In this document: in pieces, positions 1 through 64,000 of the stretch
How the letters are laid out: the number at the start of each line of letters is the position of its first letter
Position numbering within the stretch: position 1 is the first letter of the stretch
From: Maricaulis sp.
GTDB taxonomy: Bacteria > Pseudomonadota > Alphaproteobacteria > Caulobacterales > Maricaulaceae
Assembly: GCF_017642925.1 (NCBI RefSeq)
Contig: NZ_JAEPOL010000004.1
Coordinates: 62,001 to 126,000 of the forward strand
Length of the DNA stretch: 64,000 bases
Direction of reading: 5' to 3'
Translations under genes and position numbers: made by a program
Notes under the pieces: generated by a model
Databases searched by the model: none
What the model was told of the DNA's origin: nothing
Seen by the model: only the letters and a program-made list of their open reading frames with translations

Positions 1-156
1 ATCGACCGCCAGTACGAGTTCGAGATCGACCATCTCGCGGCCATCCTCGGCGTACTGGATCTCGCGGGTATACCAGTCGGGTGTCGCGGCAAGATTGCCG
101 CCGGTCAGACAAAGGACGGCCAGGATCGAAAGGCCCGTCCGGACGGCAAGTCTCAT
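1..156 (-). CDS. DUF1194 (VWA-like) secreted protein, N-terminal fragment
   Basis: The reverse strand is open from an ATG at 156 to the window edge, giving 52 codons. The product starts with a signal peptide-like stretch (MRLAVRTGLSILAVLCLTG) and reaches a DLELVLAVD motif, the same motif that opens the domain of the upstream neighbour. Its ATG overlaps that neighbour's TGA (ATGA), so the two are probably translationally coupled paralogs. DUF1194 proteins resemble von Willebrand A domains exported to the periplasm; their role is not established. The rest of the gene lies outside the window. Confidence 0.75.
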   Translation of the reverse strand, partial: MRLAVRTGLSILAVLCLTGGNLAATPDWYTREIQYAEDGREMVDLELVLAVD

Positions 157-947
157 GGCGCCAGACCCGTTTCCGACACGTTCGCGGGACGGGCCGGATC
201 ACGGCCCAGCTCTTCCGGCGACGGCAGCGCCCCCGCGATCTCGATCACCAGCTTGCGCAGGATCGCCTCGCGGAATTCGGCTTCGGTGCGGGCGGGCAGG
301 ACGAAAGCACCGGGTCCGGTGATGACGTTTTCCTCGAAATAGCCGTCGAGATTCATCTCGACGGGCCGCACCCAGCGGCCATTGCCGGTGGAGATCACCG
401 GCAGACCGTTGACCACCACGCCGGCCGCATCAGCACGGGCCCGCGCCTGCTCCAGCGGCAGGCCCTGGTTTTGCGGCCCGTCGCCGGAGATATCGATGAT
501 GCGGCGGGGAGCCGAGTGCGCATTGCTCTCGATACGCTGCACACTGTCAGCGATCGCTGCACCGATGGCGGTGTAGTGGCCGCGTTCCAGCGGGGCAGCC
601 GCCACGCGGGCAGCAAACTCCAGCGCGTCTTCCTCGCTGGCGATCACGGTCCAGTCGGCCGCGGCTCGCTGGAAACCGCTGTCGGCCCATTCCACATAGG
701 TCACGGCGATCCGGCCCAGAGGCCCGCCCTGGATCGAGCGGATCACATCCTCCGAGGCCAGGGCTGCAACATAGCCTTCGCGCTGGCGGCGTGCCTCCTC
801 CTCGTCAACGGAATAGGAGATGTCGACGGCGAGCACGAGCTCGACATCCACGTCGTAATCATAGGTGAAATCGTCGTACTGCGCGCTGGCGCCAGCCGCG
901 AAAAGGGCCGCTGCCGCGACCCCGAAGCATACCCCGAACCCTGTCAT
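153..947 (-). CDS. DUF1194 domain-containing exported protein (VWA-like)
   Basis: A 264-residue protein. The ATG at 947 was chosen because it is followed directly by a signal peptide ending near AAGASAQ; the open frame upstream has no export signal. After cleavage comes VELVLAVDISYSVDEEE, a DxSxS-type MIDAS motif, then the DUF1194 body with RRIIDISGDGPQNQG and a conserved C-terminal region (ITGPGAFV). Such proteins are predicted periplasmic metal-binding VWA proteins of unknown partner. It is followed without a gap by a second DUF1194 gene. The family assignment is good; the function is unknown. Confidence 0.8.
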   Translation of the reverse strand: MTGFGVCFGVAAAALFAAGASAQYDDFTYDYDVDVELVLAVDISYSVDEEEARRQREGYVAALASEDVIRSIQGGPLGRIAVTYVEWADSGFQRAAADWTVIASEEDALEFAARVAAAPLERGHYTAIGAAIADSVQRIESNAHSAPRRIIDISGDGPQNQGLPLEQARARADAAGVVVNGLPVISTGNGRWVRPVEMNLDGYFEENVITGPGAFVLPARTEAEFREAILRKLVIEIAGALPSPEELGRDPARPANVSETGLAP

Positions 948-1005
948 GGCGCGCACACTATGAAGGCTTTGCGGCGCGAACAACTGACGATGTGGTAAGC
1001 TTCGC

Positions 1006-1635
1006 TCACGCTGTGCGCCGCAAGCCCGCCAGCAAGCCACCGACAGCGATCTGGCACACGCCGCACACGCGCTCGCGCCAGACAAGACCCGCCGGTCCGC
1101 GCACAAAGGCCCCGCCCGTCGCCCCCAACGCGGCATAGCCGGCCAGAATCGGCAGTTCAGTGCCGTGCATGATGGCCAGCATCAGAAGATAGTCGGAGCC
1201 GCCAGTCTGCCCCGGAATGATGAATTGCGGCAGCAGAGCGCCAAAGAACAGCACCGATTTGGGATTGCCCAGCTGCTTGACCAGGCCCTGGGTAAAGGCC
1301 GGTCCGGCCAGCTCCGCCACCGTTGCCGGCTGCGGCCGGGCTGCCACCTTGCGGGCATTGCGCAGGGTCGAGACCCCCAGCCAGACGAGGTAGGCCGCCC
1401 CCGCCCACTTGATCACCGTAAACAGCAGGGCCGAGCTGACGAGGACCGCCCCCAATCCGAAAACCGACAGCGCGAAATAGATCGTATTGCCCGCAAGCAC
1501 GCCGGCCGCCGTCGCCACGCCCGCCCAGAAACCGCGTGCCATGCCCTGGGTGGAAACCAGCAGCACGGCCGGCCCCGGGCTCAGCGACATGGCGATGTGC
1601 ATGCCCGTGAAGGCAAGGATGAGTTCGGGTGTCAT
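1006..1635 (-). CDS. LysE/RhtB family amino-acid exporter
   Basis: A 209-residue inner-membrane protein with about six hydrophobic segments. The N-terminal MTPELILAFTGMHIAMSLSPGPA stretch holds the LysE/RhtB signature (SPGPAVLLV, then QGMARGFWAGV). The length is typical of the family, whose members export amino acids or homoserine lactone-like compounds by proton antiport. The ATG at 1635 is preferred over an upstream in-frame start because the family motif begins right after it. The substrate cannot be told from the sequence. It runs in the same direction as the DUF1194 pair but has its own unit. Confidence 0.85.
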   Translation of the reverse strand: MTPELILAFTGMHIAMSLSPGPAVLLVSTQGMARGFWAGVATAAGVLAGNTIYFALSVFGLGAVLVSSALLFTVIKWAGAAYLVWLGVSTLRNARKVAARPQPATVAELAGPAFTQGLVKQLGNPKSVLFFGALLPQFIIPGQTGGSDYLLMLAIMHGTELPILAGYAALGATGGAFVRGPAGLVWRERVCGVCQIAVGGLLAGLRRTA

Positions 1636-1880
1636 GCGGCGCTCCGGCACGGTGGAGCGTTTCACCTAGGGCAGGTGTCAGCGCCAGTACACGTCCCGAC
1701 CGGACCGGATGCCACAAACACGCCCGTCTGCATGCTACGGCAGCAGACCTGCCTCACCAGGAGGCAAGCCCGCTCGCCGGTTCGATTCGCCCCGGCGCGC
1801 GCACTGATATAGATTGGTTAACGAGAGTGGAAACGGGTGCATCGCCAGTGCTGCGGGGCATGGGGAAACCGGGGGAGTTC

Positions 1881-2939
1881 ATGTTCGATATTATTACCGG
1901 ACTCGGTGTGACCGGCTGGACCGGCATTGCCCTGATCTGCGCCTTGCTGGTCAGCCTGGCAGCCTGGCAGAACAGCCGTCATGCCGAGCGGGAAGACGAG
2001 CGGGATGCGCATGAACGCGCCGGGACCGCGAGCCGGTCTGCCCCCTCGAGCAGCACCGCCGCCGCGCCCCGCCCCGCTGCAGCCACCGCTACCGCCCGCA
2101 CGATACAGACGCCGCCGCGCCCGGATCCCCTGCCCGCCAGTCAGCGCAGCGCGCCCGGCAATGGCGGCGACGACAATCTGTCACCCTATGAAGCCTACAG
2201 GGCCATGATCGACAAGCGGGTGCAGGACTTCGCCCGGTCCCGCGGCAGTCTCGTCCTGCCGATCGTGCATCATGAGGTGGACGAGTATATCGACACCGAC
2301 ACGGCCATCGAAGCGATCGACCTGATCCGCCACGCGCCGGACAATGCGCCGATCGATATTGTCCTGCACACACCGGGCGGGATCGCTTCGGCGACCCAGC
2401 AGATCCTGCATGCGCTGAAACACCATCCCGGCCGCAAGACGGCTTTCGTGCCCTATCGTGCGAAGTCGGCGGGCACGATGATTGCCCTGGCTTGCGACGA
2501 GATCGTCATGGGCACAAGTGCCGTGCTGGGTCCGATCGATCCGCAATATGCCTGGATGCCTGCGCCGATCCTGGCGGCGCTGACCGAACACAAATCGGCC
2601 GACCGCGTCAGCGACGAGATGCTGATCCTCTCGAAGATGGCCCAGCAGGCCGTCGACGAGGCCCGGCGGTTTTCCTGCGACTATGTCAACGACGCTCACA
2701 AGCAGGACGGCACGTGTGCGCTGACCAACGACCTGATCGGCGGCGGGCGCAATCATGACTATCCGATCCTGCCGCACGAGGCCGCCAGCTTCGGACTGAA
2801 TATCTCGACGGCGATGCCGGAAGCCGCTTTCGGCATCTGCCAGCCGCCGCCGAAGGACGATCCCGTGCTGATTGTGTCGATGATGAACAGCCAGCCTGAA
2901 CGCGATGGCGGAGCGCCGGTCGCTCCGGTCTTCCGCTGA
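1881..2939 (+). CDS. SppA/ClpP-fold serine protease-like membrane protein (SDH_sah family)
   Basis: A 352-residue protein with one N-terminal membrane segment (residues about 7-27), a low-complexity Ala/Pro linker and a C-terminal ClpP/crotonase-fold domain. Seen motifs are DIVLHTPGGIAS, followed by KSAGTMIALACDEIVMG, with the Ser of KSAGT in the nucleophile position expected for SppA-like serine proteases. The family (serine dehydrogenase proteinase, SDH_sah) is common in alphaproteobacteria; its substrates are poorly known. The ATG at 1881 has a GGGGGAG just upstream; an ATG at 1860 is also in frame. The gene stands alone ahead of rpmJ. Confidence 0.75.
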   Translation: MFDIITGLGVTGWTGIALICALLVSLAAWQNSRHAEREDERDAHERAGTASRSAPSSSTAAAPRPAAATATARTIQTPPRPDPLPASQRSAPGNGGDDNLSPYEAYRAMIDKRVQDFARSRGSLVLPIVHHEVDEYIDTDTAIEAIDLIRHAPDNAPIDIVLHTPGGIASATQQILHALKHHPGRKTAFVPYRAKSAGTMIALACDEIVMGTSAVLGPIDPQYAWMPAPILAALTEHKSADRVSDEMLILSKMAQQAVDEARRFSCDYVNDAHKQDGTCALTNDLIGGGRNHDYPILPHEAASFGLNISTAMPEAAFGICQPPPKDDPVLIVSMMNSQPERDGGAPVAPVFR

Positions 2940-2976
2940 GCCCCGCGTCAGGCGCAGATCGAGCGCACAGACGATG

Positions 2977-3005
2977 TTGACAGGACGCTTTGGCTCCCGT
3001 ATCTC
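2977..3005 (+). promoter_or_regulatory. Probable sigma-70-type promoter of rpmJ
   Basis: TTGACA at 2977-2982 is a perfect -35 box. It is followed after 17 bases by TATCTC (3000-3005) as a weaker -10 box. The start of rpmJ lies 44 bases further on. This is a motif call only; no transcript data support it. Confidence 0.5.
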
Positions 3006-3048
3006 CCGCGCTCCTTTTTAACACGCTTACCAACGTGAAGGCCGAACG

Positions 3049-3174
3049 ATGAAAGTCCGCAGCTCGATCAAATCGCTGAAGAACCGCCACCGCGATTGCC
3101 AGGTCGTGAAGCGCCGTGGCCGTATCTACGTCATCAACAAGACCGATCCGCGCTTCAAGGCTCGCGCCGGCTAG
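3049..3174 (+). CDS. rpmJ: 50S ribosomal protein L36
   Basis: A 41-codon gene. The product begins [17 protein letters not shown] and ends with the family signature [14 protein letters not shown]. It has only one cysteine, so it is the zinc-independent L36 form common in alphaproteobacteria. L36 binds 23S rRNA near the GTPase-associated centre of the large subunit. A TTGACA promoter lies upstream and a hairpin with a T tract follows at 3234-3266, so it looks monocistronic. The identity is certain from the sequence. Confidence 0.96.
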
Positions 3175-3233
3175 CCGGCTGCTGCCGGACCTGCCCGCAG
3201 GTTCCAGCGCGCCCATATCGACTTGTCGCCTAG

Positions 3234-3266
3234 CCCGTGCACCCAGGTGCGCGGGTTTTGCGTTTT
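3234..3266 (+). terminator. Rho-independent terminator of rpmJ
   Basis: A nine-base-pair stem, CCCGTGCAC (3234-3242) with GTGCGCGGG (3247-3255) and one G-U pair, closes a four-base loop and is followed by TTTTGCGTTTT. The T tract ends two bases before the GGAGG ribosome binding site of the next gene, which is unusually tight. Confidence 0.7.
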
Positions 3267-3278
3267 GGAGGCACCAGC

Positions 3279-3884
3279 ATGACGACCAAAGCCGTCCTGT
3301 GGGATCTGGGCAATGTCCTTCTCGACTGGTCCCCGCGCCGCTTCTACGAAAAACTCTTCCGCACGCCTGAGGAAGTCGACCACTTCCTGGGCGAGGTCTG
3401 CACGATGGACTGGCATGCGGCGCATGACCGCGGCGTGCCCATGGCCGAGAATCGCGAGCCCCTGATCGCAAAATATCCCCACTACGAAGACGCGATCCGC
3501 GCCTGGGAAACCGGCCTGGACCGCATGCTCGACGGCAGTGTTCCGGGCACGGACATCGTCATGGACACGCTGGCCGAACGCGGGGTGCCGCAATACGCGC
3601 TCACCAACCTGCCGGCAGAATGGGTGGAACCGGTCAACATGCTCTACCCGCAGATGGCGCACATGAAGGACGTCATCGTCTCGGCCCATGAAGGCGTCAT
3701 CAAGCCGGACCGCCGGATCTACGAGATCACGGCCATGCGCTTGCCCTTCGCGCCTGAGGAGGTCGTGTTCTTCGATGATCGTGAGAACAATGTCACCGCA
3801 GCGCGCGAATTCGGCTTTGACGCCGAAGTGTTCCGGGGTGAAGGCCCGCTGAAAACCGCCCTTGCAGCCCGCGGACTGCTCTGA
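3279..3884 (+). CDS. HAD superfamily phosphatase (YihX-like)
   Basis: A 201-residue cytosolic hydrolase. Motif I is LWDLGNVLLDW, the D-x-G-N variant found in YihX-type sugar-phosphate phosphatases. Motif II is ALTNL, motif III the Lys in HEGVIKPDRRIYE, and motif IV VVFFDDRENNV. The cap region (about residues 16-85) is helical, as in HAD subfamily IA. The ATG at 3279 is preceded by GGAGG. YihX of E. coli acts on alpha-glucose-1-phosphate; the substrate here is unknown. The rpmJ terminator sits directly in front of its ribosome binding site. Confidence 0.85.
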   Translation: MTTKAVLWDLGNVLLDWSPRRFYEKLFRTPEEVDHFLGEVCTMDWHAAHDRGVPMAENREPLIAKYPHYEDAIRAWETGLDRMLDGSVPGTDIVMDTLAERGVPQYALTNLPAEWVEPVNMLYPQMAHMKDVIVSAHEGVIKPDRRIYEITAMRLPFAPEEVVFFDDRENNVTAAREFGFDAEVFRGEGPLKTALAARGLL

Positions 3885-4055
3885 TCGGCCAGACCTGCGC
3901 CGCACCGCCGCACCAAATGCTGCATCTGCGCACTATTCACCTCGCATCCTTTCGCCTTTAATGCGTACCCAGTCATCGAAAGCGGGAAGTCCGGCGTAAG
4001 ACCGGGTACCGCATTCGTTCGGGAAAGCGGTCGAAAAGGGCGCGAGGAGACAAGC

Positions 4056-5237
4056 ATGGACCTGAATTTCACCCCGGAGGAGGAGGCCTTCCGCGAGGAA
4101 GTGCGCACATTCCTCAAGGACAATCTGTCCGAGGACCTAGCCACCAAGGTTCGCAATGGGCGCGAACTGAACAAGCAGGATATCGAGAGCTGGCACGCTC
4201 TGCTGCAGACCCGCAGCTGGCTGGCGGCAACCTGGCCGGAAGAATATGGCGGCCCCGGCTGGAATGCCGTGCAGCGTCACATCTTCGAGGAAGAATGCGC
4301 CTTCGCGAACGCGCCGCGCATTGTCCCGTTCGGCCTGGGCATGCTGGGTCCGGTGCTGATCAAGTTCGGCACCGAGGAACAGAAGAAGACGATCCTGCCG
4401 CGCATCCTGTCCGGCGAGGACTGGTGGTGCCAGGGCTATTCCGAGCCCGGCGCCGGCTCCGACCTGGCGAGCCTGAAGACCCGCGCCGTGCGCGATGGCG
4501 ACGACTACATCATCAATGGTCAGAAGACCTGGACCACGCTGGGCCAGTTCGCCGACAAGATTTTCTGCCTCGTGCGCACCTCGACCGAGGGCAAGCCGCA
4601 GCAGGGCATCTCCTTCGTGCTGGTGGACCTGAAGACGCCCGGGATCGAGATGCGGCCGATCAAGCTGATCGAAGGCGGCTATGAGGTGAACGAGGTCTTC
4701 TTCACCGATGTCCGCGTGCCGGTCTCCAATCGCGTCGGCGAGGAGAATCAGGGCTGGACGATCGCGAAGTATCTCCTGGGCCACGAGCGCACCAATATCG
4801 CCGGTGTGGGCGCGTCGACCGAGGCGCTGAACCAGCTCAAGGCGCTGGGCCGCAAGGTGAAGCGTTATGGCAAACCGCTAGCGGCCGATCCGCTGTTCGC
4901 GGCCAGGGTCGCCGAGGTCGAGATCGATCTGGAAGCCATGCGCATGACCAATCTGCGCATGCTGTTCGGCACGTCTGACGCCCAAGGCTCGGTGTCTTCG
5001 ATGCTGAAGATCAAGGGCACGGTGATCCGCCAGGAGATCAACGATCTCGCTCGCCGTGCACTGGGCCCGGCCGCCTCGCCCTTCCCATCCGAAGACGTGA
5101 TCGGCAATTACGGCATCGCGCCGCCGGAAGCGGCCGCGAACGCTGCCAACTATTTCAACAATCGCAAGCTTTCGATCTTTGGCGGATCGAACGAGATCCA
5201 GCGCAACATCATCGCCAAAGAGACGTTCGGAGCCTGA
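4056..5237 (+). CDS. Acyl-CoA dehydrogenase, first subunit of an adjacent pair
   Basis: A 393-residue FAD-dependent acyl-CoA dehydrogenase: N-terminal helical domain, flavin-binding beta domain with GYSEPGAGSDLAS and INGQKTWTT, and a C-terminal helical domain. The C-terminal motif reads IFGGSNEIQRNII, so the Glu that acts as base in medium-chain enzymes (YEGT) is replaced by Gly. A second dehydrogenase gene starts four bases after its stop. Such pairs form alpha2beta2 enzymes in actinobacterial steroid and CoA-thioester catabolism; that this pair does so is an inference. Predicted role: alpha,beta-desaturation of a branched or cyclic acyl-CoA. Confidence 0.88.
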   Translation: MDLNFTPEEEAFREEVRTFLKDNLSEDLATKVRNGRELNKQDIESWHALLQTRSWLAATWPEEYGGPGWNAVQRHIFEEECAFANAPRIVPFGLGMLGPVLIKFGTEEQKKTILPRILSGEDWWCQGYSEPGAGSDLASLKTRAVRDGDDYIINGQKTWTTLGQFADKIFCLVRTSTEGKPQQGISFVLVDLKTPGIEMRPIKLIEGGYEVNEVFFTDVRVPVSNRVGEENQGWTIAKYLLGHERTNIAGVGASTEALNQLKALGRKVKRYGKPLAADPLFAARVAEVEIDLEAMRMTNLRMLFGTSDAQGSVSSMLKIKGTVIRQEINDLARRALGPAASPFPSEDVIGNYGIAPPEAAANAANYFNNRKLSIFGGSNEIQRNIIAKETFGA

Positions 5238-5240
5238 TCC

Positions 5241-6317
5241 ATGGATTTCACACCGACAGACGACCGCCGGATGATCGCGGACAGCCTGCGCCGCTTCCTG
5301 TCCGATACCTATCCGATCGAGCACCGCAACAAGGTCGCCTATGACGGGGCGTTCCACGATCCGGACGGCTGGGCCGGGCTTGCCGAGCTGGGCATCATGG
5401 GCGCGCTGGTCTCCGAGGATGATGGCGGATTCGGCGGCGCCGGCTTCGACATCACGACCGTGTTCGAGGAAATGGGTCGCAAGATCTGCCCGGAACCGCT
5501 TCTGGCCAACCTCATGGCGCTGCGCCTCTACGCCGCCTTCGGCAAGTCCGAGCGGATCGAGGCCATTGTCGCAGGTTCGGAACGTGCAGCCTTTGCTTTC
5601 GACGAAAGCGACAGCTTCGGCGATCTGGGCGAGATTTCCACCACATTCGAGGGCGGCAAGCTGACCGGTCGCAAGACCGTGGTCTATGGCGGCCAGGCTG
5701 CCGACTGGATCCTGGTTGCAGCAAAGTCCGGCGGCAAGCTGGGGCTCTACGAGGTCAAGGCGTCCGACGCCGAAGTCCTCGCCTATCCGATGATCGACGG
5801 CGGCGGTGCCGCAGAGATCGTGCTCGACGGCACCCCGTCCGAATGCATTGCAGAAGAGGCCACGGACGCCATCGAAGCCGCGCTCGACGCCGGCCGCCTG
5901 GCCCTGTGCGCCGAAGCGGTGGGCGCGATGGATGTGCTCAAGGAGATGACGCGCGACTATCTCATGCAGCGTCAGCAGTTCGGCCGCCCGATCGCGCTCT
6001 TCCAGGCACTGCAGCATCGCCTCGTCGATTTCTCCATCGAGATCGAACAGGCTCGCTCCATCGTCATCCATGCCGGCGGCAAGTTCGAGACGGAAGAACG
6101 CGCCCTGGCTGTGGCCAAGGCGAAGAACCTGATCGGCCGGGCCGGCAAGCTGGTCGCCGAAGAAGCCGTGCAGATGCATGGCGGCATCGGTATGACCTGG
6201 GAATATGCCGGTTCGCACTATGCCAAGCGCCTGATCATGATCGACCACCAGCTGGGCGATACGGAAGATCAGCTGCGCAAGGTGATGGCGCTGACGGATA
6301 TCTCATCGGCCGCCTGA
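5241..6317 (+). CDS. Acyl-CoA dehydrogenase, second subunit of the pair
   Basis: A 358-residue acyl-CoA dehydrogenase, shorter and more divergent than its partner. It keeps the C-terminal features RQQFGRPIALFQALQHRL and QMHGGIGMTWEYAGSHYAKR. The middle beta domain is reduced and lacks the usual flavin-binding motif, as in the beta subunits of heteromeric dehydrogenases. It starts three bases after the previous stop codon, so the two genes are co-translated, and a strong terminator follows at 6343. The pathway cannot be named because no other catabolic gene is adjacent. Confidence 0.85.
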   Translation: MDFTPTDDRRMIADSLRRFLSDTYPIEHRNKVAYDGAFHDPDGWAGLAELGIMGALVSEDDGGFGGAGFDITTVFEEMGRKICPEPLLANLMALRLYAAFGKSERIEAIVAGSERAAFAFDESDSFGDLGEISTTFEGGKLTGRKTVVYGGQAADWILVAAKSGGKLGLYEVKASDAEVLAYPMIDGGGAAEIVLDGTPSECIAEEATDAIEAALDAGRLALCAEAVGAMDVLKEMTRDYLMQRQQFGRPIALFQALQHRLVDFSIEIEQARSIVIHAGGKFETEERALAVAKAKNLIGRAGKLVAEEAVQMHGGIGMTWEYAGSHYAKRLIMIDHQLGDTEDQLRKVMALTDISSAA

Positions 6318-6342
6318 CACGACTGCGGAGCGTCTTGCCTGA

Positions 6343-6375
6343 CAGGCCGCGGCCCTCGCCGCGGCCTGTTTCATT
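6343..6375 (+). terminator. Rho-independent terminator of the acyl-CoA dehydrogenase operon
   Basis: A perfect ten-base-pair stem, CAGGCCGCGG (6343-6352) with CCGCGGCCTG (6359-6368), has a six-base loop and is followed by TTTCATTTT. Confidence 0.85.
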
Positions 6376-6482
6376 TTGTCCGGACACACTGGATTTCACG
6401 ACTCCCGCTCAGCGTGTACGGGATTGTGAAATCACCGAATCGACGGCCTAATTCCCGATCGGACGGGGAGGCCGATCCGGGC

Positions 6483-9125
6483 ATGAATGAAAACATGAAA
6501 GCTGCCGGCGTCGGCCTGGCCTGCTTGGTGCTGGGCGAGTTGGCACTTCTTCTCTCGGTACCGCCGGGCTTCTTTGTGCCCGTCTGGCCCGCCGCTGGCA
6601 TCGCCGTGGCAGCAACCGCGATGTGGGGCCGGCGCATGCTGGTTCCGGTCGGTCTTGCCACGCTGATTGTGGCCGCCGATCTGGCCCTGCGCCATTTCCA
6701 CACGACACCGGGGGAAGCCGCAGTCTTCGCCCTGTGCGCGGCAACCGGCTCGATCCTGCAGGGCGAGGTCGGTCTGCGCGTTCTGCGCCGTATCAGCCCG
6801 GACCGGAAATGGACGCTGGAAACCGGCCGCGAGATCCTGCTGGTCACTGCAGTAGCCGGTCCGCTGGCGGCGATCCCGATGGCTCTTGCCTTTCCGGTCG
6901 GGGTCAGCCTGGCAGGTCTGGAGCCCGCTTTCAGCAACGCCCCTGTCTATCTGAAGTCCTGGCTGTCGAGTGCCATCGGAATTGTCCTGGTGACGCCGCT
7001 GGCGCTGCTGCTGGCAGAACCGGAGCAGATCAGCCGCCGACGGAAGCTGGCCGTTGTGATACCGGCAGCAATCCTCCTGGCCATCGCCATGACGGTATTC
7101 ATTTTCAGCCGGGCCGACGGCGTGAACGACCGGCGGGAAGCCTTCGCGAGCCTGGTCGCGAGAGACCAGCAAGCGATCACCGAGACCCTTGACCGGCTGC
7201 GGCATCGCCTGACCCAGCTGGGCGGACTGTTCGCAGCATCGGAGACCGTGACGGAAGACGAGTTCGACGTCTTCGTGTCCATCGCCTTTTCCGGCAATGT
7301 TCAGGCTGAGGATGTCAGATGGGCGCCCCGCCTGTCCGATCCCGCCGACGCGGCGGAGATGGAGCATCAGGCCTTTGCCCTCGACGCTAATCGGCAGGTC
7401 CAGGTCTTCCCGCTTGCACAGAGCGGCGACGGTGTCGCAACCAGCATGACCGGGCTCGACATGCCCGGCATACTCGACGCCATTCTCGACGGTGCGCCCG
7501 TGGTCGCCCGCCGTTTCGAGCATGGCGCCCCGGTGCGAGCGGGAGAAGCAGGACCCCATGGCCATTCCCTTCTCATTGCCGCTCCGTCCTATGCAGGGCG
7601 GACCCCTCCGGCCAGCCGCGAGGAAAGGCTTCAGCAATTAAGCGGCGTGGCGCTTGGCCGGATCACGCTTTCCGCGCTCGTTGCGAACGCGATGTCCCGG
7701 CACGTTTCCGACTATCGGCTGGCGATCAATGATGTCTCGCCCGGTGACGCCCATTCCGTGCTCGGCGCTCCGGTTGCCCTGTCCCCGCTGAGTGTCGTCC
7801 ACCAGCTCGACATCGGCGGTCTTTCACTGGAGTTCGTCTACACCGCGACACCCGGATATCTCGCCCGCAACCAGGACCTCCTGTCCTGGGCCACACTGAT
7901 CACCGGGCTGGCCTTCATCACCGTGTTGAACGCGCTCACCCTGCTCAGCACCGCCCGGACCGACCTCGTCCAGCGCCTCGTCGTTCGCAAGACGGCCGAA
8001 GCGGAGAGCCTGTCGCGCAACCTCTCCCTGATTCTCGAGAACGCCGCTGACGGCATCCTGGGAATTGGCGCCGACGGTCTTGCCACCATCGTCAATCCCG
8101 CCGCCGCCCGCCTCCTGGGATACGCGCCGGAAGAACTGACAGGCACGCTCATTCACGACGTGATCCACCCGGTTGATTCCGAGGGCAGGCCGCACAGCCG
8201 CGCGGACTGCCCCATGGTTTCGGCGACACGCGAGGAGCCGGTCCGCAATGGTATCGAGCCCTTCCGCCGGCGCGACGGATCCAGTTTCACGGCCGAATTT
8301 TCCAGCGAGCCCATGCTGGACGAGCGGGGCCGTCTGCTGGGTGTCGTCACCGTGTTCCGCGACATCACCGACCGCCAGCAGGCCCAGGCCGAGCGCGAGC
8401 GTTTCATTGCCGAACTCTCCAGGGCCAACGAAGAACTGGAACGTTTCGCTTTCGCCGCGAGCCACGATCTGCAGGAGCCGTTGCGCCTGATCTCCAACTT
8501 CAATGCACTCCTGGCGCGCCGCTATGACAGTGCGCTCGACGATGCCGGGCGCAGCTATATCCAGCACTCCATCAAGGCGGCAGAACGCATGCAGGCGCTG
8601 ATCGCCGACCTGCTGGCCTATGGCCGGCTGAACTATGATTCCGAACCGCGCGAGGTGGACGTCGCGCTGGGCGACATTGCCGAGGACGCGATCCGGAACC
8701 TGCAGACCGCGATCGACAAGGCACAGGCCCGGGTCGAAATCTCGGACCTGCCCTCAATTCGCGGCAGCCGGGCCCAGCTGACCCAGCTGATGCAGAACCT
8801 GATCGGCAATGCCATCAAGTATCACCGTTCCGGCAACGCCGTTCATGTCAGCGTCGATGCGCGCGAAGAGGACGACGTCTGGCGGATCAGCGTCGCCGAC
8901 AATGGCATCGGCATTGCGCCGCAATACCGCGAACAGATTTTCCACCCCTTCAAGCGCCTGCACGCCAAGGACGAATATTCCGGCACCGGAATGGGGCTGG
9001 CGATTTGCCGAAAAATTATTGAGAGTCATGGAGGTGTGCTATGGGTGGAAGAGAGCCCGTCCGGTGGAAGCCTGTTCCTGTTCACACTGCCGAAAGCCAT
9101 CGAACCGACACATGACCAACGCTGA
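6483..9125 (+). CDS. MASE1-type membrane sensor histidine kinase with CHASE-like and PAS domains
   Basis: An 880-residue sensor kinase. Residues about 5-220 form a multi-pass membrane region of MASE1 character. An extracytoplasmic segment follows (about 230-470, CHASE-like: DVRWAPRLSD, RFEHGAPVRAG), then one more membrane helix (about 475-500). Next come a PAS domain (ILENAADGILGIGADG) and a HisKA domain with His661 in SHDLQEPLR. The HATPase domain shows NLIGNAIKYH, DNGIGI and GTGMGLAI. The SHDLQEPL kinase core is the bacteriophytochrome-like subtype that pairs with Rcp1-type regulators, and the next gene is exactly that. The ATG at 6483 has GGGGAGG upstream. The signal sensed is unknown. Confidence 0.88.
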   Translation: MNENMKAAGVGLACLVLGELALLLSVPPGFFVPVWPAAGIAVAATAMWGRRMLVPVGLATLIVAADLALRHFHTTPGEAAVFALCAATGSILQGEVGLRVLRRISPDRKWTLETGREILLVTAVAGPLAAIPMALAFPVGVSLAGLEPAFSNAPVYLKSWLSSAIGIVLVTPLALLLAEPEQISRRRKLAVVIPAAILLAIAMTVFIFSRADGVNDRREAFASLVARDQQAITETLDRLRHRLTQLGGLFAASETVTEDEFDVFVSIAFSGNVQAEDVRWAPRLSDPADAAEMEHQAFALDANRQVQVFPLAQSGDGVATSMTGLDMPGILDAILDGAPVVARRFEHGAPVRAGEAGPHGHSLLIAAPSYAGRTPPASREERLQQLSGVALGRITLSALVANAMSRHVSDYRLAINDVSPGDAHSVLGAPVALSPLSVVHQLDIGGLSLEFVYTATPGYLARNQDLLSWATLITGLAFITVLNALTLLSTARTDLVQRLVVRKTAEAESLSRNLSLILENAADGILGIGADGLATIVNPAAARLLGYAPEELTGTLIHDVIHPVDSEGRPHSRADCPMVSATREEPVRNGIEPFRRRDGSSFTAEFSSEPMLDERGRLLGVVTVFRDITDRQQAQAERERFIAELSRANEELERFAFAASHDLQEPLRLISNFNALLARRYDSALDDAGRSYIQHSIKAAERMQALIADLLAYGRLNYDSEPREVDVALGDIAEDAIRNLQTAIDKAQARVEISDLPSIRGSRAQLTQLMQNLIGNAIKYHRSGNAVHVSVDAREEDDVWRISVADNGIGIAPQYREQIFHPFKRLHAKDEYSGTGMGLAICRKIIESHGGVLWVEESPSGGSLFLFTLPKAIEPTHDQR

Positions 9126-9591
9126 CAAGTCCGCCTCGAAAAGACCGCACATCCTGCTCGTCGAGGACAATGCCGGTGACGAATTCCTGGTCCTCGACGC
9201 GTTCGAGCAGGCCAGCTTCCCCTACGAGATGGAAGTCGTACGCAATGGCGAGGCTGCCCTGCAGCGCCTGCGTGGCGAAGGGGAGTTTGCCGGACAGCCC
9301 GTGCCCGATCTCGTCCTTCTGGATCTCAACCTGCCCAAGCTGGACGGCCGCGATGTGCTGCGCACCGTCAAGGGCGATGCCGATCTTGCCCAGGTGCCGG
9401 TCCTGATCCTGACGACCTCGTCCTCGCCCGACGATGTGGACACCTGCTACGCCCTGCACGCCAATGCCTACATGACCAAGCCCTTCGAGGTGGATGGCTA
9501 TGAGGCGATCGTCCAGTCCATCGGGGCCTTCTGGTTCAATGTCGCGACATTGCCGCACCCCCTGCATCATGGCAGCCGGATCTCGTCTTAA
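9112..9591 (+). CDS. Single-domain response regulator (Rcp1-like)
   Basis: A 159-residue receiver-only protein. It has the acidic pocket VEDN, phospho-acceptor Asp71 in LLDLNLPKLDG, the Thr-Thr switch (LILTTSS) and Lys in YMTKPFE. No output domain follows, so it presumably signals by protein contact or phosphotransfer. The ATG at 9112 lies inside the last codons of the kinase gene (14-base overlap), which indicates translational coupling. This makes it the cognate partner of the upstream kinase, matching the known Cph1/Rcp1 arrangement. Confidence 0.9.
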   Translation: MTNADKSASKRPHILLVEDNAGDEFLVLDAFEQASFPYEMEVVRNGEAALQRLRGEGEFAGQPVPDLVLLDLNLPKLDGRDVLRTVKGDADLAQVPVLILTTSSSPDDVDTCYALHANAYMTKPFEVDGYEAIVQSIGAFWFNVATLPHPLHHGSRISS

Positions 9592-9654
9592 ATCCTCTCC
9601 ACAATCTGTCTGCGGGTGCTGGACGCAGCCAGGGCAAAGGCTATCCTCTGCGCC

Positions 9655-10236
9655 ATGATGAGCCTTTCCGCTTTCGTCCTGCTCGCGGGCCTGGTCCTGC
9701 AGGAGACGCCGCCGGCCGATGTCGAAGTCGCGCCGCGTACGGAATTCCGCACCCCGGAAGCCCGGCTGGAACAGCGGCTGGATGCGCTGGCGCAGGCGCA
9801 GACGCCGCGCGAGGCTGCACCGCTCGTCGATGAAATCCGCGCACTGTGGGCGCATTCCGGCAGCGACACGATCTCCCTGCTGATGGATCGCGGTGCCGCT
9901 GCGGAAGCGGCGGGCGATGTCGATATCGCCATCCGCATGTACGACCATGTCACACGGCTCGACCCGGATTTTGCCGAAGGCTGGCTGGCCGCCGGCCGCA
10001 TGGCGGCCCGCGTCGAGGACTGGGCCTATGCGCTGGAGACGCTGAACACGGCGCTGACGCTGGAGCCACGGCGGTATGACGCCTATCTCACGCTCGGCCG
10101 GGTGCTGGAGCGGGCCGAGGAAACCGAGGCCGCGCTGGAAGCCTATGATGCAGCGCTGGCGATCTATCCGGCCCATGAGGACGCCCGGCAAGCCCGCGAC
10201 CGTCTCGCCGACGCGCTCGCCGGCCGGTCCCTCTGA
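9655..10236 (+). CDS. Exported tetratricopeptide repeat protein
   Basis: A 193-residue protein with an N-terminal hydrophobic signal (MMSLSAFVLLAGLVLQ) and at least three TPR units between residues about 90 and 185 (GDVDIAIRMYDHVTRLDP; WAYALETLNTALTLEP; ETEAALEAYDAALAIYP). TPRs mediate protein-protein contacts; no catalytic residues are seen. Tandem ATGs at 9655 and 9658 are equally possible starts. It ends four bases before the next gene, with which it probably forms an operon. The specific role is unknown. Confidence 0.8.
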   Translation: MMSLSAFVLLAGLVLQETPPADVEVAPRTEFRTPEARLEQRLDALAQAQTPREAAPLVDEIRALWAHSGSDTISLLMDRGAAAEAAGDVDIAIRMYDHVTRLDPDFAEGWLAAGRMAARVEDWAYALETLNTALTLEPRRYDAYLTLGRVLERAEETEAALEAYDAALAIYPAHEDARQARDRLADALAGRSL

Positions 10237-10240
10237 GGGC

Positions 10241-11212
10241 ATGCCCCTCTGGCTTTATCTCCTTGCCGGTGCCTGTGCGCTCGCCGGTCTGGCCGCACTT
10301 CTGGCCCGTCACACGATCCGCCGCATCGAACAGGCGCACCCGCCCGGTGGCCGTTTCGCCGACATTTCGGGAACCCGGCTCCACTACCGCCGCAGCGGCG
10401 ATCCGGAGCGCCCGGCCACACTGGTCCTGCACGGTGCGGCCTCCAATCTGGAAGAGCCGCACATGGCCCTGGCCGAGGCCTTTGACGGCGAGCATGTGAT
10501 CTGGCTCGACCGGCCGGGTCTGGGTTGGTCGCAGCGGCCCGGCGGGACCTGGTCGCCCCGTCGCGAAGCCGAACTGATCGCGGCCTTTCTCGACCATCTC
10601 GATATTCCGGCCGCCACGGTGATCGGGCATTCCTGGGGCGGGGCCATTGCGATGCGCATGGCGATCGATCATCCGGCGCGCGTGGACGGGCTGGTCCTTG
10701 TGGCCCCGGCACTGTCGGCCTGGATCGGCACCGCCGCTTGGTTCAACTCCGCCAGTTTCTGGCCGGTGATCGGCCCGTTCCTGTCGCGCATCGCCGTACC
10801 GCTGGCCGGCCGCAGCCAGGCAACGTCGGGAGCTGTCGCGGCCTTTCGTCCCGAACCGGTTCCGGATGCCTATCTCGACCGGTCGGCGCTTCTGCTCCTG
10901 CTTCGCCCGCCGGTCTGGAAAGCCAATGCGCGGGACATGGCGATGGTCAATTCGCATCTGGAAGACCAGGAAACCGCCTACAGCACCATCGGGACACCGG
11001 CCGTGATACTCGCCGGCAAGGCCGATACCGTGGTCTGGTCGCACCGGCATGGCGGCCAGGTTGCGGCGCGCATGCCGCGCGGCGAGATGCGCTGGATTGC
11101 CGGTGCCGGCCACAACCTGCACCACCATCACCCGCAGGCCGTACTGCAGGCCGTCCACGATGTGCGCCGGCAACTGCGCGAAAGCGTGCACTCGGCTGGC
11201 GGAGCGGCTTGA
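10241..11212 (+). CDS. Alpha/beta hydrolase with N-terminal membrane anchor
   Basis: A 323-residue protein. Residues 2-20 form a hydrophobic anchor (LWLYLLAGACALAGLAALL). The hydrolase fold follows, with the oxyanion region LVLHGAAS, nucleophile elbow GHSWGG, acid candidate Asp in GKADTVVW and His in GAGHNLHHHH. It is most like haloalkane dehalogenase/esterase-type single-domain hydrolases; the substrate cannot be assigned. The ATG at 10241 follows the TPR gene by four bases, with GAGGG ahead. Confidence 0.85.
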   Translation: MPLWLYLLAGACALAGLAALLARHTIRRIEQAHPPGGRFADISGTRLHYRRSGDPERPATLVLHGAASNLEEPHMALAEAFDGEHVIWLDRPGLGWSQRPGGTWSPRREAELIAAFLDHLDIPAATVIGHSWGGAIAMRMAIDHPARVDGLVLVAPALSAWIGTAAWFNSASFWPVIGPFLSRIAVPLAGRSQATSGAVAAFRPEPVPDAYLDRSALLLLLRPPVWKANARDMAMVNSHLEDQETAYSTIGTPAVILAGKADTVVWSHRHGGQVAARMPRGEMRWIAGAGHNLHHHHPQAVLQAVHDVRRQLRESVHSAGGAA

Positions 11213-11267
11213 GGCTGCCCGCTCGCGGATTTAGTCTCCCCGCCCGTCCCGAGAAGAGGTTTGCGAC

Positions 11268-11558
11268 ATGGCTTTCACCGACAACGTGCTTGAAGACTCC
11301 GGCCCCATCGACCAGTCCGACGCCATCGGCGGCGCCGCGCGCGAGCAGATCAAGGCCTTTGTCGCCCGGATCGAGCGTCTCGAGGAAGACAAGGCGAATG
11401 TCATGGCCGACATGAAAGAGGTCTATGCCGAAGCCAAATCCATGGGTTTCGACACCAAGATCCTCCGCAAGGTCGTGTCGCTGCGCAAGATCGACCGCCG
11501 CGAGCGCCAGGAAGCCGACGCGCTTCTGGAATTGTATCTGGGTGCCGTGGAAGGCTAA
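11268..11558 (+). CDS. gapR: GapR-family nucleoid-associated protein (DUF2312)
   Basis: A 96-residue coiled-coil protein. The core [20 protein letters not shown], then [18 protein letters not shown] and [15 protein letters not shown], is the DUF2312 signature of Caulobacter GapR. In Caulobacter GapR is an essential tetrameric protein that binds overtwisted, AT-rich DNA ahead of forks and polymerases and stimulates topoisomerases. The N-terminal 20 residues are acidic and variable. An AGAGG ribosome binding site precedes the ATG. The next gene, an uncharacterised basic protein, lies 29 bases downstream and may be co-transcribed. Confidence 0.93.
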
Positions 11559-11587
11559 GCTGGCCGCCTCCCTGCAAAGGAGGCCCC

Positions 11588-12055
11588 ATGTCTCGCAAGA
11601 TCGACGAGAAGAAGACGAAGCGCGCCCTGCGCCGCCTCGACCGTGCCCGCAAGGCCGCGGAAGAGGCGGGGACGCCGGATCGCGAGCTGTCTGAATGGGA
11701 AGGCGAGTTCCTCGGATCGCTCGAGGAACGGCTGGAGACCTATGGCTCGGCCTTCAACGATCCGGACAAGGGCAATACCGAAGACGCGCTGTCGGCCCGC
11801 CAGGCGCTGAAGCTCCGCGAGATCGAGAAAAAGGCGAAGGGCAAGGCGCGGAAGCCGATGTCGCGGGGCAGCGGTTTCCGGCGCAAGACTGTCTCTTTTG
11901 CGCCCCGTAGCCGTGACATTCATGATGATCTGGAGCCCGATAGCGGCGACACAGGAGCTACATCGGGTGACATTTCGCCGGATCCGGTGGAAACGCCGGA
12001 AACCCGCCGCGCCCGGTTCCGGATTGTCGACCCGTCCGGGGACCCGGAGACATAG
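11588..12055 (+). CDS. Uncharacterised charged protein downstream of gapR
   Basis: A 155-residue soluble protein with no family I recognise. Residues 1-110 are strongly basic and helical (KKTKRALRRLDRARKAAEEA; REIEKKAKGKARKPMSRGSG), with an acidic stretch DRELSEWEGEFLGSLEERLE. The C-terminal 45 residues are acidic and probably disordered (DLEPDSGDTGATSGDISPDP). An AAAGGAGG ribosome binding site precedes the start. The charge pattern would suit nucleic-acid or nucleoid contact, and the position behind gapR invites that idea, but it is inference only. Confidence 0.65.
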   Translation: MSRKIDEKKTKRALRRLDRARKAAEEAGTPDRELSEWEGEFLGSLEERLETYGSAFNDPDKGNTEDALSARQALKLREIEKKAKGKARKPMSRGSGFRRKTVSFAPRSRDIHDDLEPDSGDTGATSGDISPDPVETPETRRARFRIVDPSGDPET

Positions 12056-12165
12056 CGCGTCGACGTAGCGGCGTTTTAGCCTCCCGTTAAATCTGATCCC
12101 GGTTTGATCGCGCGCCGGCGCGGGCGTGCGGGTATCGTGTGGCGATCAAGAACACGGTATCGCCC

Positions 12166-12597
12166 ATGCCCCACAACATCGCCCTTCTCGGCCAGCTGGA
12201 AGCTGCCCTTTTCGACGCCCTCGACGAGGCGGAAGCTGCCGGTCTCGGCACCGAAGCCGGTCGTGACGCCTTCCGCCGGGCCATGGCCTCGCTGGACACC
12301 ACGGTGGAAAGCCGCACCGAGCGTCTCTACACGCCGCTCGCCGCCGATCCGCTGACCCGGGACTATGTCTCCCATCTCGACGGCCAGCTGAACGGGCTGA
12401 CCACACGGATCGAGGTCCTGCGCACCCATATCGAACTCGGCCTGGAAACCGGCAGCCGGGAATTCGCCCGGCTCGACGCCTCTCTGACCCGGCTGGCGCG
12501 GCAGCTGAAAGTCCGCTTCAGCCGCGAGTCGGCGCTTATCCCTGTCTATTTCAGCTGGTGCGACCGTCACCCCGGCGACGCGCTCGCCAGCGCCTGA
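12166..12597 (+). CDS. Uncharacterised helical protein
   Basis: A 143-residue protein from the ATG at 12166; a GTG at 12139 in the same frame would add nine residues, and neither has a clear ribosome binding site. The sequence is predicted mostly helical (LEAALFDALDEAEAAGLGTE; SHLDGQLNGLTTRIEVLRTHIELG) with no membrane segment or signal peptide. It is bounded by a strong terminator at 12617. No family is recognised. Codon use and GC content resemble the neighbours, so it is probably a real gene. Confidence 0.6.
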   Translation: MPHNIALLGQLEAALFDALDEAEAAGLGTEAGRDAFRRAMASLDTTVESRTERLYTPLAADPLTRDYVSHLDGQLNGLTTRIEVLRTHIELGLETGSREFARLDASLTRLARQLKVRFSRESALIPVYFSWCDRHPGDALASA

Positions 12598-12616
12598 TTC
12601 CGTCCCGCAGACGACG

Positions 12617-12653
12617 GACCGGGCCGGGCAGCCATGTCCGGCCCGGTCCTGTT
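12617..12653 (+). terminator. Rho-independent terminator after 12597
   Basis: A perfect eleven-base-pair stem, GACCGGGCCGG (12617-12627) with CCGGCCCGGTC (12638-12648), has a ten-base loop and is followed by CTGTTT. It serves the plus-strand gene ending at 12597. Confidence 0.75.
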
Positions 12654-12672
12654 TCGGCAGTTCCACAGCACC

Positions 12673-12733
12673 CCAAAGAAAACCGGGCCGGCCAAAGAAA
12701 ACCGGGCCGGAAGGTGAAATCCTTCCGGCCCGG
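12673..12733 (-). terminator. Rho-independent terminator of the TacA-like gene, with a duplicated tail
   Basis: On the minus strand a perfect 13-base-pair stem (12721-12733 with 12702-12714) with a six-base loop is followed by TTTTCTTTGG. The tail plus the distal arm is a 19-base unit repeated exactly in tandem (12673-12691 and 12692-12710). Confidence 0.85.
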
Positions 12734-12797
12734 CGCTTGTGCCCCCACCCGGCCTGCCCGTGAAGTCCCGGTGGCAGGCGAGTTCTGGATGTCCGGA

Positions 12798-14258
12798 TCA
12801 GCCCGCGGCGCGGACCCCGTCGACATCGAGATCGTATTCGCGGACCTTGCGGTAGAGCGTCGAGCGGCCGACGCCGAGGCGGCGGGCGACTTCGCTCATC
12901 CGGCCGGCATAGGTCTCGATGGCGAACTCGATCAGGTCGCGCTCGATCTCCTCGAGCGAACGCAGGTGACCGCCCTCGTCCATGATCTCGACCGGGCCGA
13001 GATCCGGCGCATTGGCCGCCATCTGCACGATCTCCCCGGCCAGCGTCTCGGCCGCCGAAGCCGGCATTTCGGCCTCGAAATCAGGCGTCAGGCCGGAGAT
13101 CTGCGGGAAGTCCTCGGGCTTGAGCATGTCGCCATCCGAGAGGACGACGGCGCGGAACACCGCATTCTCCAGCTGACGCACATTGCCCGGCCAGTCATAG
13201 GCGGCCAGCAGCGCGTGCGTTTCCGGCGCGGCGTCGATGATCGACTTGTTTTCCTGGGCGTTGAAGCGGCCGATGAAATGGCGCACCAGCGCGGGAATGT
13301 CTTCCTTGCGGGCCTTCAGCGAGGGCACTTCGATCGGGAAGACGTTGAGACGATAGAACAGGTCCTCGCGGAAATTGCCCGCGGCCACCTGTTCGGCCAG
13401 ATCGCGATTGGTGGCGGAGACGATCCGCACATTCACCTTGACCGGACGCTTGGAGCCGACCGGATCGACCTCGCCTTCCTGCAGGGCGCGCAGCAGCTTG
13501 ACCTGCATGTCCAGCGGCAGCTCGCCGATCTCGTCGAGGAAGAGCGTGCCGCCATCGGCTTCCTGGAACTTGCCCATATGCTTGCCGACAGCGCCGGTGA
13601 AGGCCCCTTTTTCGTGACCGAACAGGGTGGATTCCACCAGGTTTTCCGGAATGGCGCCGCAGTTGACGGCGACGAAGGGACCGTCGGCACGCTTGGAGGC
13701 AGCCATGATGGATCCGGCGACCAGCTCCTTGCCGACGCCGCTTTCCCCGGTGATCAGGATCGGAATATCGGATTGCGCCGCGCGCTCACCCAGACGCACG
13801 ACCTGTTTCATGGCCGGCGCGCCGGCAATCATGTCGGCAAAGCCCAGCTTGTTCGTCGCCTTGCGCGACAGACGCTGCACTTCGCCCGACAGGTTCTGCA
13901 CCTTCAGGGCATTGCGGATCGACACCGCGATGCGTTCCGGGCTGGCCGGCTTGACGAAGAAATCGGAGGCCCCGGCCCGCATGGCCGCAACCACCGTCTC
14001 GATGCCGCCGGACGCCGTCAGCACGATGACCGGCAGGTCGATCTGCTTGCGTTGCAGGGCTTCCAGGGTCTCCATCCCGTCCATGCCGGGCATGATCAGG
14101 TCCAGCAGCATGACGTCGATCCCCGGGGACGCCACGCGATCCAGGGCAGCCTCGCCGCTGTCGGCGGTTTCGGCCTTGTAGCCCTGCTTCTCGATCACCG
14201 CCTGCAGAAGGCGGCGCTGTGTCGGATCGTCGTCCACGATCAGAACTGTTTTCACCAT
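12798..14258 (-). CDS. tacA: Sigma-54-dependent response regulator (TacA/NtrC type)
   Basis: A 486-residue transcription activator. The receiver domain (residues 1-120) has phospho-acceptor Asp53 in MLLDLIMPG. The AAA+ domain shows Walker A GESGVGKE, the sigma-54 contact loop GAFTGA, Walker B GGTLFLDEIGE and the arginine-finger region. A C-terminal Fis-type helix-turn-helix follows (MSEVARRLGVGRSTLYRKV). The layout and opening (KTVLIVDDDPTQRRLL) match Caulobacter TacA, which turns on stalk genes through sigma-54; the gene name is by resemblance. The ATG at 14258 is preferred; a GTG at 14267 is in frame. No kinase is adjacent. It ends in a strong terminator. Confidence 0.85.
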   Translation of the reverse strand: MVKTVLIVDDDPTQRRLLQAVIEKQGYKAETADSGEAALDRVASPGIDVMLLDLIMPGMDGMETLEALQRKQIDLPVIVLTASGGIETVVAAMRAGASDFFVKPASPERIAVSIRNALKVQNLSGEVQRLSRKATNKLGFADMIAGAPAMKQVVRLGERAAQSDIPILITGESGVGKELVAGSIMAASKRADGPFVAVNCGAIPENLVESTLFGHEKGAFTGAVGKHMGKFQEADGGTLFLDEIGELPLDMQVKLLRALQEGEVDPVGSKRPVKVNVRIVSATNRDLAEQVAAGNFREDLFYRLNVFPIEVPSLKARKEDIPALVRHFIGRFNAQENKSIIDAAPETHALLAAYDWPGNVRQLENAVFRAVVLSDGDMLKPEDFPQISGLTPDFEAEMPASAAETLAGEIVQMAANAPDLGPVEIMDEGGHLRSLEEIERDLIEFAIETYAGRMSEVARRLGVGRSTLYRKVREYDLDVDGVRAAG

Positions 14259-14443
14259 CTCACCCACGCCTTTTCGGTCGCCTTGTTTTCGCCGGGCCTT
14301 TGGCCTCGCTGTCCGTTCTGGACAGGGCGTTGATGCGAACCGTTATGGGACAGTCTTCTAAATTTCACGTTTAAGACGCGGCAACGACCGGTTAAGCATA
14401 AGCCGGGGACCCCGTCCGATTGCGGGGATGCGAGGGAGGCAGA

Positions 14444-15292
14444 ATGCCGCCGGACAACGACACGCCTGCAGGCCGTCCTGCAGCGGACGCCGTACGCTGG
14501 CCTTTCGGGACCGGCGATGCGTTCGCACAGCTGCGTGCAGAAGATCACCGTCTGGCACTGATCCACTCCCTGCCCGGCATGGTGATCTGGCCGCTGGTGA
14601 TGATGGCCCTCGCCTTTGCCTTCCAGTTCGCCGGCGGCTTCCTGTGGGCCCTGGCCGGCAGCCCCAAGGCCATCATCCATCTCGACACGGTTGCCTTTGC
14701 CGCGACGGCGCTGGCCTATTTTGCCTTCGCCGCCGTGATGTGGCGGTGGCTGCAGCGCGACGGCGCCCATCGCGGGACCTTCGCATTCTGGCCGCTGCGC
14801 GCCTCGGACATCCTGGCGACTTTCCTCGTCATGGTCTTCATGATCTTCGTCGCCGGCCATCTCACCCTGGCCTTCCACGAATTCGCCATGCTGGACCCCA
14901 GCCTGACCCTGTCGGGCGGGGCCACGCGCGACGAGGTCTCCAATGTCGACAATTTCATCCACTCGAATGCGGCGCTCTGGTCGATCATCCTGCTGACCCT
15001 GGTCGCCGCCCCGCTGGCCGAGGAGATCCTGTTTAGGGGATGGATGCTGCCCATGCTGGTCGCCCGCGGCGTGCCGGCGATGTTTGCCATCGCGATCTCG
15101 GCCCTCGCCTTCGGCCTGCTGCACACACCGCAGGGCCTGATGGTGATGACCTCGACCTTCCTTCTGGGTATCGCGCTGGGCATTGCCCGCATGGCGACCG
15201 GCCGGGTGACCGCACCGTTTCTGGGCCATGTCGCCAACAATGCCTGGGCGGTCTTCGCCGTTCCCGCCATTCTCGAACACGTTTCCGCGTGA
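14444..15292 (+). CDS. CPBP-family intramembrane metalloprotease
   Basis: A 282-residue protein with about six to seven membrane helices. The ABI/CPBP signatures are all visible: PLAEEILFRGWML (Glu-Glu and Arg), AFGLLHTPQG (His) and LGHVANNAWA (His-x-x-x-Asn). These residues bind the catalytic metal in Rce1-type proteases. In bacteria such proteins include bacteriocin-immunity and prenyl-protease-like members; the substrate here is unknown. The ATG at 14444 follows GGGAGG at ideal spacing. It is a single gene between the TacA-like regulator (divergent) and a hydrolase. Confidence 0.85.
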   Translation: MPPDNDTPAGRPAADAVRWPFGTGDAFAQLRAEDHRLALIHSLPGMVIWPLVMMALAFAFQFAGGFLWALAGSPKAIIHLDTVAFAATALAYFAFAAVMWRWLQRDGAHRGTFAFWPLRASDILATFLVMVFMIFVAGHLTLAFHEFAMLDPSLTLSGGATRDEVSNVDNFIHSNAALWSIILLTLVAAPLAEEILFRGWMLPMLVARGVPAMFAIAISALAFGLLHTPQGLMVMTSTFLLGIALGIARMATGRVTAPFLGHVANNAWAVFAVPAILEHVSA

Positions 15293-15329
15293 GATTGACC
15301 TTCCCGGGGCGGAGGTCTAGCGCTAGGTC

Positions 15330-16283
15330 ATGAACAAGAAAAACACCGCGGCCTCCCCGCGCCCGCCCGCACCGCTGATCCAGTTCGCTGGAGAAAAACC
15401 GCCGGCCCCGGACTGGTTTGCCAATGCCCTGGCCAAGCCGACCGAAGCGGGAACGGTGACGGTCGAGGGTGCGACGGTGTGCTGGAAAGCCTGGGGCCAG
15501 CGCGGTATGCCCGGGCTGATCCTGGTTCACGGCGGCGTCGCCCACAAGGACTGGTGGGACAGTATCGCGCCCTTCCTGGCCGACACGCGCCGCGTCGTGG
15601 CGCTCGACCTCACCGGCATGGGCGACAGCGATCACCGCGAGCGCTACTCGATGGACACTTACGCGCGCGAGGTTATTGCCGCCGGCGAGACCGGTGGCGC
15701 CTTCGACGCGGGCAAGCCCTTCCTGGTCGGCCATTCCTTCGGCGGTTTCGTGTCGCTGGCAACGGCCACAGATCACGGCGAGAAATTGCGCGGCGTGGCC
15801 GTGCTGGACAGCCCGATCCGGCCCGCCGACGAACAGCGCCGCTCCTCGCCGCCCAGCCGGGGCGGCACGGTCTATCCCAGCTTCCAGGCCGCCATGGAGC
15901 GCTTCCGCCTGCTGCCGGAGCAGCCCTGCGCCAACGCTTTCCTGCTGGACCATATCGCGCGCCAGAGCCTGAAACAGGCGACCCGGCCCGACGGCTCGCC
16001 CGGCTGGACCTGGAAGTTCGATCCGAAACTCTGGGACAAGCTGCACTACGACCGCCCGCCGCCGGCCCAGCTGGCCGACCGGCTGAACACGCGCGTCGCC
16101 CTGTTCCGCGGCCAGGACAGCCGTCTCGTCACCGACGAGATCTGGGCCTTCATGCGCGAGACCTTCGGTCCGGAAACCTCGATGATTTCCATCCCCGACG
16201 CCCAGCACCACCTCATCCTCGACCAGCCCATCGCCGTGGCCGCCGCACTGGAAGTCCTGACCGGCCCGGGCTGGGGGGTGTAG
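15330..16283 (+). CDS. Alpha/beta hydrolase
   Basis: A 317-residue cytosolic hydrolase with LVHGGVAHKDWW (oxyanion region), DLTGMGDSDHR, nucleophile GHSFGG, and His in DAQHHLILDQP near the end. The cap region (about residues 170-240) is rich in Pro and Arg. It belongs to the broad epoxide hydrolase/esterase group; no specific substrate is evident. It starts 37 bases after the CPBP protease gene and is followed by a long repeat-rich gap. Confidence 0.83.
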   Translation: MNKKNTAASPRPPAPLIQFAGEKPPAPDWFANALAKPTEAGTVTVEGATVCWKAWGQRGMPGLILVHGGVAHKDWWDSIAPFLADTRRVVALDLTGMGDSDHRERYSMDTYAREVIAAGETGGAFDAGKPFLVGHSFGGFVSLATATDHGEKLRGVAVLDSPIRPADEQRRSSPPSRGGTVYPSFQAAMERFRLLPEQPCANAFLLDHIARQSLKQATRPDGSPGWTWKFDPKLWDKLHYDRPPPAQLADRLNTRVALFRGQDSRLVTDEIWAFMRETFGPETSMISIPDAQHHLILDQPIAVAAALEVLTGPGWGV

Positions 16284-16287
16284 GACT

Positions 16288-16475
16288 CCCTTCTCCCCCT
16301 TCCGGGGAGAAGGTGCCGCGAAGCGGCGGATGAGGGGCGCGCGGCAGCGCCGCAAGGAGTCTCTGAGTGGCCGCTGCCGCGGCCGCCCCTCACCCTTCGT
16401 TGCTTTCAACAGGCCCCCGGCCTGTTGAATTCGCTACGCGAACCGCGCCTCAGTCCTCTCCCCGGCGGGGGAGAG
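16288..16475. repeat. Imperfect inverted repeat, MITE-like
   Basis: The outer parts read CCTTCTCCCC...GGGGAGAAGG and CTCTCCCCGGCGGGGGAGAG. The core has arms around GATGAGGGGCGCGCGGCAGCG and CGCTGCCGCGGCCGCCCCTCAC. The whole can fold into one long branched hairpin. It carries no transposase gene. Repeats of this style are common between genes of proteobacteria, but no second copy of this one is present in the window. Confidence 0.5.
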
Positions 16476-16828
16476 GGGGAGCTGACACCGCTCCTGTTTT
16501 CCCCGAACCCGTTCCGGGGTCTGGTTGAGGAGCAAGACATAGCTGGCAGCGCGAAACCGGCCCGTTCGGCAGGCCCCGGAACATGTCCGGGGAAATTGGG
16601 TTGAGCGTATGTGAGGGAGAGGAGGGAGCTGAAGCGACAACCTCCTCCATCACCCTCCGCTTTTTCCCGGCCGGAGGCCCGGCCTTGAGCCGGGCAAAGC
16701 GCCGGGATCTGCGGGAGACTCATCGCTTGAAGCGATCTTCGGTCGGTCCCGGATCTGCAGCCTGCCTGCGCAGGCTTTCGTCCGGGAAAAATGGGGGGTG
16801 GAAGAGGGAGAACGAGCGCAACAAACAC

Positions 16829-16976
16829 CGTCACCCTGACGAAAGTCAGGGCCCAGTTCATAGAGCGAGGCGGTCGCGAGTTCGCACTTATCCCGCACAT
16901 CGCCACAGATCAGACCGAGCCCGCCTGGCGAAAATATCCCTTTACGATCTGGGTCCTGACCTTCGTCAGGATGACG
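16829..16976. repeat. Diverged copy of the composite palindromic repeat
   Basis: It opens with CGTCACCCTGACGAAAGTCAGG and closes with GATCTGGGTCCTGACCTTCG followed by TCAGGATGACG, the same closing block found in copies at 30.4 kb and 57-58 kb. The central part differs from the others, so it is either an old copy or two half-elements. Confidence 0.6.
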
Positions 16977-16998
16977 GTTGATGGAGTGCAGACCCACC

Positions 16999-17247
16999 CT
17001 ATTCCGGATGCGAGTCCAGTTCTTGGGCGACGTCTGTGGGGATGTCGGCGGGGCGGGAGGTGAAGGTGTTTTTAAGGGCACCGAAGATCGCCGCCAGAAC
17101 GACGAGTGCCAGCCAGACGCCGCCGATCTGCAGCGCGCGCTGCGGCAGCGGGTCGATATAACCGAAATCGCGATAGGCCAGCCCCACCAGCGCGCCATAG
17201 ACGCAAAGGGCTATCACGGCTGACCAGACGGCAAACGGTATCTTCAT
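16999..17247 (-). CDS. Small two-helix membrane protein
   Basis: An 82-residue protein with two clear hydrophobic helices (residues 4-24, FAVWSAVIALCVYGALVGLA, and about 41-62, IGGVWLALVVLAAIFGAL) and a short polar tail. The ATG at 17247 has GGGAGG upstream. No family is recognised. It lies 46 bases downstream of the DesR-like regulator, on the same strand, and may be the last gene of that operon. Confidence 0.6.
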   Translation of the reverse strand: MKIPFAVWSAVIALCVYGALVGLAYRDFGYIDPLPQRALQIGGVWLALVVLAAIFGALKNTFTSRPADIPTDVAQELDSHPE

Positions 17248-17293
17248 GGCGGCGCCCTCCCTTGACGGGAAAGCTAGCAAGCGCGGTGCCAGC

Positions 17294-17896
17294 TCACAAC
17301 CAGCCGCGCTCGCGGGCGAGCCGGGCCGCCTCGATCCGGTTGGCCGCACCCAGTTTGGAAATCGCGCTGTGCAGGTAATTGCGCACCGTGCCCCGTGCCA
17401 GCCCCTCGGCCTTGGCGATGGCGGGACTGTCCATGCCGGCTTCTGCCAGACGCAACAGCCGCCGCTCGGTATCGGTCAGCGGATCGGCCTCGCTCCAGGC
17501 CTGTTCGGCCAGACCGGGCGCGATAACCCGTTCGCCGGCCGCGACACGGCGCACGGCTTCGGCGAGCTCGGCCGAGGGCGTGTCCTTGAGCAGATAACCG
17601 CTCACGCCGGCCTCCAGCGCGCGGCGCAGATAGCCGGGCCGGTCGAATGTGGTGACGATCAGCACACGCGTCTTCGCGCCGTCGCGGCGCAGCTGGGCGG
17701 CCAGTTCCAGACCGGTGAGACCGGGCATTTCGATATCGGTGACGAGGACGCCCGGTTCGTGGCGGCGCACCAGATCCAGCGCCTCGCGGCCGGTCGCTGC
17801 CGTGCCGGCCACGGCGATATCGCTTTCCAGCGACAACAGCGTCGCCAGCGCATCGCGCAGCATGGTCTGGTCTTCGGCAATGACGATATCGATCAT
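17294..17896 (-). CDS. LuxR-family (NarL/DesR-type) response regulator
   Basis: A 200-residue regulator. The receiver domain carries Asp54 in VTDIEMPG, Thr in VTTFDR and Lys in LLKDTPS. The C-terminal LuxR helix-turn-helix (LTDTERRLLRLAEAGMDSPA, then GTVRNYLHSAISKLG) binds DNA. The start overlaps the end of the kinase gene by four bases (ATGA), so they are coupled. Resemblance to DesR of Bacillus is at the subfamily level; the regulon may be the neighbouring membrane-protein gene, as in many such operons. Confidence 0.92.
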   Translation of the reverse strand: MIDIVIAEDQTMLRDALATLLSLESDIAVAGTAATGREALDLVRRHEPGVLVTDIEMPGLTGLELAAQLRRDGAKTRVLIVTTFDRPGYLRRALEAGVSGYLLKDTPSAELAEAVRRVAAGERVIAPGLAEQAWSEADPLTDTERRLLRLAEAGMDSPAIAKAEGLARGTVRNYLHSAISKLGAANRIEAARLARERGWL

Positions 17897-19014
17897 GAGG
17901 CCGTGTCCTCCCTGCCCGCCGGCCAGACCGCGCGCAGGCCACTGCCCCGCCCGTCCAGCCCGCGTTCGGTGTGAAGCGTCATGCCCGCCTCGGCCAGCCG
18001 CTGGCGCAGCCCGTCCAGCCCCCGGCCGGCGAAGCGCGCGCCACCGCGGCCATCATCGGCCAGGGTGAGCACCAGGCCGTCCTTATCCGTGTGCAGGGAG
18101 ATGGCGACACGGCGCGCACCGGCATGGCGCAGCACATTGGTCGCGCCTTCGCGCACCACCATGCCGAACGCCCCGGCGGCCATATCGGACAGGTTTGCGC
18201 CGGCAGGCAGATCGAGGCTCACCTCCAGCCCGGCATCGCGCAGGCGGCCGGCGATCTCGCCGGCGACCTCGGCCAGCGGACGCACCCGCAGCCCGGTGAC
18301 CGCCTCGCGCACTTCGGCCAGGGCATCGCGGCCGATCTGCTGGATCGCCGTCAGTTCCGCCCGCGCCCGCTGCGGATCGGCATCGAAGAGGCGGTTGGCG
18401 AGGTCGGCCTTCAGCGTGACGACCGACAGTGTGTGGCCCAGAAGGTCGTGCAGGTCGCGGGCGATGCGCTGGCGCTCGGCCTCGACGGCGCGGGCGGCGG
18501 CATCGGCCTCCATCTCCTCGCGCACGGCCTCGCGTTCCTCGCTGCGGGCCGACCAGGCCGTCGCCGCCGCGATAATCGCGCCGAACACGAGATAGGCCAG
18601 TCCATAGAGCCAGGGCACGCCGGTTGCCAGACAGCCGGCCACCAGGGCGGCGAGCCAGGCGACAAGGCCGATGCGCTGCCACTGCCGGTCGCGGATGCGT
18701 GCCATCATGGCGACGGCAAAGATCAGATAGACCGCGGCGCCCGGATTGACCGTCAGCAGCCAGAACCCCAGGAGCTGGACCGCCAGCGCCGCCGGCAGGC
18801 TGGTCCAGTCGCGGCGGATCATGGCGAAGACGAAGAGGCAGAGGAAAAGCGCCGTCGCCACGATCGTGACGGCCAGGGTCTCGCCCACCGGCACGCCGTA
18901 GAACCAGGGCGCAAACGGCAGCACCAGATAGACCAGATAGATCCAGGGCCGGTGGGGCGAGAGATGCCGCCACCACCGGCCTTGCGTCTTCACGTTTTGC
19001 AGGCGTGCCTTCAC
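17893..19014 (-). CDS. DesK-like sensor histidine kinase
   Basis: A 373-residue membrane kinase. There are four to six hydrophobic segments in residues 22-155, a short coiled coil (SEEREAVREEMEADAAARAVE), and a HisKA_3 domain with His189 in RQRIARDLHDLLGH. The HATPase domain has REGATNVLRHAGA and LADDGRGG. HisKA_3 kinases pair with LuxR-type regulators, as here. DesK senses membrane fluidity; whether this one does is not known. Its end overlaps the regulator start and its start overlaps the upstream gene end by four bases. Confidence 0.92.
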   Translation of the reverse strand: MKARLQNVKTQGRWWRHLSPHRPWIYLVYLVLPFAPWFYGVPVGETLAVTIVATALFLCLFVFAMIRRDWTSLPAALAVQLLGFWLLTVNPGAAVYLIFAVAMMARIRDRQWQRIGLVAWLAALVAGCLATGVPWLYGLAYLVFGAIIAAATAWSARSEEREAVREEMEADAAARAVEAERQRIARDLHDLLGHTLSVVTLKADLANRLFDADPQRARAELTAIQQIGRDALAEVREAVTGLRVRPLAEVAGEIAGRLRDAGLEVSLDLPAGANLSDMAAGAFGMVVREGATNVLRHAGARRVAISLHTDKDGLVLTLADDGRGGARFAGRGLDGLRQRLAEAGMTLHTERGLDGRGSGLRAVWPAGREDTAS

Positions 19015-19610
19015 GCGGGCTGCTCCGTCATCGCCGTGGCCTGAAGGCCCTTCTTACGGCGCAAACGGCCCAGTTCCCAGCGCATCCCGCCCGCGGCCAG
19101 CAGGTAGAGCGCGGCAACGGTCAGCGGCAGCACGTCGAAGCGGCCTTCCGGGAAGGCATACCAGAGCACGGTCACGGCAGCGACGCGCACAATGGCGTGG
19201 ATCAGGCAGACGCGGCTGCCATAGGTCCAGCCGATGACCGGCCAGTGCAGCGTCATGCCGATCGCCAGGCTGAGCGGGGCGGCGTCCGGCGAGATGCCCA
19301 GAACGACGAAATGTATCGGCCACAGCATGTTGATCGACATCACCGACAACAGGCCGACACCGGCGATCGGCGATTTCGACTTCATGAAGGGCGAGGCGAG
19401 GGGTTTCTGCAGCAGGAGGCCCAGCGGGAAGATCATGCCGGACATGGCCGCGGCGGTCAGCGCCCAGTCTGCCGCCGGCAGGTAGCGGCTGAGCACGGCG
19501 AGGGCGATCCAGTAGATGGCGCCCGCCACGGGCAGGGAAATACCGCCGCCGGCGTCGAGATAATACTGGTCCTTGACGGCCTGCAGCTGGGTTTTGAAAT
19601 CGTCGGTCAT
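19011..19610 (-). CDS. DUF7010-like membrane protein, first gene of the DesK/R-like operon
   Basis: A 199-residue protein with about six membrane helices (for example LPVAGAIYWIALAVLSRYL; LTAAAMSGMIFPLGLLL; VVLGISPDAAPLSLAIGM). The start at 19610 was chosen for its GGAG site; an upstream extension is arginine-rich and unlikely. It looks like the DUF7010 group, with unknown activity. It shares ATGA overlaps with the kinase gene, so the three form one transcription unit and the protein may be the sensor's partner or target. Confidence 0.7.
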   Translation of the reverse strand: MTDDFKTQLQAVKDQYYLDAGGGISLPVAGAIYWIALAVLSRYLPAADWALTAAAMSGMIFPLGLLLQKPLASPFMKSKSPIAGVGLLSVMSINMLWPIHFVVLGISPDAAPLSLAIGMTLHWPVIGWTYGSRVCLIHAIVRVAAVTVLWYAFPEGRFDVLPLTVAALYLLAAGGMRWELGRLRRKKGLQATAMTEQPA

Positions 19611-19806
19611 GAGAGGCTCCGGTGTTCGTGTCCGGAGCCACTCTCGCGCAGCAGCGGTCCGGGCGGCAGAAACAGGTCTCACCGATCGCGCATGACAGGT
19701 GTCATGCCGCACAGTGCGCGGCCGGCGGCAGCCCGCATCTTGGCGGGCCGCGCAACGCGTGCTATCCGCTCGGGCACATGGCATCTTTTTGACAGGGGTT
19801 GCAGCA

Positions 19807-20112
19807 ATGGCGGCTGATCACGTTCGCGGCGAGATGGACATTTCCCAGCACAAGTCCACGTTCGACGGTTTCATGGCCGTCAGCACCTGGGGCTCTCTGC
19901 TCACCGGCGTGACGGTGCTCTACCTCACGCTCGCCTTTGCCGTCGGCCTGGACTGGCTCGCCTCGCTGATCGGCGTCGCCATTGTCGGCGTCATCGCCGG
20001 CCTCGTCCTGCAGATGAAGATGAGCTGGTATGTGACCGTGGGCGGCCTGTTCGTGTTCGGACTGGTCTGCGGCGGCGTGGTGCAGCTCTTCAGCCTCGCG
20101 CTCGGCGGTTAA
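19807..20112 (+). CDS. aa3-type cytochrome c oxidase subunit IV family protein
   Basis: A 101-residue membrane protein. The N-terminus has GEMDISQHKSTFDGFM, the hallmark of the bacterial aa3 oxidase subunit IV family, followed by three membrane helices. It is longer than the usual 45-70 residues because of the extra helices. In alphaproteobacteria this gene commonly precedes the pnt operon, as here (pntAA starts 118 bases downstream). It is thought to be a small accessory subunit of the terminal oxidase. Confidence 0.82.
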   Translation: MAADHVRGEMDISQHKSTFDGFMAVSTWGSLLTGVTVLYLTLAFAVGLDWLASLIGVAIVGVIAGLVLQMKMSWYVTVGGLFVFGLVCGGVVQLFSLALGG

Positions 20113-20230
20113 ATCTGCCTCGCCGGCAGCGCTATACTGCACTGCACAAAGAAATTTTTCTGCAGGCCTTCCCCTTCGGGAAGAATTCGACCATGCTCGC
20201 CGCAAACAAGCCAAAAAGCGGCGGGAGACC

Positions 20231-21361
20231 ATGCGAATTGCTATTCTGAAGGAGCGACATGCGGGTGAGACCCGCGTGGCCGCGACCCCTGAAACTGTCA
20301 AGAAATTCGTCGGTGCCGGCCATGAGGTCGCCATCGAGAAGGGCGCCGGCGTGGCTGCGGCCATTCCGGACGACGCCTTCGCCGAGGCCGGTGCGACCAT
20401 CGGCACGGCAGCGGCAACGCTGAAGGGCGCCGAGGCGCTGTTCGGCGTGCGCACACCGGACGAGGCGACGCTCGCCAAGCTGAAGGGCGTGCTGCTCGTC
20501 TGCCATCTCGAACCGCACGGCAATACCGCGAAAGCCGAGGCCCTGGCCAAGGCCGGGATCGACGCGCTGGCGATGGAATTCGTGCCGCGCATCACCCGCG
20601 CCCAGGCGATGGACGCCCTGTCCTCCCAGGCCAATCTCGCCGGCTATCGCTCGGTGATCGAAGCCGCGCAGCTCTACGGCCGCGCCTTCCCGATGATGAT
20701 GACGGCGGCCGGCACGGTCGCCCCGGCCAAGGCCTTCGTCATGGGGGTCGGTGTTGCCGGCCTGCAGGCCATCGCCACGGCCCGCCGCCTCGGAGCCGTC
20801 GTCACCGCCACGGATGTCCGTCCGGCGGTGAAGGAACAGGTCGCCTCGCTGGGTGCGAAATTCATCGCGGTCGAGGACGAGGAATTCAAGCAGGCCGAGA
20901 CGGCCGGCGGCTATGCCAAGGAAATGTCCAAGGAATACCAGGCGAAACAGGCCGAGCTCATCGCCAGCCATATCGCCAAGCAGGACGTGGTTGTCACCAC
21001 CGCCCTGATCCCCGGACGCCCGGCACCGAAACTCGTCTCCAAGGCGATGGTGGAAAGCATGAAGCCCGGTTCGGTGATCATCGACCTGGCCGCGCCCACG
21101 GGCGGCAATTGCGAGCTGACCAAGGCCGACGAGGTGGTCGAGCACAAGGGCGTGAAGATCGCCGGCTTTGCCAACCTGCCGGCCCGGCTCGCCGCCGACA
21201 GTTCCGCGCTCTACGCGAAAAACCTCGCCAACCTGCTGCCGCTGCTCGTCGACGAGGAGGGCAAGAAGGCGCCGCACTGGGACGATGAAGTCATCCAGGG
21301 CATGGCGCTGACCAAGGGCGGCGAGGTGGTGCACCCGAGCCTGGTGAAGGAAGGCGCGTGA
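20231..21361 (+). CDS. pntAA: NAD(P) transhydrogenase subunit alpha 1
   Basis: A 376-residue NAD(H)-binding domain I of proton-translocating transhydrogenase. It opens MRIAILKERHAGETRVAATP, has the nucleotide fold VMGVGVAGLQAIATARRLGA, and the RQD-like region QAMDALSSQANLAGY. It transfers hydride from NADH to NADP, driven by the proton gradient across the inner membrane. This is the short (split) form, without the membrane part found in E. coli PntA. Its TGA overlaps the GTG of the next gene. Confidence 0.95.
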   Translation: MRIAILKERHAGETRVAATPETVKKFVGAGHEVAIEKGAGVAAAIPDDAFAEAGATIGTAAATLKGAEALFGVRTPDEATLAKLKGVLLVCHLEPHGNTAKAEALAKAGIDALAMEFVPRITRAQAMDALSSQANLAGYRSVIEAAQLYGRAFPMMMTAAGTVAPAKAFVMGVGVAGLQAIATARRLGAVVTATDVRPAVKEQVASLGAKFIAVEDEEFKQAETAGGYAKEMSKEYQAKQAELIASHIAKQDVVVTTALIPGRPAPKLVSKAMVESMKPGSVIIDLAAPTGGNCELTKADEVVEHKGVKIAGFANLPARLAADSSALYAKNLANLLPLLVDEEGKKAPHWDDEVIQGMALTKGGEVVHPSLVKEGA

Positions 21362-21615
21362 TAGTCGCACTCCTCCGCAACGTCCTGTCGTGGCTGGCGG
21401 CCGCGGCCATTGCGATTGGAGTGATCCTGCTGTTCATCGGTGTGTTCTCCGGAATTCTGCTGTCGACCGAACCGCTTGACCAATTCGGCCAGCAGCCCGG
21501 CCTCAGCGCCGACGCTAAACTTGTCACTTTCGCCGGAGGCATTTCAGCCCTTCTCATTGGCGCTGTTCTGCTCTTCGGCCGGAGCCAAATTGGAGGTTTC
21601 AATGGAAGCCGTTGA
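21358..21615 (+). CDS. Small membrane protein inserted in the pnt operon
   Basis: An 85-residue protein starting at GTG 21358 (GTGA overlap with pntAA) and running 14 bases into pntAB. It has two membrane helices ([20 protein letters not shown] and [17 protein letters not shown]) separated by a periplasmic-size loop ([19 protein letters not shown]). No family is recognised. The usual alphaproteobacterial order is pntAA-pntAB-pntB without it. Overlaps on both sides show it is translated with the transhydrogenase, which suggests an accessory subunit or assembly factor (inference). Confidence 0.65.
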
Positions 21616-21934
21616 TCCCGTCATCTTCCGCCTGGCGATCTTCGTCCTGGCGGTCTTCGTGGGCTATTACGTCGTCTGGTCGGTGACCCCGGCCCTGCAC
21701 ACGCCGCTGATGGCCGTCACCAATGCCATTTCCTCGGTCATCATTGTCGGCGCCCTTCTGGCCGCCACGGCCACGGCCGGCAGCGAGGTCGCAGGCCAGG
21801 CCGCGTCCGGCGGCGGTGCGGGCTTCTCGCGCGGGCTGGGCTTCGTCGCCATCATCCTGGCGAGCGTGAACATTTTCGGGGGCTTCCTGGTCACCCGGCG
21901 CATGCTGGCCATGTACAAGAAGAAGGAGCGCTAG
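21602..21934 (+). CDS. pntAB: NAD(P) transhydrogenase subunit alpha 2
   Basis: A 110-residue membrane subunit with three helices. Family motifs include [20 protein letters not shown] and [19 protein letters not shown] at the C-terminus. It is the membrane part of the alpha chain (half of domain II), which conducts protons with PntB. The ATG at 21602 has GGAGG upstream and overlaps the preceding small gene by 14 bases. The stop lies two bases before the pntB start. Confidence 0.95.
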
Positions 21935-21936
21935 AC

Positions 21937-23340
<1,404 letters not shown>

Positions 23341-23432
23341 CGGATCCCGGGAAGCGGCGCGACGATGTGACCGCTTCCCGTTCCGCCCCCGTCACGCATG
23401 ATGCCCGCGCGCCGGATCGGAAGGGGCATGTC

Positions 23433-23861
23433 ATGCATACGGTTCTGGGCTGGTTCTGCTTTCTCGTCCTGTCGGCGACAGCCGGTCTGCATGTCTATTG
23501 GGGACTGGGCGGCCTCTGGCCGGCCGATAATGCAGCGGCGCTGTCGCGCACCGTGATCGGCACGCACAGCGGTGTCATGCCGCCGGCCGGAGTGACGCTC
23601 GTCGTTGCGGTCCTGATCTTCGCCGCCGGCAGTTTCGCTTTCGCGCGTGGGGTCCTGGCCTGGGACTCGCTGATCCTGCTGCGGGTGCCGCTGGCGGGCC
23701 TGGCCCTGATTTTCCTGCTGCGCGGCGCGGTGACCTATATGCCCGGCCCCTTCGCACAGGCCGCCGAACCCTTCGCCCACCTCAACGCGGTCTATTTCTC
23801 GCCGCTCATCCTCGCACTGGGCGCCGCCTTCGCCGCGCTGGCCCTGTCGCCTCGGCAATAG
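23433..23861 (+). CDS. DUF3995 domain-containing membrane protein
   Basis: A 142-residue protein with four membrane helices. The N-terminal helix has the DUF3995 look (GWFCFLVLSATAGLHVYWGL, GGLWPAD), and the last helix is preceded by HLNAVYFSPLILALG. The ATG at 23433 has AAGGGG upstream. The family has no known function. It follows pntB by 92 bases on the same strand but with its own likely start signals. Confidence 0.78.
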   Translation: MHTVLGWFCFLVLSATAGLHVYWGLGGLWPADNAAALSRTVIGTHSGVMPPAGVTLVVAVLIFAAGSFAFARGVLAWDSLILLRVPLAGLALIFLLRGAVTYMPGPFAQAAEPFAHLNAVYFSPLILALGAAFAALALSPRQ

Positions 23862-23876
23862 GGTCGGACGCTGGTT

Positions 23877-24236
23877 CTAGAGCAGTGCGGGGACCACGCT
23901 TCGCACCAGGAAGACCGCGAATAACACCATCAGCACCGATACCAGATTGCCGACGAGGAAGTAGTTCTTCATCTCGTCATGGTCCGGGCTCTCATCGCTC
24001 ATCCGGTTGGCCAGCTTGACCGCGGCGAACAGGGTCAACACGTGCGGATAGCCCATCAGCAGACCGGCATAGAGCATCAACCTCTCCAGCACGCCCTTCA
24101 CCGTCTCGATATCGAACCAGCGTCCCGTCTCCCGCTCGCCGGGCAACGCCAGCCGCAGCCAGCGGAAGAGGAAAAGGCCGGCGACCTCCATCACCAGGAA
24201 GATGCCGGCCGCAGCTGCGCTTTCAGCGATCATCAT
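23877..24236 (-). CDS. Small membrane protein paired with SatD
   Basis: A 119-residue protein with hydrophobic helices at about residues 8-30, 53-73 and 93-115 and a charged middle loop (ANRMSDESPDHDEMKNYFLV). It starts inside the stop of the SatD gene (ATGA overlap), so translation is coupled. No family is assigned with confidence. The constant pairing of a SatD-type cytosolic protein with a membrane protein suggests they act together, but on what is unknown. Confidence 0.65.
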   Translation of the reverse strand: MMIAESAAAAGIFLVMEVAGLFLFRWLRLALPGERETGRWFDIETVKGVLERLMLYAGLLMGYPHVLTLFAAVKLANRMSDESPDHDEMKNYFLVGNLVSVLMVLFAVFLVRSVVPALL

Positions 24237-24901
24237 CCCTCCTCCGACGGGGAGGCCAGTCCCCGATCCAGAATCGTCAGCAGCGCCGATTGCAGCGCCC
24301 GGTACTCTTCGACGAGCAGCGTCCTGCGGCGGCGGTAGACGCTGGTGCGATCGCGGTCGAGCCGGTCGGCGGCTACGCTGTCGTCCGGCTCTTCCAGCAG
24401 AACCGCCGCATAGGGTCGCTCGATGTCGTTCCAGCGCGCCAGCAGACCTTCCAGCGCCAGCAGAATGTCTGCGGCAGCAGCCGTGAGCGTCGCATCCACC
24501 AGCTCAATCGTGCAGCGTGTCCTGCGGCGCTTCTGGGTCGGCTTTTCGGTCAGTAGCTGGCGTGCCCGCGTCAGGCCCGGCCCGAGCATGCCGTGGGCGA
24601 TGTCCGGGTTTATCGGCGTTTCGATACCGCCCTCCAGTATGACATAATGCAGGTCGATCGGCGGATCGGCCTCAAGGCACAGCGCATCAAGAGCAAAAAC
24701 GATGCGCATGGCAGCTTCCGCCGAAGCGACGACGCCCTGGAATTCGTCGCCCAGCGTGACCGTGAGCGGAGAACGGATATCGTCGGCCTGCGTGTCGTTG
24801 ATCGTGGCGACAACGCCGGCCAGCCAGTCTCGAACCCGCCCCGCCTCGCGCCGAGAACTCGCCGTCACATCGCCCATAAGGATAATATTATTTTGCATCA
24901 T
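24233..24901 (-). CDS. SatD family protein
   Basis: A 222-residue cytosolic protein. The N-terminal strand IILMGDVTASS and the motif LTVTLGDEFQGVVAS mark the SatD family; ALLEEPDDSVAADRLDRDRTS looks like a helix-turn-helix-like C-terminal part. SatD was first noted in a streptococcal secretion and acid-tolerance locus; its biochemical role is unknown. The start region is AT-rich, unlike the rest of the window, has no Shine-Dalgarno sequence, and lies inside an inverted repeat (24890-24912). ATGs at 24898 and 24877 are other possible starts. Confidence 0.78.
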   Translation of the reverse strand: MMQNNIILMGDVTASSRREAGRVRDWLAGVVATINDTQADDIRSPLTVTLGDEFQGVVASAEAAMRIVFALDALCLEADPPIDLHYVILEGGIETPINPDIAHGMLGPGLTRARQLLTEKPTQKRRRTRCTIELVDATLTAAAADILLALEGLLARWNDIERPYAAVLLEEPDDSVAADRLDRDRTSVYRRRRTLLVEEYRALQSALLTILDRGLASPSEEG

Positions 24902-24912
24902 TTGAGCAAAAT
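24890..24912. promoter_or_regulatory. Inverted repeat over the SatD start codon
   Basis: The arms ATTTTGC (24890-24896) and GCAAAAT (24906-24912) are perfect and separated by nine bases. The element lies in an AT-rich island (about 24880-24950) and covers the proposed start codons. It could be an operator for autoregulation or a structure that hides the start. Confidence 0.45.
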
Positions 24913-24942
24913 ATCACAATGTGCATATTATCTGCAACACAT

Positions 24943-25563
24943 CTAACCCACACTAGCGACGCCGCGATAGACAAAGCCCGCGATCCGGGGCGTGCGCGGC
25001 GTATAGGCGGCATCCATCGTGTCGATGTGAAACCCGCCCTGTGCGATCAGCCGGTCCATCGGACGGGCGAGATGGCAGCCGCCGCCGATCCGCTTCCAGA
25101 CCGGTTCGATGCGTCTTTGCCAGCGCGCGACGCCGGCGTCCGGCGCCAGCCCGTGTTCCAGGAAGATCAGCCGCCCGCCCGGCCGGAGCACCCGCCGCAT
25201 CTCGGCGAGCGCGGCCGGCGCGTCGGGAATGGTGCACAGGGTGAAGGTCAAAAGCACGGTGTCGACGCTGTTATCGTCCAGCGGCAGGGCCTCGCCGGGC
25301 GCGTCGAGCAATTCCACCGGCACAGCCTGGCGCGCAATGGCCCGGCGCGCCTTTACCCGCATGCCCGCTGACGGCTCGACACCGATCACCCGTTCAACGC
25401 GTGCGGCGTCGTAGAAAGGCAGGTTCGTGCCCGATCCCAGACCGACTTCCAGCACCACGCCGCCGGCCTGCGGCACCATGGCCCGGCGGTGTTTCTCGAT
25501 CGGCCGCGCGCCGCAGGCACAGGCGATCAGGTTGGGCAGGATGCGTTCGTCGTAAAACCCCAT
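24943..25563 (-). CDS. SAM-dependent methyltransferase (UbiE-like class I)
   Basis: A 206-residue methyltransferase. Motif I is VLEVGLGSGTNLPFY, the acidic loop end is VIGVEPS, motif post-I PLDDNSVDTVLLTFTLCTIP, and motif III RRVLRPGGRLIFLEHG. An N-terminal CACGARPIEKHR is typical of this clade (METTL7/UbiE-like). The substrate is unknown. Its ATG at 25563 overlaps the stop of the upstream gene (TGATG); a GTG three bases earlier is also possible. Confidence 0.87.
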   Translation of the reverse strand: MGFYDERILPNLIACACGARPIEKHRRAMVPQAGGVVLEVGLGSGTNLPFYDAARVERVIGVEPSAGMRVKARRAIARQAVPVELLDAPGEALPLDDNSVDTVLLTFTLCTIPDAPAALAEMRRVLRPGGRLIFLEHGLAPDAGVARWQRRIEPVWKRIGGGCHLARPMDRLIAQGGFHIDTMDAAYTPRTPRIAGFVYRGVASVG

Positions 25564-26039
25564 CACTCCATCCTGTGAAAATGGAAGGGCACGGTTTCCA
25601 CGCGCCCGTCCGGGCGGCGCATGTCGAGAAAGGCTTTCAGCCCCGTCTCGCCATCGCGCTCCAGCACCAGGCCCGAGAAGATCACGCGATCGCCGTCCAG
25701 TGCAAGAAACCCGAAACTCACCTGTTCACCGTTTTCCTCCCAACCGGTGAAGTCGCGGTTGAAGTGCTTCACGTGATAGCCGAACGCCCCGTCGGGATTG
25801 TGGCCGATCATCAGCATTTCGGAGAATTGCAGCGCGCCGTCGGCACTGTACTGGAAGGCGCCGACCAGCTCGCCGGACGCGGTGCGCATCCAGCATTCCG
25901 ACATCTCGCCCGCAAAGCCGGGCCCGGCCCAGCACCCTTCCAGCCAGCCAAGTGCAGCGAGAACCTCGTCCGGCTCGCTCGCCTTCGACGGCGCCGAGAG
26001 CAGGCCCAGCCAGACCGTCGCAATCAGAAAGACACGCAT
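25563..26039 (-). CDS. DUF6265 exported protein
   Basis: A 158-residue protein with a signal peptide (MRVFLIATVWLGLLSAPSKA) followed by the DUF6265 pattern LGWLEGCWAG, SECWM, GELVGAFQY and FSEMLMIG. The fold is probably a lipocalin-like beta barrel, as the WLxGxW-type start is shared with calycin domains. It is co-translated with the methyltransferase downstream. No enzymatic function is known for the family. Confidence 0.82.
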   Translation of the reverse strand: MRVFLIATVWLGLLSAPSKASEPDEVLAALGWLEGCWAGPGFAGEMSECWMRTASGELVGAFQYSADGALQFSEMLMIGHNPDGAFGYHVKHFNRDFTGWEENGEQVSFGFLALDGDRVIFSGLVLERDGETGLKAFLDMRRPDGRVETVPFHFHRME

Positions 26040-26120
26040 TTGAAACCCTCCGGCAGCCCGCACTGCCCGTCTGGCAGCGACGGCGTTGACACTAGGCCAT
26101 AATCGGGAGAAAGGCGTTCC

Positions 26121-26678
26121 ATGCCTTGCGACATTCTTGCGTTGCGCAAAGCGCGCGCCATACTTGACCGCGCAGACGTGTTCGGCCGACTTGCGCCCTT
26201 CGATCCGCGCTGGGTCGGCTCGATCCCGCTGGATGTGCATGGACCGGACGCCGATGCCGATATTGCCTGCACCGCCGGACCGGATCTCGCTGTCTTTCGC
26301 GACGCCCTGATCGCCGCTTTTCCCGATGCAGCCGTCGCCGACAATGAGCATGCCGGCGAAGCCTCGGTGATCGCCCGGCTGACGCTGGAGGGCATGCCGG
26401 TGGAGATTTTCGGCCGCTGCCGCCCGGTGGAAACCCATGAAAGCTATATCCACTGGCTGGCCGAGGATCGCCTTCTGACCCTAGCCGAAGACCGGTTTCG
26501 CGACGATATCCGCGCCGCCAAGGCCGGCGGGCTGAAGACCGAACCGGCCTTTGCCCGGGTGCTGGGCCTGGGTGGCGATCCCTTTGCCGAACTCCTCAAG
26601 CTCGCCTCACCCGGCGACGACGCCCTGCGAACGCTGATCAGCCGGGCCGGCTATGCCACGAAGGGCACAGCGCCCTAG
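26121..26678 (+). CDS. DUF4269 domain-containing protein (nucleotidyltransferase-like)
   Basis: A 185-residue cytosolic protein. WVGSIPLDVHGPDADADIAC resembles the G-S...D-x-D start of minimal nucleotidyltransferases. The DUF4269 core FGRCRPVETHESYIHWLAEDRLL and a C-terminal GGLKTEPAFARVLGLGGDP are also seen. Family members have no assigned activity. The coding frame ends in TAG that shares CTAG with the stop of the convergent oxygenase gene. Confidence 0.82.
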   Translation: MPCDILALRKARAILDRADVFGRLAPFDPRWVGSIPLDVHGPDADADIACTAGPDLAVFRDALIAAFPDAAVADNEHAGEASVIARLTLEGMPVEIFGRCRPVETHESYIHWLAEDRLLTLAEDRFRDDIRAAKAGGLKTEPAFARVLGLGGDPFAELLKLASPGDDALRTLISRAGYATKGTAP

Positions 26679-27415
26679 CTGCCGCCCGGTCCCGGGTCGG
26701 TGCCGGTGCGCAGCCAGCCGGTGATCGAGACCCGCGCGGCGCGCACCTTGTCGCCGACACGCGTCACGGCGTGCGGCTGCGGCACCTTGAACATGGACAG
26801 TGTATTGCCGCGCGGCACGAAGGCCGTCTCGACACTGCCGCCGGGGCCGTAGAATTCCAGCAACCCGCCCCAGCCCTTTTTCCAGCCATCGGACAGGGTG
26901 AGCACATAGGCCGCGACCCGGTTCTTGCCGGTCACGCCATCATCATGCGTGGTCAGGAAGTGACCGCGCGTATAGCGGGTCAGCTGGGCATCGGCGAAGG
27001 CGATGTCCGGCGCGCCGAGGATGGTGCGCATGGGATCGAGAAAGCGGTCGGAATTGATCAGCTCGAACAGGTCGCACAACGCCGGCACTTCCCGGCGCAG
27101 CTCGCCGCGGTGCCATTTGTCGTAGATCGAGTAGGTGTCGTAGAGATAGCCGAAGCCGCGCCTGGCTTCGGCATCGACATGGCGCTGGAACTCGGCCTTC
27201 TGGGCCGGAGACTGCTGTCCCATCGCCGCGGAATCGAGATCGAGATGGCGGCCATTGAGCTTGGTCACCAGCGTCCAGCGCGGCACCGTATCGATAGCCG
27301 CACGCGCGGCCGCCAGCGTGTCATCGTCCAGCAGGCTTTCCACCTGGCAGCGCGTGGTGTCCGCCATCGCCTGGCGCGGCGTTTCGATATCCAGAGTGGG
27401 CGAAAGTGCAGACAT
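26675..27415 (-). CDS. 2-oxoglutarate/Fe(II)-dependent prolyl hydroxylase-like oxygenase
   Basis: A 246-residue enzyme. The iron ligands are visible: His and Asp in FLTTHDDGVTGKNR and the distal His in MFKVPQPHAVTRV; the 2OG-binding Arg is in ARVSITGW. The strand AAYVLTLSDGWKKGWGGLLEF is typical of prolyl 4-hydroxylase/OGFOD1-type enzymes that act on protein prolines. In eukaryotes OGFOD1 hydroxylates ribosomal protein uS12; a similar role here is only a possibility. The start at 27415 fits the conserved N-terminus. Confidence 0.85.
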   Translation of the reverse strand: MSALSPTLDIETPRQAMADTTRCQVESLLDDDTLAAARAAIDTVPRWTLVTKLNGRHLDLDSAAMGQQSPAQKAEFQRHVDAEARRGFGYLYDTYSIYDKWHRGELRREVPALCDLFELINSDRFLDPMRTILGAPDIAFADAQLTRYTRGHFLTTHDDGVTGKNRVAAYVLTLSDGWKKGWGGLLEFYGPGGSVETAFVPRGNTLSMFKVPQPHAVTRVGDKVRAARVSITGWLRTGTDPGPGGS

Positions 27416-27461
27416 GTCTTCCTCGTTCCGGGCCGTGCGGCTAGCTCTGGTTTTTGAGTGG

Positions 27462-27512
27462 TCGCATTTTCGAACCGCAAAACCGGTCCCCACTTTTGCT
27501 GAAAATGCTCTA
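27462..27512 (-). repeat. Stop-codon-abutting hairpin, copy 1
   Basis: Read on the minus strand it begins with the TAG stop of the DksA-like gene, then AGCATTTTC-A-GCAAAA, loop GTGGGGACCGG, TTTTGC, GGTTC and GAAAATGC. Two nested stems form (GCATTTTC/GAAAATGC and GCAAAA/TTTTGC). The same 51-base element, with one base changed, closes the FKBP gene at 62555-62605. Confidence 0.8.
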
Positions 27513-27839
27513 AGCACAACCGGCGCAGCGTGGCGTTGCCGGATCAATCTCCAGCCGCCGCGCTTCGATCGTTTCACCGCATTCCACGCACCAGCCGTAT
27601 TCGTCATTCTCCAGCCGTTCGAGCGCGGCGTCGATGCGACGTATTTCCTGCGCCCGCCGGGCCTCGGCCGCCTTGGCCATCGCCTGCACCTGCAGGGAAT
27701 CCTGGCGCGACAAGCGCCCGACCGATTGCTGGTCGAGCGCCACGGGCTGCCGGTCCTCGCGCGCAGCCACGGACAAGTCCCGCAATTCCTCGCGCAGCGC
27801 GAGAAGCCGCGATCTCGCAGTTTCCGGCTCGATGGACAT
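27510..27839 (-). CDS. DksA/TraR-type C4 zinc-finger protein
   Basis: A 109-residue protein: a helical N-terminal two-thirds (coiled coil, ALREELRDLSVAAREDRQP; MAKAAEARRAQEIRRIDAAL) and a C-terminal zinc finger YGWCVECGETIEARRL with CAGCA. DksA-like proteins enter the RNA polymerase secondary channel and modulate transcription. This is a short member and its coiled-coil tip differs from E. coli DksA. GGGGAGATC precedes the ATG. Its TAG stop is the first part of a palindromic repeat. Confidence 0.87.
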   Translation of the reverse strand: MSIEPETARSRLLALREELRDLSVAAREDRQPVALDQQSVGRLSRQDSLQVQAMAKAAEARRAQEIRRIDAALERLENDEYGWCVECGETIEARRLEIDPATPRCAGCA

Positions 27840-28019
27840 GATCTCCCCGACTGTCTTGCAGCGCTCACTATCGCCCCGCAGGCGGCGCGCCCCAAGACCG
27901 CGCTGCAGCCGCCGGTCCTGACCGCGAGAGGAACCGGGAGGGACGTTTTGCTGTTCAATACCGGTGGATCACTGCGCGGCGCACCTCTAGTTTCGCAGGA
28001 CACGATACTGAGGGGCATC

Positions 28020-28961
28020 ATGTCAGAGACCATTCTCGCCTTGGACAGCGTCTCCAAGACGTTCAACGGCAAGCCCGCCGTCCGCGATGTCAGTTTTTCC
28101 GTGGAACGCGGCCAGATTACCGGTTTCCTGGGGCCGAACGGCGCCGGCAAGACCACCAGCCTGCGCATGTCGCTGGGCATTCTCACGCCCGACCGCGGCA
28201 CGGTTTCGCTGTTCGGCGGCCCGCCGCGTCCGGCGGCGCTCGACCGCGTCGGCTTCCTGCCGGAAGAGCGGGGTATCTATCGCAAGATGAAGGTGATCGA
28301 TGTGATCGTCTTCTTCGCCCGGCTGAAGGGCGTCGCCCCCGCCGAGGCACGCCGCCGCGGCCTCCAGATGCTCGAGGAATTCGGCCTCGCCGAGGTCGCC
28401 GAGAGCAAGGTGAAGACCCTGTCCAAGGGCATGGCGCAGAAGGTCCAGATCATCTCGACCCTGGTGCACGAGCCGGAATTCATCATTCTCGACGAACCCT
28501 TCTCCGGCCTCGACCCGGTGAACCAGTATGCGCTGGAGCAGGTGGTGCGCCGGCAGGCCGAGGCCGGGCGTACCGTGCTGTTCTCGACCCACGTGATGGA
28601 ACACGCCGAACGCCTGTGCGACAAGATCGTGCTGATCGCCAAGGGCCGGAAGGCTTTCGACGGCACGGTCGCCGAGGCGCTGGGCCAGGTACCGCGCCGC
28701 GTGACGCTGGAGATCGTCTCCGATCATGATCTTTCCAAGGTGCTGGCCGGCAAGGGCGAGGTTCACCGCGAGACCCAGGGCGAACACGAGGTCTGGATCG
28801 TCGATCTGGGTCCCGGTGTCGATGCCCAGGACATTCTCAAGGCCTGTGTCGATGCCGATGTGAAGCTGACCCGGTTCGAACCGGTGCGCGCCCATCTGCA
28901 TGATGCCTTTGTCCATCTCGTCGGCCGCGAAGCCGCCGCCCCGGAAGCGGAGACCGTCTGA
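28020..28961 (+). CDS. ABC transporter ATP-binding protein (NatA-like)
   Basis: A 313-residue ATPase with Walker A GPNGAGKTTS, Q-loop region VGFLPEERGIYRKM, signature LSKGMAQKVQ, Walker B FIILDEPFSGLD and switch STHVMEH. The C-terminal DUF4162-type extension (about residues 220-313) is typical of ABC-2 export systems such as NatA. It ends in TGATG with the permease gene. It energises export of an unknown substrate; NatAB of Bacillus exports sodium. Confidence 0.92.
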   Translation: MSETILALDSVSKTFNGKPAVRDVSFSVERGQITGFLGPNGAGKTTSLRMSLGILTPDRGTVSLFGGPPRPAALDRVGFLPEERGIYRKMKVIDVIVFFARLKGVAPAEARRRGLQMLEEFGLAEVAESKVKTLSKGMAQKVQIISTLVHEPEFIILDEPFSGLDPVNQYALEQVVRRQAEAGRTVLFSTHVMEHAERLCDKIVLIAKGRKAFDGTVAEALGQVPRRVTLEIVSDHDLSKVLAGKGEVHRETQGEHEVWIVDLGPGVDAQDILKACVDADVKLTRFEPVRAHLHDAFVHLVGREAAAPEAETV

Positions 28962-30358
28962 TGCGCAATATCTATCTCATCGCCCGCCGCGAATTCCTGT
29001 CCTATGTCGCGACCTGGGGCTTCTGGCTGTCGCTGCTCTCCGTGCCGCTCTTCATGGCGCTGGGCTTCGGCATGCCGATCCTGATCGAGAACTCCCAGCC
29101 GACCCGCTACTACGTGCTGGTCGACGAGACCGGTGGCCGTCTGGAAGAGGCCGTGTTCGAACAGATCGACCGGTCCCGCGAGGACCAGGCCGAGCAGGCG
29201 CGCGAAGCGGCGCGCGAAATCCTCGGCGACAATCCGCAGCTCGGGGAAGCGTTCGACAATTCGATGCAGCTGGACAATGACGGCTATATCCGCGTCGAGG
29301 CCGGCACGACCGATCTCAACGAGTTGCGGCCCTATCTGACCGGCGATGCCGAGCTGGAAACCGCCGACGGCCCGCAACCGCTCTTTGCCGCCATCTTCCT
29401 CAGCGAACCCGTGCCGGGCCGTGTCGAGATGGCCTACTGGAGCACCAATCTGACCGATCGCGACCTGCGCCGCGATATCCGCGACGCCCTGCGCGATTAC
29501 ATGCATTTGCGCCATCTGGTGGAGAATGGCGTCGACCCGGCGCTGATCGAGGCGGCCGAAGACCTTGAGCCCGTGGTGCGCGAGCTCAATCCGGAACGCA
29601 CCGACGAGGCCGCCGAAGTCACCGAAAGCGAACGCCTGCCCATCGTGATGGGTGTGGCGACCGCCTTCGGCCTGTGGATCGTGATCTTCTCGGTGGTGAA
29701 CATGCTGCTCACCGCGATGATCGAGGAGAAGGGCAACAAGGTGCTGGAGATGATGCTGGCCTCGGCCCGGCATCACGAGATCCTCACCGGCAAGCTGCTC
29801 GGCGTGGCGGCCGTCTCCGCCACCCTGCTGATCTTCTGGGGCGGCCTCGCCTCGATCGGCGGACTGGCGATCCAGCAATTGATGGCGGCCGCCGACATTC
29901 CGGCTGCGGAAATCCTGGCCGCCCTGTTCGATCCGGCACTGCTGGGCCCGGCGATCGGCTATTTCATCGTCGGCTATCTGATGTATGGCGCGGTCTTCCT
30001 GGCGATCGGTTCGCTGTGCGAGACGATCCAGGACGCCCAGACGCTGATGAGCCCGATGATGCTGGTGATGATGATGCCGCTCTTCCTGGTGATGATGGCC
30101 ATCGACGCGCCCGATTCGCCTATCGTGGCGATCGCCAGCTGGATCCCGCTGTGGACCCCCTTCATCATGCTGGTCCGCCTGCCCCAGGATATCGGCATGA
30201 TCGAGATCATCGGCTCGACCCTCGGCATGGTGGTCACCGCCATGATCGTGATCTGGGGTGCAGGCGTCCTGTTCCGCATGGGCGCCCTCAACCAAGCCAA
30301 CCAGGACACGGTGAAGAGCTGGTTCCAGTTCGGCGGCAAGAAAAAGGCGGCGGGGTAG
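28961..30358 (+). CDS. ABC-2 type transporter permease (NatB-like)
   Basis: A 465-residue membrane protein. It has one N-terminal helix (YVATWGFWLSLLSVPLFMALGFG), a large extracytoplasmic domain (about residues 45-225) and five to six C-terminal helices (IVMGVATAFGLWIVIFSVVN onward) with the EEKGNKVLEMMLASAR motif of ABC-2 permeases. It overlaps the ATPase gene by one base. The pair forms a complete exporter. A composite palindromic repeat follows 51 bases after its stop. Confidence 0.9.
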   Translation: MRNIYLIARREFLSYVATWGFWLSLLSVPLFMALGFGMPILIENSQPTRYYVLVDETGGRLEEAVFEQIDRSREDQAEQAREAAREILGDNPQLGEAFDNSMQLDNDGYIRVEAGTTDLNELRPYLTGDAELETADGPQPLFAAIFLSEPVPGRVEMAYWSTNLTDRDLRRDIRDALRDYMHLRHLVENGVDPALIEAAEDLEPVVRELNPERTDEAAEVTESERLPIVMGVATAFGLWIVIFSVVNMLLTAMIEEKGNKVLEMMLASARHHEILTGKLLGVAAVSATLLIFWGGLASIGGLAIQQLMAAADIPAAEILAALFDPALLGPAIGYFIVGYLMYGAVFLAIGSLCETIQDAQTLMSPMMLVMMMPLFLVMMAIDAPDSPIVAIASWIPLWTPFIMLVRLPQDIGMIEIIGSTLGMVVTAMIVIWGAGVLFRMGALNQANQDTVKSWFQFGGKKKAAG

Positions 30359-30408
30359 GGCGGCGCGGCGCCTGCCGCACACCCCTTTCCGTCAACGCCA
30401 CCAACAAC

Positions 30409-30512
30409 CGTCATTCCGGCGAAGGCCGGAACCCAGGTCATAGGATCGGGTTGAGCCAAGTTTGGCACGATGCTGTTCTGAGATCTGGGTCCTGACTTTC
30501 GTCAGGATGACG
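30409..30512. repeat. Single copy of the composite palindromic repeat
   Basis: It starts CGTCATTCCGGCGAAGGCCGG, has a diverged centre, and ends GATCTGGGTCCTGACTTTCG then TCAGGATGACG. Both ends match the copies around the GIY-YIG gene at 57-58 kb. Here no nuclease gene is nearby. Confidence 0.75.
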
Positions 30513-30560
30513 GATTGTGGGGGCAGCAGAAACCTCGCCCTGACGGACCGCAATGCCCAA

Positions 30561-30600
30561 AAGGAAAACGCCGCGCCCCGGATCCGGGACGCGGCGTTTT
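30561..30600 (-). terminator. Rho-independent terminator of rpsU
   Basis: The arms CGCGGCGTTTT (30590-30600) and AAAACGCCGCG (30565-30575) form an eleven-base-pair stem around a loop holding CCGGATCCGG. On the minus strand the stem is followed by CCTT. It lies 30 bases after the rpsU stop. Confidence 0.85.
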
Positions 30601-30629
30601 CGCGAAACCTGTATCAAGGTCTGGCGACC

Positions 30630-30860
30630 CTAGCGGCGACCGCCACGCTTCGCGATGAGACCCTCGCGCTGCGCCCGCTTGCGGGCCAGCTTGCGCGCAC
30701 GGCGAATGGCTTCAGCCTTTTGGCGAGCCTTCTTCTCCGACGGCTTTTCATAATGATTGCGGCGCTTCATCTCGCGGAAAGTACCTTCCCGCTGCATCTT
30801 CTTTTTCAGCGCGCGGAGCGCTTGCTCCACATTATTGTCGCGCACAACGATCTGTACGAT
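30630..30860 (-). CDS. rpsU: 30S ribosomal protein S21, probable ATC start codon
   Basis: A 76-residue S21. The family N-terminus [15 protein letters not shown] aligns so that the initiator is an ATC codon at 30858-30860, preceded by GGAGAG at six bases. No ATG, GTG or TTG lies at this point; the nearest conventional start in frame is a TTG at 30887, which would add nine residues not seen in S21 proteins. The rest ([35 protein letters not shown]) is standard. S21 helps mRNA binding on the small subunit. It diverges from coq9. Confidence 0.9.
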
Positions 30861-31011
30861 GGCTCTCTCTCCATTATCTGGACGCAAGGACCATCCTCAC
30901 GCCGCTAGTTCGCCAGAGGCGGGGCTACTACCAGAGCTGCGACGCCGTGTCCACTCTGTCAGCGCACACGGGCGTAGTGACGCGCAGGCGCGTCTGGTCT
31001 AGGAATGACGC

Positions 31012-31689
31012 ATGACCGATGCCGCTTCTGACACCCGATTTCGCAAGTCTACCACACGCGAGGCCCTGCTGCAGCCCATGCTGGCCCATGCGGCCTTCGA
31101 TGGCTGGACGGCAGACAGTTTCCGCGCGGCCTGCGCCGATGCCGGGATCGATGAGGGCCAGGCCCGCCTGGCCTGCCCGCGCGGCGAGCTGGACATGCTG
31201 GTGCACTGGTCACGGCGCCTGGACGAGGCCGTGCTGGACGCAGTAAAGGCGGCAAACCTCGCCGAGATGAAGATCCGCGAGCGCGTGCGCTTTGGCGTCA
31301 CGGCGCGCCTGGAAGCGCTCTCGGGACATGAGGAAGCCGCCCGCCGGGCCCGCGCCCGCCTGATGCTGCCGGACGCCGCTGCAGAGGGGCCGCAATTGCT
31401 GTGGGCGACGGCAGACACGATCTGGCGCGCGATCGGCGACACCTCGACCGACGTCAATTTCTACTCGAAGCGGACGATTCTCTCCGGCGTTTTCGGCACG
31501 ACCCTGGTCGCCTGGCTCAATGAGAGCGATGCCGCAAAGCCCGAAGCCCGCGCCTTTCTCGACCGCCGCATCCAGAATGTGATGGATTTCGAGAAGACCA
31601 AGGCCCAGCTGACCAAGATGACCGCCGACCTGCCCGACCTCGCCGGCCTGCTCGGCAAGCTGCGCTACGGCCCGGGACCGCGGGTATAG
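31012..31689 (+). CDS. coq9: COQ9 family protein (ubiquinone biosynthesis)
   Basis: A 225-residue protein with a TetR-like helical fold. The COQ9 C-terminal signature is clear: DTSTDVNFYSKRTILSGVFG and TLVAWLNE. COQ9 is a lipid-binding partner of the COQ7 hydroxylase in mitochondria, and the alphaproteobacterial protein is presumed to act likewise at the inner membrane. Divergence from rpsU is the usual arrangement in the class. AGGA precedes the ATG. Confidence 0.9.
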   Translation: MTDAASDTRFRKSTTREALLQPMLAHAAFDGWTADSFRAACADAGIDEGQARLACPRGELDMLVHWSRRLDEAVLDAVKAANLAEMKIRERVRFGVTARLEALSGHEEAARRARARLMLPDAAAEGPQLLWATADTIWRAIGDTSTDVNFYSKRTILSGVFGTTLVAWLNESDAAKPEARAFLDRRIQNVMDFEKTKAQLTKMTADLPDLAGLLGKLRYGPGPRV

Positions 31690-31698
31690 CTTAGTTAG

Positions 31699-32496
31699 CT
31701 AACCCTCCCACCGCGGAGAAGCGTACCAGGCCTGCTCGGCGGGCACCTGGACAAGGTCGCGCTCGGGCCAGCGCAGGGCGGTGAGATGGCCGCCGAAGAC
31801 GCAGCCGGTATCCACACAGACGACATTGTTGTGCTCGCGCACATCGGGTTCGGCGACATGGCCGTGCACAACGGTCGCTGTGCCGGAATAATTGCGCGCC
31901 CAGTTGCGGCGGACGGGCAGGCCGTGCAGGTCCCGCTCGCCCGTCACTTCACCGAACATGGCAAAGGCCCGCACCCGGGTCGTGTCCTCGCCATGCATGT
32001 CGGCATGAACGCCGGCATGGGCGACCACCAGCTCACCGCCATCGAGCAGGAGGTGGTGCGGCAGGCTGTCGATGAAGGCCGCGACCTGACGGCAGAAGGC
32101 GTCACTCTCGCGGCGGAACTGGGCGATCGTGGCGTCGAGCCCGTGGCTCACCTTCACATCGCGTCCGGCCAGCCAGCGGCGGAACTTGTCGTCATGATTG
32201 CCGACCACGCAATAGCCCGCCCCGGTCTCCACCAGATGCATGGCCAGACGCATCACGTCCGGCGTACGCGGTCCCCGGTCGACCAGATCGCCCAGTAGGA
32301 CCGCCTTGCGTCCCTCGGGATGCCTGATGCGGTAGTCGCGTGAGCCGGCCACGCCCTCATAGCGCACCTCATAGCCCAGCCGGTGCAGCAGCCGCTCCAG
32401 CTCGCCGGCACAGCCATGCACATCCCCGATCAGATCGAACGGGCCGCTGTCATCGATGAAACGGTCGGGTGCGGTGGGATTTGCCATCATGTCCAT
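31699..32496 (-). CDS. Metallophosphoesterase (PrpE/PP2A-like)
   Basis: A 265-residue phosphatase with the dimetal motifs DLIGDVHGCAGELERLL, LLGDLVDRGPRTPDVM, VVGNHDDK, the His in LVVAHAG and HGHV. The order and spacing match PrpE/bis-tetraphosphatase-like bacterial phosphatases. Starts at 32496 or 32487 (MANPTAPD) are both possible; GGGGG precedes them. The substrate may be a dinucleotide or phosphoprotein. It is downstream of purK on the same strand. Confidence 0.85.
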   Translation of the reverse strand: MDMMANPTAPDRFIDDSGPFDLIGDVHGCAGELERLLHRLGYEVRYEGVAGSRDYRIRHPEGRKAVLLGDLVDRGPRTPDVMRLAMHLVETGAGYCVVGNHDDKFRRWLAGRDVKVSHGLDATIAQFRRESDAFCRQVAAFIDSLPHHLLLDGGELVVAHAGVHADMHGEDTTRVRAFAMFGEVTGERDLHGLPVRRNWARNYSGTATVVHGHVAEPDVREHNNVVCVDTGCVFGGHLTALRWPERDLVQVPAEQAWYASPRWEG

Positions 32497-32535
32497 GCCC
32501 CCAATATGGGGCCCGGGACAGCCGAGTGCGAACCC

Positions 32536-33615
32536 CTAAAGCGGGGAGAGCCGGTTTACATGGCCCATCTTGCGGCCGGCGCGCACGGCGCGCTTGCCAT
32601 AAAGATGCAGGCGGGCCTGCGGATCGGCCGCAAGCGCCGCCCAGTCATTGGCGTCCTCGCCGATCAGATTCGTCATCACACAGGCCGAGTGCGGCGACGG
32701 ATCGCCCAGCGGCCAGCCGGCCACGGCGCGCATATGCTGTTCGAACTGGCCGCAGCCGCAGGCATCCATGGTCCAGTGGCCGGTATTGTGGACGCGCGGC
32801 GCGATCTCGTTGACCACCAGCCCGTCGGGACCGAGGTCGAAAAGCTCGACCGCGAAGACACCGACATGCTGCAGCCCGCCGCCGATGGCGCGGGCGATCT
32901 CCAGCGCGCGGGCCTGGGTCGCCGCATCGACGCCGGTTGCGGGTGCGTGGGTCTGTTTGAGAATGCCGTCGCCGTGGATGTTCTCGCCCAGCGGCCAGGC
33001 CTTCACCATGCCGTCGACCGAGCGGGCCGCCACAACGGACAGCTCGCGCGTGAAGGCGGCGGCGCCTTCCAGGATGGCCGGCTTTTCACCGATCGCGTGC
33101 CAGGCTTTCGCGGCATCGCCCGGCTCGCGGATCCAGGCCTGGCCCTTGCCGTCATACCCAAAGCGCCGGGTCTTGAGCACAGCCGGCAGACCGATCTGCG
33201 CAATGGCTGCTTCAAGACTCTCGAGATCGTCAACGGCGGCGAAGGGCACGGTGGCCACGCCGGCCTCGTTGATGAAGGTTTTCTCGACCAGGCGGTCCTG
33301 GGTCAGCTCCAGCGAACGGGCGCCCGGACGCAGATGCGAGACGCGCGCCGCGATCCCGACCGTCGCGACGGGCACGTTCTCGAATTCATAGGTCACCGCA
33401 TCGCAACGCTCGGCAAAGGCCTGGACGGCGCCTTCATCATCCCAGGGCGCGCAGAAGGACCGGGCCGCCACCCGTGAAGCCGGACAGTCCGGCTCGGGCT
33501 CGTAGACGTGGACGTCGAAGCCCAGCGCTGCGCCGGCCGTGGCCAGCATGCGGCCGAGCTGTCCGCCGCCGAGAATGCCGATCACCGAACCGGGCGAGAG
33601 CGGAGCTGTCGTCAT
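32536..33615 (-). CDS. purK: 5-(carboxyamino)imidazole ribonucleotide synthase
   Basis: A 359-residue ATP-grasp enzyme. It has the N-terminal IGILGGGQLGRMLA, VTYEFENVP, the ATP-grasp core VLKTRRFGYDGKGQAW and EIAPRVHNTGHWTMD. It converts AIR, bicarbonate and ATP to N5-CAIR in purine synthesis. purE lies six bases upstream on the same strand, so they form the purEK operon. Confidence 0.96.
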   Translation of the reverse strand: MTTAPLSPGSVIGILGGGQLGRMLATAGAALGFDVHVYEPEPDCPASRVAARSFCAPWDDEGAVQAFAERCDAVTYEFENVPVATVGIAARVSHLRPGARSLELTQDRLVEKTFINEAGVATVPFAAVDDLESLEAAIAQIGLPAVLKTRRFGYDGKGQAWIREPGDAAKAWHAIGEKPAILEGAAAFTRELSVVAARSVDGMVKAWPLGENIHGDGILKQTHAPATGVDAATQARALEIARAIGGGLQHVGVFAVELFDLGPDGLVVNEIAPRVHNTGHWTMDACGCGQFEQHMRAVAGWPLGDPSPHSACVMTNLIGEDANDWAALAADPQARLHLYGKRAVRAGRKMGHVNRLSPL

Positions 33616-33621
33616 GGAAGA

Positions 33622-34149
33622 TCAGTCCTCGACCGTCACCGGTACGCTGTCGGTCTGGGCCTGGCGCCAGTGTGCCAGCCGACCGGCGACCCCGTCATCG
33701 GACAGGGAGAGAATGGACGCCGCGAGAAGCCCGGCATTGGTGGCGCCGGCCTCGCCGATCGCCAGCGTGCCCACCGGTACGCCGGCCGGCATCTGGACGA
33801 TGGACAGGAGGCTGTCCTGACCGCTCAGCGCCTTGGACTTCACCGGCACGCCCAGCACCGGCAGGGTTGTCATGGATGCGATCATGCCCGGCAGGTGAGC
33901 CGCACCGCCGGCACCGGCGATGATCACCTTGATCCCGCGATCGCGCGCACCCTTGGCGAACTCGACCAGCCGGTCCGGCGTGCGGTGCGCCGAGACGACC
34001 TGGGCTTCGTAGTTCACGCCGAGATCGCGCAGCAGGCCGGCCGCCTTCTTCATGGTCGGCCAGTCGGACCGTGAACCCATGACGATGGCGACATCGGCAG
34101 GGCTGGCAGCGGCGGCCATATCGGGTGAGGACGGCGAAAGATCGCTCAT
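33622..34149 (-). CDS. purE: N5-carboxyaminoimidazole ribonucleotide mutase
   Basis: A 175-residue enzyme. The class I PurE motifs are [25 protein letters not shown] (catalytic His), [14 protein letters not shown] and [19 protein letters not shown]. It isomerises N5-CAIR to CAIR. The N-terminal 18 residues before the conserved core are an unconserved tail. AGGAAG precedes the ATG. It is the first gene of purEK and diverges from the GGDEF gene. Confidence 0.96.
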
Positions 34150-34308
34150 GACGCTTCCTGAACGAAGAAAAGGAAGCGCGGGACCTTAACCACAGCGCGA
34201 GGAAGGTCAAGGCGCCTTTCAAGACAGGGCAATTCTTTCCGGGCTTGAGGGTTTCTTAACCACACTTGTTCACGTTTCGGGAGGATTGGAATCGGAGTGG
34301 ATCGGCGC

Positions 34309-35046
34309 ATGCGCATCGGCCCCTTGAACACGACCGGCAATGTCTCCCGCAGCGGGCGGGCGGATCCGGCCCGGAAGGGCGACGCGGCAGGCTCTGCTGC
34401 GGCGCCGCGGGATTCCGCCTCGATCATGGGCGTTCCCGAAAGCGAACTGACACCGAATGTCCAGCGCGCCCTCCTCTCGCTGATGGGCGAGGTCGATCAG
34501 CTGCGCAAGGAGACCGAGCGCCTGCGCGGCCGCGTGCGCGAACTCGAATCGCTGGCCGATCACGATGTCTTGCTGCCGGTGCTGAACCGCCGCGCCTTCC
34601 TGCGCGAGGTCTCAAAAGCCCTGGCCCTGGCCGAACGCCACGAAGCGCCGTCCTCGCTGGTCTATATGGACCTGAACGGCTTCAAGGACATCAATGACCG
34701 CTTCGGTCATGCCGCCGGCGACGCCGCGTTGCACCATGTGGCCGGCCTGCTGGCGGCCCATGTGCGCGAGACCGACGCGGTCGGCCGTCTGGGCGGGGAC
34801 GAGTTCGGTCTGGTTCTGACCCTGACCGGTCATGAAGGTGCGCAAGCCAAGGCCCAGGAACTCGTCGACATCATCGAGACGACGCCCTTCATACACAAGG
34901 GTCACGAGCTGAGCGTGGGTGCAGCCTGGGGCTGCCATCCGCTGCAGGCCGGCCACAAGGCCGAAGAGGCGATGGCCCAGGCCGACGCCGCCATGTATGC
35001 GCGCAAGCAGGCCCAGAAGTCCCAGGCGGACCGCCGCCAAGCCTGA
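34309..35046 (+). CDS. dgcA: GGDEF diguanylate cyclase (DgcA-like)
   Basis: A 245-residue soluble diguanylate cyclase. It has a disordered N-terminus, a short coiled coil (SLMGEVDQLRKETERLRGRV) and a GGDEF domain with RLGGDEF (GGDEF at residues 162-166) and an RETD inhibitory I-site five residues before it. It makes cyclic di-GMP from GTP and should be feedback-inhibited at the I-site. The N-terminal IMGVPESELTP stretch is like Caulobacter DgcA, hence the name by resemblance. The ATG at 34309 is chosen; a GTG at 34297 is in frame. Confidence 0.85.
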   Translation: MRIGPLNTTGNVSRSGRADPARKGDAAGSAAAPRDSASIMGVPESELTPNVQRALLSLMGEVDQLRKETERLRGRVRELESLADHDVLLPVLNRRAFLREVSKALALAERHEAPSSLVYMDLNGFKDINDRFGHAAGDAALHHVAGLLAAHVRETDAVGRLGGDEFGLVLTLTGHEGAQAKAQELVDIIETTPFIHKGHELSVGAAWGCHPLQAGHKAEEAMAQADAAMYARKQAQKSQADRRQA

Positions 35047-35066
35047 GCGCCAGGCCCTGACGGGGA

Positions 35067-35279
35067 TCAGGCGATGATGTCGGGCGTGATCTGATCCTCA
35101 AGCCGGGCGATCTCGTCCTTCAGCCTGAGTTTTTCCTTCTTGAGACGGGCAATCTTCAGCTGGTCGACGACACCATTGTCGGACAGCATGTCGACCTCCC
35201 TGTTCAACTCGTCATGCTGCTCGCGCAGCGCAGTGAGCTGTTCAAGAAGGGCCTGTTGCTCCTGGGAATCTCCGTCCAT
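35067..35279 (-). CDS. YdcH/DUF465 family protein, first copy
   Basis: A 70-residue coiled-coil protein (LLEQLTALREQHDELNREVD; LKIARLKKEKLRLKDEI), the DUF465 signature. The function of this widespread family is unknown. The start at 35279 has AGGA close by. A second, shorter family member lies 0.8 kb away on the other strand beyond ubiX. Confidence 0.85.
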   Translation of the reverse strand: MDGDSQEQQALLEQLTALREQHDELNREVDMLSDNGVVDQLKIARLKKEKLRLKDEIARLEDQITPDIIA

Positions 35280-35436
35280 TCCTGAGCCGTCTCTTTCCGG
35301 TTGTCGAACAGGATCCGTCGGCTTGCCGGCGCCGCCTTGCAGGCGTCGGGCCGGTGTGACGCGACGAAGCCATGATACTAGCGGCTTTCGACCGGCAGAT
35401 AAATCCGCAAAGGACGTTGCGGACGCGAAGACACAC

Positions 35437-36024
35437 TCAGCGCCGCCCGCCCTCCAGATCCTCGCCCCAGCGGCGGGTTGAGTCCCAGTCCAGCCCGAAC
35501 AGGTCGAGGGCCCGGCCGACCGACTGGTCGACCAGATCGTCGATGGTTTCCGGCTTGGCATAGAAGGCCGGCAGCGGCGGACAGATCACCGCACCCATCT
35601 CGGTCAGGGTCTCCATCGTGCGGATATGGCCGAGATGGAACGGCGTCTCGCGGACCATCAGCACAAGGCGGCGGCGCTCCTTGAGAACGACATCGGCGGC
35701 GCGTGTGAGCAGGCTGGATGTCACACCGGTGGCGATTTCGGACATGGTGCGCACCGAGCATGGCGCGATCAGCATGCCGCGCGTCCGGAAGGAGCCGGAC
35801 GCGATCGGCGCGCCGACATCGGGCATCTTGTAGACATGGTCCGCCCGGGCCCGGAAGTCGCGGATCGACAAATCCGTCTCGTAACCGAGGGTCATTTCGG
35901 CCGCTTTCGAGGCCACCAGATGGCTCTCGATTCCCATCGTCCGGAGCGCATCCAACGCCCTGATTCCATAGACAATTCCGGAGGCGCCCGAGACACCCAC
36001 GATCATCCGGTCCGGCTTCACCAT
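35437..36024 (-). CDS. ubiX: Flavin prenyltransferase UbiX
   Basis: A 195-residue enzyme. It has the N-terminal IVGVSGASGIVYGIR, MLIAPCSVRTMSEIATG, KERRRLVLMVRETPFHLGHI and PPLPAFYAKPETIDDLVDQ, all UbiX/Pad1 signatures. It attaches dimethylallyl to FMN, making the cofactor for UbiD decarboxylases in ubiquinone synthesis. No ubiD is in the window. Two YdcH genes flank it. Confidence 0.96.
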   Translation of the reverse strand: MVKPDRMIVGVSGASGIVYGIRALDALRTMGIESHLVASKAAEMTLGYETDLSIRDFRARADHVYKMPDVGAPIASGSFRTRGMLIAPCSVRTMSEIATGVTSSLLTRAADVVLKERRRLVLMVRETPFHLGHIRTMETLTEMGAVICPPLPAFYAKPETIDDLVDQSVGRALDLFGLDWDSTRRWGEDLEGGRR

Positions 36025-36112
36025 CCCCTAACCTCGAAACGTTTCGTGAATAGACATAATGCGTGGACGTGTTTCAATCGAGTGTTCCACTTCACAAAGA
36101 GGAGACGTCTCC

Positions 36113-36301
36113 ATGTCCATCGAAGCCCGCATTCGTGAGCTCGACGCCCGTCACACGCGTCTGGATTCTCAAATCGACGAACTGAAAAAGCATTCGTCGG
36201 CGGACTCGCTGGAAGTCGCCCGGCTGAAGAAGGAAAAACTTCTGCTCAAGGAGCAGATCCAGTCCCTCCGAACGACCACGCATCAGTCTCTGGCCGGATG
36301 A
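36113..36301 (+). CDS. YdcH/DUF465 family protein, second copy
   Basis: A 62-residue coiled-coil protein (RIRELDARHTRLDSQIDELK; LEVARLKKEKLLLKEQI). It shares the ARLKKEKL-LK core with the copy at 35067. AGAGGAGA precedes the ATG and a strong terminator follows at 36344, so it is a single-gene unit. No function is known. Confidence 0.87.
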   Translation: MSIEARIRELDARHTRLDSQIDELKKHSSADSLEVARLKKEKLLLKEQIQSLRTTTHQSLAG

Positions 36302-36343
36302 TCCGGACGAACTGATGCGAACCCGACTGACACGCAAAGCAGG

Positions 36344-36369
36344 GGGCGGCTTTCGAGCCGCCCTTTTTG
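36344..36369 (+). terminator. Rho-independent terminator of the second YdcH gene
   Basis: The stem GGGCGGC(T)/(A)GCCGCCC (36344-36351 and 36355-36363) with a TTCG-type loop is followed by five Ts. Confidence 0.85.
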
Positions 36370-36404
36370 CAGGTTAGACTGCGTGTCCTGAAACGGAGAC
36401 TATC

Positions 36405-37256
36405 ATGCGTGCCCTTGCAGCCCTCCTGCCCCTCGCCCTGATCGCGGCTCCGCCTGCGCTGGCGCAAAAGGACGTTTCGCCCTGCCAGGCCGGCCGGCTG
36501 GCGCTGGATGCCGGCGAGAGTGCGCAGGCGATCGAGGATCTGGAGGCCTGCCTGTCCAGCGAGGACCTGGAGCCGGATCGCGAGGTCGGTGTCTATGCCG
36601 GCCTGGGTGCCGCGTTTCTTGCAGAGCAGCGTTACGAGGACGCGCTGAACGCCTATAATTTCGCCTTCGCGATTGCCGAAACCCAGCGCGCCGAAGTGAT
36701 CGAGCCGACGCTGTGGCGCAATCGCGGGATCGCCCGGACCGAACTTGGCCAGCTCGAGGAAGCGCTGTCCGATCTGCGGCGTGCCGCCGCCGAGATGCCG
36801 GACGATGTGATGACCCAGCTGACCCTGGGCATCGTCTACCAGGACATGGACCGCGCAGCCGACGCCGTGGTTGCCTATGACCACGTTGTCCGGCTGGAAC
36901 CGTCCTGGACAGGCGCGTGGATCAACCGGTCGAGCGCCCTGCTGGATGCCGGCATGACCGGCGCGGCCGTCGACGATGCGCGCCGGGCGGTCGAGCTGGA
37001 GCCGGAAAGCGGCACGACGCTGAACATGCTGTGCTGGACCCTGATCCAGGACGGGCGTGCCCGCACGGCGCTGCCCTTGTGCGAACAGGCCGTCGCACTG
37101 GAACCCGAATCCGGCGCGATCGTGCATTCCCACGCCTCGGCGCTGGAGGCCCTCGGCCGGATGGACGAGGCTCTGCCGCTGTATCGCCGGGCCTGGCAAT
37201 TGGCGCCGGACGATCCGGAGATTGCCCAGGACTATCAGCGCACACACAATCCCTGA
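36405..37256 (+). CDS. Exported tetratricopeptide repeat protein
   Basis: A 283-residue protein with a signal peptide (MRALAALLPLALIAAPPALA) and TPR units along residues 60-280 (RYEDALNAYNFAFAIAE; QLEEALSDLRRAAAEMP; RAADAVVAYDHVVRLEP; RMDEALPLYRRAWQLAP). It is probably a periplasmic scaffold. No catalytic motif is present. It is a stand-alone gene between the YdcH terminator and an SDR gene. Confidence 0.83.
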   Translation: MRALAALLPLALIAAPPALAQKDVSPCQAGRLALDAGESAQAIEDLEACLSSEDLEPDREVGVYAGLGAAFLAEQRYEDALNAYNFAFAIAETQRAEVIEPTLWRNRGIARTELGQLEEALSDLRRAAAEMPDDVMTQLTLGIVYQDMDRAADAVVAYDHVVRLEPSWTGAWINRSSALLDAGMTGAAVDDARRAVELEPESGTTLNMLCWTLIQDGRARTALPLCEQAVALEPESGAIVHSHASALEALGRMDEALPLYRRAWQLAPDDPEIAQDYQRTHNP

Positions 37257-37370
37257 CCGTCCTGCCGCCCCGGCATCCGGCCAGGGGCCATTGCAACACG
37301 CCGCTGCTCGTGCAAGGTCAGCGATCCCGCGTGGGCGCAACGCGCCCGTTTGGAACAAGAGGACCACATC

Positions 37371-38165
37371 ATGGGTGACCGCGTTGCCATCGTAACCGGT
37401 GGAGCCAACGGCATCGGCAAGGCCTGTGCGCGCCGTCTGAGCGAGGATGGCTGCCAGGTCGTCATCGCCGATATCGACCAGCAGGCCGGCGAGGCGCTGG
37501 CCGACGAGCTGGGCGCCGAGAAGGGCAAGGCCCTGTTCGTGTCGTGCGATGTGTCGGACCGGCTGTCGGTCAACAATCTCCTGTCCGAGACGCGGGCGAC
37601 CTTCGACCGGCTGGACGTGCTGGTGAACAATGCCGGCATCGTCGCCAAGGGTGACATTCTCGATCTGTCCGACGGCGATTTCGACCGTGTCATGGGCGTC
37701 AACCTGAAAGGCGCCTTCCTGGTCGCACGCGAAGCCGCGCGCCAGATGGTCGACCAGATCGAGGAAGGCGGGGAGCGCGTCGAGGACGCCCGCCGCCGCT
37801 ATGCCATCATCAACATGTCCTCGGTCAACGGCGTCGTCGCCATTCCCGACCAGCTCGCCTATTGCGTCACCAAGGGTGCGATCGATCAGCTGACCAAGTC
37901 GATGGCGCTGGCGCTGGCCAAGCACGGCATCCGCGTCAACGCGATCGGCCCGGGCAGCATCAATACCGATGTGCTCAAATCCGTAAACGACAATCCCGAA
38001 GCCATGGCGAAGATCATGTCGCGCACGCCGCTGCAGCGGATCGGCGATCCCGACGAAGTCGCCTCGGTCGCCTCTTTCCTGGCCTCGCGCGATGCCAGCT
38101 ATGTCACCGGCACGACGCTCTATGTCGATGGCGGCCGCCTGGCCCTGAACTACACGGTGAGCTGA
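37371..38165 (+). CDS. Short-chain dehydrogenase/reductase
   Basis: A 264-residue classical SDR. It has the cofactor motif VTGGANGIGKA, VLVNNAGIVAKG, the active-site Ser in IINMSSVNG, YCVTK (Tyr and Lys), and the C-terminal YVTGTTLYVDGG. DIDQ at the end of beta 2 favours NAD(H) over NADP(H). An insertion of about ten charged residues (EEGGERVEDARRR) precedes the active site. The substrate is unknown. AAGAGGA precedes the ATG at 37371. Confidence 0.9.
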   Translation: MGDRVAIVTGGANGIGKACARRLSEDGCQVVIADIDQQAGEALADELGAEKGKALFVSCDVSDRLSVNNLLSETRATFDRLDVLVNNAGIVAKGDILDLSDGDFDRVMGVNLKGAFLVAREAARQMVDQIEEGGERVEDARRRYAIINMSSVNGVVAIPDQLAYCVTKGAIDQLTKSMALALAKHGIRVNAIGPGSINTDVLKSVNDNPEAMAKIMSRTPLQRIGDPDEVASVASFLASRDASYVTGTTLYVDGGRLALNYTVS

Positions 38166-38185
38166 GGTCGGGCGGCCGCTCCGGG

Positions 38186-38992
38186 ATGTACAGCCGTCCA
38201 CCCGACAGCGCGCTCGAGCCCTTCATCGAATGCGTCTGGTTCAATCCCGGCCAGACCGGCGGCATCAGCGTGCGCGAGCGCGTGCTGCCCACCGGCCAGG
38301 CCCATATCGCCATCCGCCCGTCAGGCCCCGGCTTCCGCTTCTTCGAGCATGCTGCGGACCCTGCCGGGCGCGACATGGGGCACGCGATCGCCGGCGGCAT
38401 GCGTAGCACGCCCTACTTCAAGGACACCTCCGCCGAAACCCCGAGTTTCGGCGCCCTGATGAGGCCCGGCGCAGCAGGTCTGGTACTGGGCAAGCCGGCC
38501 GGCATGCTGGCCGAACGCCATCTTCCGCTTTCTGTCTTCTGGCCGGAACAGGACCTCGCCCGGCTTGAAGACGCGATGCGCGCGGCAGCCTGCGCGGAAG
38601 ACGCGCTTCAAGCCCTGGAGACAGAACTGCAGAAGCGGGTTCGCGGTCATGACGGGATCGCTCCCGGCGTCGCCACCGCCCTCCGGGCGATCGCGCGCGG
38701 GAAGTCCGTCGGCGATCTGGTGCACCAGTCCGGCGTCAGCCACCGGCACTTCGTCAGGCTGTTCCGTAACGCTGTCGGTCTGTCGCCGAAGCTCTACAGC
38801 CGCGTGGTCCGGCTCGGCCACGTCGTTCTGGCGCTGCGTCCGGAAGAGGCCCCGGACTGGGCCGGCCTTGCCGCCGATGCCGGCTATTTCGACCAGTCGC
38901 ACTTCATACGCGATTTCCGGGCCCATACCGGTCTGGCGCCCGCCGCCTATCACCGCCGCCTGTCCGAACGCGCCTTCCATGTCGCGGACTGA
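38186..38992 (+). CDS. AraC family transcriptional regulator
   Basis: A 268-residue regulator. The N-terminal part (YSRPPDSALEPFIECVWFNP, ERVLPTGQAHIAI) is the DUF6597-like sensor module. The C-terminal AraC domain has two helix-turn-helix units (SVGDLVHQSGVSHRHFVRLF and LAADAGYFDQSHFIRDFRAH). It lies 20 bases after the SDR gene and 71 bases before a VOC gene, which is a frequent AraC partner and possible target. Confidence 0.87.
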   Translation: MYSRPPDSALEPFIECVWFNPGQTGGISVRERVLPTGQAHIAIRPSGPGFRFFEHAADPAGRDMGHAIAGGMRSTPYFKDTSAETPSFGALMRPGAAGLVLGKPAGMLAERHLPLSVFWPEQDLARLEDAMRAAACAEDALQALETELQKRVRGHDGIAPGVATALRAIARGKSVGDLVHQSGVSHRHFVRLFRNAVGLSPKLYSRVVRLGHVVLALRPEEAPDWAGLAADAGYFDQSHFIRDFRAHTGLAPAAYHRRLSERAFHVAD

Positions 38993-39063
38993 GGCCGTCA
39001 GATTTTTACAATACGGCCGCAGCAGGCCGGGCTAGCTTCCGCTTGCCTGCCCAGGAGACCGAC

Positions 39064-39513
39064 ATGGCGATCCACGAACTCTACCCCTATATCCACGCCC
39101 GCAATGCCGACGAGGCTATCGCCTTCTACAAGACGGCTTTCGGGGTGACCGAGAAATTCCGGCTGGTTGAACCGTCGGGCCGGATCGGCCATGCCGAACT
39201 GGCCTTCGGCGACACCACGCTGATGATCTGTGACGAGTTTCCTGAATACGACGCACGGGCGCCGCGCGAAGGGGAAACCTGTCCCTTTGTGCTGCACATC
39301 CATGTCGATGACTGTGATGCCGTGATCGAGCGGGCGATGGCTGCCGGGGCGGTTCTTCTGCGCGAAGCCCAGGACATGTTCTATGGCGAGCGGTCCGGGC
39401 TGATACGCGATCCGTTCGGCTATTCCTGGCTGGTGGGCAATTCCTTCGAGGAGGTCGAACCGGCCGAGATGCAGCGGCGCTATACTGCGCTCCTGTCTGA
39501 CGATCCGGCATGA
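39064..39513 (+). CDS. VOC family (PhnB/glyoxalase-like) protein
   Basis: A 149-residue protein with two beta-alpha-beta-beta-beta modules: LYPYIHARNADEAIAFYKTA at the start and VLHIHVDDCDAVIERAMAAG, then DPFGYSWLVG. His and Glu positions suit a metal site. PhnB-like VOC proteins include glyoxalases and stress proteins of unknown substrate. GGAG precedes the ATG at 39064. It is probably linked to the AraC regulator upstream. Confidence 0.85.
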   Translation: MAIHELYPYIHARNADEAIAFYKTAFGVTEKFRLVEPSGRIGHAELAFGDTTLMICDEFPEYDARAPREGETCPFVLHIHVDDCDAVIERAMAAGAVLLREAQDMFYGERSGLIRDPFGYSWLVGNSFEEVEPAEMQRRYTALLSDDPA

Positions 39514-39514
39514 A

Positions 39515-39538
39515 AAAGGGGCGGCTTGCGGCCGCCCC
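39515..39538 (-). terminator. Rho-independent terminator of trcR
   Basis: The arms GGGGCGGC (39518-39525) and GCCGCCCC (39531-39538) have a five-base loop. On the minus strand they are followed by five Ts. It may also stop plus-strand transcripts from the VOC gene. Confidence 0.8.
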
Positions 39539-39565
39539 TCTCCATTTTCGGGCCTGTCCGGCAGA

Positions 39566-40231
39566 TCAGTCCTGCTTGGAACCGCCGAACAGGGTTTCCA
39601 GGTCGATATCATCCGGATTGAACTCGTCGCTCGGCTTTTCCAGCTCTTCCTGGGCCTTGAGCGTGTCGTTGAGCATTTCCGGATTTTCTTCTTCCAGCTT
39701 GCGGCGGCGCGCCGAGGCCTTCTTCACCTGATCGTCGAGATCGATCTGGGTGCACAGGCCCAGCGAGACCGGGTCGGTCGGCTTGATATTGGCCGAGTTC
39801 CAGTGCGTGCGCTCGCGCACCGCCTGGATCGTCGTCTTGGTCGTGCCGATCAGCTTGGAGATCTGGGCGTCGGACAGTTCCGGGTGGTTGCGCACCAGCC
39901 AGGCAATCGCGTCCGGACGGTTCTGGCGGCGCGACAGCGGCGTATAGCGCGGACCGCGGCGCTTGGCCGGTGTGTGCAGGTCGGCGTATTTCGGCTTTAC
40001 CACCTTCATGCGGTAGTCGCTGTTGCTTTCCGCCTTCTCGATTTCTTCCCGGGTCAGCTGCCCGTTGGAGATCGGGTCGGCGCCACGCACGCCCACGGCC
40101 ACGTCGCCATCGGCGATGCCCTTCACTTCCAGCGGGTGCAGGCCGCAGAAACCGGCAATCTGGTCGAAGGTGAGCGAGGTATTATCGACGAGCCAGACCG
40201 CCGTGGCTTTCGGCATCAGGATCTCGGTCAT
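39566..40231 (-). CDS. trcR: Cell-cycle transcriptional regulator TrcR (DUF1013)
   Basis: A 221-residue protein. The N-terminal half has MPKATAVWLVDNTSLTFDQI and FCGLHPLEVKGIADGDVAVGV; then comes GPRYTPLSRRQNRPDAIAWL and a helix-turn-helix-like LSDAQISKLIGTTKTTIQAV. These are the DUF1013/TrcR features, conserved across alphaproteobacteria. TrcR is described as a cell-cycle-linked transcription factor in Caulobacter. The C-terminus is acidic (FNPDDIDLETLFGG). GGGAGA precedes the ATG at 40231, and a terminator hairpin sits directly upstream of that site. Confidence 0.9.
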   Translation of the reverse strand: MTEILMPKATAVWLVDNTSLTFDQIAGFCGLHPLEVKGIADGDVAVGVRGADPISNGQLTREEIEKAESNSDYRMKVVKPKYADLHTPAKRRGPRYTPLSRRQNRPDAIAWLVRNHPELSDAQISKLIGTTKTTIQAVRERTHWNSANIKPTDPVSLGLCTQIDLDDQVKKASARRRKLEEENPEMLNDTLKAQEELEKPSDEFNPDDIDLETLFGGSKQD

Positions 40232-40253
40232 GGATTCAATCTCCCTGGGAGAA

Positions 40254-40284
40254 ACAAAAAAAGCCCGACGCGGCGGCCGGGCTT
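40254..40284 (-). terminator. Terminator hairpin just upstream of the trcR ribosome binding site
   Basis: On the minus strand AAGCCCG (40278-40284) pairs with CGGGCTT (40261-40267), followed by an unbroken T tract and GTTTC. The tract ends about 22 bases before the trcR ATG. It can end transcripts of the quinone reductase gene, but the position also fits an attenuator of trcR. Confidence 0.7.
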
Positions 40285-40386
40285 GGGCTTCCGACGCTTC
40301 GGTTCGGGATAGCCCGTACACGAAGCGATTTAGGGGATTTATACCGCAATCGGACGCCGCTGCAAAGCGGCTGCCCCGGCCAATTG

Positions 40387-41385
40387 TCAGCACGTCAGCA
40401 GGATTTTGCCGGAATGCGCGCCGCCGTCGAGCCGCTCATGGGCGGCGCGCACATCGTCCAGCGCGAAGCGGCTGTCGATCACCGGCGCCAGGCGGCCGGC
40501 CGCGACCCAGGGCCACACCGTTTCGCGCACCGCACGCGCCAGCCGCGCCTTCTCGGCGTCGGGACGGGCCCGCAGGGTCGAACCGGTCAGTACGATCCGC
40601 TTGAGCATGACCCGCATCAGATCGACCTCGACCCGGCTGCCCTTCAGGAAGGCGATCAAGACAATGCGGGCACCGGCATTGGCGCAATTGATGTTCTTCT
40701 GGACGTAGTCGCCGCCCACCATGTCCAGGATGACATCGGCCCCGCCGGCATCCTTCACGACGGTCTCGAAGTCGGCCTCGCGGTAGTTGATGGCGATATC
40801 GGCCCCCAGGCGCTCGCACAGCGCAACCTTCTCTGCCGTCCCGGCTGTCGCGATCACGCGCGCGCCATGGGCCTTGGCCATCTGGATGGCCGTCGTGCCG
40901 ATCCCGCTCGTCCCGCCATGAACCAGCAATGTCTCGTCCGGCGACAATGCCCCGATCTTGAACACATTCGTCCACACGGTCAGCACGGTCTCGGGCAGTC
41001 CTGCAGCGTCGGCGAGATCGATTCCCGCCGGTGCCGGCAGGACCGAGCCGGCGGGCGCGATGACATAGTCGGAATAGCCGCCGCCCGCGACCAGCGCACA
41101 AACGGGATCGCCCACGGCGAGCCCGTCGACGCCGGAGCCGAGTGCCTCGACATGGCCGGACACTTCCAGGCCCAACCCCTCAGGCGCGCCGGCCGGTGCG
41201 GGATAGAAGCCGAGGCGCTCGATCTGGTCCGGCCGGTTGACGCCGCAGGCGGTATTGCGGATCAGCACCTGGCCGGGCCCGGGCGGTGCCACAGGACGCG
41301 TGACCACATCCAGCACATCCGGCCCGCCAGGCTCGCGAGCGATCACGATACGGGTGGTTCCGGCAGTTTGCGTGGGCTGGGTCAT
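40387..41385 (-). CDS. NAD(P)H-quinone oxidoreductase, PIG3 family
   Basis: A 332-residue medium-chain reductase without zinc ligands. It has GVNRPDQIERLGFYPAP, GLEVSGHVEALG, the cofactor motif LLVHGGTSGIGTTAIQMAK and VILDMVGGDYVQKN, as in human PIG3 and bacterial quinone oxidoreductases. It reduces quinones with NADPH. It is the last gene before the trcR leader on the same strand. Confidence 0.92.
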   Translation of the reverse strand: MTQPTQTAGTTRIVIAREPGGPDVLDVVTRPVAPPGPGQVLIRNTACGVNRPDQIERLGFYPAPAGAPEGLGLEVSGHVEALGSGVDGLAVGDPVCALVAGGGYSDYVIAPAGSVLPAPAGIDLADAAGLPETVLTVWTNVFKIGALSPDETLLVHGGTSGIGTTAIQMAKAHGARVIATAGTAEKVALCERLGADIAINYREADFETVVKDAGGADVILDMVGGDYVQKNINCANAGARIVLIAFLKGSRVEVDLMRVMLKRIVLTGSTLRARPDAEKARLARAVRETVWPWVAAGRLAPVIDSRFALDDVRAAHERLDGGAHSGKILLTC

Positions 41386-41438
41386 GGGACTCTATCCGGC
41401 TTCGCGCTATGCTCGCGCATCGCAGTGTGGAGGCCCCC

Positions 41439-41636
41439 ATGTTTCACGATGACGATATGCCTGCAAGCGCCCGGGCAAAGAATGCCATCATCCCCGGCGA
41501 GGATCTCAGTGCCCTTTCCCTGGAAGATCTTGCCGAGCGGCGTGCCCTGCTCGAGGCCGAATTGCGCCGCATCGACACCATGACGGACAAGAAACAGGCC
41601 GGGCGCAGCGCTGCGGACGCCGTGTTTAAGTTTTGA
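41439..41636 (+). CDS. DUF1192 family protein
   Basis: A 65-residue protein. The signature LSALSLEDLAERRALLEAELRR is DUF1192, a short coiled coil found almost only in alphaproteobacteria. GGAGG precedes the ATG at 41439. It lies 77 bases before rcdA, its usual neighbour. The function is unknown. Confidence 0.85.
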   Translation: MFHDDDMPASARAKNAIIPGEDLSALSLEDLAERRALLEAELRRIDTMTDKKQAGRSAADAVFKF

Positions 41637-41713
41637 TCAACAGTTTCCGGCAGATTGGCCCGAGCCTTGCTACGAATCGGACCAGATGTTTGCGGACCGA
41701 AACTGGACACGTG

Positions 41714-42238
41714 ATGACTGACAATACGCCGAACCTCTTTCCCGCCGGCGGTGCGCCGGCAGCCCGGGCCCAGGACTTCGCCAATTCGGAGATGTTCCAG
41801 AAACTCTTCCGGGAAGGTATGGACCTGGTCGAGGAGACGGCAGCCTATCTGGACGGACCGGGGCGCGACGACTCCAAGTCGCTCGACCGCGCCGGCGCCC
41901 TGTCCTATGCCACCGAGAGCATGAAACTGACCACGCGCCTGATGCAGGCTGCGTCCTGGCTGCTGGCCCAGCGGGCCGTGTCCGAGGGCGAGATGTCGGC
42001 CCAGGATGCCACGGACGGCAAATACCGCCTGTCCCGTGACCGGCCGACCGACGGGCTGTGGCCGGAGGGCGAAACGCCTCCGGCGGTGCTGATGGATCTC
42101 GTGCGCCGCTCGCGTTCGCTCTATGACCGCCTCAAGCGCATCGACGACAATCTCTATGTCGACGGGCCGCTGGAGATGGACACCAATCCGGTTGCCGACC
42201 AGATGGCCATGCTGCGCGGCGCCTTCGGCGACCGCTGA
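41714..42238 (+). CDS. rcdA: Protease adaptor RcdA (DUF1465)
   Basis: A 174-residue helical protein. FQKLFREGMDLVEETAAYLD, then ALSYATESMKLTTRLMQAAS and NPVADQMAMLRGAF, match the three-helix RcdA fold. In Caulobacter RcdA works with CpdR and PopA to deliver CtrA and other proteins to ClpXP at the swarmer-to-stalked transition. The acidic central loop (DRPTDGLWPEGETPP) differs from Caulobacter. A bidirectional terminator separates it from rpmE. Confidence 0.9.
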   Translation: MTDNTPNLFPAGGAPAARAQDFANSEMFQKLFREGMDLVEETAAYLDGPGRDDSKSLDRAGALSYATESMKLTTRLMQAASWLLAQRAVSEGEMSAQDATDGKYRLSRDRPTDGLWPEGETPPAVLMDLVRRSRSLYDRLKRIDDNLYVDGPLEMDTNPVADQMAMLRGAFGDR

Positions 42239-42268
42239 CGCCACGTCCATCCATGCCCGCGGGCAAAG

Positions 42269-42303
42269 AAAAAGGCGCGCTCCTTTGCGGAGCGCGCCTT
42301 TTG
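42269..42303. terminator. Bidirectional terminator between rcdA and rpmE
   Basis: AAAAGGCGCGCTCC (42270-42283) pairs perfectly with GGAGCGCGCCTTTT (42289-42302) around a five-base loop, giving a T tract on each strand. It serves both convergent genes. Confidence 0.9.
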
Positions 42304-42326
42304 TCTTGGCGTCTTCGACGGACGGC

Positions 42327-42545
42327 TTACACGAAGCCCTTGAACTTGTCCTTGAAGCGCGACACACGGCCGCCGCGGTCCATCAGCTGCTGATTGCCGC
42401 CGGTCCAGGCCGGGTGGGACGTCGGATCGATGTCCAGGGTGAGCACGTCGCCTTCCTTGCCCCAGGTCGACTTCGTCTGGAACTCGCTACCGTCCGTCAT
42501 CTTCACGGTGATGACGTGGTACTCGGGATGGATATCCTTTTTCAT
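42327..42545 (-). CDS. rpmE: 50S ribosomal protein L31
   Basis: A 72-residue L31. It starts [20 protein letters not shown] and contains [20 protein letters not shown] and RVSRFKDKF. The zinc-binding CxxC pair is missing, so it is the zinc-free type, as is the L36 at 3049. L31 bridges the two ribosomal subunits. rpmE next to rcdA is a conserved alphaproteobacterial arrangement. Confidence 0.97.
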
Positions 42546-42749
42546 CGGTCCGGCTTTCTTTTGATCCGCCGCGCCACCCGATTACGTTGCCGGGCACGCA
42601 GCTCATATAAACTCAGGAGCGCGGGTCTATACAGGAAGGGCAGCGCCAGAGCAACCACCGCCATGTGTTGCCGGGACAGGGCCCTCGGGCTTGCCTGCCC
42701 GGGCGATTGACACGATCCTCCCGCCACATCGACATGAGGGGAGAAGAGC

Positions 42750-43667
42750 TTGAAAAATCTGATCTGCGGCCTCGCCCTGCTGGTTGCCGCAACAGCGCCC
42801 AGTCTGGCCCAGGGCACCACCGCCGGCAGCGACAGCAATGGCGCCACGCCCATCCATTTCGGCACCTCCTACGAGATATCCGCTTCCGTTCTCGGCGAGA
42901 CACGGACCGTGAATGTCTGGCTGCCGCCACATCACGACACGGCCGAAACGCCCTACACCGTGCTCTACCTGATCGATGGCGGTGTCGAGCAGGACTTCCC
43001 CCATATCGCCGGCCTCGCCCAGCTTGGCGTGATTTCCTGGCAGTATGAGCCGCTGATCGTGGTCGGCATCGAGACCACCGAACGTATCCACGAGCTGACG
43101 CCCGCGCCCGCGGACGCGCGCTATCAAACCCAGTTCGACACGTCCGGCGGAGCGGCCGCCTTCCGGGCCTATATCGCGCAGGATGTCATTCCCTTCATCG
43201 AGGCAAACTATCGCGTCGGCGAGCGCCGCGCCGTGATCGGGGAAAGCCTCGCCGGTCTGTTCATCGTCGACACCCTGCTCGAACAGCCGGACCTGTTTGA
43301 CGACTATATCTCGGTCTCGCCCAGCCTGTGGTGGGACGATCAGGCCGTGGCCGAACGGGCCACCGAACGCCTCGCCGCCGCCGACCATTCGGACACACGT
43401 GTCTATCTCACGATGGGCGATGAGGGCGGCACGATGCAGGCCGGGCTCGACAAGCTTCTCGCAGCCCTCGAAGCGGTCGAAGGCACGCCGGAGTACCGCT
43501 ATGTCGACCGCCGCGAAACCGAGACCCATTCGACGATCTATCACGGCGCTGCGCTCGATGCCCTGCGCTGGCTCTACGCCCGCCCGCCTTATGATTATGG
43601 CGAAGTCCCCTGGTATCTGATCGAGGGTGGTCAGCCGGAGGCCGGGCCCGATGAGGCGAGTGAGTAG
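42750..43667 (+). CDS. Secreted alpha/beta esterase (enterochelin esterase-like)
   Basis: A 305-residue protein starting at TTG 42750, with AGGGGAG seven bases before it and a signal peptide directly after (KNLICGLALLVAATAPSLAQ). No ATG lies before the domain. The hydrolase fold shows VLYLIDGGVEQDF, the nucleophile elbow RAVIGESLAGLF, and His in ETHSTIYHGA, as in the Fes/YbbA esterase family (PF00756). It is probably periplasmic. It may act on ferric siderophores or other esters; no iron gene is adjacent. Confidence 0.85.
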   Translation: MKNLICGLALLVAATAPSLAQGTTAGSDSNGATPIHFGTSYEISASVLGETRTVNVWLPPHHDTAETPYTVLYLIDGGVEQDFPHIAGLAQLGVISWQYEPLIVVGIETTERIHELTPAPADARYQTQFDTSGGAAAFRAYIAQDVIPFIEANYRVGERRAVIGESLAGLFIVDTLLEQPDLFDDYISVSPSLWWDDQAVAERATERLAAADHSDTRVYLTMGDEGGTMQAGLDKLLAALEAVEGTPEYRYVDRRETETHSTIYHGAALDALRWLYARPPYDYGEVPWYLIEGGQPEAGPDEASE

Positions 43668-43718
43668 CGGCCGGACGGCTCCACCCCGACACCCGCGAAC
43701 AGCACCGGAGGACAGACC

Positions 43719-44165
43719 ATGCCCGCAATCCGTCGGTCGGCCGCGGCCGATACCGAGGCCCTGACCGGAATCTGGCGCTCCGCCGTGAAAGCAACGCACG
43801 ACTTTCTCAGCGAGACCGATTTCCGTGAAATCGAGACGCTCGTCGCCGAACAGTATATTCCCAACGCGTCGCTATGGGTGGCCGTGGATGCGACCGACCG
43901 GCCGCTCGGCTTCATGGGCATGACCGGCAGCCATGTCGACTCGCTCTTCGTCGCGCCGGACCAGCGCGGGACCGGCCTGGGAACCGCCCTCATGGATCAT
44001 GCCCGGAAAACGGCCGGCCTGCCGCTGTCCGTCGACGTGAACGAGCAGAATTCTCAGGCGGTCGGTTTCTACGAGCGCCTAGGCTTCGAACAGTTCGACC
44101 GGTCGCCACTGGACGATGCCGGACGGCCCTATCCGATCCTGCACATGCGCAAGGCTGTCGGCTGA
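43719..44165 (+). CDS. GNAT family N-acetyltransferase
   Basis: A 148-residue acetyltransferase with the acetyl-CoA binding motif VDSLFVAPDQRGTGLGTALM and the C-terminal NEQNSQAVGFYERLGFEQFD. The N-terminus IRRSAAADTEALTGIWRSAV is typical of PhnO/YjaB-like members. The acceptor is unknown. It starts 51 bases after the esterase gene. The promoter of ccdAB begins just after its stop. Confidence 0.88.
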   Translation: MPAIRRSAAADTEALTGIWRSAVKATHDFLSETDFREIETLVAEQYIPNASLWVAVDATDRPLGFMGMTGSHVDSLFVAPDQRGTGLGTALMDHARKTAGLPLSVDVNEQNSQAVGFYERLGFEQFDRSPLDDAGRPYPILHMRKAVG

Positions 44166-44187
44166 CCCGAGTGCCCGACAGCGCACA

Positions 44188-44216
44188 TTGACATACACAT
44201 CGACCATACACATCAT
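44188..44216 (+). promoter_or_regulatory. Probable ccdAB promoter with direct-repeat operator
   Basis: TTGACA (44188-44193) and CATCAT (44211-44216) are spaced by 17 bases. The ten-base sequence CATACACATC occurs twice, at 44192-44201 and 44205-44214, within the spacer and -10 region. CcdA-type antitoxins bind repeated sites over their own promoter, so this is a likely operator. Confidence 0.5.
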
Positions 44217-44244
44217 CGAACCGCACCATCTGGACTGGCCGACG

Positions 44245-44499
44245 ATGAAGTATGAGCAACCCGCACCCCGCAAACGCGTCAATCTGACCGTGCGCGAAGA
44301 CATCATGGCGGAAGCACGCGCGCTGGGCCTGAACACCTCCCGCGCGGCAGAAGCCGGCATCGAAGCGGCCGTCCGCGAGGAGAAGGGCCGCCGCTGGCGC
44401 GAGGAAAACCGCGAAGCGATCGAGGCACACAATCGCCGGATCGAGCGGGAAGGCCCCTTGCTCGGCACACCATGGTGGGCCCAGCCCAGAGACGACTAG
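44245..44499 (+). CDS. ccdA: CcdA-type antitoxin
   Basis: An 84-residue protein: N-terminal ribbon-helix-helix DNA-binding region (KRVNLTVREDIMAEARALGL, NTSRAAEAG) and a charged C-terminal arm (RRWREENREAIEAHNRRIER) that neutralises the toxin. The stop is directly followed by the toxin's GTG, without a gap. Antitoxin of the type II CcdAB pair; it should also repress its own promoter. It sits on a chromosome next to housekeeping genes. Confidence 0.9.
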   Translation: MKYEQPAPRKRVNLTVREDIMAEARALGLNTSRAAEAGIEAAVREEKGRRWREENREAIEAHNRRIEREGPLLGTPWWAQPRDD

Positions 44500-44808
44500 G
44501 TGGCGCGCTTCGATGTCTACCGTCCGACCGGTCTGCCAGCACGGCTCGCCGTGGATGTGCAATCGGATGTCCTGAGCGATCTCGACAGCCGCGTCGTGAT
44601 CCCGCTTCGCCCGTTCGATCCGTCAGCGGGAGAAGCAGTCTACAGGCTGATGCCCGCGCTCGGTATCGAAGGTCAGGACTACCTGCTCGTAACGACCGAT
44701 ATCGCCATGGTGCCGAACCGTCTTCTGGGACGCCCGATCGCGAATATCGAGACAGAACACCGCGACACCATCACCGCCGCGATGGACTTCCTGTTTCAGG
44801 GCTATTGA
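44500..44808 (+). CDS. ccdB: CcdB-type gyrase toxin, altered C-terminus
   Basis: A 102-residue CcdB. It starts at GTG 44500, directly after the ccdA stop. The core matches (ARFDVYRPT, LAVDVQSDVLSDLDSRVVIP, MPALGIEGQDYLLVT). Plasmid F CcdB poisons DNA gyrase through its last residues Trp99-Gly100-Ile101; here the chain ends FLFQGY, so Trp is replaced by Gln and Ile by Tyr. It may be an attenuated or divergent toxin. The family call is sure; the activity is not. Confidence 0.88.
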   Translation: MARFDVYRPTGLPARLAVDVQSDVLSDLDSRVVIPLRPFDPSAGEAVYRLMPALGIEGQDYLLVTTDIAMVPNRLLGRPIANIETEHRDTITAAMDFLFQGY

Positions 44809-44820
44809 TCCCGCATTCTC

Positions 44821-45810
44821 CTAACGCGAGGTCAGTTTCAGCTCGATGCGGCGGTTGCGGGCATTGGCCTCGGCCGACCGGCCTTCCGCGATCGGATGGT
44901 TCTCGCCGAAACCGGCGGCGACCAGGCGCTCGGACGGCACGCCGAGATCCTCGAACCATTGTACGACCGAGATCGCACGCGCGGCCGAGAGGTGCCAGTT
45001 CGACGGATAAGTCGTGCGGATCGGCACCGGATCGGTATGCCCGTCAATGCGGATCACCCAGTCGATATCGCCCGGGATCTCGTCGGTCAGCTGGATAATG
45101 GCATCGGCGATGGGCCGCAGGCTTTCGCGCCCCTCGCTCGACAGTGCCGCCGAGCCGGACGGGAAGAGCACATCGGTCTCGAACACGAAGCGGTCGCCGA
45201 CGATGCGGACGCCGGTGCGGTTGCCGAGAATCTCGCGCAGCCGGCCGAAGAAGTCGGACCGGTAGACCGCCAGTTCGGCCGCACGCTCGGCAAGGGCGGC
45301 GTTGAGACGCTCACCCAGATTGATCACCTGGGCCTCGGCCTCCTCGGCGCGTTGTTCGGAGGCCTCCAGCGCGGCGTTGAGCGAAGCGATCTGGTCGCGC
45401 AGCACTTGCATCTGCTGGTTCAGCAAGGCGAGCGCACGGCGGCTCTCCTCCGACATTTCCTCTTCCGCCGCGAGATCGGACTGCAGGCTTTCCACCCGGC
45501 CCGTCGCGAGAGTCAGCGCGTCTTCCAGCGCATCGCGCTCTTCGCGCAGGCCGGTGATGCGCACTTCCAGCGCCGCATTCTCGTCGCGGGTCAGATTGAG
45601 CTCGTCGGCGAGTTGGGACAGGCGGGCATTGAGATCGGCAAGCTGGTCGTCCCGGCTGGTCAGCGCGCGCGACAGCGCGAACTGGCCGGCGACGAAGATC
45701 GACAACAGGAAGACGATGACCAGCAGCAATGTCGCCAGGGCATCGACGAAGCCGGGCCAGTGATCGCCGTTATCGGCCTCCTGGAAACGCGCAAACCGGG
45801 GCGAAGCCAT
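44821..45810 (-). CDS. OmpA-domain (MotB-like) peptidoglycan-binding protein
   Basis: A 329-residue protein: one N-terminal membrane helix (FVDALATLLLVIVFLLSIFV), a long coiled coil (residues about 50-175, LADLNARLSQLADELNLTRD) and a C-terminal OmpA domain with RIDGHTDPVPI, NWHLSAARAISVVQWF and GENHPIAEGRS. It resembles MotB-type stators, but the coiled coil is much longer. The MotA/ExbB-like gene is three bases upstream. The pair is common in alphaproteobacteria outside flagellar loci; its role is unknown. Confidence 0.85.
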   Translation of the reverse strand: MASPRFARFQEADNGDHWPGFVDALATLLLVIVFLLSIFVAGQFALSRALTSRDDQLADLNARLSQLADELNLTRDENAALEVRITGLREERDALEDALTLATGRVESLQSDLAAEEEMSEESRRALALLNQQMQVLRDQIASLNAALEASEQRAEEAEAQVINLGERLNAALAERAAELAVYRSDFFGRLREILGNRTGVRIVGDRFVFETDVLFPSGSAALSSEGRESLRPIADAIIQLTDEIPGDIDWVIRIDGHTDPVPIRTTYPSNWHLSAARAISVVQWFEDLGVPSERLVAAGFGENHPIAEGRSAEANARNRRIELKLTSR

Positions 45811-45813
45811 GGC

Positions 45814-46806
45814 TTATTCCCCTCCCCGCTCCCGCGATTGCAGGGCGCGGATGAACACCCGCAGCTCGTCGCGCAGGGCCCGCACGCCCTCCTCGTTCGA
45901 CGCCCGGCTGTCTTCGGCAAAGCGCTGCAGCGTGGTGTCGAGCTGGCGGGTATGGCGCTCCAGCGTATGGGCCAGCCGGTCGAGGGTTTCAGCCGTCTGC
46001 TCCAGAAGGGCGCCGACATAGGCCGAGGAGACCTCGCCATCGCCGGCCGCGGCCGGACCGGCAGCCGCCAGGCGCGAGATCGACGACAGCCATTCCTCGA
46101 TCTCGTTGTAGAAGCGATTCTGGGCGCGGCTGGCCTGCAGATCGAGAAAGCCGATCACCAGCGAGCCGGCCAGACCGAACAGGGAGGAGGCGAACGCCGT
46201 ACCCATGCCCTGGATCGGGTCTTCGATAGCCGACATCAGGCGCAGCACGTCGGCTTCTGCACCCGTCGAGCTCTCCGTCACCGCCCGCACGGCTTCGCCG
46301 ACATCCGAGACGACCTGCAACAGGCCCCAGAACGTGCCGAGCAGGCCGAGGAAGATCAGCAGGCGGCCGAAATAGCGGGTGAAGGCGCCAGCTTCCGACA
46401 TCCGGGCACCGACAGAGTCGAGCACGGTGCGCACCGAGCCGGCCGACAGCGAGACCCGGCCATCGGCCTGGCCGATCATCGAGGCCATCGGCGCGATGAG
46501 TGCGGGCGGGCGCGGCAGGCTGGCGGGGTCTTCCGATGAACGGAAACGCACGAGCCAGCGGGCCGCCGGCCCGATCCCCAGCGCCTGGGCATAGGTGTAA
46601 AGGACGCCGATGACGAGTACCGCGAGGATCAGGCCATTGATCGCCGGATTGGCCCGGAATGCCGCTCCCAGCGGCTCGATCAGGAACAGGGCGATGGCGG
46701 CAACCGCCGCCGTGAACAGCGCCATCCAGACGATATAGCGCCAGGGTCCGGTAAAGCGCACCGCCGGTGCGGAATGCGTGCGGTCGTTCCGGTCGAGAAC
46801 AGGCAT
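45814..46806 (-). CDS. MotA/TolQ/ExbB-like proton-channel protein
   Basis: A 330-residue membrane protein. Helices are seen at about residues 28-48, 57-76, 142-165 and 203-225. The MotA/ExbB-type stretch is GRLLIFLGLLGTFWGLLQVV with GMGTAFASSLFGLAGSLVIG. The C-terminus is a coiled coil (LDRLAHTLERHTRQLDTTLQ). With the downstream OmpA-domain protein it should form an ion-driven stator-like complex anchored to peptidoglycan. No flagellar, tol or defence gene is adjacent. Confidence 0.85.
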   Translation of the reverse strand: MPVLDRNDRTHSAPAVRFTGPWRYIVWMALFTAAVAAIALFLIEPLGAAFRANPAINGLILAVLVIGVLYTYAQALGIGPAARWLVRFRSSEDPASLPRPPALIAPMASMIGQADGRVSLSAGSVRTVLDSVGARMSEAGAFTRYFGRLLIFLGLLGTFWGLLQVVSDVGEAVRAVTESSTGAEADVLRLMSAIEDPIQGMGTAFASSLFGLAGSLVIGFLDLQASRAQNRFYNEIEEWLSSISRLAAAGPAAAGDGEVSSAYVGALLEQTAETLDRLAHTLERHTRQLDTTLQRFAEDSRASNEEGVRALRDELRVFIRALQSRERGGE

Positions 46807-46916
46807 GCCTTCCCCTCGTGTCAGCTCCAGCCCTTCCTTACCCCGGATTGGGACATTTTGGAGGCGAGGTCAAAGCCTGCCTGCCGCGGGGTACGCGAGC
46901 GTCTCGCGACACCTTA

Positions 46917-46941
46917 TTCCAGATCGGAATTAATGGAATTC
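46917..46941. promoter_or_regulatory. Inverted repeats upstream of azoR
   Basis: ATTCC-AGATC-GGAAT (46917-46931) is followed by GGAATTCC (46935-46942) in a locally AT-richer stretch about 100 bases before azoR. These may be binding sites for a redox or quinone-responsive repressor. There is no direct evidence. Confidence 0.3.
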
Positions 46942-47037
46942 CAAAAGGCGAATTAAATCCGGACGGGAGGGAACCTAACTGTCGGTCGTCGCGCGGCAGA
47001 CCCGCCGCCGGACCTGACAAGCCGATGGAGTCTTCCG

Positions 47038-47646
47038 ATGACCGATACCTCGCCCCGCCACATCCTCCGCGTCGATGCCAGCATGCGCCGGGAGGGCTCG
47101 CACAGCCGCGGCCTGGCCGACCGTGTGATCGACCGCCTCACCGCACAGCGCCCGGACACCCGTGTCACGGTGCGCGATCTTGCGGACGGGTCGATGCGCC
47201 TCGTCGACGAGACCTGGATCGGCGCGAACTTCACCGATCCGGCCCAGCGCTCGGACGACCAGAAGGCGGCACTGGCCTTCTCCGACCGGCTGGTCTCGGA
47301 ACTGCGCGCCGCCGACACGCTCGTCATCACCGTGCCGATCTACAATTTCACCATTCCGGCCTCACTGAAGGCCTGGATCGACCTGGTCGCACGGGCCCGG
47401 GAAACCTTCCGCTATACCGAAGCCGGCCCGGAAGGCCTGCTGACCGGCAAGCGCGCCATCGTGGTCTATGTCTCCGGCGGCGTTGCGGCCGGCAGCGAGA
47501 CCGACTTCGCCACGGACTACATGAAGCATGTGCTGAAATTCATCGGCATTACCGATGTCGAGATCATCGACGCCGGGCAGCTGATGTTTGCGGAAGCCGA
47601 GAAGCTCGAAGCCGCGCACGCACGGATCGAGACGCTGGCAGCCTGA
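47038..47646 (+). CDS. azoR: FMN-dependent NADH-azoreductase
   Basis: A 202-residue flavodoxin-fold enzyme. It has the N-terminal ILRVDASMRREGSHSRGLAD (phosphate loop), VITVPIYNFTIPASLKAWID (FMN binding), and YVSGGVAAGSETDFATDYMK. AzoR reduces quinones and azo compounds with NADH and FMN as a dimer. The gene diverges from the MotA/OmpA-like pair. Directly after its TGA comes a palindromic hairpin element. Confidence 0.92.
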   Translation: MTDTSPRHILRVDASMRREGSHSRGLADRVIDRLTAQRPDTRVTVRDLADGSMRLVDETWIGANFTDPAQRSDDQKAALAFSDRLVSELRAADTLVITVPIYNFTIPASLKAWIDLVARARETFRYTEAGPEGLLTGKRAIVVYVSGGVAAGSETDFATDYMKHVLKFIGITDVEIIDAGQLMFAEAEKLEAAHARIETLAA

Positions 47647-47692
47647 AGCGTGATCAGGTGAAGTGGGTACCGGTTCACCGGTTCGATCACGC
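47647..47692 (+). repeat. Stop-codon-abutting hairpin, variant stem
   Basis: It starts on the base after the azoR stop: A-GCGTGATC-A-GGTGAA, loop GTGGGTACCGG, TTCACC, GGTTC, GATCACGC. The layout, loop and bulges equal those of the elements at 27462 and 62555, but both stems have different, still perfectly paired sequences. Confidence 0.8.
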
Positions 47693-47704
47693 GACCACCC
47701 AAGT

Positions 47705-47757
47705 AGAGCGTGATCAGGTGAAGGAGCAGAACCGGTTCCGCAGGAAACGATCCTGCC
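47705..47757. repeat. Degenerate hairpin element abutting the suhB stop
   Basis: The first 16 bases (AGCGTGATCAGGTGAA) repeat those of the azoR element, and an ACCGG loop core is kept. The far arm GATCCTGC pairs imperfectly. The element ends directly at the suhB TAG (47758-47760, minus strand). Confidence 0.65.
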
Positions 47758-48555
47758 CTAGGCCGAAGCCGTCTTCAGGCGTGCGGTGAGTTCGGCGAGC
47801 ATGTCTTCATTGCCGGCAGCGATATTGCCGGTGCGCAGGATGTCCTCGCCGCCATCGGCTTCGGCCACGAAACCGCCGGCCTCTTTCACCAGCACGATAC
47901 CGGCCGCGATATCCCAGGATTTCAGATTGCGTTCCCAGAAGCCGTCATAGCGGCCGGCCGCAACCCAGGCGAGATCGAGCGCCGCGGATCCCATGCGGCG
48001 GATACCCGCCGTGTAGGGCATGATCTGGTGCAATTCCTTGAGGAAGCGGGCATGACCGGTCTTGCCCATGAAGGGCATGCCGGTGGCGATCACGGCCTCG
48101 TCGAAATGCTTGCGATTGGCTACGCGCAGACGGCGGTCCGCCAGCCAGGCACCGCGGCCCTTCTCGGCGTGGAACATCTCGTCGGTGGCGGGATTGTAGA
48201 TCACGCCGGCGACCAGCTCGCCCTCGCGCTCCAGCGCGATGGAGACGGCAAAGTGCGGCATGCCGTGCAGGAAGTTCAGCGTCCCGTCCAGCGGATCGAC
48301 GATCCAGCGGTGGGACCGGTCGGTGCCCTCGACCACGCCGCGCTCTTCCATCAGGAAACCGTAACCCGGGCGGGCCTGGGTCAGACGGTCATAGATGATG
48401 TCCTCGGCCTTCTTGTCCGCGATCGAGACGAAGTCGGCCGGCCCCTTGCGGGACACCTGCAGGTGCTCGACATCACGGAAGTCGCGATTCAGCGAGCGCC
48501 CGGCGCGGGCGGCCACTTCTGTCATCACGGTCAGGAGAGGAGAAAGGGCACCCAT
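47758..48555 (-). CDS. suhB: Inositol monophosphatase family protein (SuhB-like)
   Basis: A 265-residue Mg-dependent phosphatase with FLMEERG (Glu ligand), WIVDPLDGTLNFLHGMPHFA and SWDIAAGIVLVKEAGG. The length and motifs fit SuhB, which hydrolyses inositol-1-phosphate and in E. coli also binds NusA in rRNA antitermination. It starts six bases after efp, in the unit thiE-Sel1-efp-suhB. Confidence 0.92.
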   Translation of the reverse strand: MGALSPLLTVMTEVAARAGRSLNRDFRDVEHLQVSRKGPADFVSIADKKAEDIIYDRLTQARPGYGFLMEERGVVEGTDRSHRWIVDPLDGTLNFLHGMPHFAVSIALEREGELVAGVIYNPATDEMFHAEKGRGAWLADRRLRVANRKHFDEAVIATGMPFMGKTGHARFLKELHQIMPYTAGIRRMGSAALDLAWVAAGRYDGFWERNLKSWDIAAGIVLVKEAGGFVAEADGGEDILRTGNIAAGNEDMLAELTARLKTASA

Positions 48556-48561
48556 GCCGGA

Positions 48562-49128
48562 TCAGTCCGCGCGGCGGACGTAGGAACCGTCCTCGGTTGC
48601 CACGATGATCTTTTCGCCGATACCGACGAAGGGCGGCACGGAAGAGCGCACGCCGTTGGACAGGATGGCGGGCTTATAGGAGTTGGCGGCCGTCTGGCCC
48701 TTCACGACCGGCTCGGTCTCGGCCACTTCCAGCGTCACGTGCTGCGGCAGGGAAATGCCGATCGGGCGATCTTCGTGGAATTCCACGACGACCGTCATGC
48801 CTTCCTGCAGGTAGGCGGCGCGGTCTTCGCCGACGAAATCCTTCTGCAGCTCGATCTGCTCATAGCTCTCGGAGTCCATGAAGGTCAGCATGTCGCCGGT
48901 GTCGAACAGGAAGGTGTGATCCTTCTGCTCCAGACGCACGCGCTCGACCTTGTCGGCGGCGCGGAAGCGTTCGTTCAGCTTGCGGCCATCGAGCAGGTTC
49001 TTCAGCTCGACCTGAGCGAAAGCGCCGCCCTTGCCCGGTTTCACGTGGTCGGTCTTCACCGCAACCCACAGCGTGTCCTGGTGCATCAGGACGTTGCCGG
49101 GCCGGATTTCATTGCCGTTGATCTTCAT
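48562..49128 (-). CDS. efp: Translation elongation factor P
   Basis: A 188-residue EF-P with three beta-barrel domains. The loop [20 protein letters not shown] carries Lys33, the residue modified in Lys-type EF-P. Domain III ends [12 protein letters not shown] relieves ribosome stalling at polyproline. AAGGTGA precedes the ATG at 49128. No EpmA or EpmB gene is in the window, so the modification cannot be told. Confidence 0.96.
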
Positions 49129-49232
49129 GCCGTCACCTTGGGGCAATAAGCGGAACAGCGGCCGGATGGCCGCGAGGTGGCGCTCTCCTATCAGCGAGGA
49201 CAGGGAACGGCAAGCGCGGTGCCGCAATCGGC

Positions 49233-50366
49233 TCAGTCGCCCGCGCCGGCCTCGCGGACACGCGCCTGGACTTCCAGCGGCAGGGCGCGTTCGAGTGCAG
49301 CCTGCAGACGGTCGCGGTCGCGGTTGTGAACCGGTGCGCCCAGCGCGTCCGCGCCGGCCGCAACGACCCAGCGATAGGCCGCCTCGAGATCCTGTTCGAC
49401 ACCATCGCCCTGGGCCAGCACGAAGGCGTAGAGGAACTGGCTTTCCGCATCGCCGCCGCGCGCGCCCTGGCCGAACCAGTGCGCCGCCAGTTCGGCATCG
49501 GCCTCGCCGCCGCGGCCCTGGTAGAGCATGAGGCCGTACTGGCCCTGAGCCGGCGGATAATTGCTTTCTGCGGCAATGCGCAGCCAGCGCCTTGCTTCGG
49601 CATCGTCCTGCTCGCCGCCCTCGCCATCGGCCCACATCATGCCGGCCTGGAAAGCGCCTTCGGCCAGATTGGCATCGGCCGCCCGCTCGTACCAGATACG
49701 CGCGCCCTCGGCGTCGCGCTCGCCGCCATCGCCGGCATCGAGCATCTGGGCCAGCTGGTACATGCCTTCGGCCGATCCCTGCTGTGCCGCCCGTTCCGCC
49801 CAGCGCCGGGCCGACTGGCCGTCCTGCGGGACCGAGGAGGCTTTCAGGGCGAGCGCATAGGCGACCATGGCGTCGATATGACCGGCCCGGGCAGCGCGTT
49901 CGAACCAGCGGCGCGGCTCGCCCAGATCGAGACTGTCATCACCCAGCCGGGCCAGCAGGCCGAGCTGGTAGAGCGCAACGGGGTGATCCTGCTCGGCCGC
50001 CCGGCGGAACCAGCCGGCGGCCGCGGCCATGTCAGCCTCACCGCCGCGGCCGTCGCGTGCCATCAGGCCTGCCAGCGCTGCGGCGTCGGGGATACCCGAC
50101 ACGGCGGCGGTCTCGGCATAGCGGCGGGCGAGGTACCAGTCCTCGCCGACAAAAGCCATCTGTGCGCGATACCAGGCTTCCTGGGCGGCGGTCATGCCGG
50201 TGGGGACCTCGGCCGTCTCGGCGTTGAAATCGCCGGCCTGCGCTTCGCGCTGCACGTCTTCGGGCAGCAGGATCAGCTCGTCGGGAAATGTGGCATCCGG
50301 GTCCTCCTGCGCGTGAGCGGCGGAGAGGACGGCAAGGCAGGCGGCGGTCAGGACGGATCGGATCAT
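49233..50366 (-). CDS. Exported Sel1-like repeat protein
   Basis: A 377-residue protein with a signal peptide ([20 protein letters not shown]) and about seven Sel1 repeats (for example [60 protein letters not shown]). Glycine- and Glu/Asp-rich turns ([21 protein letters not shown]) link them. Sel1 proteins are scaffolds, often in the periplasm. It lies between thiE and efp on the same strand, an order kept in related genomes by recollection. Confidence 0.85.
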
Positions 50367-50442
50367 GGCGTCTCTTTCAGCGTGACGCAGGGGTGCCGGT
50401 CAAGTGACATAGCGGTCACATGCGGCCCTCACAGCTGCCCGC

Positions 50443-51057
50443 TCAGCGGCACACTTCGTTGAAAGCCTTCACCGCGACAGCGGGTCCGTCAGGATGGTTC
50501 CAGACACCGCCGGAAACGGCGAGGAAATCGGCCCCCGCCTCGACCAGCGGTCCGGCATTATCGACCGTGATCCCGCCGATCGCGACACAGGGCAGTTCGA
50601 ACAATTCGGTCCACCAGGTCAGGAGGCCCGGCTCGGCCTGCGTCGGGGCATCCTTGGTCGAGGTCGGGTAGAAGGCGCCGAAGGCGACATAGTCCGCCCC
50701 CGCCTCGCCGGCGACCATCGCCAGATGCCGGCTGTCATGACAGGTCACGCCGACCGTGCGGTCCTTGCCCATGATCGCGCGGGCAGCCTTCACGGTCCCG
50801 TCCTGCTGGCCGATATGGACACCGTCGCAGCCCAGTTCGGCGGCCAGTTCCGGATCGTCATTGAGGATCACGGCGACGTCGCGGGCATGCGCGGCCTCGA
50901 TCAATGCCGGCGCCAGGGCGCGGACCTCGTCGCGGGAATGATCCTTCAGGCGGATCTGCAGTGCCGCCACCTCGCCGCCATCCAGGGCTTCGGCCAGGCG
51001 GGCAGCGAATGTCTCGTCGATACGGGGCGGGGTGATCAGGTAGAGCGCGGTCGTCAT
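50443..51057 (-). CDS. thiE: Thiamine phosphate synthase
   Basis: A 204-residue TIM-barrel enzyme with [71 protein letters not shown] and [19 protein letters not shown]. It joins HMP-PP and thiazole phosphate. A variant is RLKD where ThiE usually has R-x-K; the phosphate motif GG is kept. No TPP riboswitch is seen upstream. It heads the thiE-Sel1-efp-suhB group. Confidence 0.85.
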
Positions 51058-51232
51058 GCCGGCTCTTCTGGCAGCTCGCCCTGCAGCCGACAACCGTTTT
51101 CAGCGCCCGCCATTGCGCGCGGGGCAAATCGCCGCCGCGCCTACGTTCAGCTTCCCTTCATCTGCATTATGTGAGAAGCACGCGTACGGGTTGGCCGTGG
51201 GCCTCCCGATTGTTTTCTCGCAGGGGGATTTC

Positions 51233-51700
51233 ATGTCCATCAAAACCATTTTCGCCGCCACGATTGCCGCTGCCGCGGTCGCCGGCGTTGCCGCCGCCCA
51301 GGACTGGTCGCAAAGCCCGACCTTCGGCCAGACCACGCTCACGGCCGGTTTCGCGCCGGACCCGTACACGGTCTCCATCACCGCGGGCGGCAATATCGAC
51401 GCCAGCTCCTCGCTCGGCGGCTCCTGCCGCGGCATGATCGCCAACGCGCCGGACTACCGCCTGCACTACAATGCCGGCAGCCTGCCGCTCTACATCGGTG
51501 CCCGCTCGAACGCCGACACGACGATCGTCGTCAACGCGCCGGACGGCTCCTGGTACTGCAATGACGACAGCAACGGCCTGAACCCGATGGTGTCCTGGTC
51601 GAACCCGCCGTCCGGTCAGTACGACATCTGGATCGGCACCTATGGTTCCGGCAGCGGCATGGCCTCGGCCACGCTGACCATCTCCGAGCTGGGCAACTAG
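51233..51700 (+). CDS. Small secreted protein of the Caulobacterales 'peptidase S1'-labelled type
   Basis: A 155-residue protein with a signal peptide (MSIKTIFAATIAAAAVAGVA, AAQ) and a Ser/Gly/Asp-rich beta domain: DPYTVSITAGGNIDASSSLG, then CRGMIANAPDYRLHY and DTTIVVNAPDGSWYCNDDSN, QYDIWIGTYGSG. The two Cys may form a disulphide. Database labels of this group as peptidase S1 are by recollection; no catalytic triad is visible. AGGGGGA precedes the ATG and a strong terminator follows. It is probably a pre-peptidase-type binding domain. Confidence 0.72.
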   Translation: MSIKTIFAATIAAAAVAGVAAAQDWSQSPTFGQTTLTAGFAPDPYTVSITAGGNIDASSSLGGSCRGMIANAPDYRLHYNAGSLPLYIGARSNADTTIVVNAPDGSWYCNDDSNGLNPMVSWSNPPSGQYDIWIGTYGSGSGMASATLTISELGN

Positions 51701-51725
51701 TCCACCGGCGATATCCGAAACGAGA

Positions 51726-51754
51726 ACGGGGCCCCGCGGGGCCCCGTTTTTTTA
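51726..51754 (+). terminator. Rho-independent terminator of the secreted-protein gene
   Basis: A perfect ten-base-pair stem, ACGGGGCCCC (51726-51735) with GGGGCCCCGT (51738-51747), is followed by seven Ts. The two-base gap means the innermost pairs open to form the loop. Confidence 0.88.
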
Positions 51755-51781
51755 TTGCGCAGACGTCGAAGGTCCGGCGGT

Positions 51782-52819
51782 TTACACCGTCTCCTTCTCC
51801 AGTGCCGCGTCCCATTCGCCGAGCGAGGCGAGGCCGTTCATTTTGGCGCGATGGTTGAAGGCGGCCTGGCCTGCGGCGACATTCTCGGGCTTGCCGGCCC
51901 AGGCCTTCAGCGGTGCGGCCTGCAGGGCACGGCCGTAGGAGAAGGTAAGCGGCCAAGGCAGGTCATAGCTGGCATTCATGGCGTTGAGGTGGGCCGTGGC
52001 CTCCTCGTCGCTCTGCCCGCCCGACAGGAAGGCGATGCCCGGCACGGCGGCCGGCACGCAATTGGCCAGGCACTGCACGGTCATGTCGGCGACTTCCTCG
52101 ATGCCCGCACGGTCATCTGCCGTGGTGCCGGAGATCACCATGTTCGGCTTGAGGATCGTGCCTTCCAGCACGACGCCCTGGTCGAACAGTTCGCGATAGA
52201 GGGTTTTCAGCGCGAATTCGGTGACTTCATAGCAGCGCTCGATCGAGTGATTGCCATCCATGATGACTTCCGGCTCGACGATCGGAACGATGTTGGCTTC
52301 CTGGCACAGCGCCGCATAGCGGGCCAGGGCGTGCATGTTCACATTGATGCCGTACTGGCTGGGCACGCTGTCATCGCCATTCTGGCCGATATTGATCACG
52401 GCACGCCATTTCGCGAAGCGGGCACCGAGCTCGTAATAGTCCGCCAGACGGTCGCGCAGGCCATCCAGCCCCTCGGTCACGGTCTCGCCCTCGGCGCCGG
52501 CCAGCGCCTTGGCGCCGGTATCGACCTTGATGCCCGGGATCGCGCCGGCATTGCGGATCAGCTGGACCAGCGTGGTGCCGTCCTTGGCGCTCTGGCGGAT
52601 GGTCTCGTCGTACAGGATGACACCGGAGACGTGCTCATTCATCGCCATTTCGGTGCGGAACAGCATTTCGCGCCAGTCCCGGCGATTGTCCGGCGTGTTC
52701 TCCAGACCGATCGAGGCAAAGCGCTTGCCGATCGTGCCCGTCGACTCGTCCGCCGCGAGAATGCCCTTGCCCGGCGCCACCATGGCACAGGCGGTTTCGT
52801 TGAGTTGATCGAGATCCAT
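51782..52819 (-). CDS. fbaB: Fructose-bisphosphate aldolase, class I
   Basis: A 345-residue class I aldolase. It has the N-terminal MVAPGKGILAADESTGTIGK, WRAVINIGQNGDDSVPSQYG, PIVEPEVIMDG, the Schiff-base Lys in LEGTILKPNMVISG and FLSGGQSDEEAT. It splits fructose-1,6-bisphosphate in glycolysis and gluconeogenesis, without metal. It lies downstream of pgk and gap on the same strand. The eukaryotic-type class I form is usual in this group. Confidence 0.94.
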   Translation of the reverse strand: MDLDQLNETACAMVAPGKGILAADESTGTIGKRFASIGLENTPDNRRDWREMLFRTEMAMNEHVSGVILYDETIRQSAKDGTTLVQLIRNAGAIPGIKVDTGAKALAGAEGETVTEGLDGLRDRLADYYELGARFAKWRAVINIGQNGDDSVPSQYGINVNMHALARYAALCQEANIVPIVEPEVIMDGNHSIERCYEVTEFALKTLYRELFDQGVVLEGTILKPNMVISGTTADDRAGIEEVADMTVQCLANCVPAAVPGIAFLSGGQSDEEATAHLNAMNASYDLPWPLTFSYGRALQAAPLKAWAGKPENVAAGQAAFNHRAKMNGLASLGEWDAALEKETV

Positions 52820-53003
52820 CGCGTCTACCCCAGCTTTAAATACCGATTGGCGGACCGCCGCGGTCCGCCCGTTGTCTACCGCAGAGCCCTTTTAATACGC
52901 CGGGCGCCGCTTGCCCACCGCCCTCCGGCGACAGGCCGGGCGTGCCCGCGGGCCGCCCGATGTTATCGTTACCAGTCGTGGCGCGGCAAGCCGGTCCCGC
53001 GGC

Positions 53004-54215
53004 TCAGGCCGCGATGCCGGCCTCGTCCCGGAGCACGCTCACGCCCGGAAGAACCTTGCCTTCCATCCACTCGAGGAAAGCGCCGCCTGCCGTGGAGATG
53101 AAGGAGAAATCATTCGACACACCGGCCTGGTTCAGCGCCGCCACCGTGTCGCCGCCGCCGGCGACAGCCACGAGGCCGCGTTCCTTGACCGCGGTTGCCG
53201 CCTGCTGGGCAGCCGCCACGGTCGCGGTCTCGAAGGGCGGCGTCTCGAACGCGCCCAGCGGACCGTTCCAGATCAGCGTCTTTGCCTCTTCCATCGCCAT
53301 GGCGAGCGCCACGACAGTGGCCGGGCCGCAATCGAGGATCATCTCGTCACCGGCGACATCATTGACCGCGGCGAGACGGGTTTCCGGGTTCGGCTTGAAT
53401 TCCTTCGCCACCACCACGTCGGACGGCAGCATGATGCGGCAGCCGGATTCCTCGGCCGTTGCGAGAATGGCGCGGGCCGTATCGACCAGATCCCTTTCGC
53501 ACAGGCTGGCGCCGACACGGATACCCTGGGCGTGCAGCAGCGTGTTGGCCATGCCGCCGCCGACAAACAGGATGTCGACCTTCTTCACCAGGTTCTTCAG
53601 GAGATCCAGCTTGGTCGAGACCTTGGCGCCGCCCACGAGGGCAATAACCGGGCGTTCCGGCGCTTCCAGCGCGGCGACCAGATGGTCGATCTCGCGCTGC
53701 ATGGCGAGGCCCGCATAGGCCGGCAGCAGACGCGCGACACCCTCGGTCGAGGCGTGCGCACGGTGCGCGGCAGAGAAGGCGTCGTTGACATAGATGTCGC
53801 CCAGATCGGCGAGATCCTTTGCAAACGCCGGATCATTGGCTTCCTCGCCGGCGTGAAAGCGGGTGTTCTCCAGCAGGAGGACATCGCCGGGCTGCATGTC
53901 GGCCACGGCCGACAGAGCCTCATCGCCGGTGGTCTCGGTGCAGAAATCCACCGCCACCCCCAGAAGATCGGCCAGCGGCTGGGCCACCGGTTCCAGCGAC
54001 ATCTCGGCCACGCGCTGGCCCTTGGGACGGCCGAAATGCGCCAGCAGGATCACTTTCGCGCCGGCACCGGTGAGATGCTCGATGGTCGGGATGGCCGAGA
54101 CCAGACGCGTGGCGTCGGTCACCTGCCCGTCCTTCATCGGCACGTTGAAGTCGACACGCACGAGGACGCGCTTGCCGGCGACCTCCGCGTCCTGGATCCG
54201 GCGGATCTGCGTCAT
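53004..54215 (-). CDS. pgk: Phosphoglycerate kinase
   Basis: A 403-residue kinase. It has [15 protein letters not shown], the substrate-binding [38 protein letters not shown], and the nucleotide region [23 protein letters not shown]. It makes ATP from 1,3-bisphosphoglycerate. The ATG at 54215 is used; a TTG two codons earlier is weaker. It lies 22 bases after gap. Confidence 0.97.
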
Positions 54216-54237
54216 GATCAAAGGTCCCGAGCGCGAT

Positions 54238-55251
54238 CTAGAGGTATTTGCCCATGGCGACAGCCGTGTCGATCATGCGGCAGGCGAAACCCCACTCATT
54301 GTCGTACCAGGTCATGACGCGCGCGAGGCGTTCGTCGACCACGTTGATCTTGTCGATCGCGACGATGGAGGAGCGGCTGTCGTGATTGTAGTCGATGGAG
54401 ACGAGCGGGATGCTGTCATAGCCCAGCACACCCTTCATCGGACCGTCGGCTGCGGCCTTGATGGCCTCGGCCAGTTCTTCCGCGGTCGTGGCCCGGCCCG
54501 GCGTGAAGACCAGGTCGATCAGCGACACATTCGGGGTCGGCACGCGGACCGAGGCGCCGTCGAGCTTGCCGGCGAGTTCCGGCAGCACCAGACCGACAGC
54601 CTTGGCGGCACCGGTCGTGGTCGGGATCATCGACATGGCTGCGGCACGGGCGCGGTGCAGGTCCTTGTGATTGCGGTCCAGCGTCGGCTGATCGCCGGTA
54701 TAGGCGTGGATCGTCGTCATGTGACCGCGCTCGATGCCGACGGCATCGTTGAGCACCTTGGCAACCGGAGCCAGGCCATTCGTGGTGCAGGACGCGTTGG
54801 AGACGACGAGATCGTCGGCCGACAGCTGGTCGTGGTTCACACCGTAGACGATCGTCTTGTCGGCATTCTTGGCCGGCGCCGAGCACAGCACCTTCTTGGC
54901 GCCGGAGCTCTCGATGTGCGCCATCGAGGCTTCTTTCGAATTGAACTTGCCGGTGCATTCCAGGACGATGTCGATGCCCAGATCCTTCCAGGGCAGCTGC
55001 CCGGGATCGCGGTTCGAGACTTTCTGGATCTTGCCGAAACCGGCATCGATCCAGTCGTCCCCAACCTTGATCTCGCCGGGATAGCGGCCGTGCACGCTGT
55101 CATACTTCAGGAGGTGTGCATTGGTCTCCGGCGTCGAGCTGTCATTGATCGCCACAACCTCGATCTCGCCCCAGCGCTTCTCTTCCAGGACGGCACGCAG
55201 TGCCAGGCGGCCGATACGGCCAAAGCCGGTAATCGCAACGCGAAGAGCCAT
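54238..55251 (-). CDS. gap: Glyceraldehyde-3-phosphate dehydrogenase, type I
   Basis: A 337-residue enzyme with the NAD fold [16 protein letters not shown], the catalytic [13 protein letters not shown] (Cys about residue 155), the His in [10 protein letters not shown], and [17 protein letters not shown] after strand beta 2 instead of NDL/NDP may affect NAD/NADP choice. The start is at ATG 55251 or GTG 55257; a GGAG fits the GTG slightly better. First gene of gap-pgk(-fba). A LacI-type palindrome is 222 bases upstream. Confidence 0.96.
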
Positions 55252-55257
55252 GCTCAC

Positions 55258-55633
55258 AATTCTCCATGCAGCACGCCGGAAGGCAGATTCCCGGCCAGAT
55301 TTTGGCGCGGATTTAGCGGCCTTTCGCGCCTGCGTCCACCGATGCGGTGCGGCAAATGGGTCCGGACGGGAAATTTTTCATTCTGCCCCCGGAGCAAACA
55401 CAATTGCGGGACGCAGCGTGAGCCGGAAAAGCTCCTTCGGCAACCTCCCGGAAAGCCGAAATAATTTTTCGTGGTAACGTTACCGTTTGGGGCGATGAAC
55501 CGCGGCCGGGCGCCCGCATCGCCGGTCCACGGTGCGCAGCAGCTCTCGCAGGCGAGGACTTGAAATGCCGCCGCCCCCCTGCGAGAACCCTTTTCAACAG
55601 TTGATCAACACGTCAAGGGCAGGCGCGTAACAC
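55258..55633. other. Divergent gap-sqdB intergenic region
   Basis: These 376 bases separate two divergent genes. They hold one perfect 12-base palindrome (55473-55484) and an AT-rich stretch beside it (AATAATTTTTC). No RNA gene and no convincing small gene were seen; a 22-codon frame at 55495-55563 is too short to claim. Confidence 0.6.
55473..55484. promoter_or_regulatory. LacI-family-type operator palindrome
   Basis: GGTAACGTTACC is a perfect palindrome with a central CG, the hallmark of LacI/GalR-family operators. It is 222 bases before the gap start and 150 bases before the sqdB start, with AATAATTTTTC next to it. Its regulator is not in the window. Confidence 0.5.
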
Positions 55634-56848
55634 ATGAAAGTAATCGTTCTGGGCGGAGACGGCTTCTGCGGATGGCCGACGGCGCTTCACCTCTCCAATC
55701 TCGGTCACGATGTTGTCATCGTGGACAATCTGTCCCGGCGCATGATCGACGTCGAGCTGGAGGTCGACAGCCTCACACCGATCCGTCCGATGTCGGAACG
55801 TCTGGCGGCCTGGAAGGAAGTCTCCGGCCGTGAAATCCGGTTCGTGAACATGAATGTCGGCAAGGACTACCAGGAGCTGGTGGACCTGATCGAAGCGGAA
55901 GCACCGGACACGATCATCCATTTCGCCGAACAGCGCGCCGCGCCGTATTCCATGAAGTCGGCCCGCCACAAGCGCTACACCGTCGACAATAATCTCAACG
56001 CCACCAATGACGTGCTCGCCGCGATCGTCGATAGCGGCCGCGACATCCACCTCGTCCACCTCGGCACGATGGGCGTCTATGGCTACGGCACGGCCGGGAT
56101 GAAGATCCCGGAAGGCTATCTCAAGGTGAAGGTGGAGACCGAGAACGGCCTGCAGGACCAGGAAATCCTGTATCCGGCCAATCCGGGCTCGATCTACCAC
56201 ATGACGAAGACCCAGGATCAGCTCTTCTTCCATTTCTACAACAAGAACGACAAGGTGAAGATCACCGATCTCCACCAGGGCATCGTCTGGGGCACCCAGA
56301 CCGAAGAGACCAAGCGCGACGAGCGCCTGATCAACCGGTTCGATTATGACGGCGATTACGGCACCGTGCTGAACCGCTTCCTGATGCAGGCCGCCGTGGG
56401 CTATCCGATGACGGTGCACGGCACGGGCGGCCAGACCCGCGCCTTCATCCACATCCAGGACACGGTGCGTTGCGTGCAGCTGGCGGTCGAGAACCCGCCC
56501 CAGCACGGTGAAAAAGTGCGCATCATGAACCAGATGACCGAGACGCACCGCGTGCGCGATCTGGCGAAGATGATCGCCGATCTCGCCGGCGCCGAGATGC
56601 AGCTGGTCCCGAACCCGCGCAACGAGGCCGACGAGAACGAGCTTCACGTCGAGAACGACACCTTCCTGCGGATGGGCCTGAAGCCCACCACGCTGGCCGA
56701 CGGCCTGATGGAAGAGGTCACCGACATCGCCCGCAAATATGCCGACCGCTGCGACCGCACGAAAATCCCCTGCATCTCCTACTGGGGCAAGGGCCGCGAG
56801 GAAGCCGCCGAAGGCGCCAAGACAGCCGCGGAAACCGCGGCGGAATAG
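55634..56848 (+). CDS. sqdB: UDP-sulfoquinovose synthase
   Basis: A 404-residue extended SDR. The N-terminal [20 protein letters not shown] is the SqdB fingerprint; [14 protein letters not shown], the active-site LGTMGVYG and [19 protein letters not shown] agree. It makes UDP-sulfoquinovose from UDP-glucose and sulfite for the sulfolipid SQDG. The C-terminal 25 residues are an Ala/Glu-rich tail. The sulfoquinovosyl transferase genes are not adjacent. A strong terminator follows. Confidence 0.94.
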
Positions 56849-56870
56849 GTTTCCGCTTACCGGAACGAGA

Positions 56871-56902
56871 AAAGGGGCGCCCGATGCGGCGCCCCTTTTT
56901 TG
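56871..56902 (+). terminator. Rho-independent terminator of sqdB
   Basis: GGGGCGCC (56874-56881) pairs with GGCGCCCC (56888-56895) around a six-base loop and is followed by six Ts. Confidence 0.88.
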
Positions 56903-56948
56903 TGTGCGCGTGCCGGCCATCACACTCTCAACCCTCCCCATCTCCTAA

Positions 56949-57039
56949 CGTCATTCCGGCGAACGCCGGAACCCAGTCGGACGGAAGGTCTGGGGCCTGA
57001 CTGAAGCCTGCGCCCGCGAAAGCGGGTGTCAGGATGACG
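56949..57039. repeat. Composite palindromic repeat, copy A (long form)
   Basis: It opens CGTCATTCCGGCGAACGCCGG and closes GGTGTCAGGATGACG. The first 20 bases fold on themselves (CCGGCG/CGCCGG), as does the GCGCCCGCGAAAGCGGGTG block near the end. The outer ends CGTCAT and ATGACG also pair. This long form has a GAAGCCTGCGCCCGCGAAAG insert. Confidence 0.85.
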
Positions 57040-57099
57040 GTATGTGGGTGGGAAACTGCTTGAGGCCGGGCAGCAAGAGCTGGACAGACCAAACTTCGC

Positions 57100-57168
57100 C
57101 GTCATTCCGGCGAACGCCGGAACCCAGTCGAGCAGCCGGTCTGGGTCCTGACTTTCGTCAGGATGACG
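57100..57168. repeat. Composite palindromic repeat, copy B (short form)
   Basis: It has the same opening as copy A but closes TCCTGACTTTCGTCAGGATG then ACG, in place of the longer block. It ends ten bases before the GIY-YIG start codon, and another in-frame ATG (57163) lies inside it. Confidence 0.85.
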
Positions 57169-57177
57169 GTGTCGGGG

Positions 57178-57498
57178 ATGGAGGCAGAAGTGGCGAAGCA
57201 CCCGTGCGTCTACATTCTCGCCAGTCAGCGAAACGGCACACTCTACACAGGCGTGACAGGCAATATCGCAAACCGTGTCATGCTGCACAAACAAGGCAAG
57301 GGGTCGGCCTTCACCAGAAAGTACGGCGTCACGCGGCTGGTCTGGTATGAGTTTCACGAGGATTTCGGCTTTGCCATCGAACGCGAAAAGCGGATCAAGA
57401 ACTGGCGCCGTGCATGGAAGCTCGAGCTGATTGAGGCCACCAATCCCGATTGGGAGGACCTCTACGAAACGATCCAGATGTGGGCCCCGATGGATTGA
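57178..57498 (+). CDS. GIY-YIG nuclease family protein inside a repeat array
   Basis: A 106-residue protein. The GIY-YIG motif appears as CVYILASQRNGTLYTGVTGN, followed by NRVMLHK and the catalytic-region Arg; then FTRKYGVTRLVWYEFHEDFG, the Glu in AIEREKRIKNWRR, and NPDWEDLYE. This is the short, stand-alone clade (YhbQ/URI-like) with no extra DNA-binding domain. ATG 57178 is chosen; ATG 57163 lies in the repeat. Repeats A and B lie before it and C-F after it. Solo GIY-YIG proteins have no settled role. Confidence 0.88.
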   Translation: MEAEVAKHPCVYILASQRNGTLYTGVTGNIANRVMLHKQGKGSAFTRKYGVTRLVWYEFHEDFGFAIEREKRIKNWRRAWKLELIEATNPDWEDLYETIQMWAPMD

Positions 57499-57514
57499 GT
57501 GTCCCATTCTCTAC

Positions 57515-57603
57515 CGTCATTCCGGCGAACGCCGGAACCCAGTCGGACGGAAGATCTGGGTCCTGACTGAAGCCTGCGCCCGCGAAAGCAGTGGCAGGCT
57601 GAC
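57515..57603. repeat. Composite palindromic repeat, copy C (long form, degenerate end)
   Basis: The opening is CGTCATTCCGGCGAACGCCGG and the body agrees with copy A, but the closing block reads CAGTGGCAGGCTGAC, so the outer stem is weakened. It starts 17 bases after the GIY-YIG stop. Confidence 0.8.
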
Positions 57604-57664
57604 ATCATATGGGTGGGAAACGGCTTGAGGCCGGGCAGCAAGAGCTGGACAGAACGAATATCTC

Positions 57665-57733
57665 CGTCATTCCGGCGAAAGCCGGAACCCAGTCGGGCGG
57701 AAGATCTGGGTCCTGACTTTCGTCAGGATGACG
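57665..57733. repeat. Composite palindromic repeat, copy D (short form)
   Basis: It opens CGTCATTCCGGCGAAAGCCGG and closes TCCTGACTTTCGTCAGGATG then ACG. The 53 bases between copies C and D nearly equal those between A and B. Confidence 0.85.
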
Positions 57734-57803
57734 GTCTGAGGGAGGAAAACCGTTTGAGACAAGTGATCACTCAGCCGGAAGAACTTGCCAGACCGAACTC
57801 CAA

Positions 57804-57894
57804 CGTCATTCCGGCGAACGCCGGAACCCAGTCGGCCAGTTGGTCTGGGTCCTGACTGAAGCCTGCGCCCGCGAAAGCGGGTGTCAGGATGACG
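57804..57894. repeat. Composite palindromic repeat, copy E (long form)
   Basis: It has a long-form body and closing GGTGTCAGGATGACG as in copy A, with a GGCCAGTTGGTCTGG variation in the middle. The spacer before it (57740-57803) nearly equals the one before copy F. Confidence 0.85.
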
Positions 57895-57964
57895 GTCTGT
57901 GGGAGGAAAACCGTTTGAGACAAGTGATTGCTCAGCCGGAAGAACTCGCCAAACCAAACTTCAC

Positions 57965-58055
57965 CGTCATTCCGGCGAACGCCGGAACCCAGGCGGACGG
58001 AAGGGCCGGGTCCTGACTGAAGCCTGCGCCCGCGAAAGCGGGTGTCAGGATGACG
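57965..58055. repeat. Composite palindromic repeat, copy F (long form)
   Basis: It opens CGTCATTCCGGCGAACGCCGG and closes GGTGTCAGGATGACG. It ends 15 bases before the argE stop codon on the minus strand and so marks the edge of the array. Confidence 0.85.
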
Positions 58056-58069
58056 TCGGAGACATGCCC

Positions 58070-59239
58070 TTACCCTTCCAGCACCCGCACCAGCTTCTCC
58101 ATGAACACGCAGCACTGATCGAGCTGGTCAATCGCCACAAACTCATCCGGCTGGTGGGCCTGGGAGATCGAGCCGGGACCGCAGACGACGACGGAGAGGC
58201 CCGCGGCCTGGAACTGGCCGGCCTCGGTGCCGTAGGAGACGACGCGGGTGGAATTGTCGCCGGTGAGCTGGCGGGCGAGGCGTTCCGCGGCACCGTCGAC
58301 TTCCGGAGCGAAAGCCGGCACGTCCGAGCGCACCTTGATCTCGATCCTCGCTTCCGGCGCGCCCTCGCGCATCTTCGCCTCGATCGCGGCGGCCCGCTCG
58401 CGCAGGCCTTTCTCGATAGCCTTCACATCATCCCAGGGCGCCGGACGCATCAGCGAGGCAAACTCGGCTTCCAGCGCCAGGATGTTCAGCGCGGTGCCGC
58501 CGTGCATCTGGCCGATGGTCAGCGTGCCATAGGGCGGGTTGAACGGGCTGTCCGCCGGCGCCGCAGCCTCCATCTTCGCGGCCTCGTCGACCAGATACTG
58601 CATCAGCGGCACGGCATGGGTGACGGCGCAGGCGCCATCCCTGACCAGCGAGGAATGCGCCTCGCGGCCGCGCAGTTTCACGGTCAGCGAGAACAGGCCC
58701 TTGTGAGCGGTGACGACCTTCATGTCGGTCGGCTCGCCGACGACCACGATGGCCGGCTTTACCGGACCCTCCATGATCCGGTCGATCAGGGCCGGCGCGC
58801 CCAGGCAGCCCACCTCCTCGTCATAGGAGAGCGCGATATGCACCGGCTTTTTCAGCTCCGCCGCCGCAAAGGCGGGAGCCAGGGCCAGAATGCAGGCCGA
58901 GAACCCCTTCATGTCACAGGTGCCGCGACCATAGAGCAGCCCGTCCTTTTCGGTCAGCGACCAGGGATCGGTCGACCAGGGCTGGCCGTCCACCGGCACG
59001 ACATCGGTATGCCCGGACAGGATCACGCCGCCATCCACCGCCGGGCCGAAGCGCGCATGCAGATTGGCCTTCGTGCCGTCGGCATTGGGAATGCGCTCGC
59101 ACACCGCCCCCAGCGCCACCAGTTTCGCCTCGACATGGTCGATCAGCGGCAGGTTGGAATTGCGCGACGTGGTGTCGAAAGCGACGAGGTCGCGCAGTTC
59201 GGCGATGGCGGTGTCGAGATGGGGGGAGGCAGCGGCCAT
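58070..59239 (-). CDS. argE: Acetylornithine deacetylase
   Basis: A 389-residue M20 metallopeptidase. Metal ligands and catalytic residues are in LSGHTDVVPVDGQPW, GRGTCDMKGFSAC, SYDEEVGCLGAP and VVVGEPTDM; the dimerisation domain has KLRGREAHSSLV. The motif set fits ArgE rather than DapE. It removes acetate from N-acetylornithine in arginine synthesis. It is a single gene; repeats lie directly downstream. Confidence 0.9.
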   Translation of the reverse strand: MAAASPHLDTAIAELRDLVAFDTTSRNSNLPLIDHVEAKLVALGAVCERIPNADGTKANLHARFGPAVDGGVILSGHTDVVPVDGQPWSTDPWSLTEKDGLLYGRGTCDMKGFSACILALAPAFAAAELKKPVHIALSYDEEVGCLGAPALIDRIMEGPVKPAIVVVGEPTDMKVVTAHKGLFSLTVKLRGREAHSSLVRDGACAVTHAVPLMQYLVDEAAKMEAAAPADSPFNPPYGTLTIGQMHGGTALNILALEAEFASLMRPAPWDDVKAIEKGLRERAAAIEAKMREGAPEARIEIKVRSDVPAFAPEVDGAAERLARQLTGDNSTRVVSYGTEAGQFQAAGLSVVVCGPGSISQAHQPDEFVAIDQLDQCCVFMEKLVRVLEG

Positions 59240-59363
59240 GAGAGCAATCCGATTTATATTGTCGCCAACGTGTTAGCCGGGTTTTTACGGCAAAGACAAA
59301 TGCGAGTCCGCCCCGGACGCGATCTTGGGCACAGTCGCCCGGTTCGACTGGGACATGTGGGCG

Positions 59364-60851
59364 ATGATCACGAAGCTGGCAAACCGGATGATGATGTTCG
59401 CGCGGGCGACGCGCGGCAATGTCGCGATGATTTTCGCGCTGGTGCTGACGCCCCTGACGGTGCTGTCGGGCGGCGCCGTCGATCTCAACCAGGCCCTCAA
59501 TGCGCGCACCCGCCTGTCCCAGGCGCTGGATGCGGCCGCGCTGGCCGTCGGCGTGCAGACCTCGATCAGCGAGACCGACGCCGCCACGCTCGCCCGCGAT
59601 TTCCTGCAGGCAAACTATCAGAACCGCGAGATCGGCAGCGTGCAGAATCTCGTGGTGACACTGGACACGGTGAATGACCGGGTGCGGGTCAGCGCGGAGT
59701 CGAAGATCGAGACCATCGTGCTGGGCCTGATCGGCATCCCCTATCTCACGGTTGCCTGGGAGACCGAGGTCCAGCGGGCGCGCAGCGAGCTGGAACTCGT
59801 CATGGTGCTCGACAATACCGGCTCGATGGGCGGTTCCAAGATTTCCAGCCTGCGCTCGGCCGGCCTGCTGCTGACCGATATCCTGTTCGACGGCGCCGAT
59901 GCCGACATGTTGCGGATCAGCCTGGTGCCCTTCTCTTCGACGGTGAATGTCGGCACCCAGTTCGATCGCGCCTGGTGGATGGACCCGGACGGGCTGTCGC
60001 CGGTGCATTCGGAGAATTTCAGCCCGGCCGCCAATCGCTGGGACATCTATGACACCATCCGCAATCGCGACTGGACGGGCTGTGTGGAAGCGCGGCCGAT
60101 CCCGCACGATATCGAGGACACCCCGCCCTCGGCCGGCGATCCGGAAACCCTGTTCGTGCCCTATTTCGCACCGGACGAGTCCGACCGCGGTTCCTATTCC
60201 AACGATTATCTCGACGACGATATGGGCGGATATGACGAGCGGGCGCGCATGCGCAACACGTCGAAATACACCAATGCCTGGATCTCCGGTGCCGGTCCGG
60301 GCTGGGGCTGCACCGCCCGCCCGATCACGCCGCTCACGAGCCATCGCGGCACGATCGACGATGCGATCGGCGACATGATCGCCAGCGGCACGACCAACAT
60401 CCCCAACGGTATCGGCTGGGGGGTGCGCGTGCTCTCGCCCGGCGAGCCTTTTACCGGCGGCGCGCCTTTTGACCAGGATGACACGATCAAGGCCATGGTG
60501 GTGCTGACCGATGGCGAGAACGTCATCAATGGCCGGTCCAACCAGAACTATTCCGACTATTCCGGCTATGGCTATGCACGCGACGGCCGGGTCGGGGTCG
60601 TGTCTTCGAGCTCGGGCACGCTGTCCAACGCGCTCGACGCGCGTACGCTGGCCGCCTGCGAATACGCCAAGTCGCTGGGCATCCGGGTCTACACGATCAC
60701 TTTCCAGGTCAACTCCACCTCGACCCGCAACATGATGCGCGACTGCGCCAGCAACCCCTATCTCTATTTCGACTCGCCGTCGGAATCGGCGCTGCGCAGT
60801 GCCTTCGAGATGATTGCCGGCGACCTGACCAATCTGCGCCTCTCCCGGTAG
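59364..60851 (+). CDS. TadG-like pilus-assembly protein with VWA domain, first of two
   Basis: A 495-residue protein. One N-terminal helix follows the TadE/G motif RGNVAMIFALVLTPLTVLSG, then GAVDLNQALNARTRLSQALD. The VWA domain has the MIDAS motif VMVLDNTGSMGGSK, and ends with YTITFQVNSTSTRNMMRDCA. It is likely anchored in the inner membrane with the bulk in the periplasm. The start is ATG 59364, matching the paralog; ATG 59355 or TTG 59325 are possible. No other tad gene is in the window. Confidence 0.87.
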   Translation: MITKLANRMMMFARATRGNVAMIFALVLTPLTVLSGGAVDLNQALNARTRLSQALDAAALAVGVQTSISETDAATLARDFLQANYQNREIGSVQNLVVTLDTVNDRVRVSAESKIETIVLGLIGIPYLTVAWETEVQRARSELELVMVLDNTGSMGGSKISSLRSAGLLLTDILFDGADADMLRISLVPFSSTVNVGTQFDRAWWMDPDGLSPVHSENFSPAANRWDIYDTIRNRDWTGCVEARPIPHDIEDTPPSAGDPETLFVPYFAPDESDRGSYSNDYLDDDMGGYDERARMRNTSKYTNAWISGAGPGWGCTARPITPLTSHRGTIDDAIGDMIASGTTNIPNGIGWGVRVLSPGEPFTGGAPFDQDDTIKAMVVLTDGENVINGRSNQNYSDYSGYGYARDGRVGVVSSSSGTLSNALDARTLAACEYAKSLGIRVYTITFQVNSTSTRNMMRDCASNPYLYFDSPSESALRSAFEMIAGDLTNLRLSR

Positions 60852-60938
60852 GCGCTTAACCCTCCGGAAACCCTGCGGGATAACGTGCCCTTAATTCAGA
60901 ACCGCTAGCATTTTAGCGAGTTCGAACGGGATTCCGTC

Positions 60939-62498
60939 ATGCCGCTTGCCAGGCTGTTGAAAAACCTGCGCGCATTCCTCGCCGACCGGCGCGGCAATGT
61001 GGCCATGATCTTCGCGCTGTCGCTGATGCCGATCACGCTGCTGGCGGGCGGTGCCGTCGACCTGAACCAGGCCATGACTGCACGGACCCGCCTGTCGCAG
61101 GCGCTCGACGCCGCTGCGCTGGCCGTGGGTGTGAATACCAGCCTGTCCGATGCCGACGCCCTGCGCATCGCGAACGATTTCATTGCCGCCAATTATCCCA
61201 ACAATCGCGTCGGCACGGTGACCAGCGTCACGGTGGTGATCGACGACGACACCGACACGGTGACCGTGACCGGCGAGGCCACGGTGAACACCATCATGCT
61301 CGGACTGGCCGGGATCGACCATCTCACGGTCGGCTGGGAGAGCGAGGTCCAGCGGGCCCGCCAGCGGCTGGAACTGGTCATGGTGCTCGACAATACCGGC
61401 TCGATGGGCGGCTCGAAGATCCGCTCGCTGCGCGACAGTGCCGAACTGCTGACCGAAATCCTGTTCGAGGCGGCCGACGAACCCTCCGACGTGAAGATCG
61501 GCCTCGTGCCCTTCGCGGCGACGGTGAATGTCGGCACCCAGTATGAGCGCGCCTGGTGGCTCGATCCGGACGCCCTGTCACCGCAGCATGCCGAGTGGGC
61601 CGGACCGAATGGCGAGATCGAGATCGAGACCTGTTCGGGCTGGGGCTGGCGGCGGCGCTGCGAGACCGAGACGATCGAGGTCAATCACTGGGACCTCTAT
61701 GACGAGCTGCGCAATGCCGAATGGATGGGCTGTGTCGAAGCACGCGCTCTGCCGCATGACATCGAGGACACGCCGCCCAGCGCCGGCAACCCGGCAACCC
61801 TGTTCGTACCCTATTTCGCACCGGACGAGCCGGACAATGGCTATTTCTCGAACAGCTATCTCAATGACGGCACCAGTGGCGGTGTCGAGGAGCGGCTGGA
61901 GAACATCGCCAAATACGAAAATGCCTCGGTCTGGTCCGGCTATCCCAACCGGTCCTGCACCACGACGCCGATCACGCCGCTGACCTCGAACCAGCGCACG
62001 GTCGAGAACGCCATCGGCGACATGGAAGCCAGTGGCAATACCAATATTCCCAACGGCATCGGCTGGGGCATCCGCGTCATCTCGCCCGGCGAACCCTTCA
62101 CCGAAGGCACCGGCTATGACGATGACGAGGTCATCAAGGCCATGGTGATCCTGACCGACGGCGACAATGTCATGTCCGGCCGAAACACAAACCTGATGTC
62201 GGACTACGAGGCCTATGGCTATGCCCGCGACGGCCGTCTGGGCATTCGCACATCCAGCGGCGGCGTTCTGTCGAACGAGCTCGACGAACGCACCGAAGCG
62301 GCCTGTGACTATGCCAAGGCCCAGGGCATCCGCGTCTACACGATCACCTTCCAGGTCAATTCAAGCTCGACCCGGAACATGATGCGCGACTGTGCCTCGC
62401 ATCCCAGCCTGTATTTCGACTCGCCGTCGAACCAGGCGCTGCGGGACACGTTCGAGATGATCGCCGGCGACCTGACGAATCTGCGCCTGTCGCGCTAA
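60939..62498 (+). CDS. TadG-like pilus-assembly protein with VWA domain, second of two
   Basis: A 519-residue paralog of the gene before it, alike along its whole length (RRGNVAMIFALSLMPITLLA; VMVLDNTGSMGGSKIRSLRD; DLTNLRLSR at the end). It differs by an insert of about 20 residues with paired Cys (CSGWGWRRRCETET) in the VWA domain. The two arose by tandem duplication. A hairpin repeat starts on the base after its stop. Confidence 0.88.
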   Translation: MPLARLLKNLRAFLADRRGNVAMIFALSLMPITLLAGGAVDLNQAMTARTRLSQALDAAALAVGVNTSLSDADALRIANDFIAANYPNNRVGTVTSVTVVIDDDTDTVTVTGEATVNTIMLGLAGIDHLTVGWESEVQRARQRLELVMVLDNTGSMGGSKIRSLRDSAELLTEILFEAADEPSDVKIGLVPFAATVNVGTQYERAWWLDPDALSPQHAEWAGPNGEIEIETCSGWGWRRRCETETIEVNHWDLYDELRNAEWMGCVEARALPHDIEDTPPSAGNPATLFVPYFAPDEPDNGYFSNSYLNDGTSGGVEERLENIAKYENASVWSGYPNRSCTTTPITPLTSNQRTVENAIGDMEASGNTNIPNGIGWGIRVISPGEPFTEGTGYDDDEVIKAMVILTDGDNVMSGRNTNLMSDYEAYGYARDGRLGIRTSSGGVLSNELDERTEAACDYAKAQGIRVYTITFQVNSSSTRNMMRDCASHPSLYFDSPSNQALRDTFEMIAGDLTNLRLSR

Positions 62499-62534
62499 AG
62501 CAATTTCACGGCCATCGATGCCAATGAAATTGCT
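62499..62534. repeat. Hairpin element directly after the second TadG-like gene
   Basis: AGCAATTTCA (62499-62508) and TGAAATTGCT (62525-62534) form a perfect ten-base-pair stem with a 16-base loop. It begins at the first base after the TAA, and TTTTTTG follows 6 bases later, so it may also terminate transcription. Confidence 0.75.
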
Positions 62535-62554
62535 CCAGCTTTTTTGTTGAGCGA

Positions 62555-62605
62555 TCGCATTTTCGAACCGCAAAACCGGTTCCCACTTTTGCTGAAAATG
62601 CTCTA
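62555..62605 (-). repeat. Stop-codon-abutting hairpin, copy 2
   Basis: This is the same 51-base element as at 27462-27512, with one base changed in the loop (GTGGGAACCGG). On the minus strand its first three bases are the TAG stop of the FKBP gene. Confidence 0.82.
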
Positions 62606-63214
62606 GCCGGCATCGTCCGCGGGATCGGCCTCGCCGTTTTCAGCTTCAGGCAGCCCCACCAGCTCGAGCTGGAAGACCAGCGCCTGGTTGGGACCGATCG
62701 GTCCGCCCGGCGTGCCGCGCACGCCATAGCCCAGATCCGGCGAAATGTAGAGTTCCCAAGTCTCGCCGACCCGCATCAGCGGCAGGGCCTCGACCCAGCC
62801 GCGGATCAGGCGGTCGGACGGGAAGGTTGCCGGCTGGCCGCGTGAATAGGAGGAGTCGAACTCCTCGCCGTGCGGAAACAGGCCGCGATAATGCACCGTC
62901 ACCAGATCGCCGCGTTCCGGCGAAAGGGCATCCTCACCGGCCGACTGGCGGATGCGGAAGACAAGACCATTGTCGAGTTCGAACACGCAGCGTTCCTCGC
63001 GGACGCTGTCGAGATAGGCCGTCGCCGCGTCGGCATTTTCCTGCGCGCTCGGACGGCTTTCCGGCGCGTCCACTGTCAGGATGGCCGTGTCGTCCGGCGT
63101 GTTGCAGCTGCGGGCCCGGGCGATGGCTTCCGCGTCCGTCGCGGGCGGCGCCGCCGTACAGCCTGCAACGAGGCCCAGAACAGCAACAGTCGTCAACCAG
63201 CTGAATGTCTTCAT
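62603..63214 (-). CDS. FKBP-type peptidyl-prolyl isomerase lipoprotein
   Basis: A 203-residue lipoprotein. The signal peptide ends in a lipobox (LGLVAGC, Cys19). The C-terminal FKBP domain has VTVHYRGLFPHGEEFDSSYS, LIRGWVEALPLMRVGETWEL and YGVRGTPGGPIGPNQALVF. It should assist folding of proteins in the periplasm. The N-terminal part with CNTPDD and CVFELDNG is specific to this clade. Its stop codon belongs to a palindromic repeat. Confidence 0.9.
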   Translation of the reverse strand: MKTFSWLTTVAVLGLVAGCTAAPPATDAEAIARARSCNTPDDTAILTVDAPESRPSAQENADAATAYLDSVREERCVFELDNGLVFRIRQSAGEDALSPERGDLVTVHYRGLFPHGEEFDSSYSRGQPATFPSDRLIRGWVEALPLMRVGETWELYISPDLGYGVRGTPGGPIGPNQALVFQLELVGLPEAENGEADPADDAG

Positions 63215-63234
63215 CTCTCAAACCCTCCGGGTAC

Positions 63235-64000
63235 TCACTCGCCGTCACGCGGCAGGATAGTAACGCGCCAGCTGTCCTGCGGTTGCAGATAGGTCTCGGC
63301 GAGCGCCACGAGATCCTCACGCGTGATGCTCTCATAGTCGGCGGTCAGGGCCCGGATCCGCTCCAGCCGGTCCGGGTGCGACCAGGACTGCGCCAGCCAG
63401 CTCATCCAGGCGCCGTTGTTCTCGAACGCATTCTCGATCTGTTCGAGCAGCGGACGGCGGGCCCGCAGCACTTCGTCCTCGGTGATCTCGCCCGCGGCGA
63501 GGTCGGCCGCCAGCTCCTCGATCGCGGCATAGGTCGCGTCGACATTCTCGATGCGGACATCGGCCCCGACATAGAGATAGCCGTAATCGGGATAGACGTC
63601 GGACGTGTTGGTATTGTTGAAGGCCGAATAGGTGAAGCCCTCCTGCTCGCGCAAGCGCTCGGTCAGCTTGAGATCGAACACGGCCCGCAGCAACGACAGG
63701 GCCCGCGTGCGGCGCGGATCGCTGTCGTCGAAGGTCGGCCAGTAGACATTCGCCATCGCCTGGTAGTCGGGACCGTTGTGATACAGCACGACAGGCTCTT
63801 CGACCGGGTCCGGGAAGCGGATGGTGCGGGCCTCGTCATAGTCCGGCCAGCTCCCAGCGCGCTGCGGCAGCGCACCGAGCGTCGGGGCCAGCGCCGCGAC
63901 GAGATCCGCCTCGGACACATCGCCGACCACAGTCACCTCGATCGGTGCTTCCTCCAGGGCCGGCTCCAGGAAAGCCTGGACGGCGGCCATGTCGATGGCG
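63235..64000 (-). CDS. M16 family (insulinase-like) peptidase, C-terminal part
   Basis: The frame is open to the window edge, so the N-terminus is missing. The visible 254 residues contain the M16 C-terminal domain: VTVVGDVSEADLVAALAPTL, YQAMANVYWPTFDDSDPRRT and LLRAVFDLKLTERLREQEGF, then TYSAFN. The inactive half of M16 peptidases holds this region; the HxxEH zinc site would lie in the part not seen. It ends 20 bases before the FKBP gene on the same strand. Confidence 0.88.
   Translation of the reverse strand, partial: AIDMAAVQAFLEPALEEAPIEVTVVGDVSEADLVAALAPTLGALPQRAGSWPDYDEARTIRFPDPVEEPVVLYHNGPDYQAMANVYWPTFDDSDPRRTRALSLLRAVFDLKLTERLREQEGFTYSAFNNTNTSDVYPDYGYLYVGADVRIENVDATYAAIEELAADLAAGEITEDEVLRARRPLLEQIENAFENNGAWMSWLAQSWSHPDRLERIRALTADYESITREDLVALAETYLQPQDSWRVTILPRDGE

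Follow-up and report, generated by a model that had tools for sequence, protein, structure and literature searches.

We conclude that the hairpins adjoining stop codons in this 64-kb stretch of Maricaulis DNA (the window) probably form the left arm of a roughly 105-bp mobile repeat that is non-autonomous, resembles the CIR elements of Caulobacter and inserts into CTAG or YTAR with duplication of the target; their position at stop codons most likely reflects this insertion rather than an RNA role. A sequence-only reading had described three elements of a common layout, and all three are present and fold as claimed, with scores of 74.8–79.9 bits under a covariance model that was itself built partly from two of the three loci it rescored. 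That reading covered the left half of the element, missing hairpin 2 and the second end. An intact unit spans approximately 100–106 bp, with CTAGAGC ahead of hairpin 1, a linker between the hairpins and GCTCTAG after hairpin 2; stop codons can abut either end. The features concerned are as follows.

27441..27447, minus strand: GAGCTAG at the dksA-like locus, possible right-end remnant (sequence reading)
27458..27512, minus strand: hairpin-1 unit, dksA-like locus (covariance model, 79.9 bits)
31687..31689, plus strand: unit-free TAG site (comparison with G071)
47644..47698, plus strand: hairpin-1 unit, azoR-like locus (covariance model, 74.8 bits)
47704..47761, plus strand: partial second hairpin 1 and hairpin-2 arm (sequence reading, comparison with a relative)
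51698..51700, plus strand: unit-free site, gene stop TAG in CTAG (comparison with G038 and G009)
62499..62534, minus strand: hairpin 2 of the FKBP composite, AGCAATTTCA...TGAAATTGCT (fold, relatives)
62551..62605, minus strand: hairpin-1 unit, FKBP locus (covariance model, 79.6 bits)

At the dksA-like locus, the outer stem GCATTTTC/GAAAATGC, an A and the inner stem GCAAAA/TTTTGC carry the loop GTGGGGACCGG and the bulge GGTTC, after which comes a tail that in hairpin 1 approximates GACCRCTCA; the azoR-like unit has GCGTGATC/GATCACGC and GGTGAA/TTCACC as its stems and GTGGGTACCGG as its loop, and the loop of the FKBP unit is GTGGGAACCGG. We also weighed a pseudoknot pairing the ACC of the loop with the GGT of the bulge, and discarded it, as there appear to be no linker bases to span it. 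Each unit lies, as had been claimed, at the stop codon of the preceding gene: TAG 27510–27512 is supplied to the dksA-like gene (domain zf-dskA_traR), TGA 47644–47646 of the azoR-like gene (Flavodoxin_2) is the start of its unit, and TAG 62603–62605 of the FKBP gene (FKBP_C) lies on the third. The degenerate fourth copy said to end at the suhB stop is also real: a shortened second hairpin 1 (47704–47722), complete in a relative and only partial in the window, is fused to a hairpin-2 arm, and the suhB stop lies inside the terminal CTAG (47758–47761). Hairpin 2 of the FKBP composite adjoins the TAA stop (62496–62498) of the convergent gene 60939–62498, and the two hairpins together fold at −34.5 kcal/mol (z −3.34). 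A search for hairpin 2 at the dksA-like locus did not find one. Beyond the three complete elements the best covariance-model match in the window reached 15.8 bits, and Rfam gave no window match above its gathering threshold and two weak ones at E up to 10.

Insertion is favored by sites that are filled in one genome and empty in another. At the FKBP locus, G056, G060 and G063 are empty: CGCGACAG comes after GGCTAG or GCCTAG, and the convergent TAG stops overlap in a single CTAG; the window reads GGCTAG, the unit and then TTAGCGCGACAG, and the sister genome G071 has the same flanks around a different unit in the opposite orientation, so that both units lie between YTAG copies. This is the one locus with a base-exact empty site and both flanks, and because its right copy reads TTAG, duplications of 2 bp and 4 bp are indistinguishable there. 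The azoR-like and suhB-like stops are 6–8 bp apart in 4/10 sister genomes and 111 bp apart, with the unit, in the window; other sequence lies between them in 6/10. Two further sites are unit-free in the window. At 51698, where a terminator-like hairpin and T run (identified by eye) follow the stop, G071 is likewise unit-free, and in G038 and G009 a hairpin-1 unit, whose stem differs (GGATTGCC), lies between the TAG and the terminator-like hairpin. At the counterpart of 31687, G071 has a composite (L309) in reverse orientation, hairpin 2 first, whose opposite-strand TAG at 54 is the gene stop, although this site is not base-exact because the flanks diverge. Locus L013 also differs in presence between this genome and G071. 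When orthologous sites were sought across the genus for two more loci, neither yielded a usable one: the protein at one has no close ortholog outside this genome and G071, and for the other a single genome gave a match, and that a weak one.

The enrichment at stop codons that the sequence-only reading implied is borne out, with a same-strand stop at offset −1 in 29/71 arrays of this genome and G071 as against 0.26% at random (per two-position window); the upstream stop coincides with the TRR of the element in 15/39 arrays of this genome and in 14/32 of its close relative G071. An opposite-strand stop lies 50–54 nt past the last hairpin 1 in 21/71 arrays, by hand count from the listing, and is TAG in every case. 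Four G071 rows were left out of the stop analysis as not element-like, one of which (L325) resembles a degenerate true copy. Many ends are not intact, which tells against the insertion reading: the left ends of the 71 arrays read TAGA in 22, TGAA in 10, TAAA in 8 and otherwise in 31 (TAGA or TAAA, 30/71), with L013 and the azoR side among the places where the left end is other than CTAG; on the right, CTAG occurs 40–75 nt past the last hairpin 1 in 28/71 and YTAR in 34/71, and intact units have TA at both termini. A crude search found an inverted repeat of some sort past the last hairpin 1 in 38/74 rows (three rows were dropped from the stop analysis), a count that includes some terminators and misses some hairpin-2 arms. 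Arrays step at about 60 bp, and their make-up varies between relatives. The window contains 28 CTAG sites, as compared to 928 of GCGC; 7 of the 28 are on stops, 12 in other noncoding sequence (some within elements) and 9 in coding sequence.

The covariance-model search also found the further copies, with new compensating stems, that the earlier reading had called for: 62 elements in this genome. The exact loop occurs at 62 genomic sites, versus 7 for the reversed pattern, and both stems are present at 44/62. G071 yielded 51 copies from an assembly that is 69% complete, 17 other genomes of the genus have 0–6 each (five of them counted under stricter filters), and family-wide 23/59 genomes have any copy. 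Most of the loci of this genome that were compared are also occupied in G071, and the burst is therefore not recent. Rhizobia and marine Alphaproteobacteria also have two-armed intergenic repeats of this type; rhizobial plasmid copies have the loop and layout in common with the window elements, and rhizobial and related plasmid copies likewise terminate annotated CDSs in 6/13 annotated regions, several of which were chosen for having a listed feature beneath the match. In one rhizobial case (H40) the copy is internal to an annotated hypothetical CDS. In 50 kb of S. meliloti pSymB, too small a sample, there was no copy, and other S. meliloti pSymB-sized records gave weaker partial matches. Carriage by phage was rejected, with no match among 50,697 phage records.

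That stems change and still pair around a constant loop is upheld by compensating changes at 12/14 stem pairs among 56 distinct sequences, which we take to come from three orders of Alphaproteobacteria. Members of the alignment (A2) were picked by pairing (at least 6/8 and at least 5/6 pairs), so its 97.6% of paired cells is inflated, the compensating changes being less affected. In 18 orthologous copy pairs, stem divergence is 3.0% versus 6.4% in adjacent coding sequence (p = 0.001), and the bulge and constant loop bases are likewise conserved above neighboring coding sequence; some constraint at the level of the hairpin therefore remains. This conservation in resident copies exceeds what neutral decay predicts and counts against a pure insertion account.

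The sequence-only reading took such features as selection on RNA structure at mRNA 3′ ends, of which the hairpin constraint is supported and the RNA level is not. A 3′-UTR element acting in 3′-end protection, termination, ribosome stalling or protein binding via the GTGGGNACCGG loop would account for the stop-codon adjacency, the stable folds (z −2.3 to −3.5), the compensating changes and the conservation between orthologs, and E. coli REPs at most 15 nt from a stop are reported to act on translation (PMC12306157). However, the same genes in most sister genomes lack the unit, right ends adjoin stops too, the orientation of the FKBP unit is reversed between two close relatives, and the hairpins can form on both strands, with no excess of G-U pairs over A-C mismatches (22 versus 17, p = 0.52, at modest power). 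As for termination, scans of two loci (47400–47900 and 62350–62800) gave no intrinsic terminator-like site (G+C-rich hairpin and T run), and at a third, the 51698 counterpart, a separate terminator-like hairpin is intact downstream of the insert. An RNA-level role as the explanation is thus unlikely, and the uneven copy numbers, the filled and empty sites and the stops at either end favor insertion into CTAG.

The insertion reading leaves the question of how the repeats move. This genome has neither Y1_Tnp (PF01797) nor DDE_3 (PF13358), and for 114 of 116 ORFs neighboring elements no transposase was among the 25 of 140 families listed. REP elements mobilized by a RAYT (TnpA_REP) transposase are defined by a stem whose foot bears a GTRG tag and by a lineage that encodes a Y1 transposase. 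The small imperfect hairpins and tandem groups seen here recall them, and GTAG-type REP ends are reported often to give TAG stops to flanking ORFs (PMC3733652), but those are palindromes of 20–40 bp with the tag at one end, whereas our units are two-armed, run CTAGAGC...GCTCTAG with CTAG at both ends, duplicate the target and lack a GTRG tag directly at the stem foot. No RAYT was found: Y1_Tnp is absent from this genome and from G006 with its 74 copies, and the 12/59 genomes that have it carry 0–4 copies (G071 fell outside this test), making a RAYT very unlikely. The target and TA duplication at the FKBP locus would also suit a MITE whose transposase, of IS630 or IS5 type, uses the TA of CTAG or YTAR, and Brucella IS711 reportedly duplicates the TA within YTAR, with a preference for Bru-RS palindromes (PMC2266754); with DDE_3 absent we regard such a MITE as rather improbable, although a transposase of IS630 type may have been lost from this genome. 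In the stretches of sequence that were read, no IS with ends like these was noticed. A DNA-level regulatory repeat tied to CcrM methylation would be in keeping with GANTC at one position of hairpin 2 in 8/12 rhizobial and related plasmid copies; among GCGTGATC-family arrays, 9/24 have it in the hairpin-2 zone. GANTC is found there, however, in only 4/46 GCATTTTC-family arrays and 0/1 other (13/71 overall), and this explanation is extremely improbable.

Under insertion into CTAG, the target would be CTAG or a close YTAR, with CTAG, or TA alone, duplicated. CTAG is very rare here, a quarter of its window copies overlapping stop codons, and a single CTAG can hold the TAG stops of two genes that converge; insertion into it would leave a TAG at each end, so that neither gene loses its stop and the event is tolerated. 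The folded hairpin and loop might be recognized by a trans-acting enzyme, which would let the stem letters drift as long as pairing, loop and bulge stay the same, and resident copies may act secondarily as 3′-UTR hairpins. More tentatively, and with considerable doubt, we suggest that an enzyme conserved across Alphaproteobacteria, neither RAYT nor of IS630 type, reads the GTGGGNACCGG loop and bulge of a bulged hairpin, not the letters of its stems, and inserts the two-armed units at CTAG, with convergent stops as safe landing sites and a stem "barcode" that changes per lineage by paired mutation.

RIME1 of rhizobia is about 108 bp long with two palindromes. Compared by description, RIME elements (named in PMC2573895) are intergenic repeats of related orders, as are the intergenic Bru-RS1/2 of Brucella, given as 103–105 bp (PMC2267715) and palindromic (PMC2266754) in the accessible parts of those papers. 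Br-REP1 and Br-REP2 of Bradyrhizobium are described in part of PMC5082802 as 3′-UTR palindromes with uneven copy numbers between relatives, Br-REP1 lying between convergent genes; their consensus, however, is unlike the window elements. The closest description is that of the Caulobacter CcrM-associated intergenic repeats, or CIR (Chen and Shapiro 2003, via excerpts of PMC2229807 and PMC10969869): approximately 110 bp, two long hairpin arms and a linker, TA termini, intergenic, in Alphaproteobacteria. Our intact units match this layout, the comparison being with the description and not with the sequences of C. crescentus CIR1–4. One difference is that most copies in this genome and G071 lack the GANTC that CIR carry in one arm's terminal loop; another is that the table in PMC2229807 gives CIR a target duplication marked "?" and no TIR, in contrast to the CTAG/TA duplication here. 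Searches of the open literature gave, by loop sequence, no title on bacterial repeats and, at title level, no CTAG/stop-codon MITE in Alphaproteobacteria and no paper on CIR with CcrM.

Caution is necessary when a covarying hairpin abuts a stop codon: it need not be a regulatory RNA, because insertion preference alone can put hairpins at stops. A review notes that the mobility of such repeats needs more information, with the target duplication unknown (PMC2229807), and the empty sites offer a testable answer on the target, namely insertion into CTAG with the stops on both sides preserved. The covariation, together with the fixed loop, offers a way to look for the protein recognizing these elements.

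Three elements of the window, described in the sequence-only reading as a hairpin of two stems with a constant loop and bulge (hairpin 1), are present as claimed, both in the sequence itself and as covariance-model matches:

27458-27512, minus strand, element at the stop codon of a dksA-like gene
47644-47698, plus strand, element at the stop codon of an azoR-like gene
62551-62605, minus strand, element at the stop codon of an FKBP gene

On the element strand the order is an 8-bp outer stem, a single A, a 6-bp inner stem, the loop GTGGGNACCGG, the inner stem, the bulge GGTTC and the outer stem, after which comes a tail near GACCRCTCAA. Folding predicts this structure for all three (z -2.3 to -3.4), and folds are predicted for their opposite strands too (z -2.5 to -3.5). 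In the 3.61-Mb genome, the loop has 62 exact matches, as compared to 7 for the reversed pattern, and both stems (at least 6 of 8 outer and at least 5 of 6 inner pairs) are present at 44 of these. A covariance model built from alignment A2 (56 distinct sequences, 26 from this genome and 30 from named records) also returns 62 copies (E ≤ 0.001), a few of them scoring far below the others, but these are a different set of places from the 62 exact loops.

The earlier reading was right about hairpin 1 but not about the full extent of the element: alignment with a close relative (G071; long blocks 88-97% identical, mostly near 94%) reveals hairpin 1 to be only the left part of a larger unit. When intact, this unit is ∼105 bp long and runs CTAGAGC, hairpin 1, linker, hairpin 2, CTAG; examples of hairpin 2 are GGAGCCATTTCATCG...CGATGAAATGGCTC and GGAGCAGG...CCTGCTC. 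Hairpin 1 often occurs in tandem arrays that repeat about every 60 bp; their length differs between the two genomes at several loci (1 vs. 3 copies at L046 and L252, for instance, and 1 vs. 2 at L015). Many units have an end lost or altered. Among 71 arrays kept (39 from this genome and 32 from G071, four G071 rows having been dropped), 22 have TAGA at the left end, 10 have TGAA and 8 have TAAA; a CTAG 40-75 nt past the last hairpin 1 is present in 28. In another genome, G006, many units (loci L227-L246) terminate in another module, made up of a truncated hairpin 1 and then a GTGCGCTACCGC...CTACTTGAGG-like stretch, and the right arm seems to have been exchanged there. Several alignments with G071 are obtained for window 56949-58018, which contains repeated segments (CTGGGTTCCGG recurs, minus strand); together these suggest an internally repeated gene.

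With genes called as open reading frames that span 90 or more codons and have a GC3 of 0.70 or higher, the first stem base directly follows a same-strand upstream stop plus one base (A) in 15 of 39 arrays of this genome and 14 of 32 in G071, the rate at random positions of the same loci being 0.26% per two-position window (n = 12,482); in 14/39 and 11/32 arrays, respectively, no same-strand stop was found near the left end. Stops at -5 to +2 are TAG 12, TGA 3 and TAA 3 in this genome and TAG 8, TGA 6 and TAA 2 in G071, and window genes overall use TGA 33, TAG 23 and TAA 5 times. At the end of hairpin 2, 50-54 nt past the last hairpin 1, an opposite-strand gene stops in 9/39 and 12/32 arrays, with TAG in all 21 cases; thus, stop codons can abut the unit on either side. 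On rhizobial and related plasmids, the TAG of TAGAGC is the stop of the upstream CDS in 6 of 13 annotated regions (H39, H43, H47, H56, H63 and H5, but not H3, H4, H7, H40, H48, H52 and H55), a fraction that is not an estimate because several regions were picked for having a feature at the match; the H40 element lies within an annotated hypothetical CDS. On Pseudosulfitobacter plasmid pSMR1-5 (L360, 1501-1552), an element lies between a DUF1403 gene and a gene annotated as ScpB, the start ATG of which falls inside the element's right outer stem; in many plasmids of Pseudosulfitobacter and some of Roseovarius, ScpB is a feature annotated under the match.

Three loci occur with and without the unit among the genomes compared. 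At the FKBP locus, the convergent genes of G056, G060 and G063 overlap by 4 bases, a single CTAG serving as both TAG stops; the window reads GGCTAG, unit, TTAGCGCGACAG. In G071 (FKBP protein 98% identical) the window's two flanks enclose a different unit in opposite orientation, its FKBP-side end not intact. The stops are 8-9 bp apart without a unit in G038, G009, G061, G066 and G067, and seven sisters carry 42-76 bp of other sequence. To the right of the window unit stands TTAG, as would result from duplication of TA, from one substitution or from an ancestral TTAG (as in G064). In 10 of 15 sister stretches (L395-L409), the gene convergent to FKBP (60939-62498, vWA-like by eye) has 1-2 additional tandem matches. 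At the second locus, the azoR-like and suhB-like stops (suhB being the name in the sequence-only reading) lie 6-8 bp apart without a unit in 4 of 10 sister genomes, with 69-107 bp of other sequence in three more genomes and a stretch of 916-994 bp in the last three (G070, G026 and G059); the window's 111-bp gap is occupied by a unit whose terminal CTAG contains the suhB stop. Another palindrome, of GGGGACAG...CTGTCCCC type, is found in this gap (L400, L402, L405, L407) in G062 and G070 and less clearly in G026. At the third, the gene ending at 51700, neither the window nor G071 has a unit (AACTAGTCC..., with a terminator-like hairpin nearby), an other-stem unit directly follows the same TAG in G038 and G009 with the terminator-like hairpin intact downstream, and six further sisters have TAA and no unit. 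This genome but not G071 has the unit at L013, and G071 alone of the two has one near window 31687.

Most likely, the unit is a mobile repeat that inserts into CTAG, duplicating CTAG or its TA; such insertion would make the unit's ends the TAG stops of its neighbours, with no RNA role needed. The window holds only 28 CTAG (7 on stops, 12 at other noncoding places, some within elements, and 9 coding) and 928 GCGC, one on a stop. Alternatively, the hairpin may be kept for an RNA-level role at mRNA 3' ends, which we consider unlikely. Across 18 pairs of orthologous copies, 15 of 504 stem positions (3.0%) differ, vs. 6.4% in neighbouring coding sequence (p = 0.001), as does 1 of 90 bulge positions; the hairpin core is thus better kept than its surroundings, as such a role would have it, though through either selection or exchange between copies. 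The loop differs at 12 of 198 positions (13 on recount; 8 at the free N). Differences in the tail, 28 among 180 positions, are partly due to linker types that vary with array length. Were the RNA strand under selection, G-U pairs should exceed A-C; among 101 distinct cores the counts are 22 and 17 (12 vs. 5 in this genome, 3 vs. 8 in G071), an asymmetry that is not significant, at modest power.

The stems vary widely (GCATTTTC, GCGTGATC, GACCTGTCC, GGATTGCC, GGGTGGTC and GCGCGGCC, for example) around a constant loop, the bulge and single A being constant with few exceptions. In A2, 12 of 14 stem pairs have both-sided changes (142 cells, vs. 38.6 upon shuffling); the share of paired cells is 97.6%, vs. 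32-47% with the partner strand slid, the former inflated because members were selected for pairing. In one stretch of this genome (L044, G000:C29:93000-100000), variants GCATTTTC+GCAAAA, GCATTTTC+GCGAAA and GACCTGTCC lie inside ∼4 kb, adjoined by three ORFs of 140-669 aa with no Pfam match at E 0.001. The 30 named cores are those passing the pairing rule among at least 114 stretches from a contig-database scan; judging by record titles and taxonomy, all 30 are alphaproteobacterial, including Maricaulis, Marinicauda, Oceanicaulis, Robiginitomaculum, Marinicaulis, several Rhodobacteraceae, Devosia, Pelagibacterium and Maritalea. Among the matches listed, none from Actinobacteria or other phyla passes the rule.

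Copy numbers across 19 genomes of the genus are 62 in ours, 51 in G071 (assembly 69% complete), 6 in G068, 4 in G046, 3 in G065, 2 each in G038 and G059, 1 in five and 0 in seven, with stricter filters applied to G009, G026, G038, G046 and G056. Matches occur in 23 of 59 genomes of the family (67 copies in G006, or 74 when searched alone) and in at least 40 of 385 in a class-wide sample, where ∼14 candidates were scored per genome and counts are thus lower bounds (ours scored 15). This unevenness is the pattern that lineage-specific amplification gives, although counts alone are also compatible with loss elsewhere. Neither a Y1 transposase nor DDE_3 was found in this genome, and for 114 of the 116 ORFs adjoining its arrays, the top 25 of 140 Pfam families by frequency include no transposase.

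CIR elements of Caulobacter and Brucella are described as ∼110 bp long, with two arms, a linker and TA at the termini, GANTC exposed in the terminal loop of one arm, and a target duplication given as "?" (PMC2229807). GANTC occurs at one hairpin-2 place in 8 of 12 rhizobial or related plasmid copies; in contrast to CIR, most arrays of our two genomes lack it in the hairpin-2 zone, where it is found in 13 of 71 (9/24 of the GCGTGATC family and 4/46 of the GCATTTTC family). The unit, compared with CIR by description, is thus CIR-like, and strict membership is not claimed. Ends that supply stops, as here, have already been reported for GTAG REPs (PMC3733652). None of the papers retrieved with the loop sequence from the open literature searched has a title on bacterial repeats. 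Two features appear to be new: a CTAG landing site that is duplicated at stops shared by both neighbours, and stem covariation that ranges widely while the loop stays fixed.
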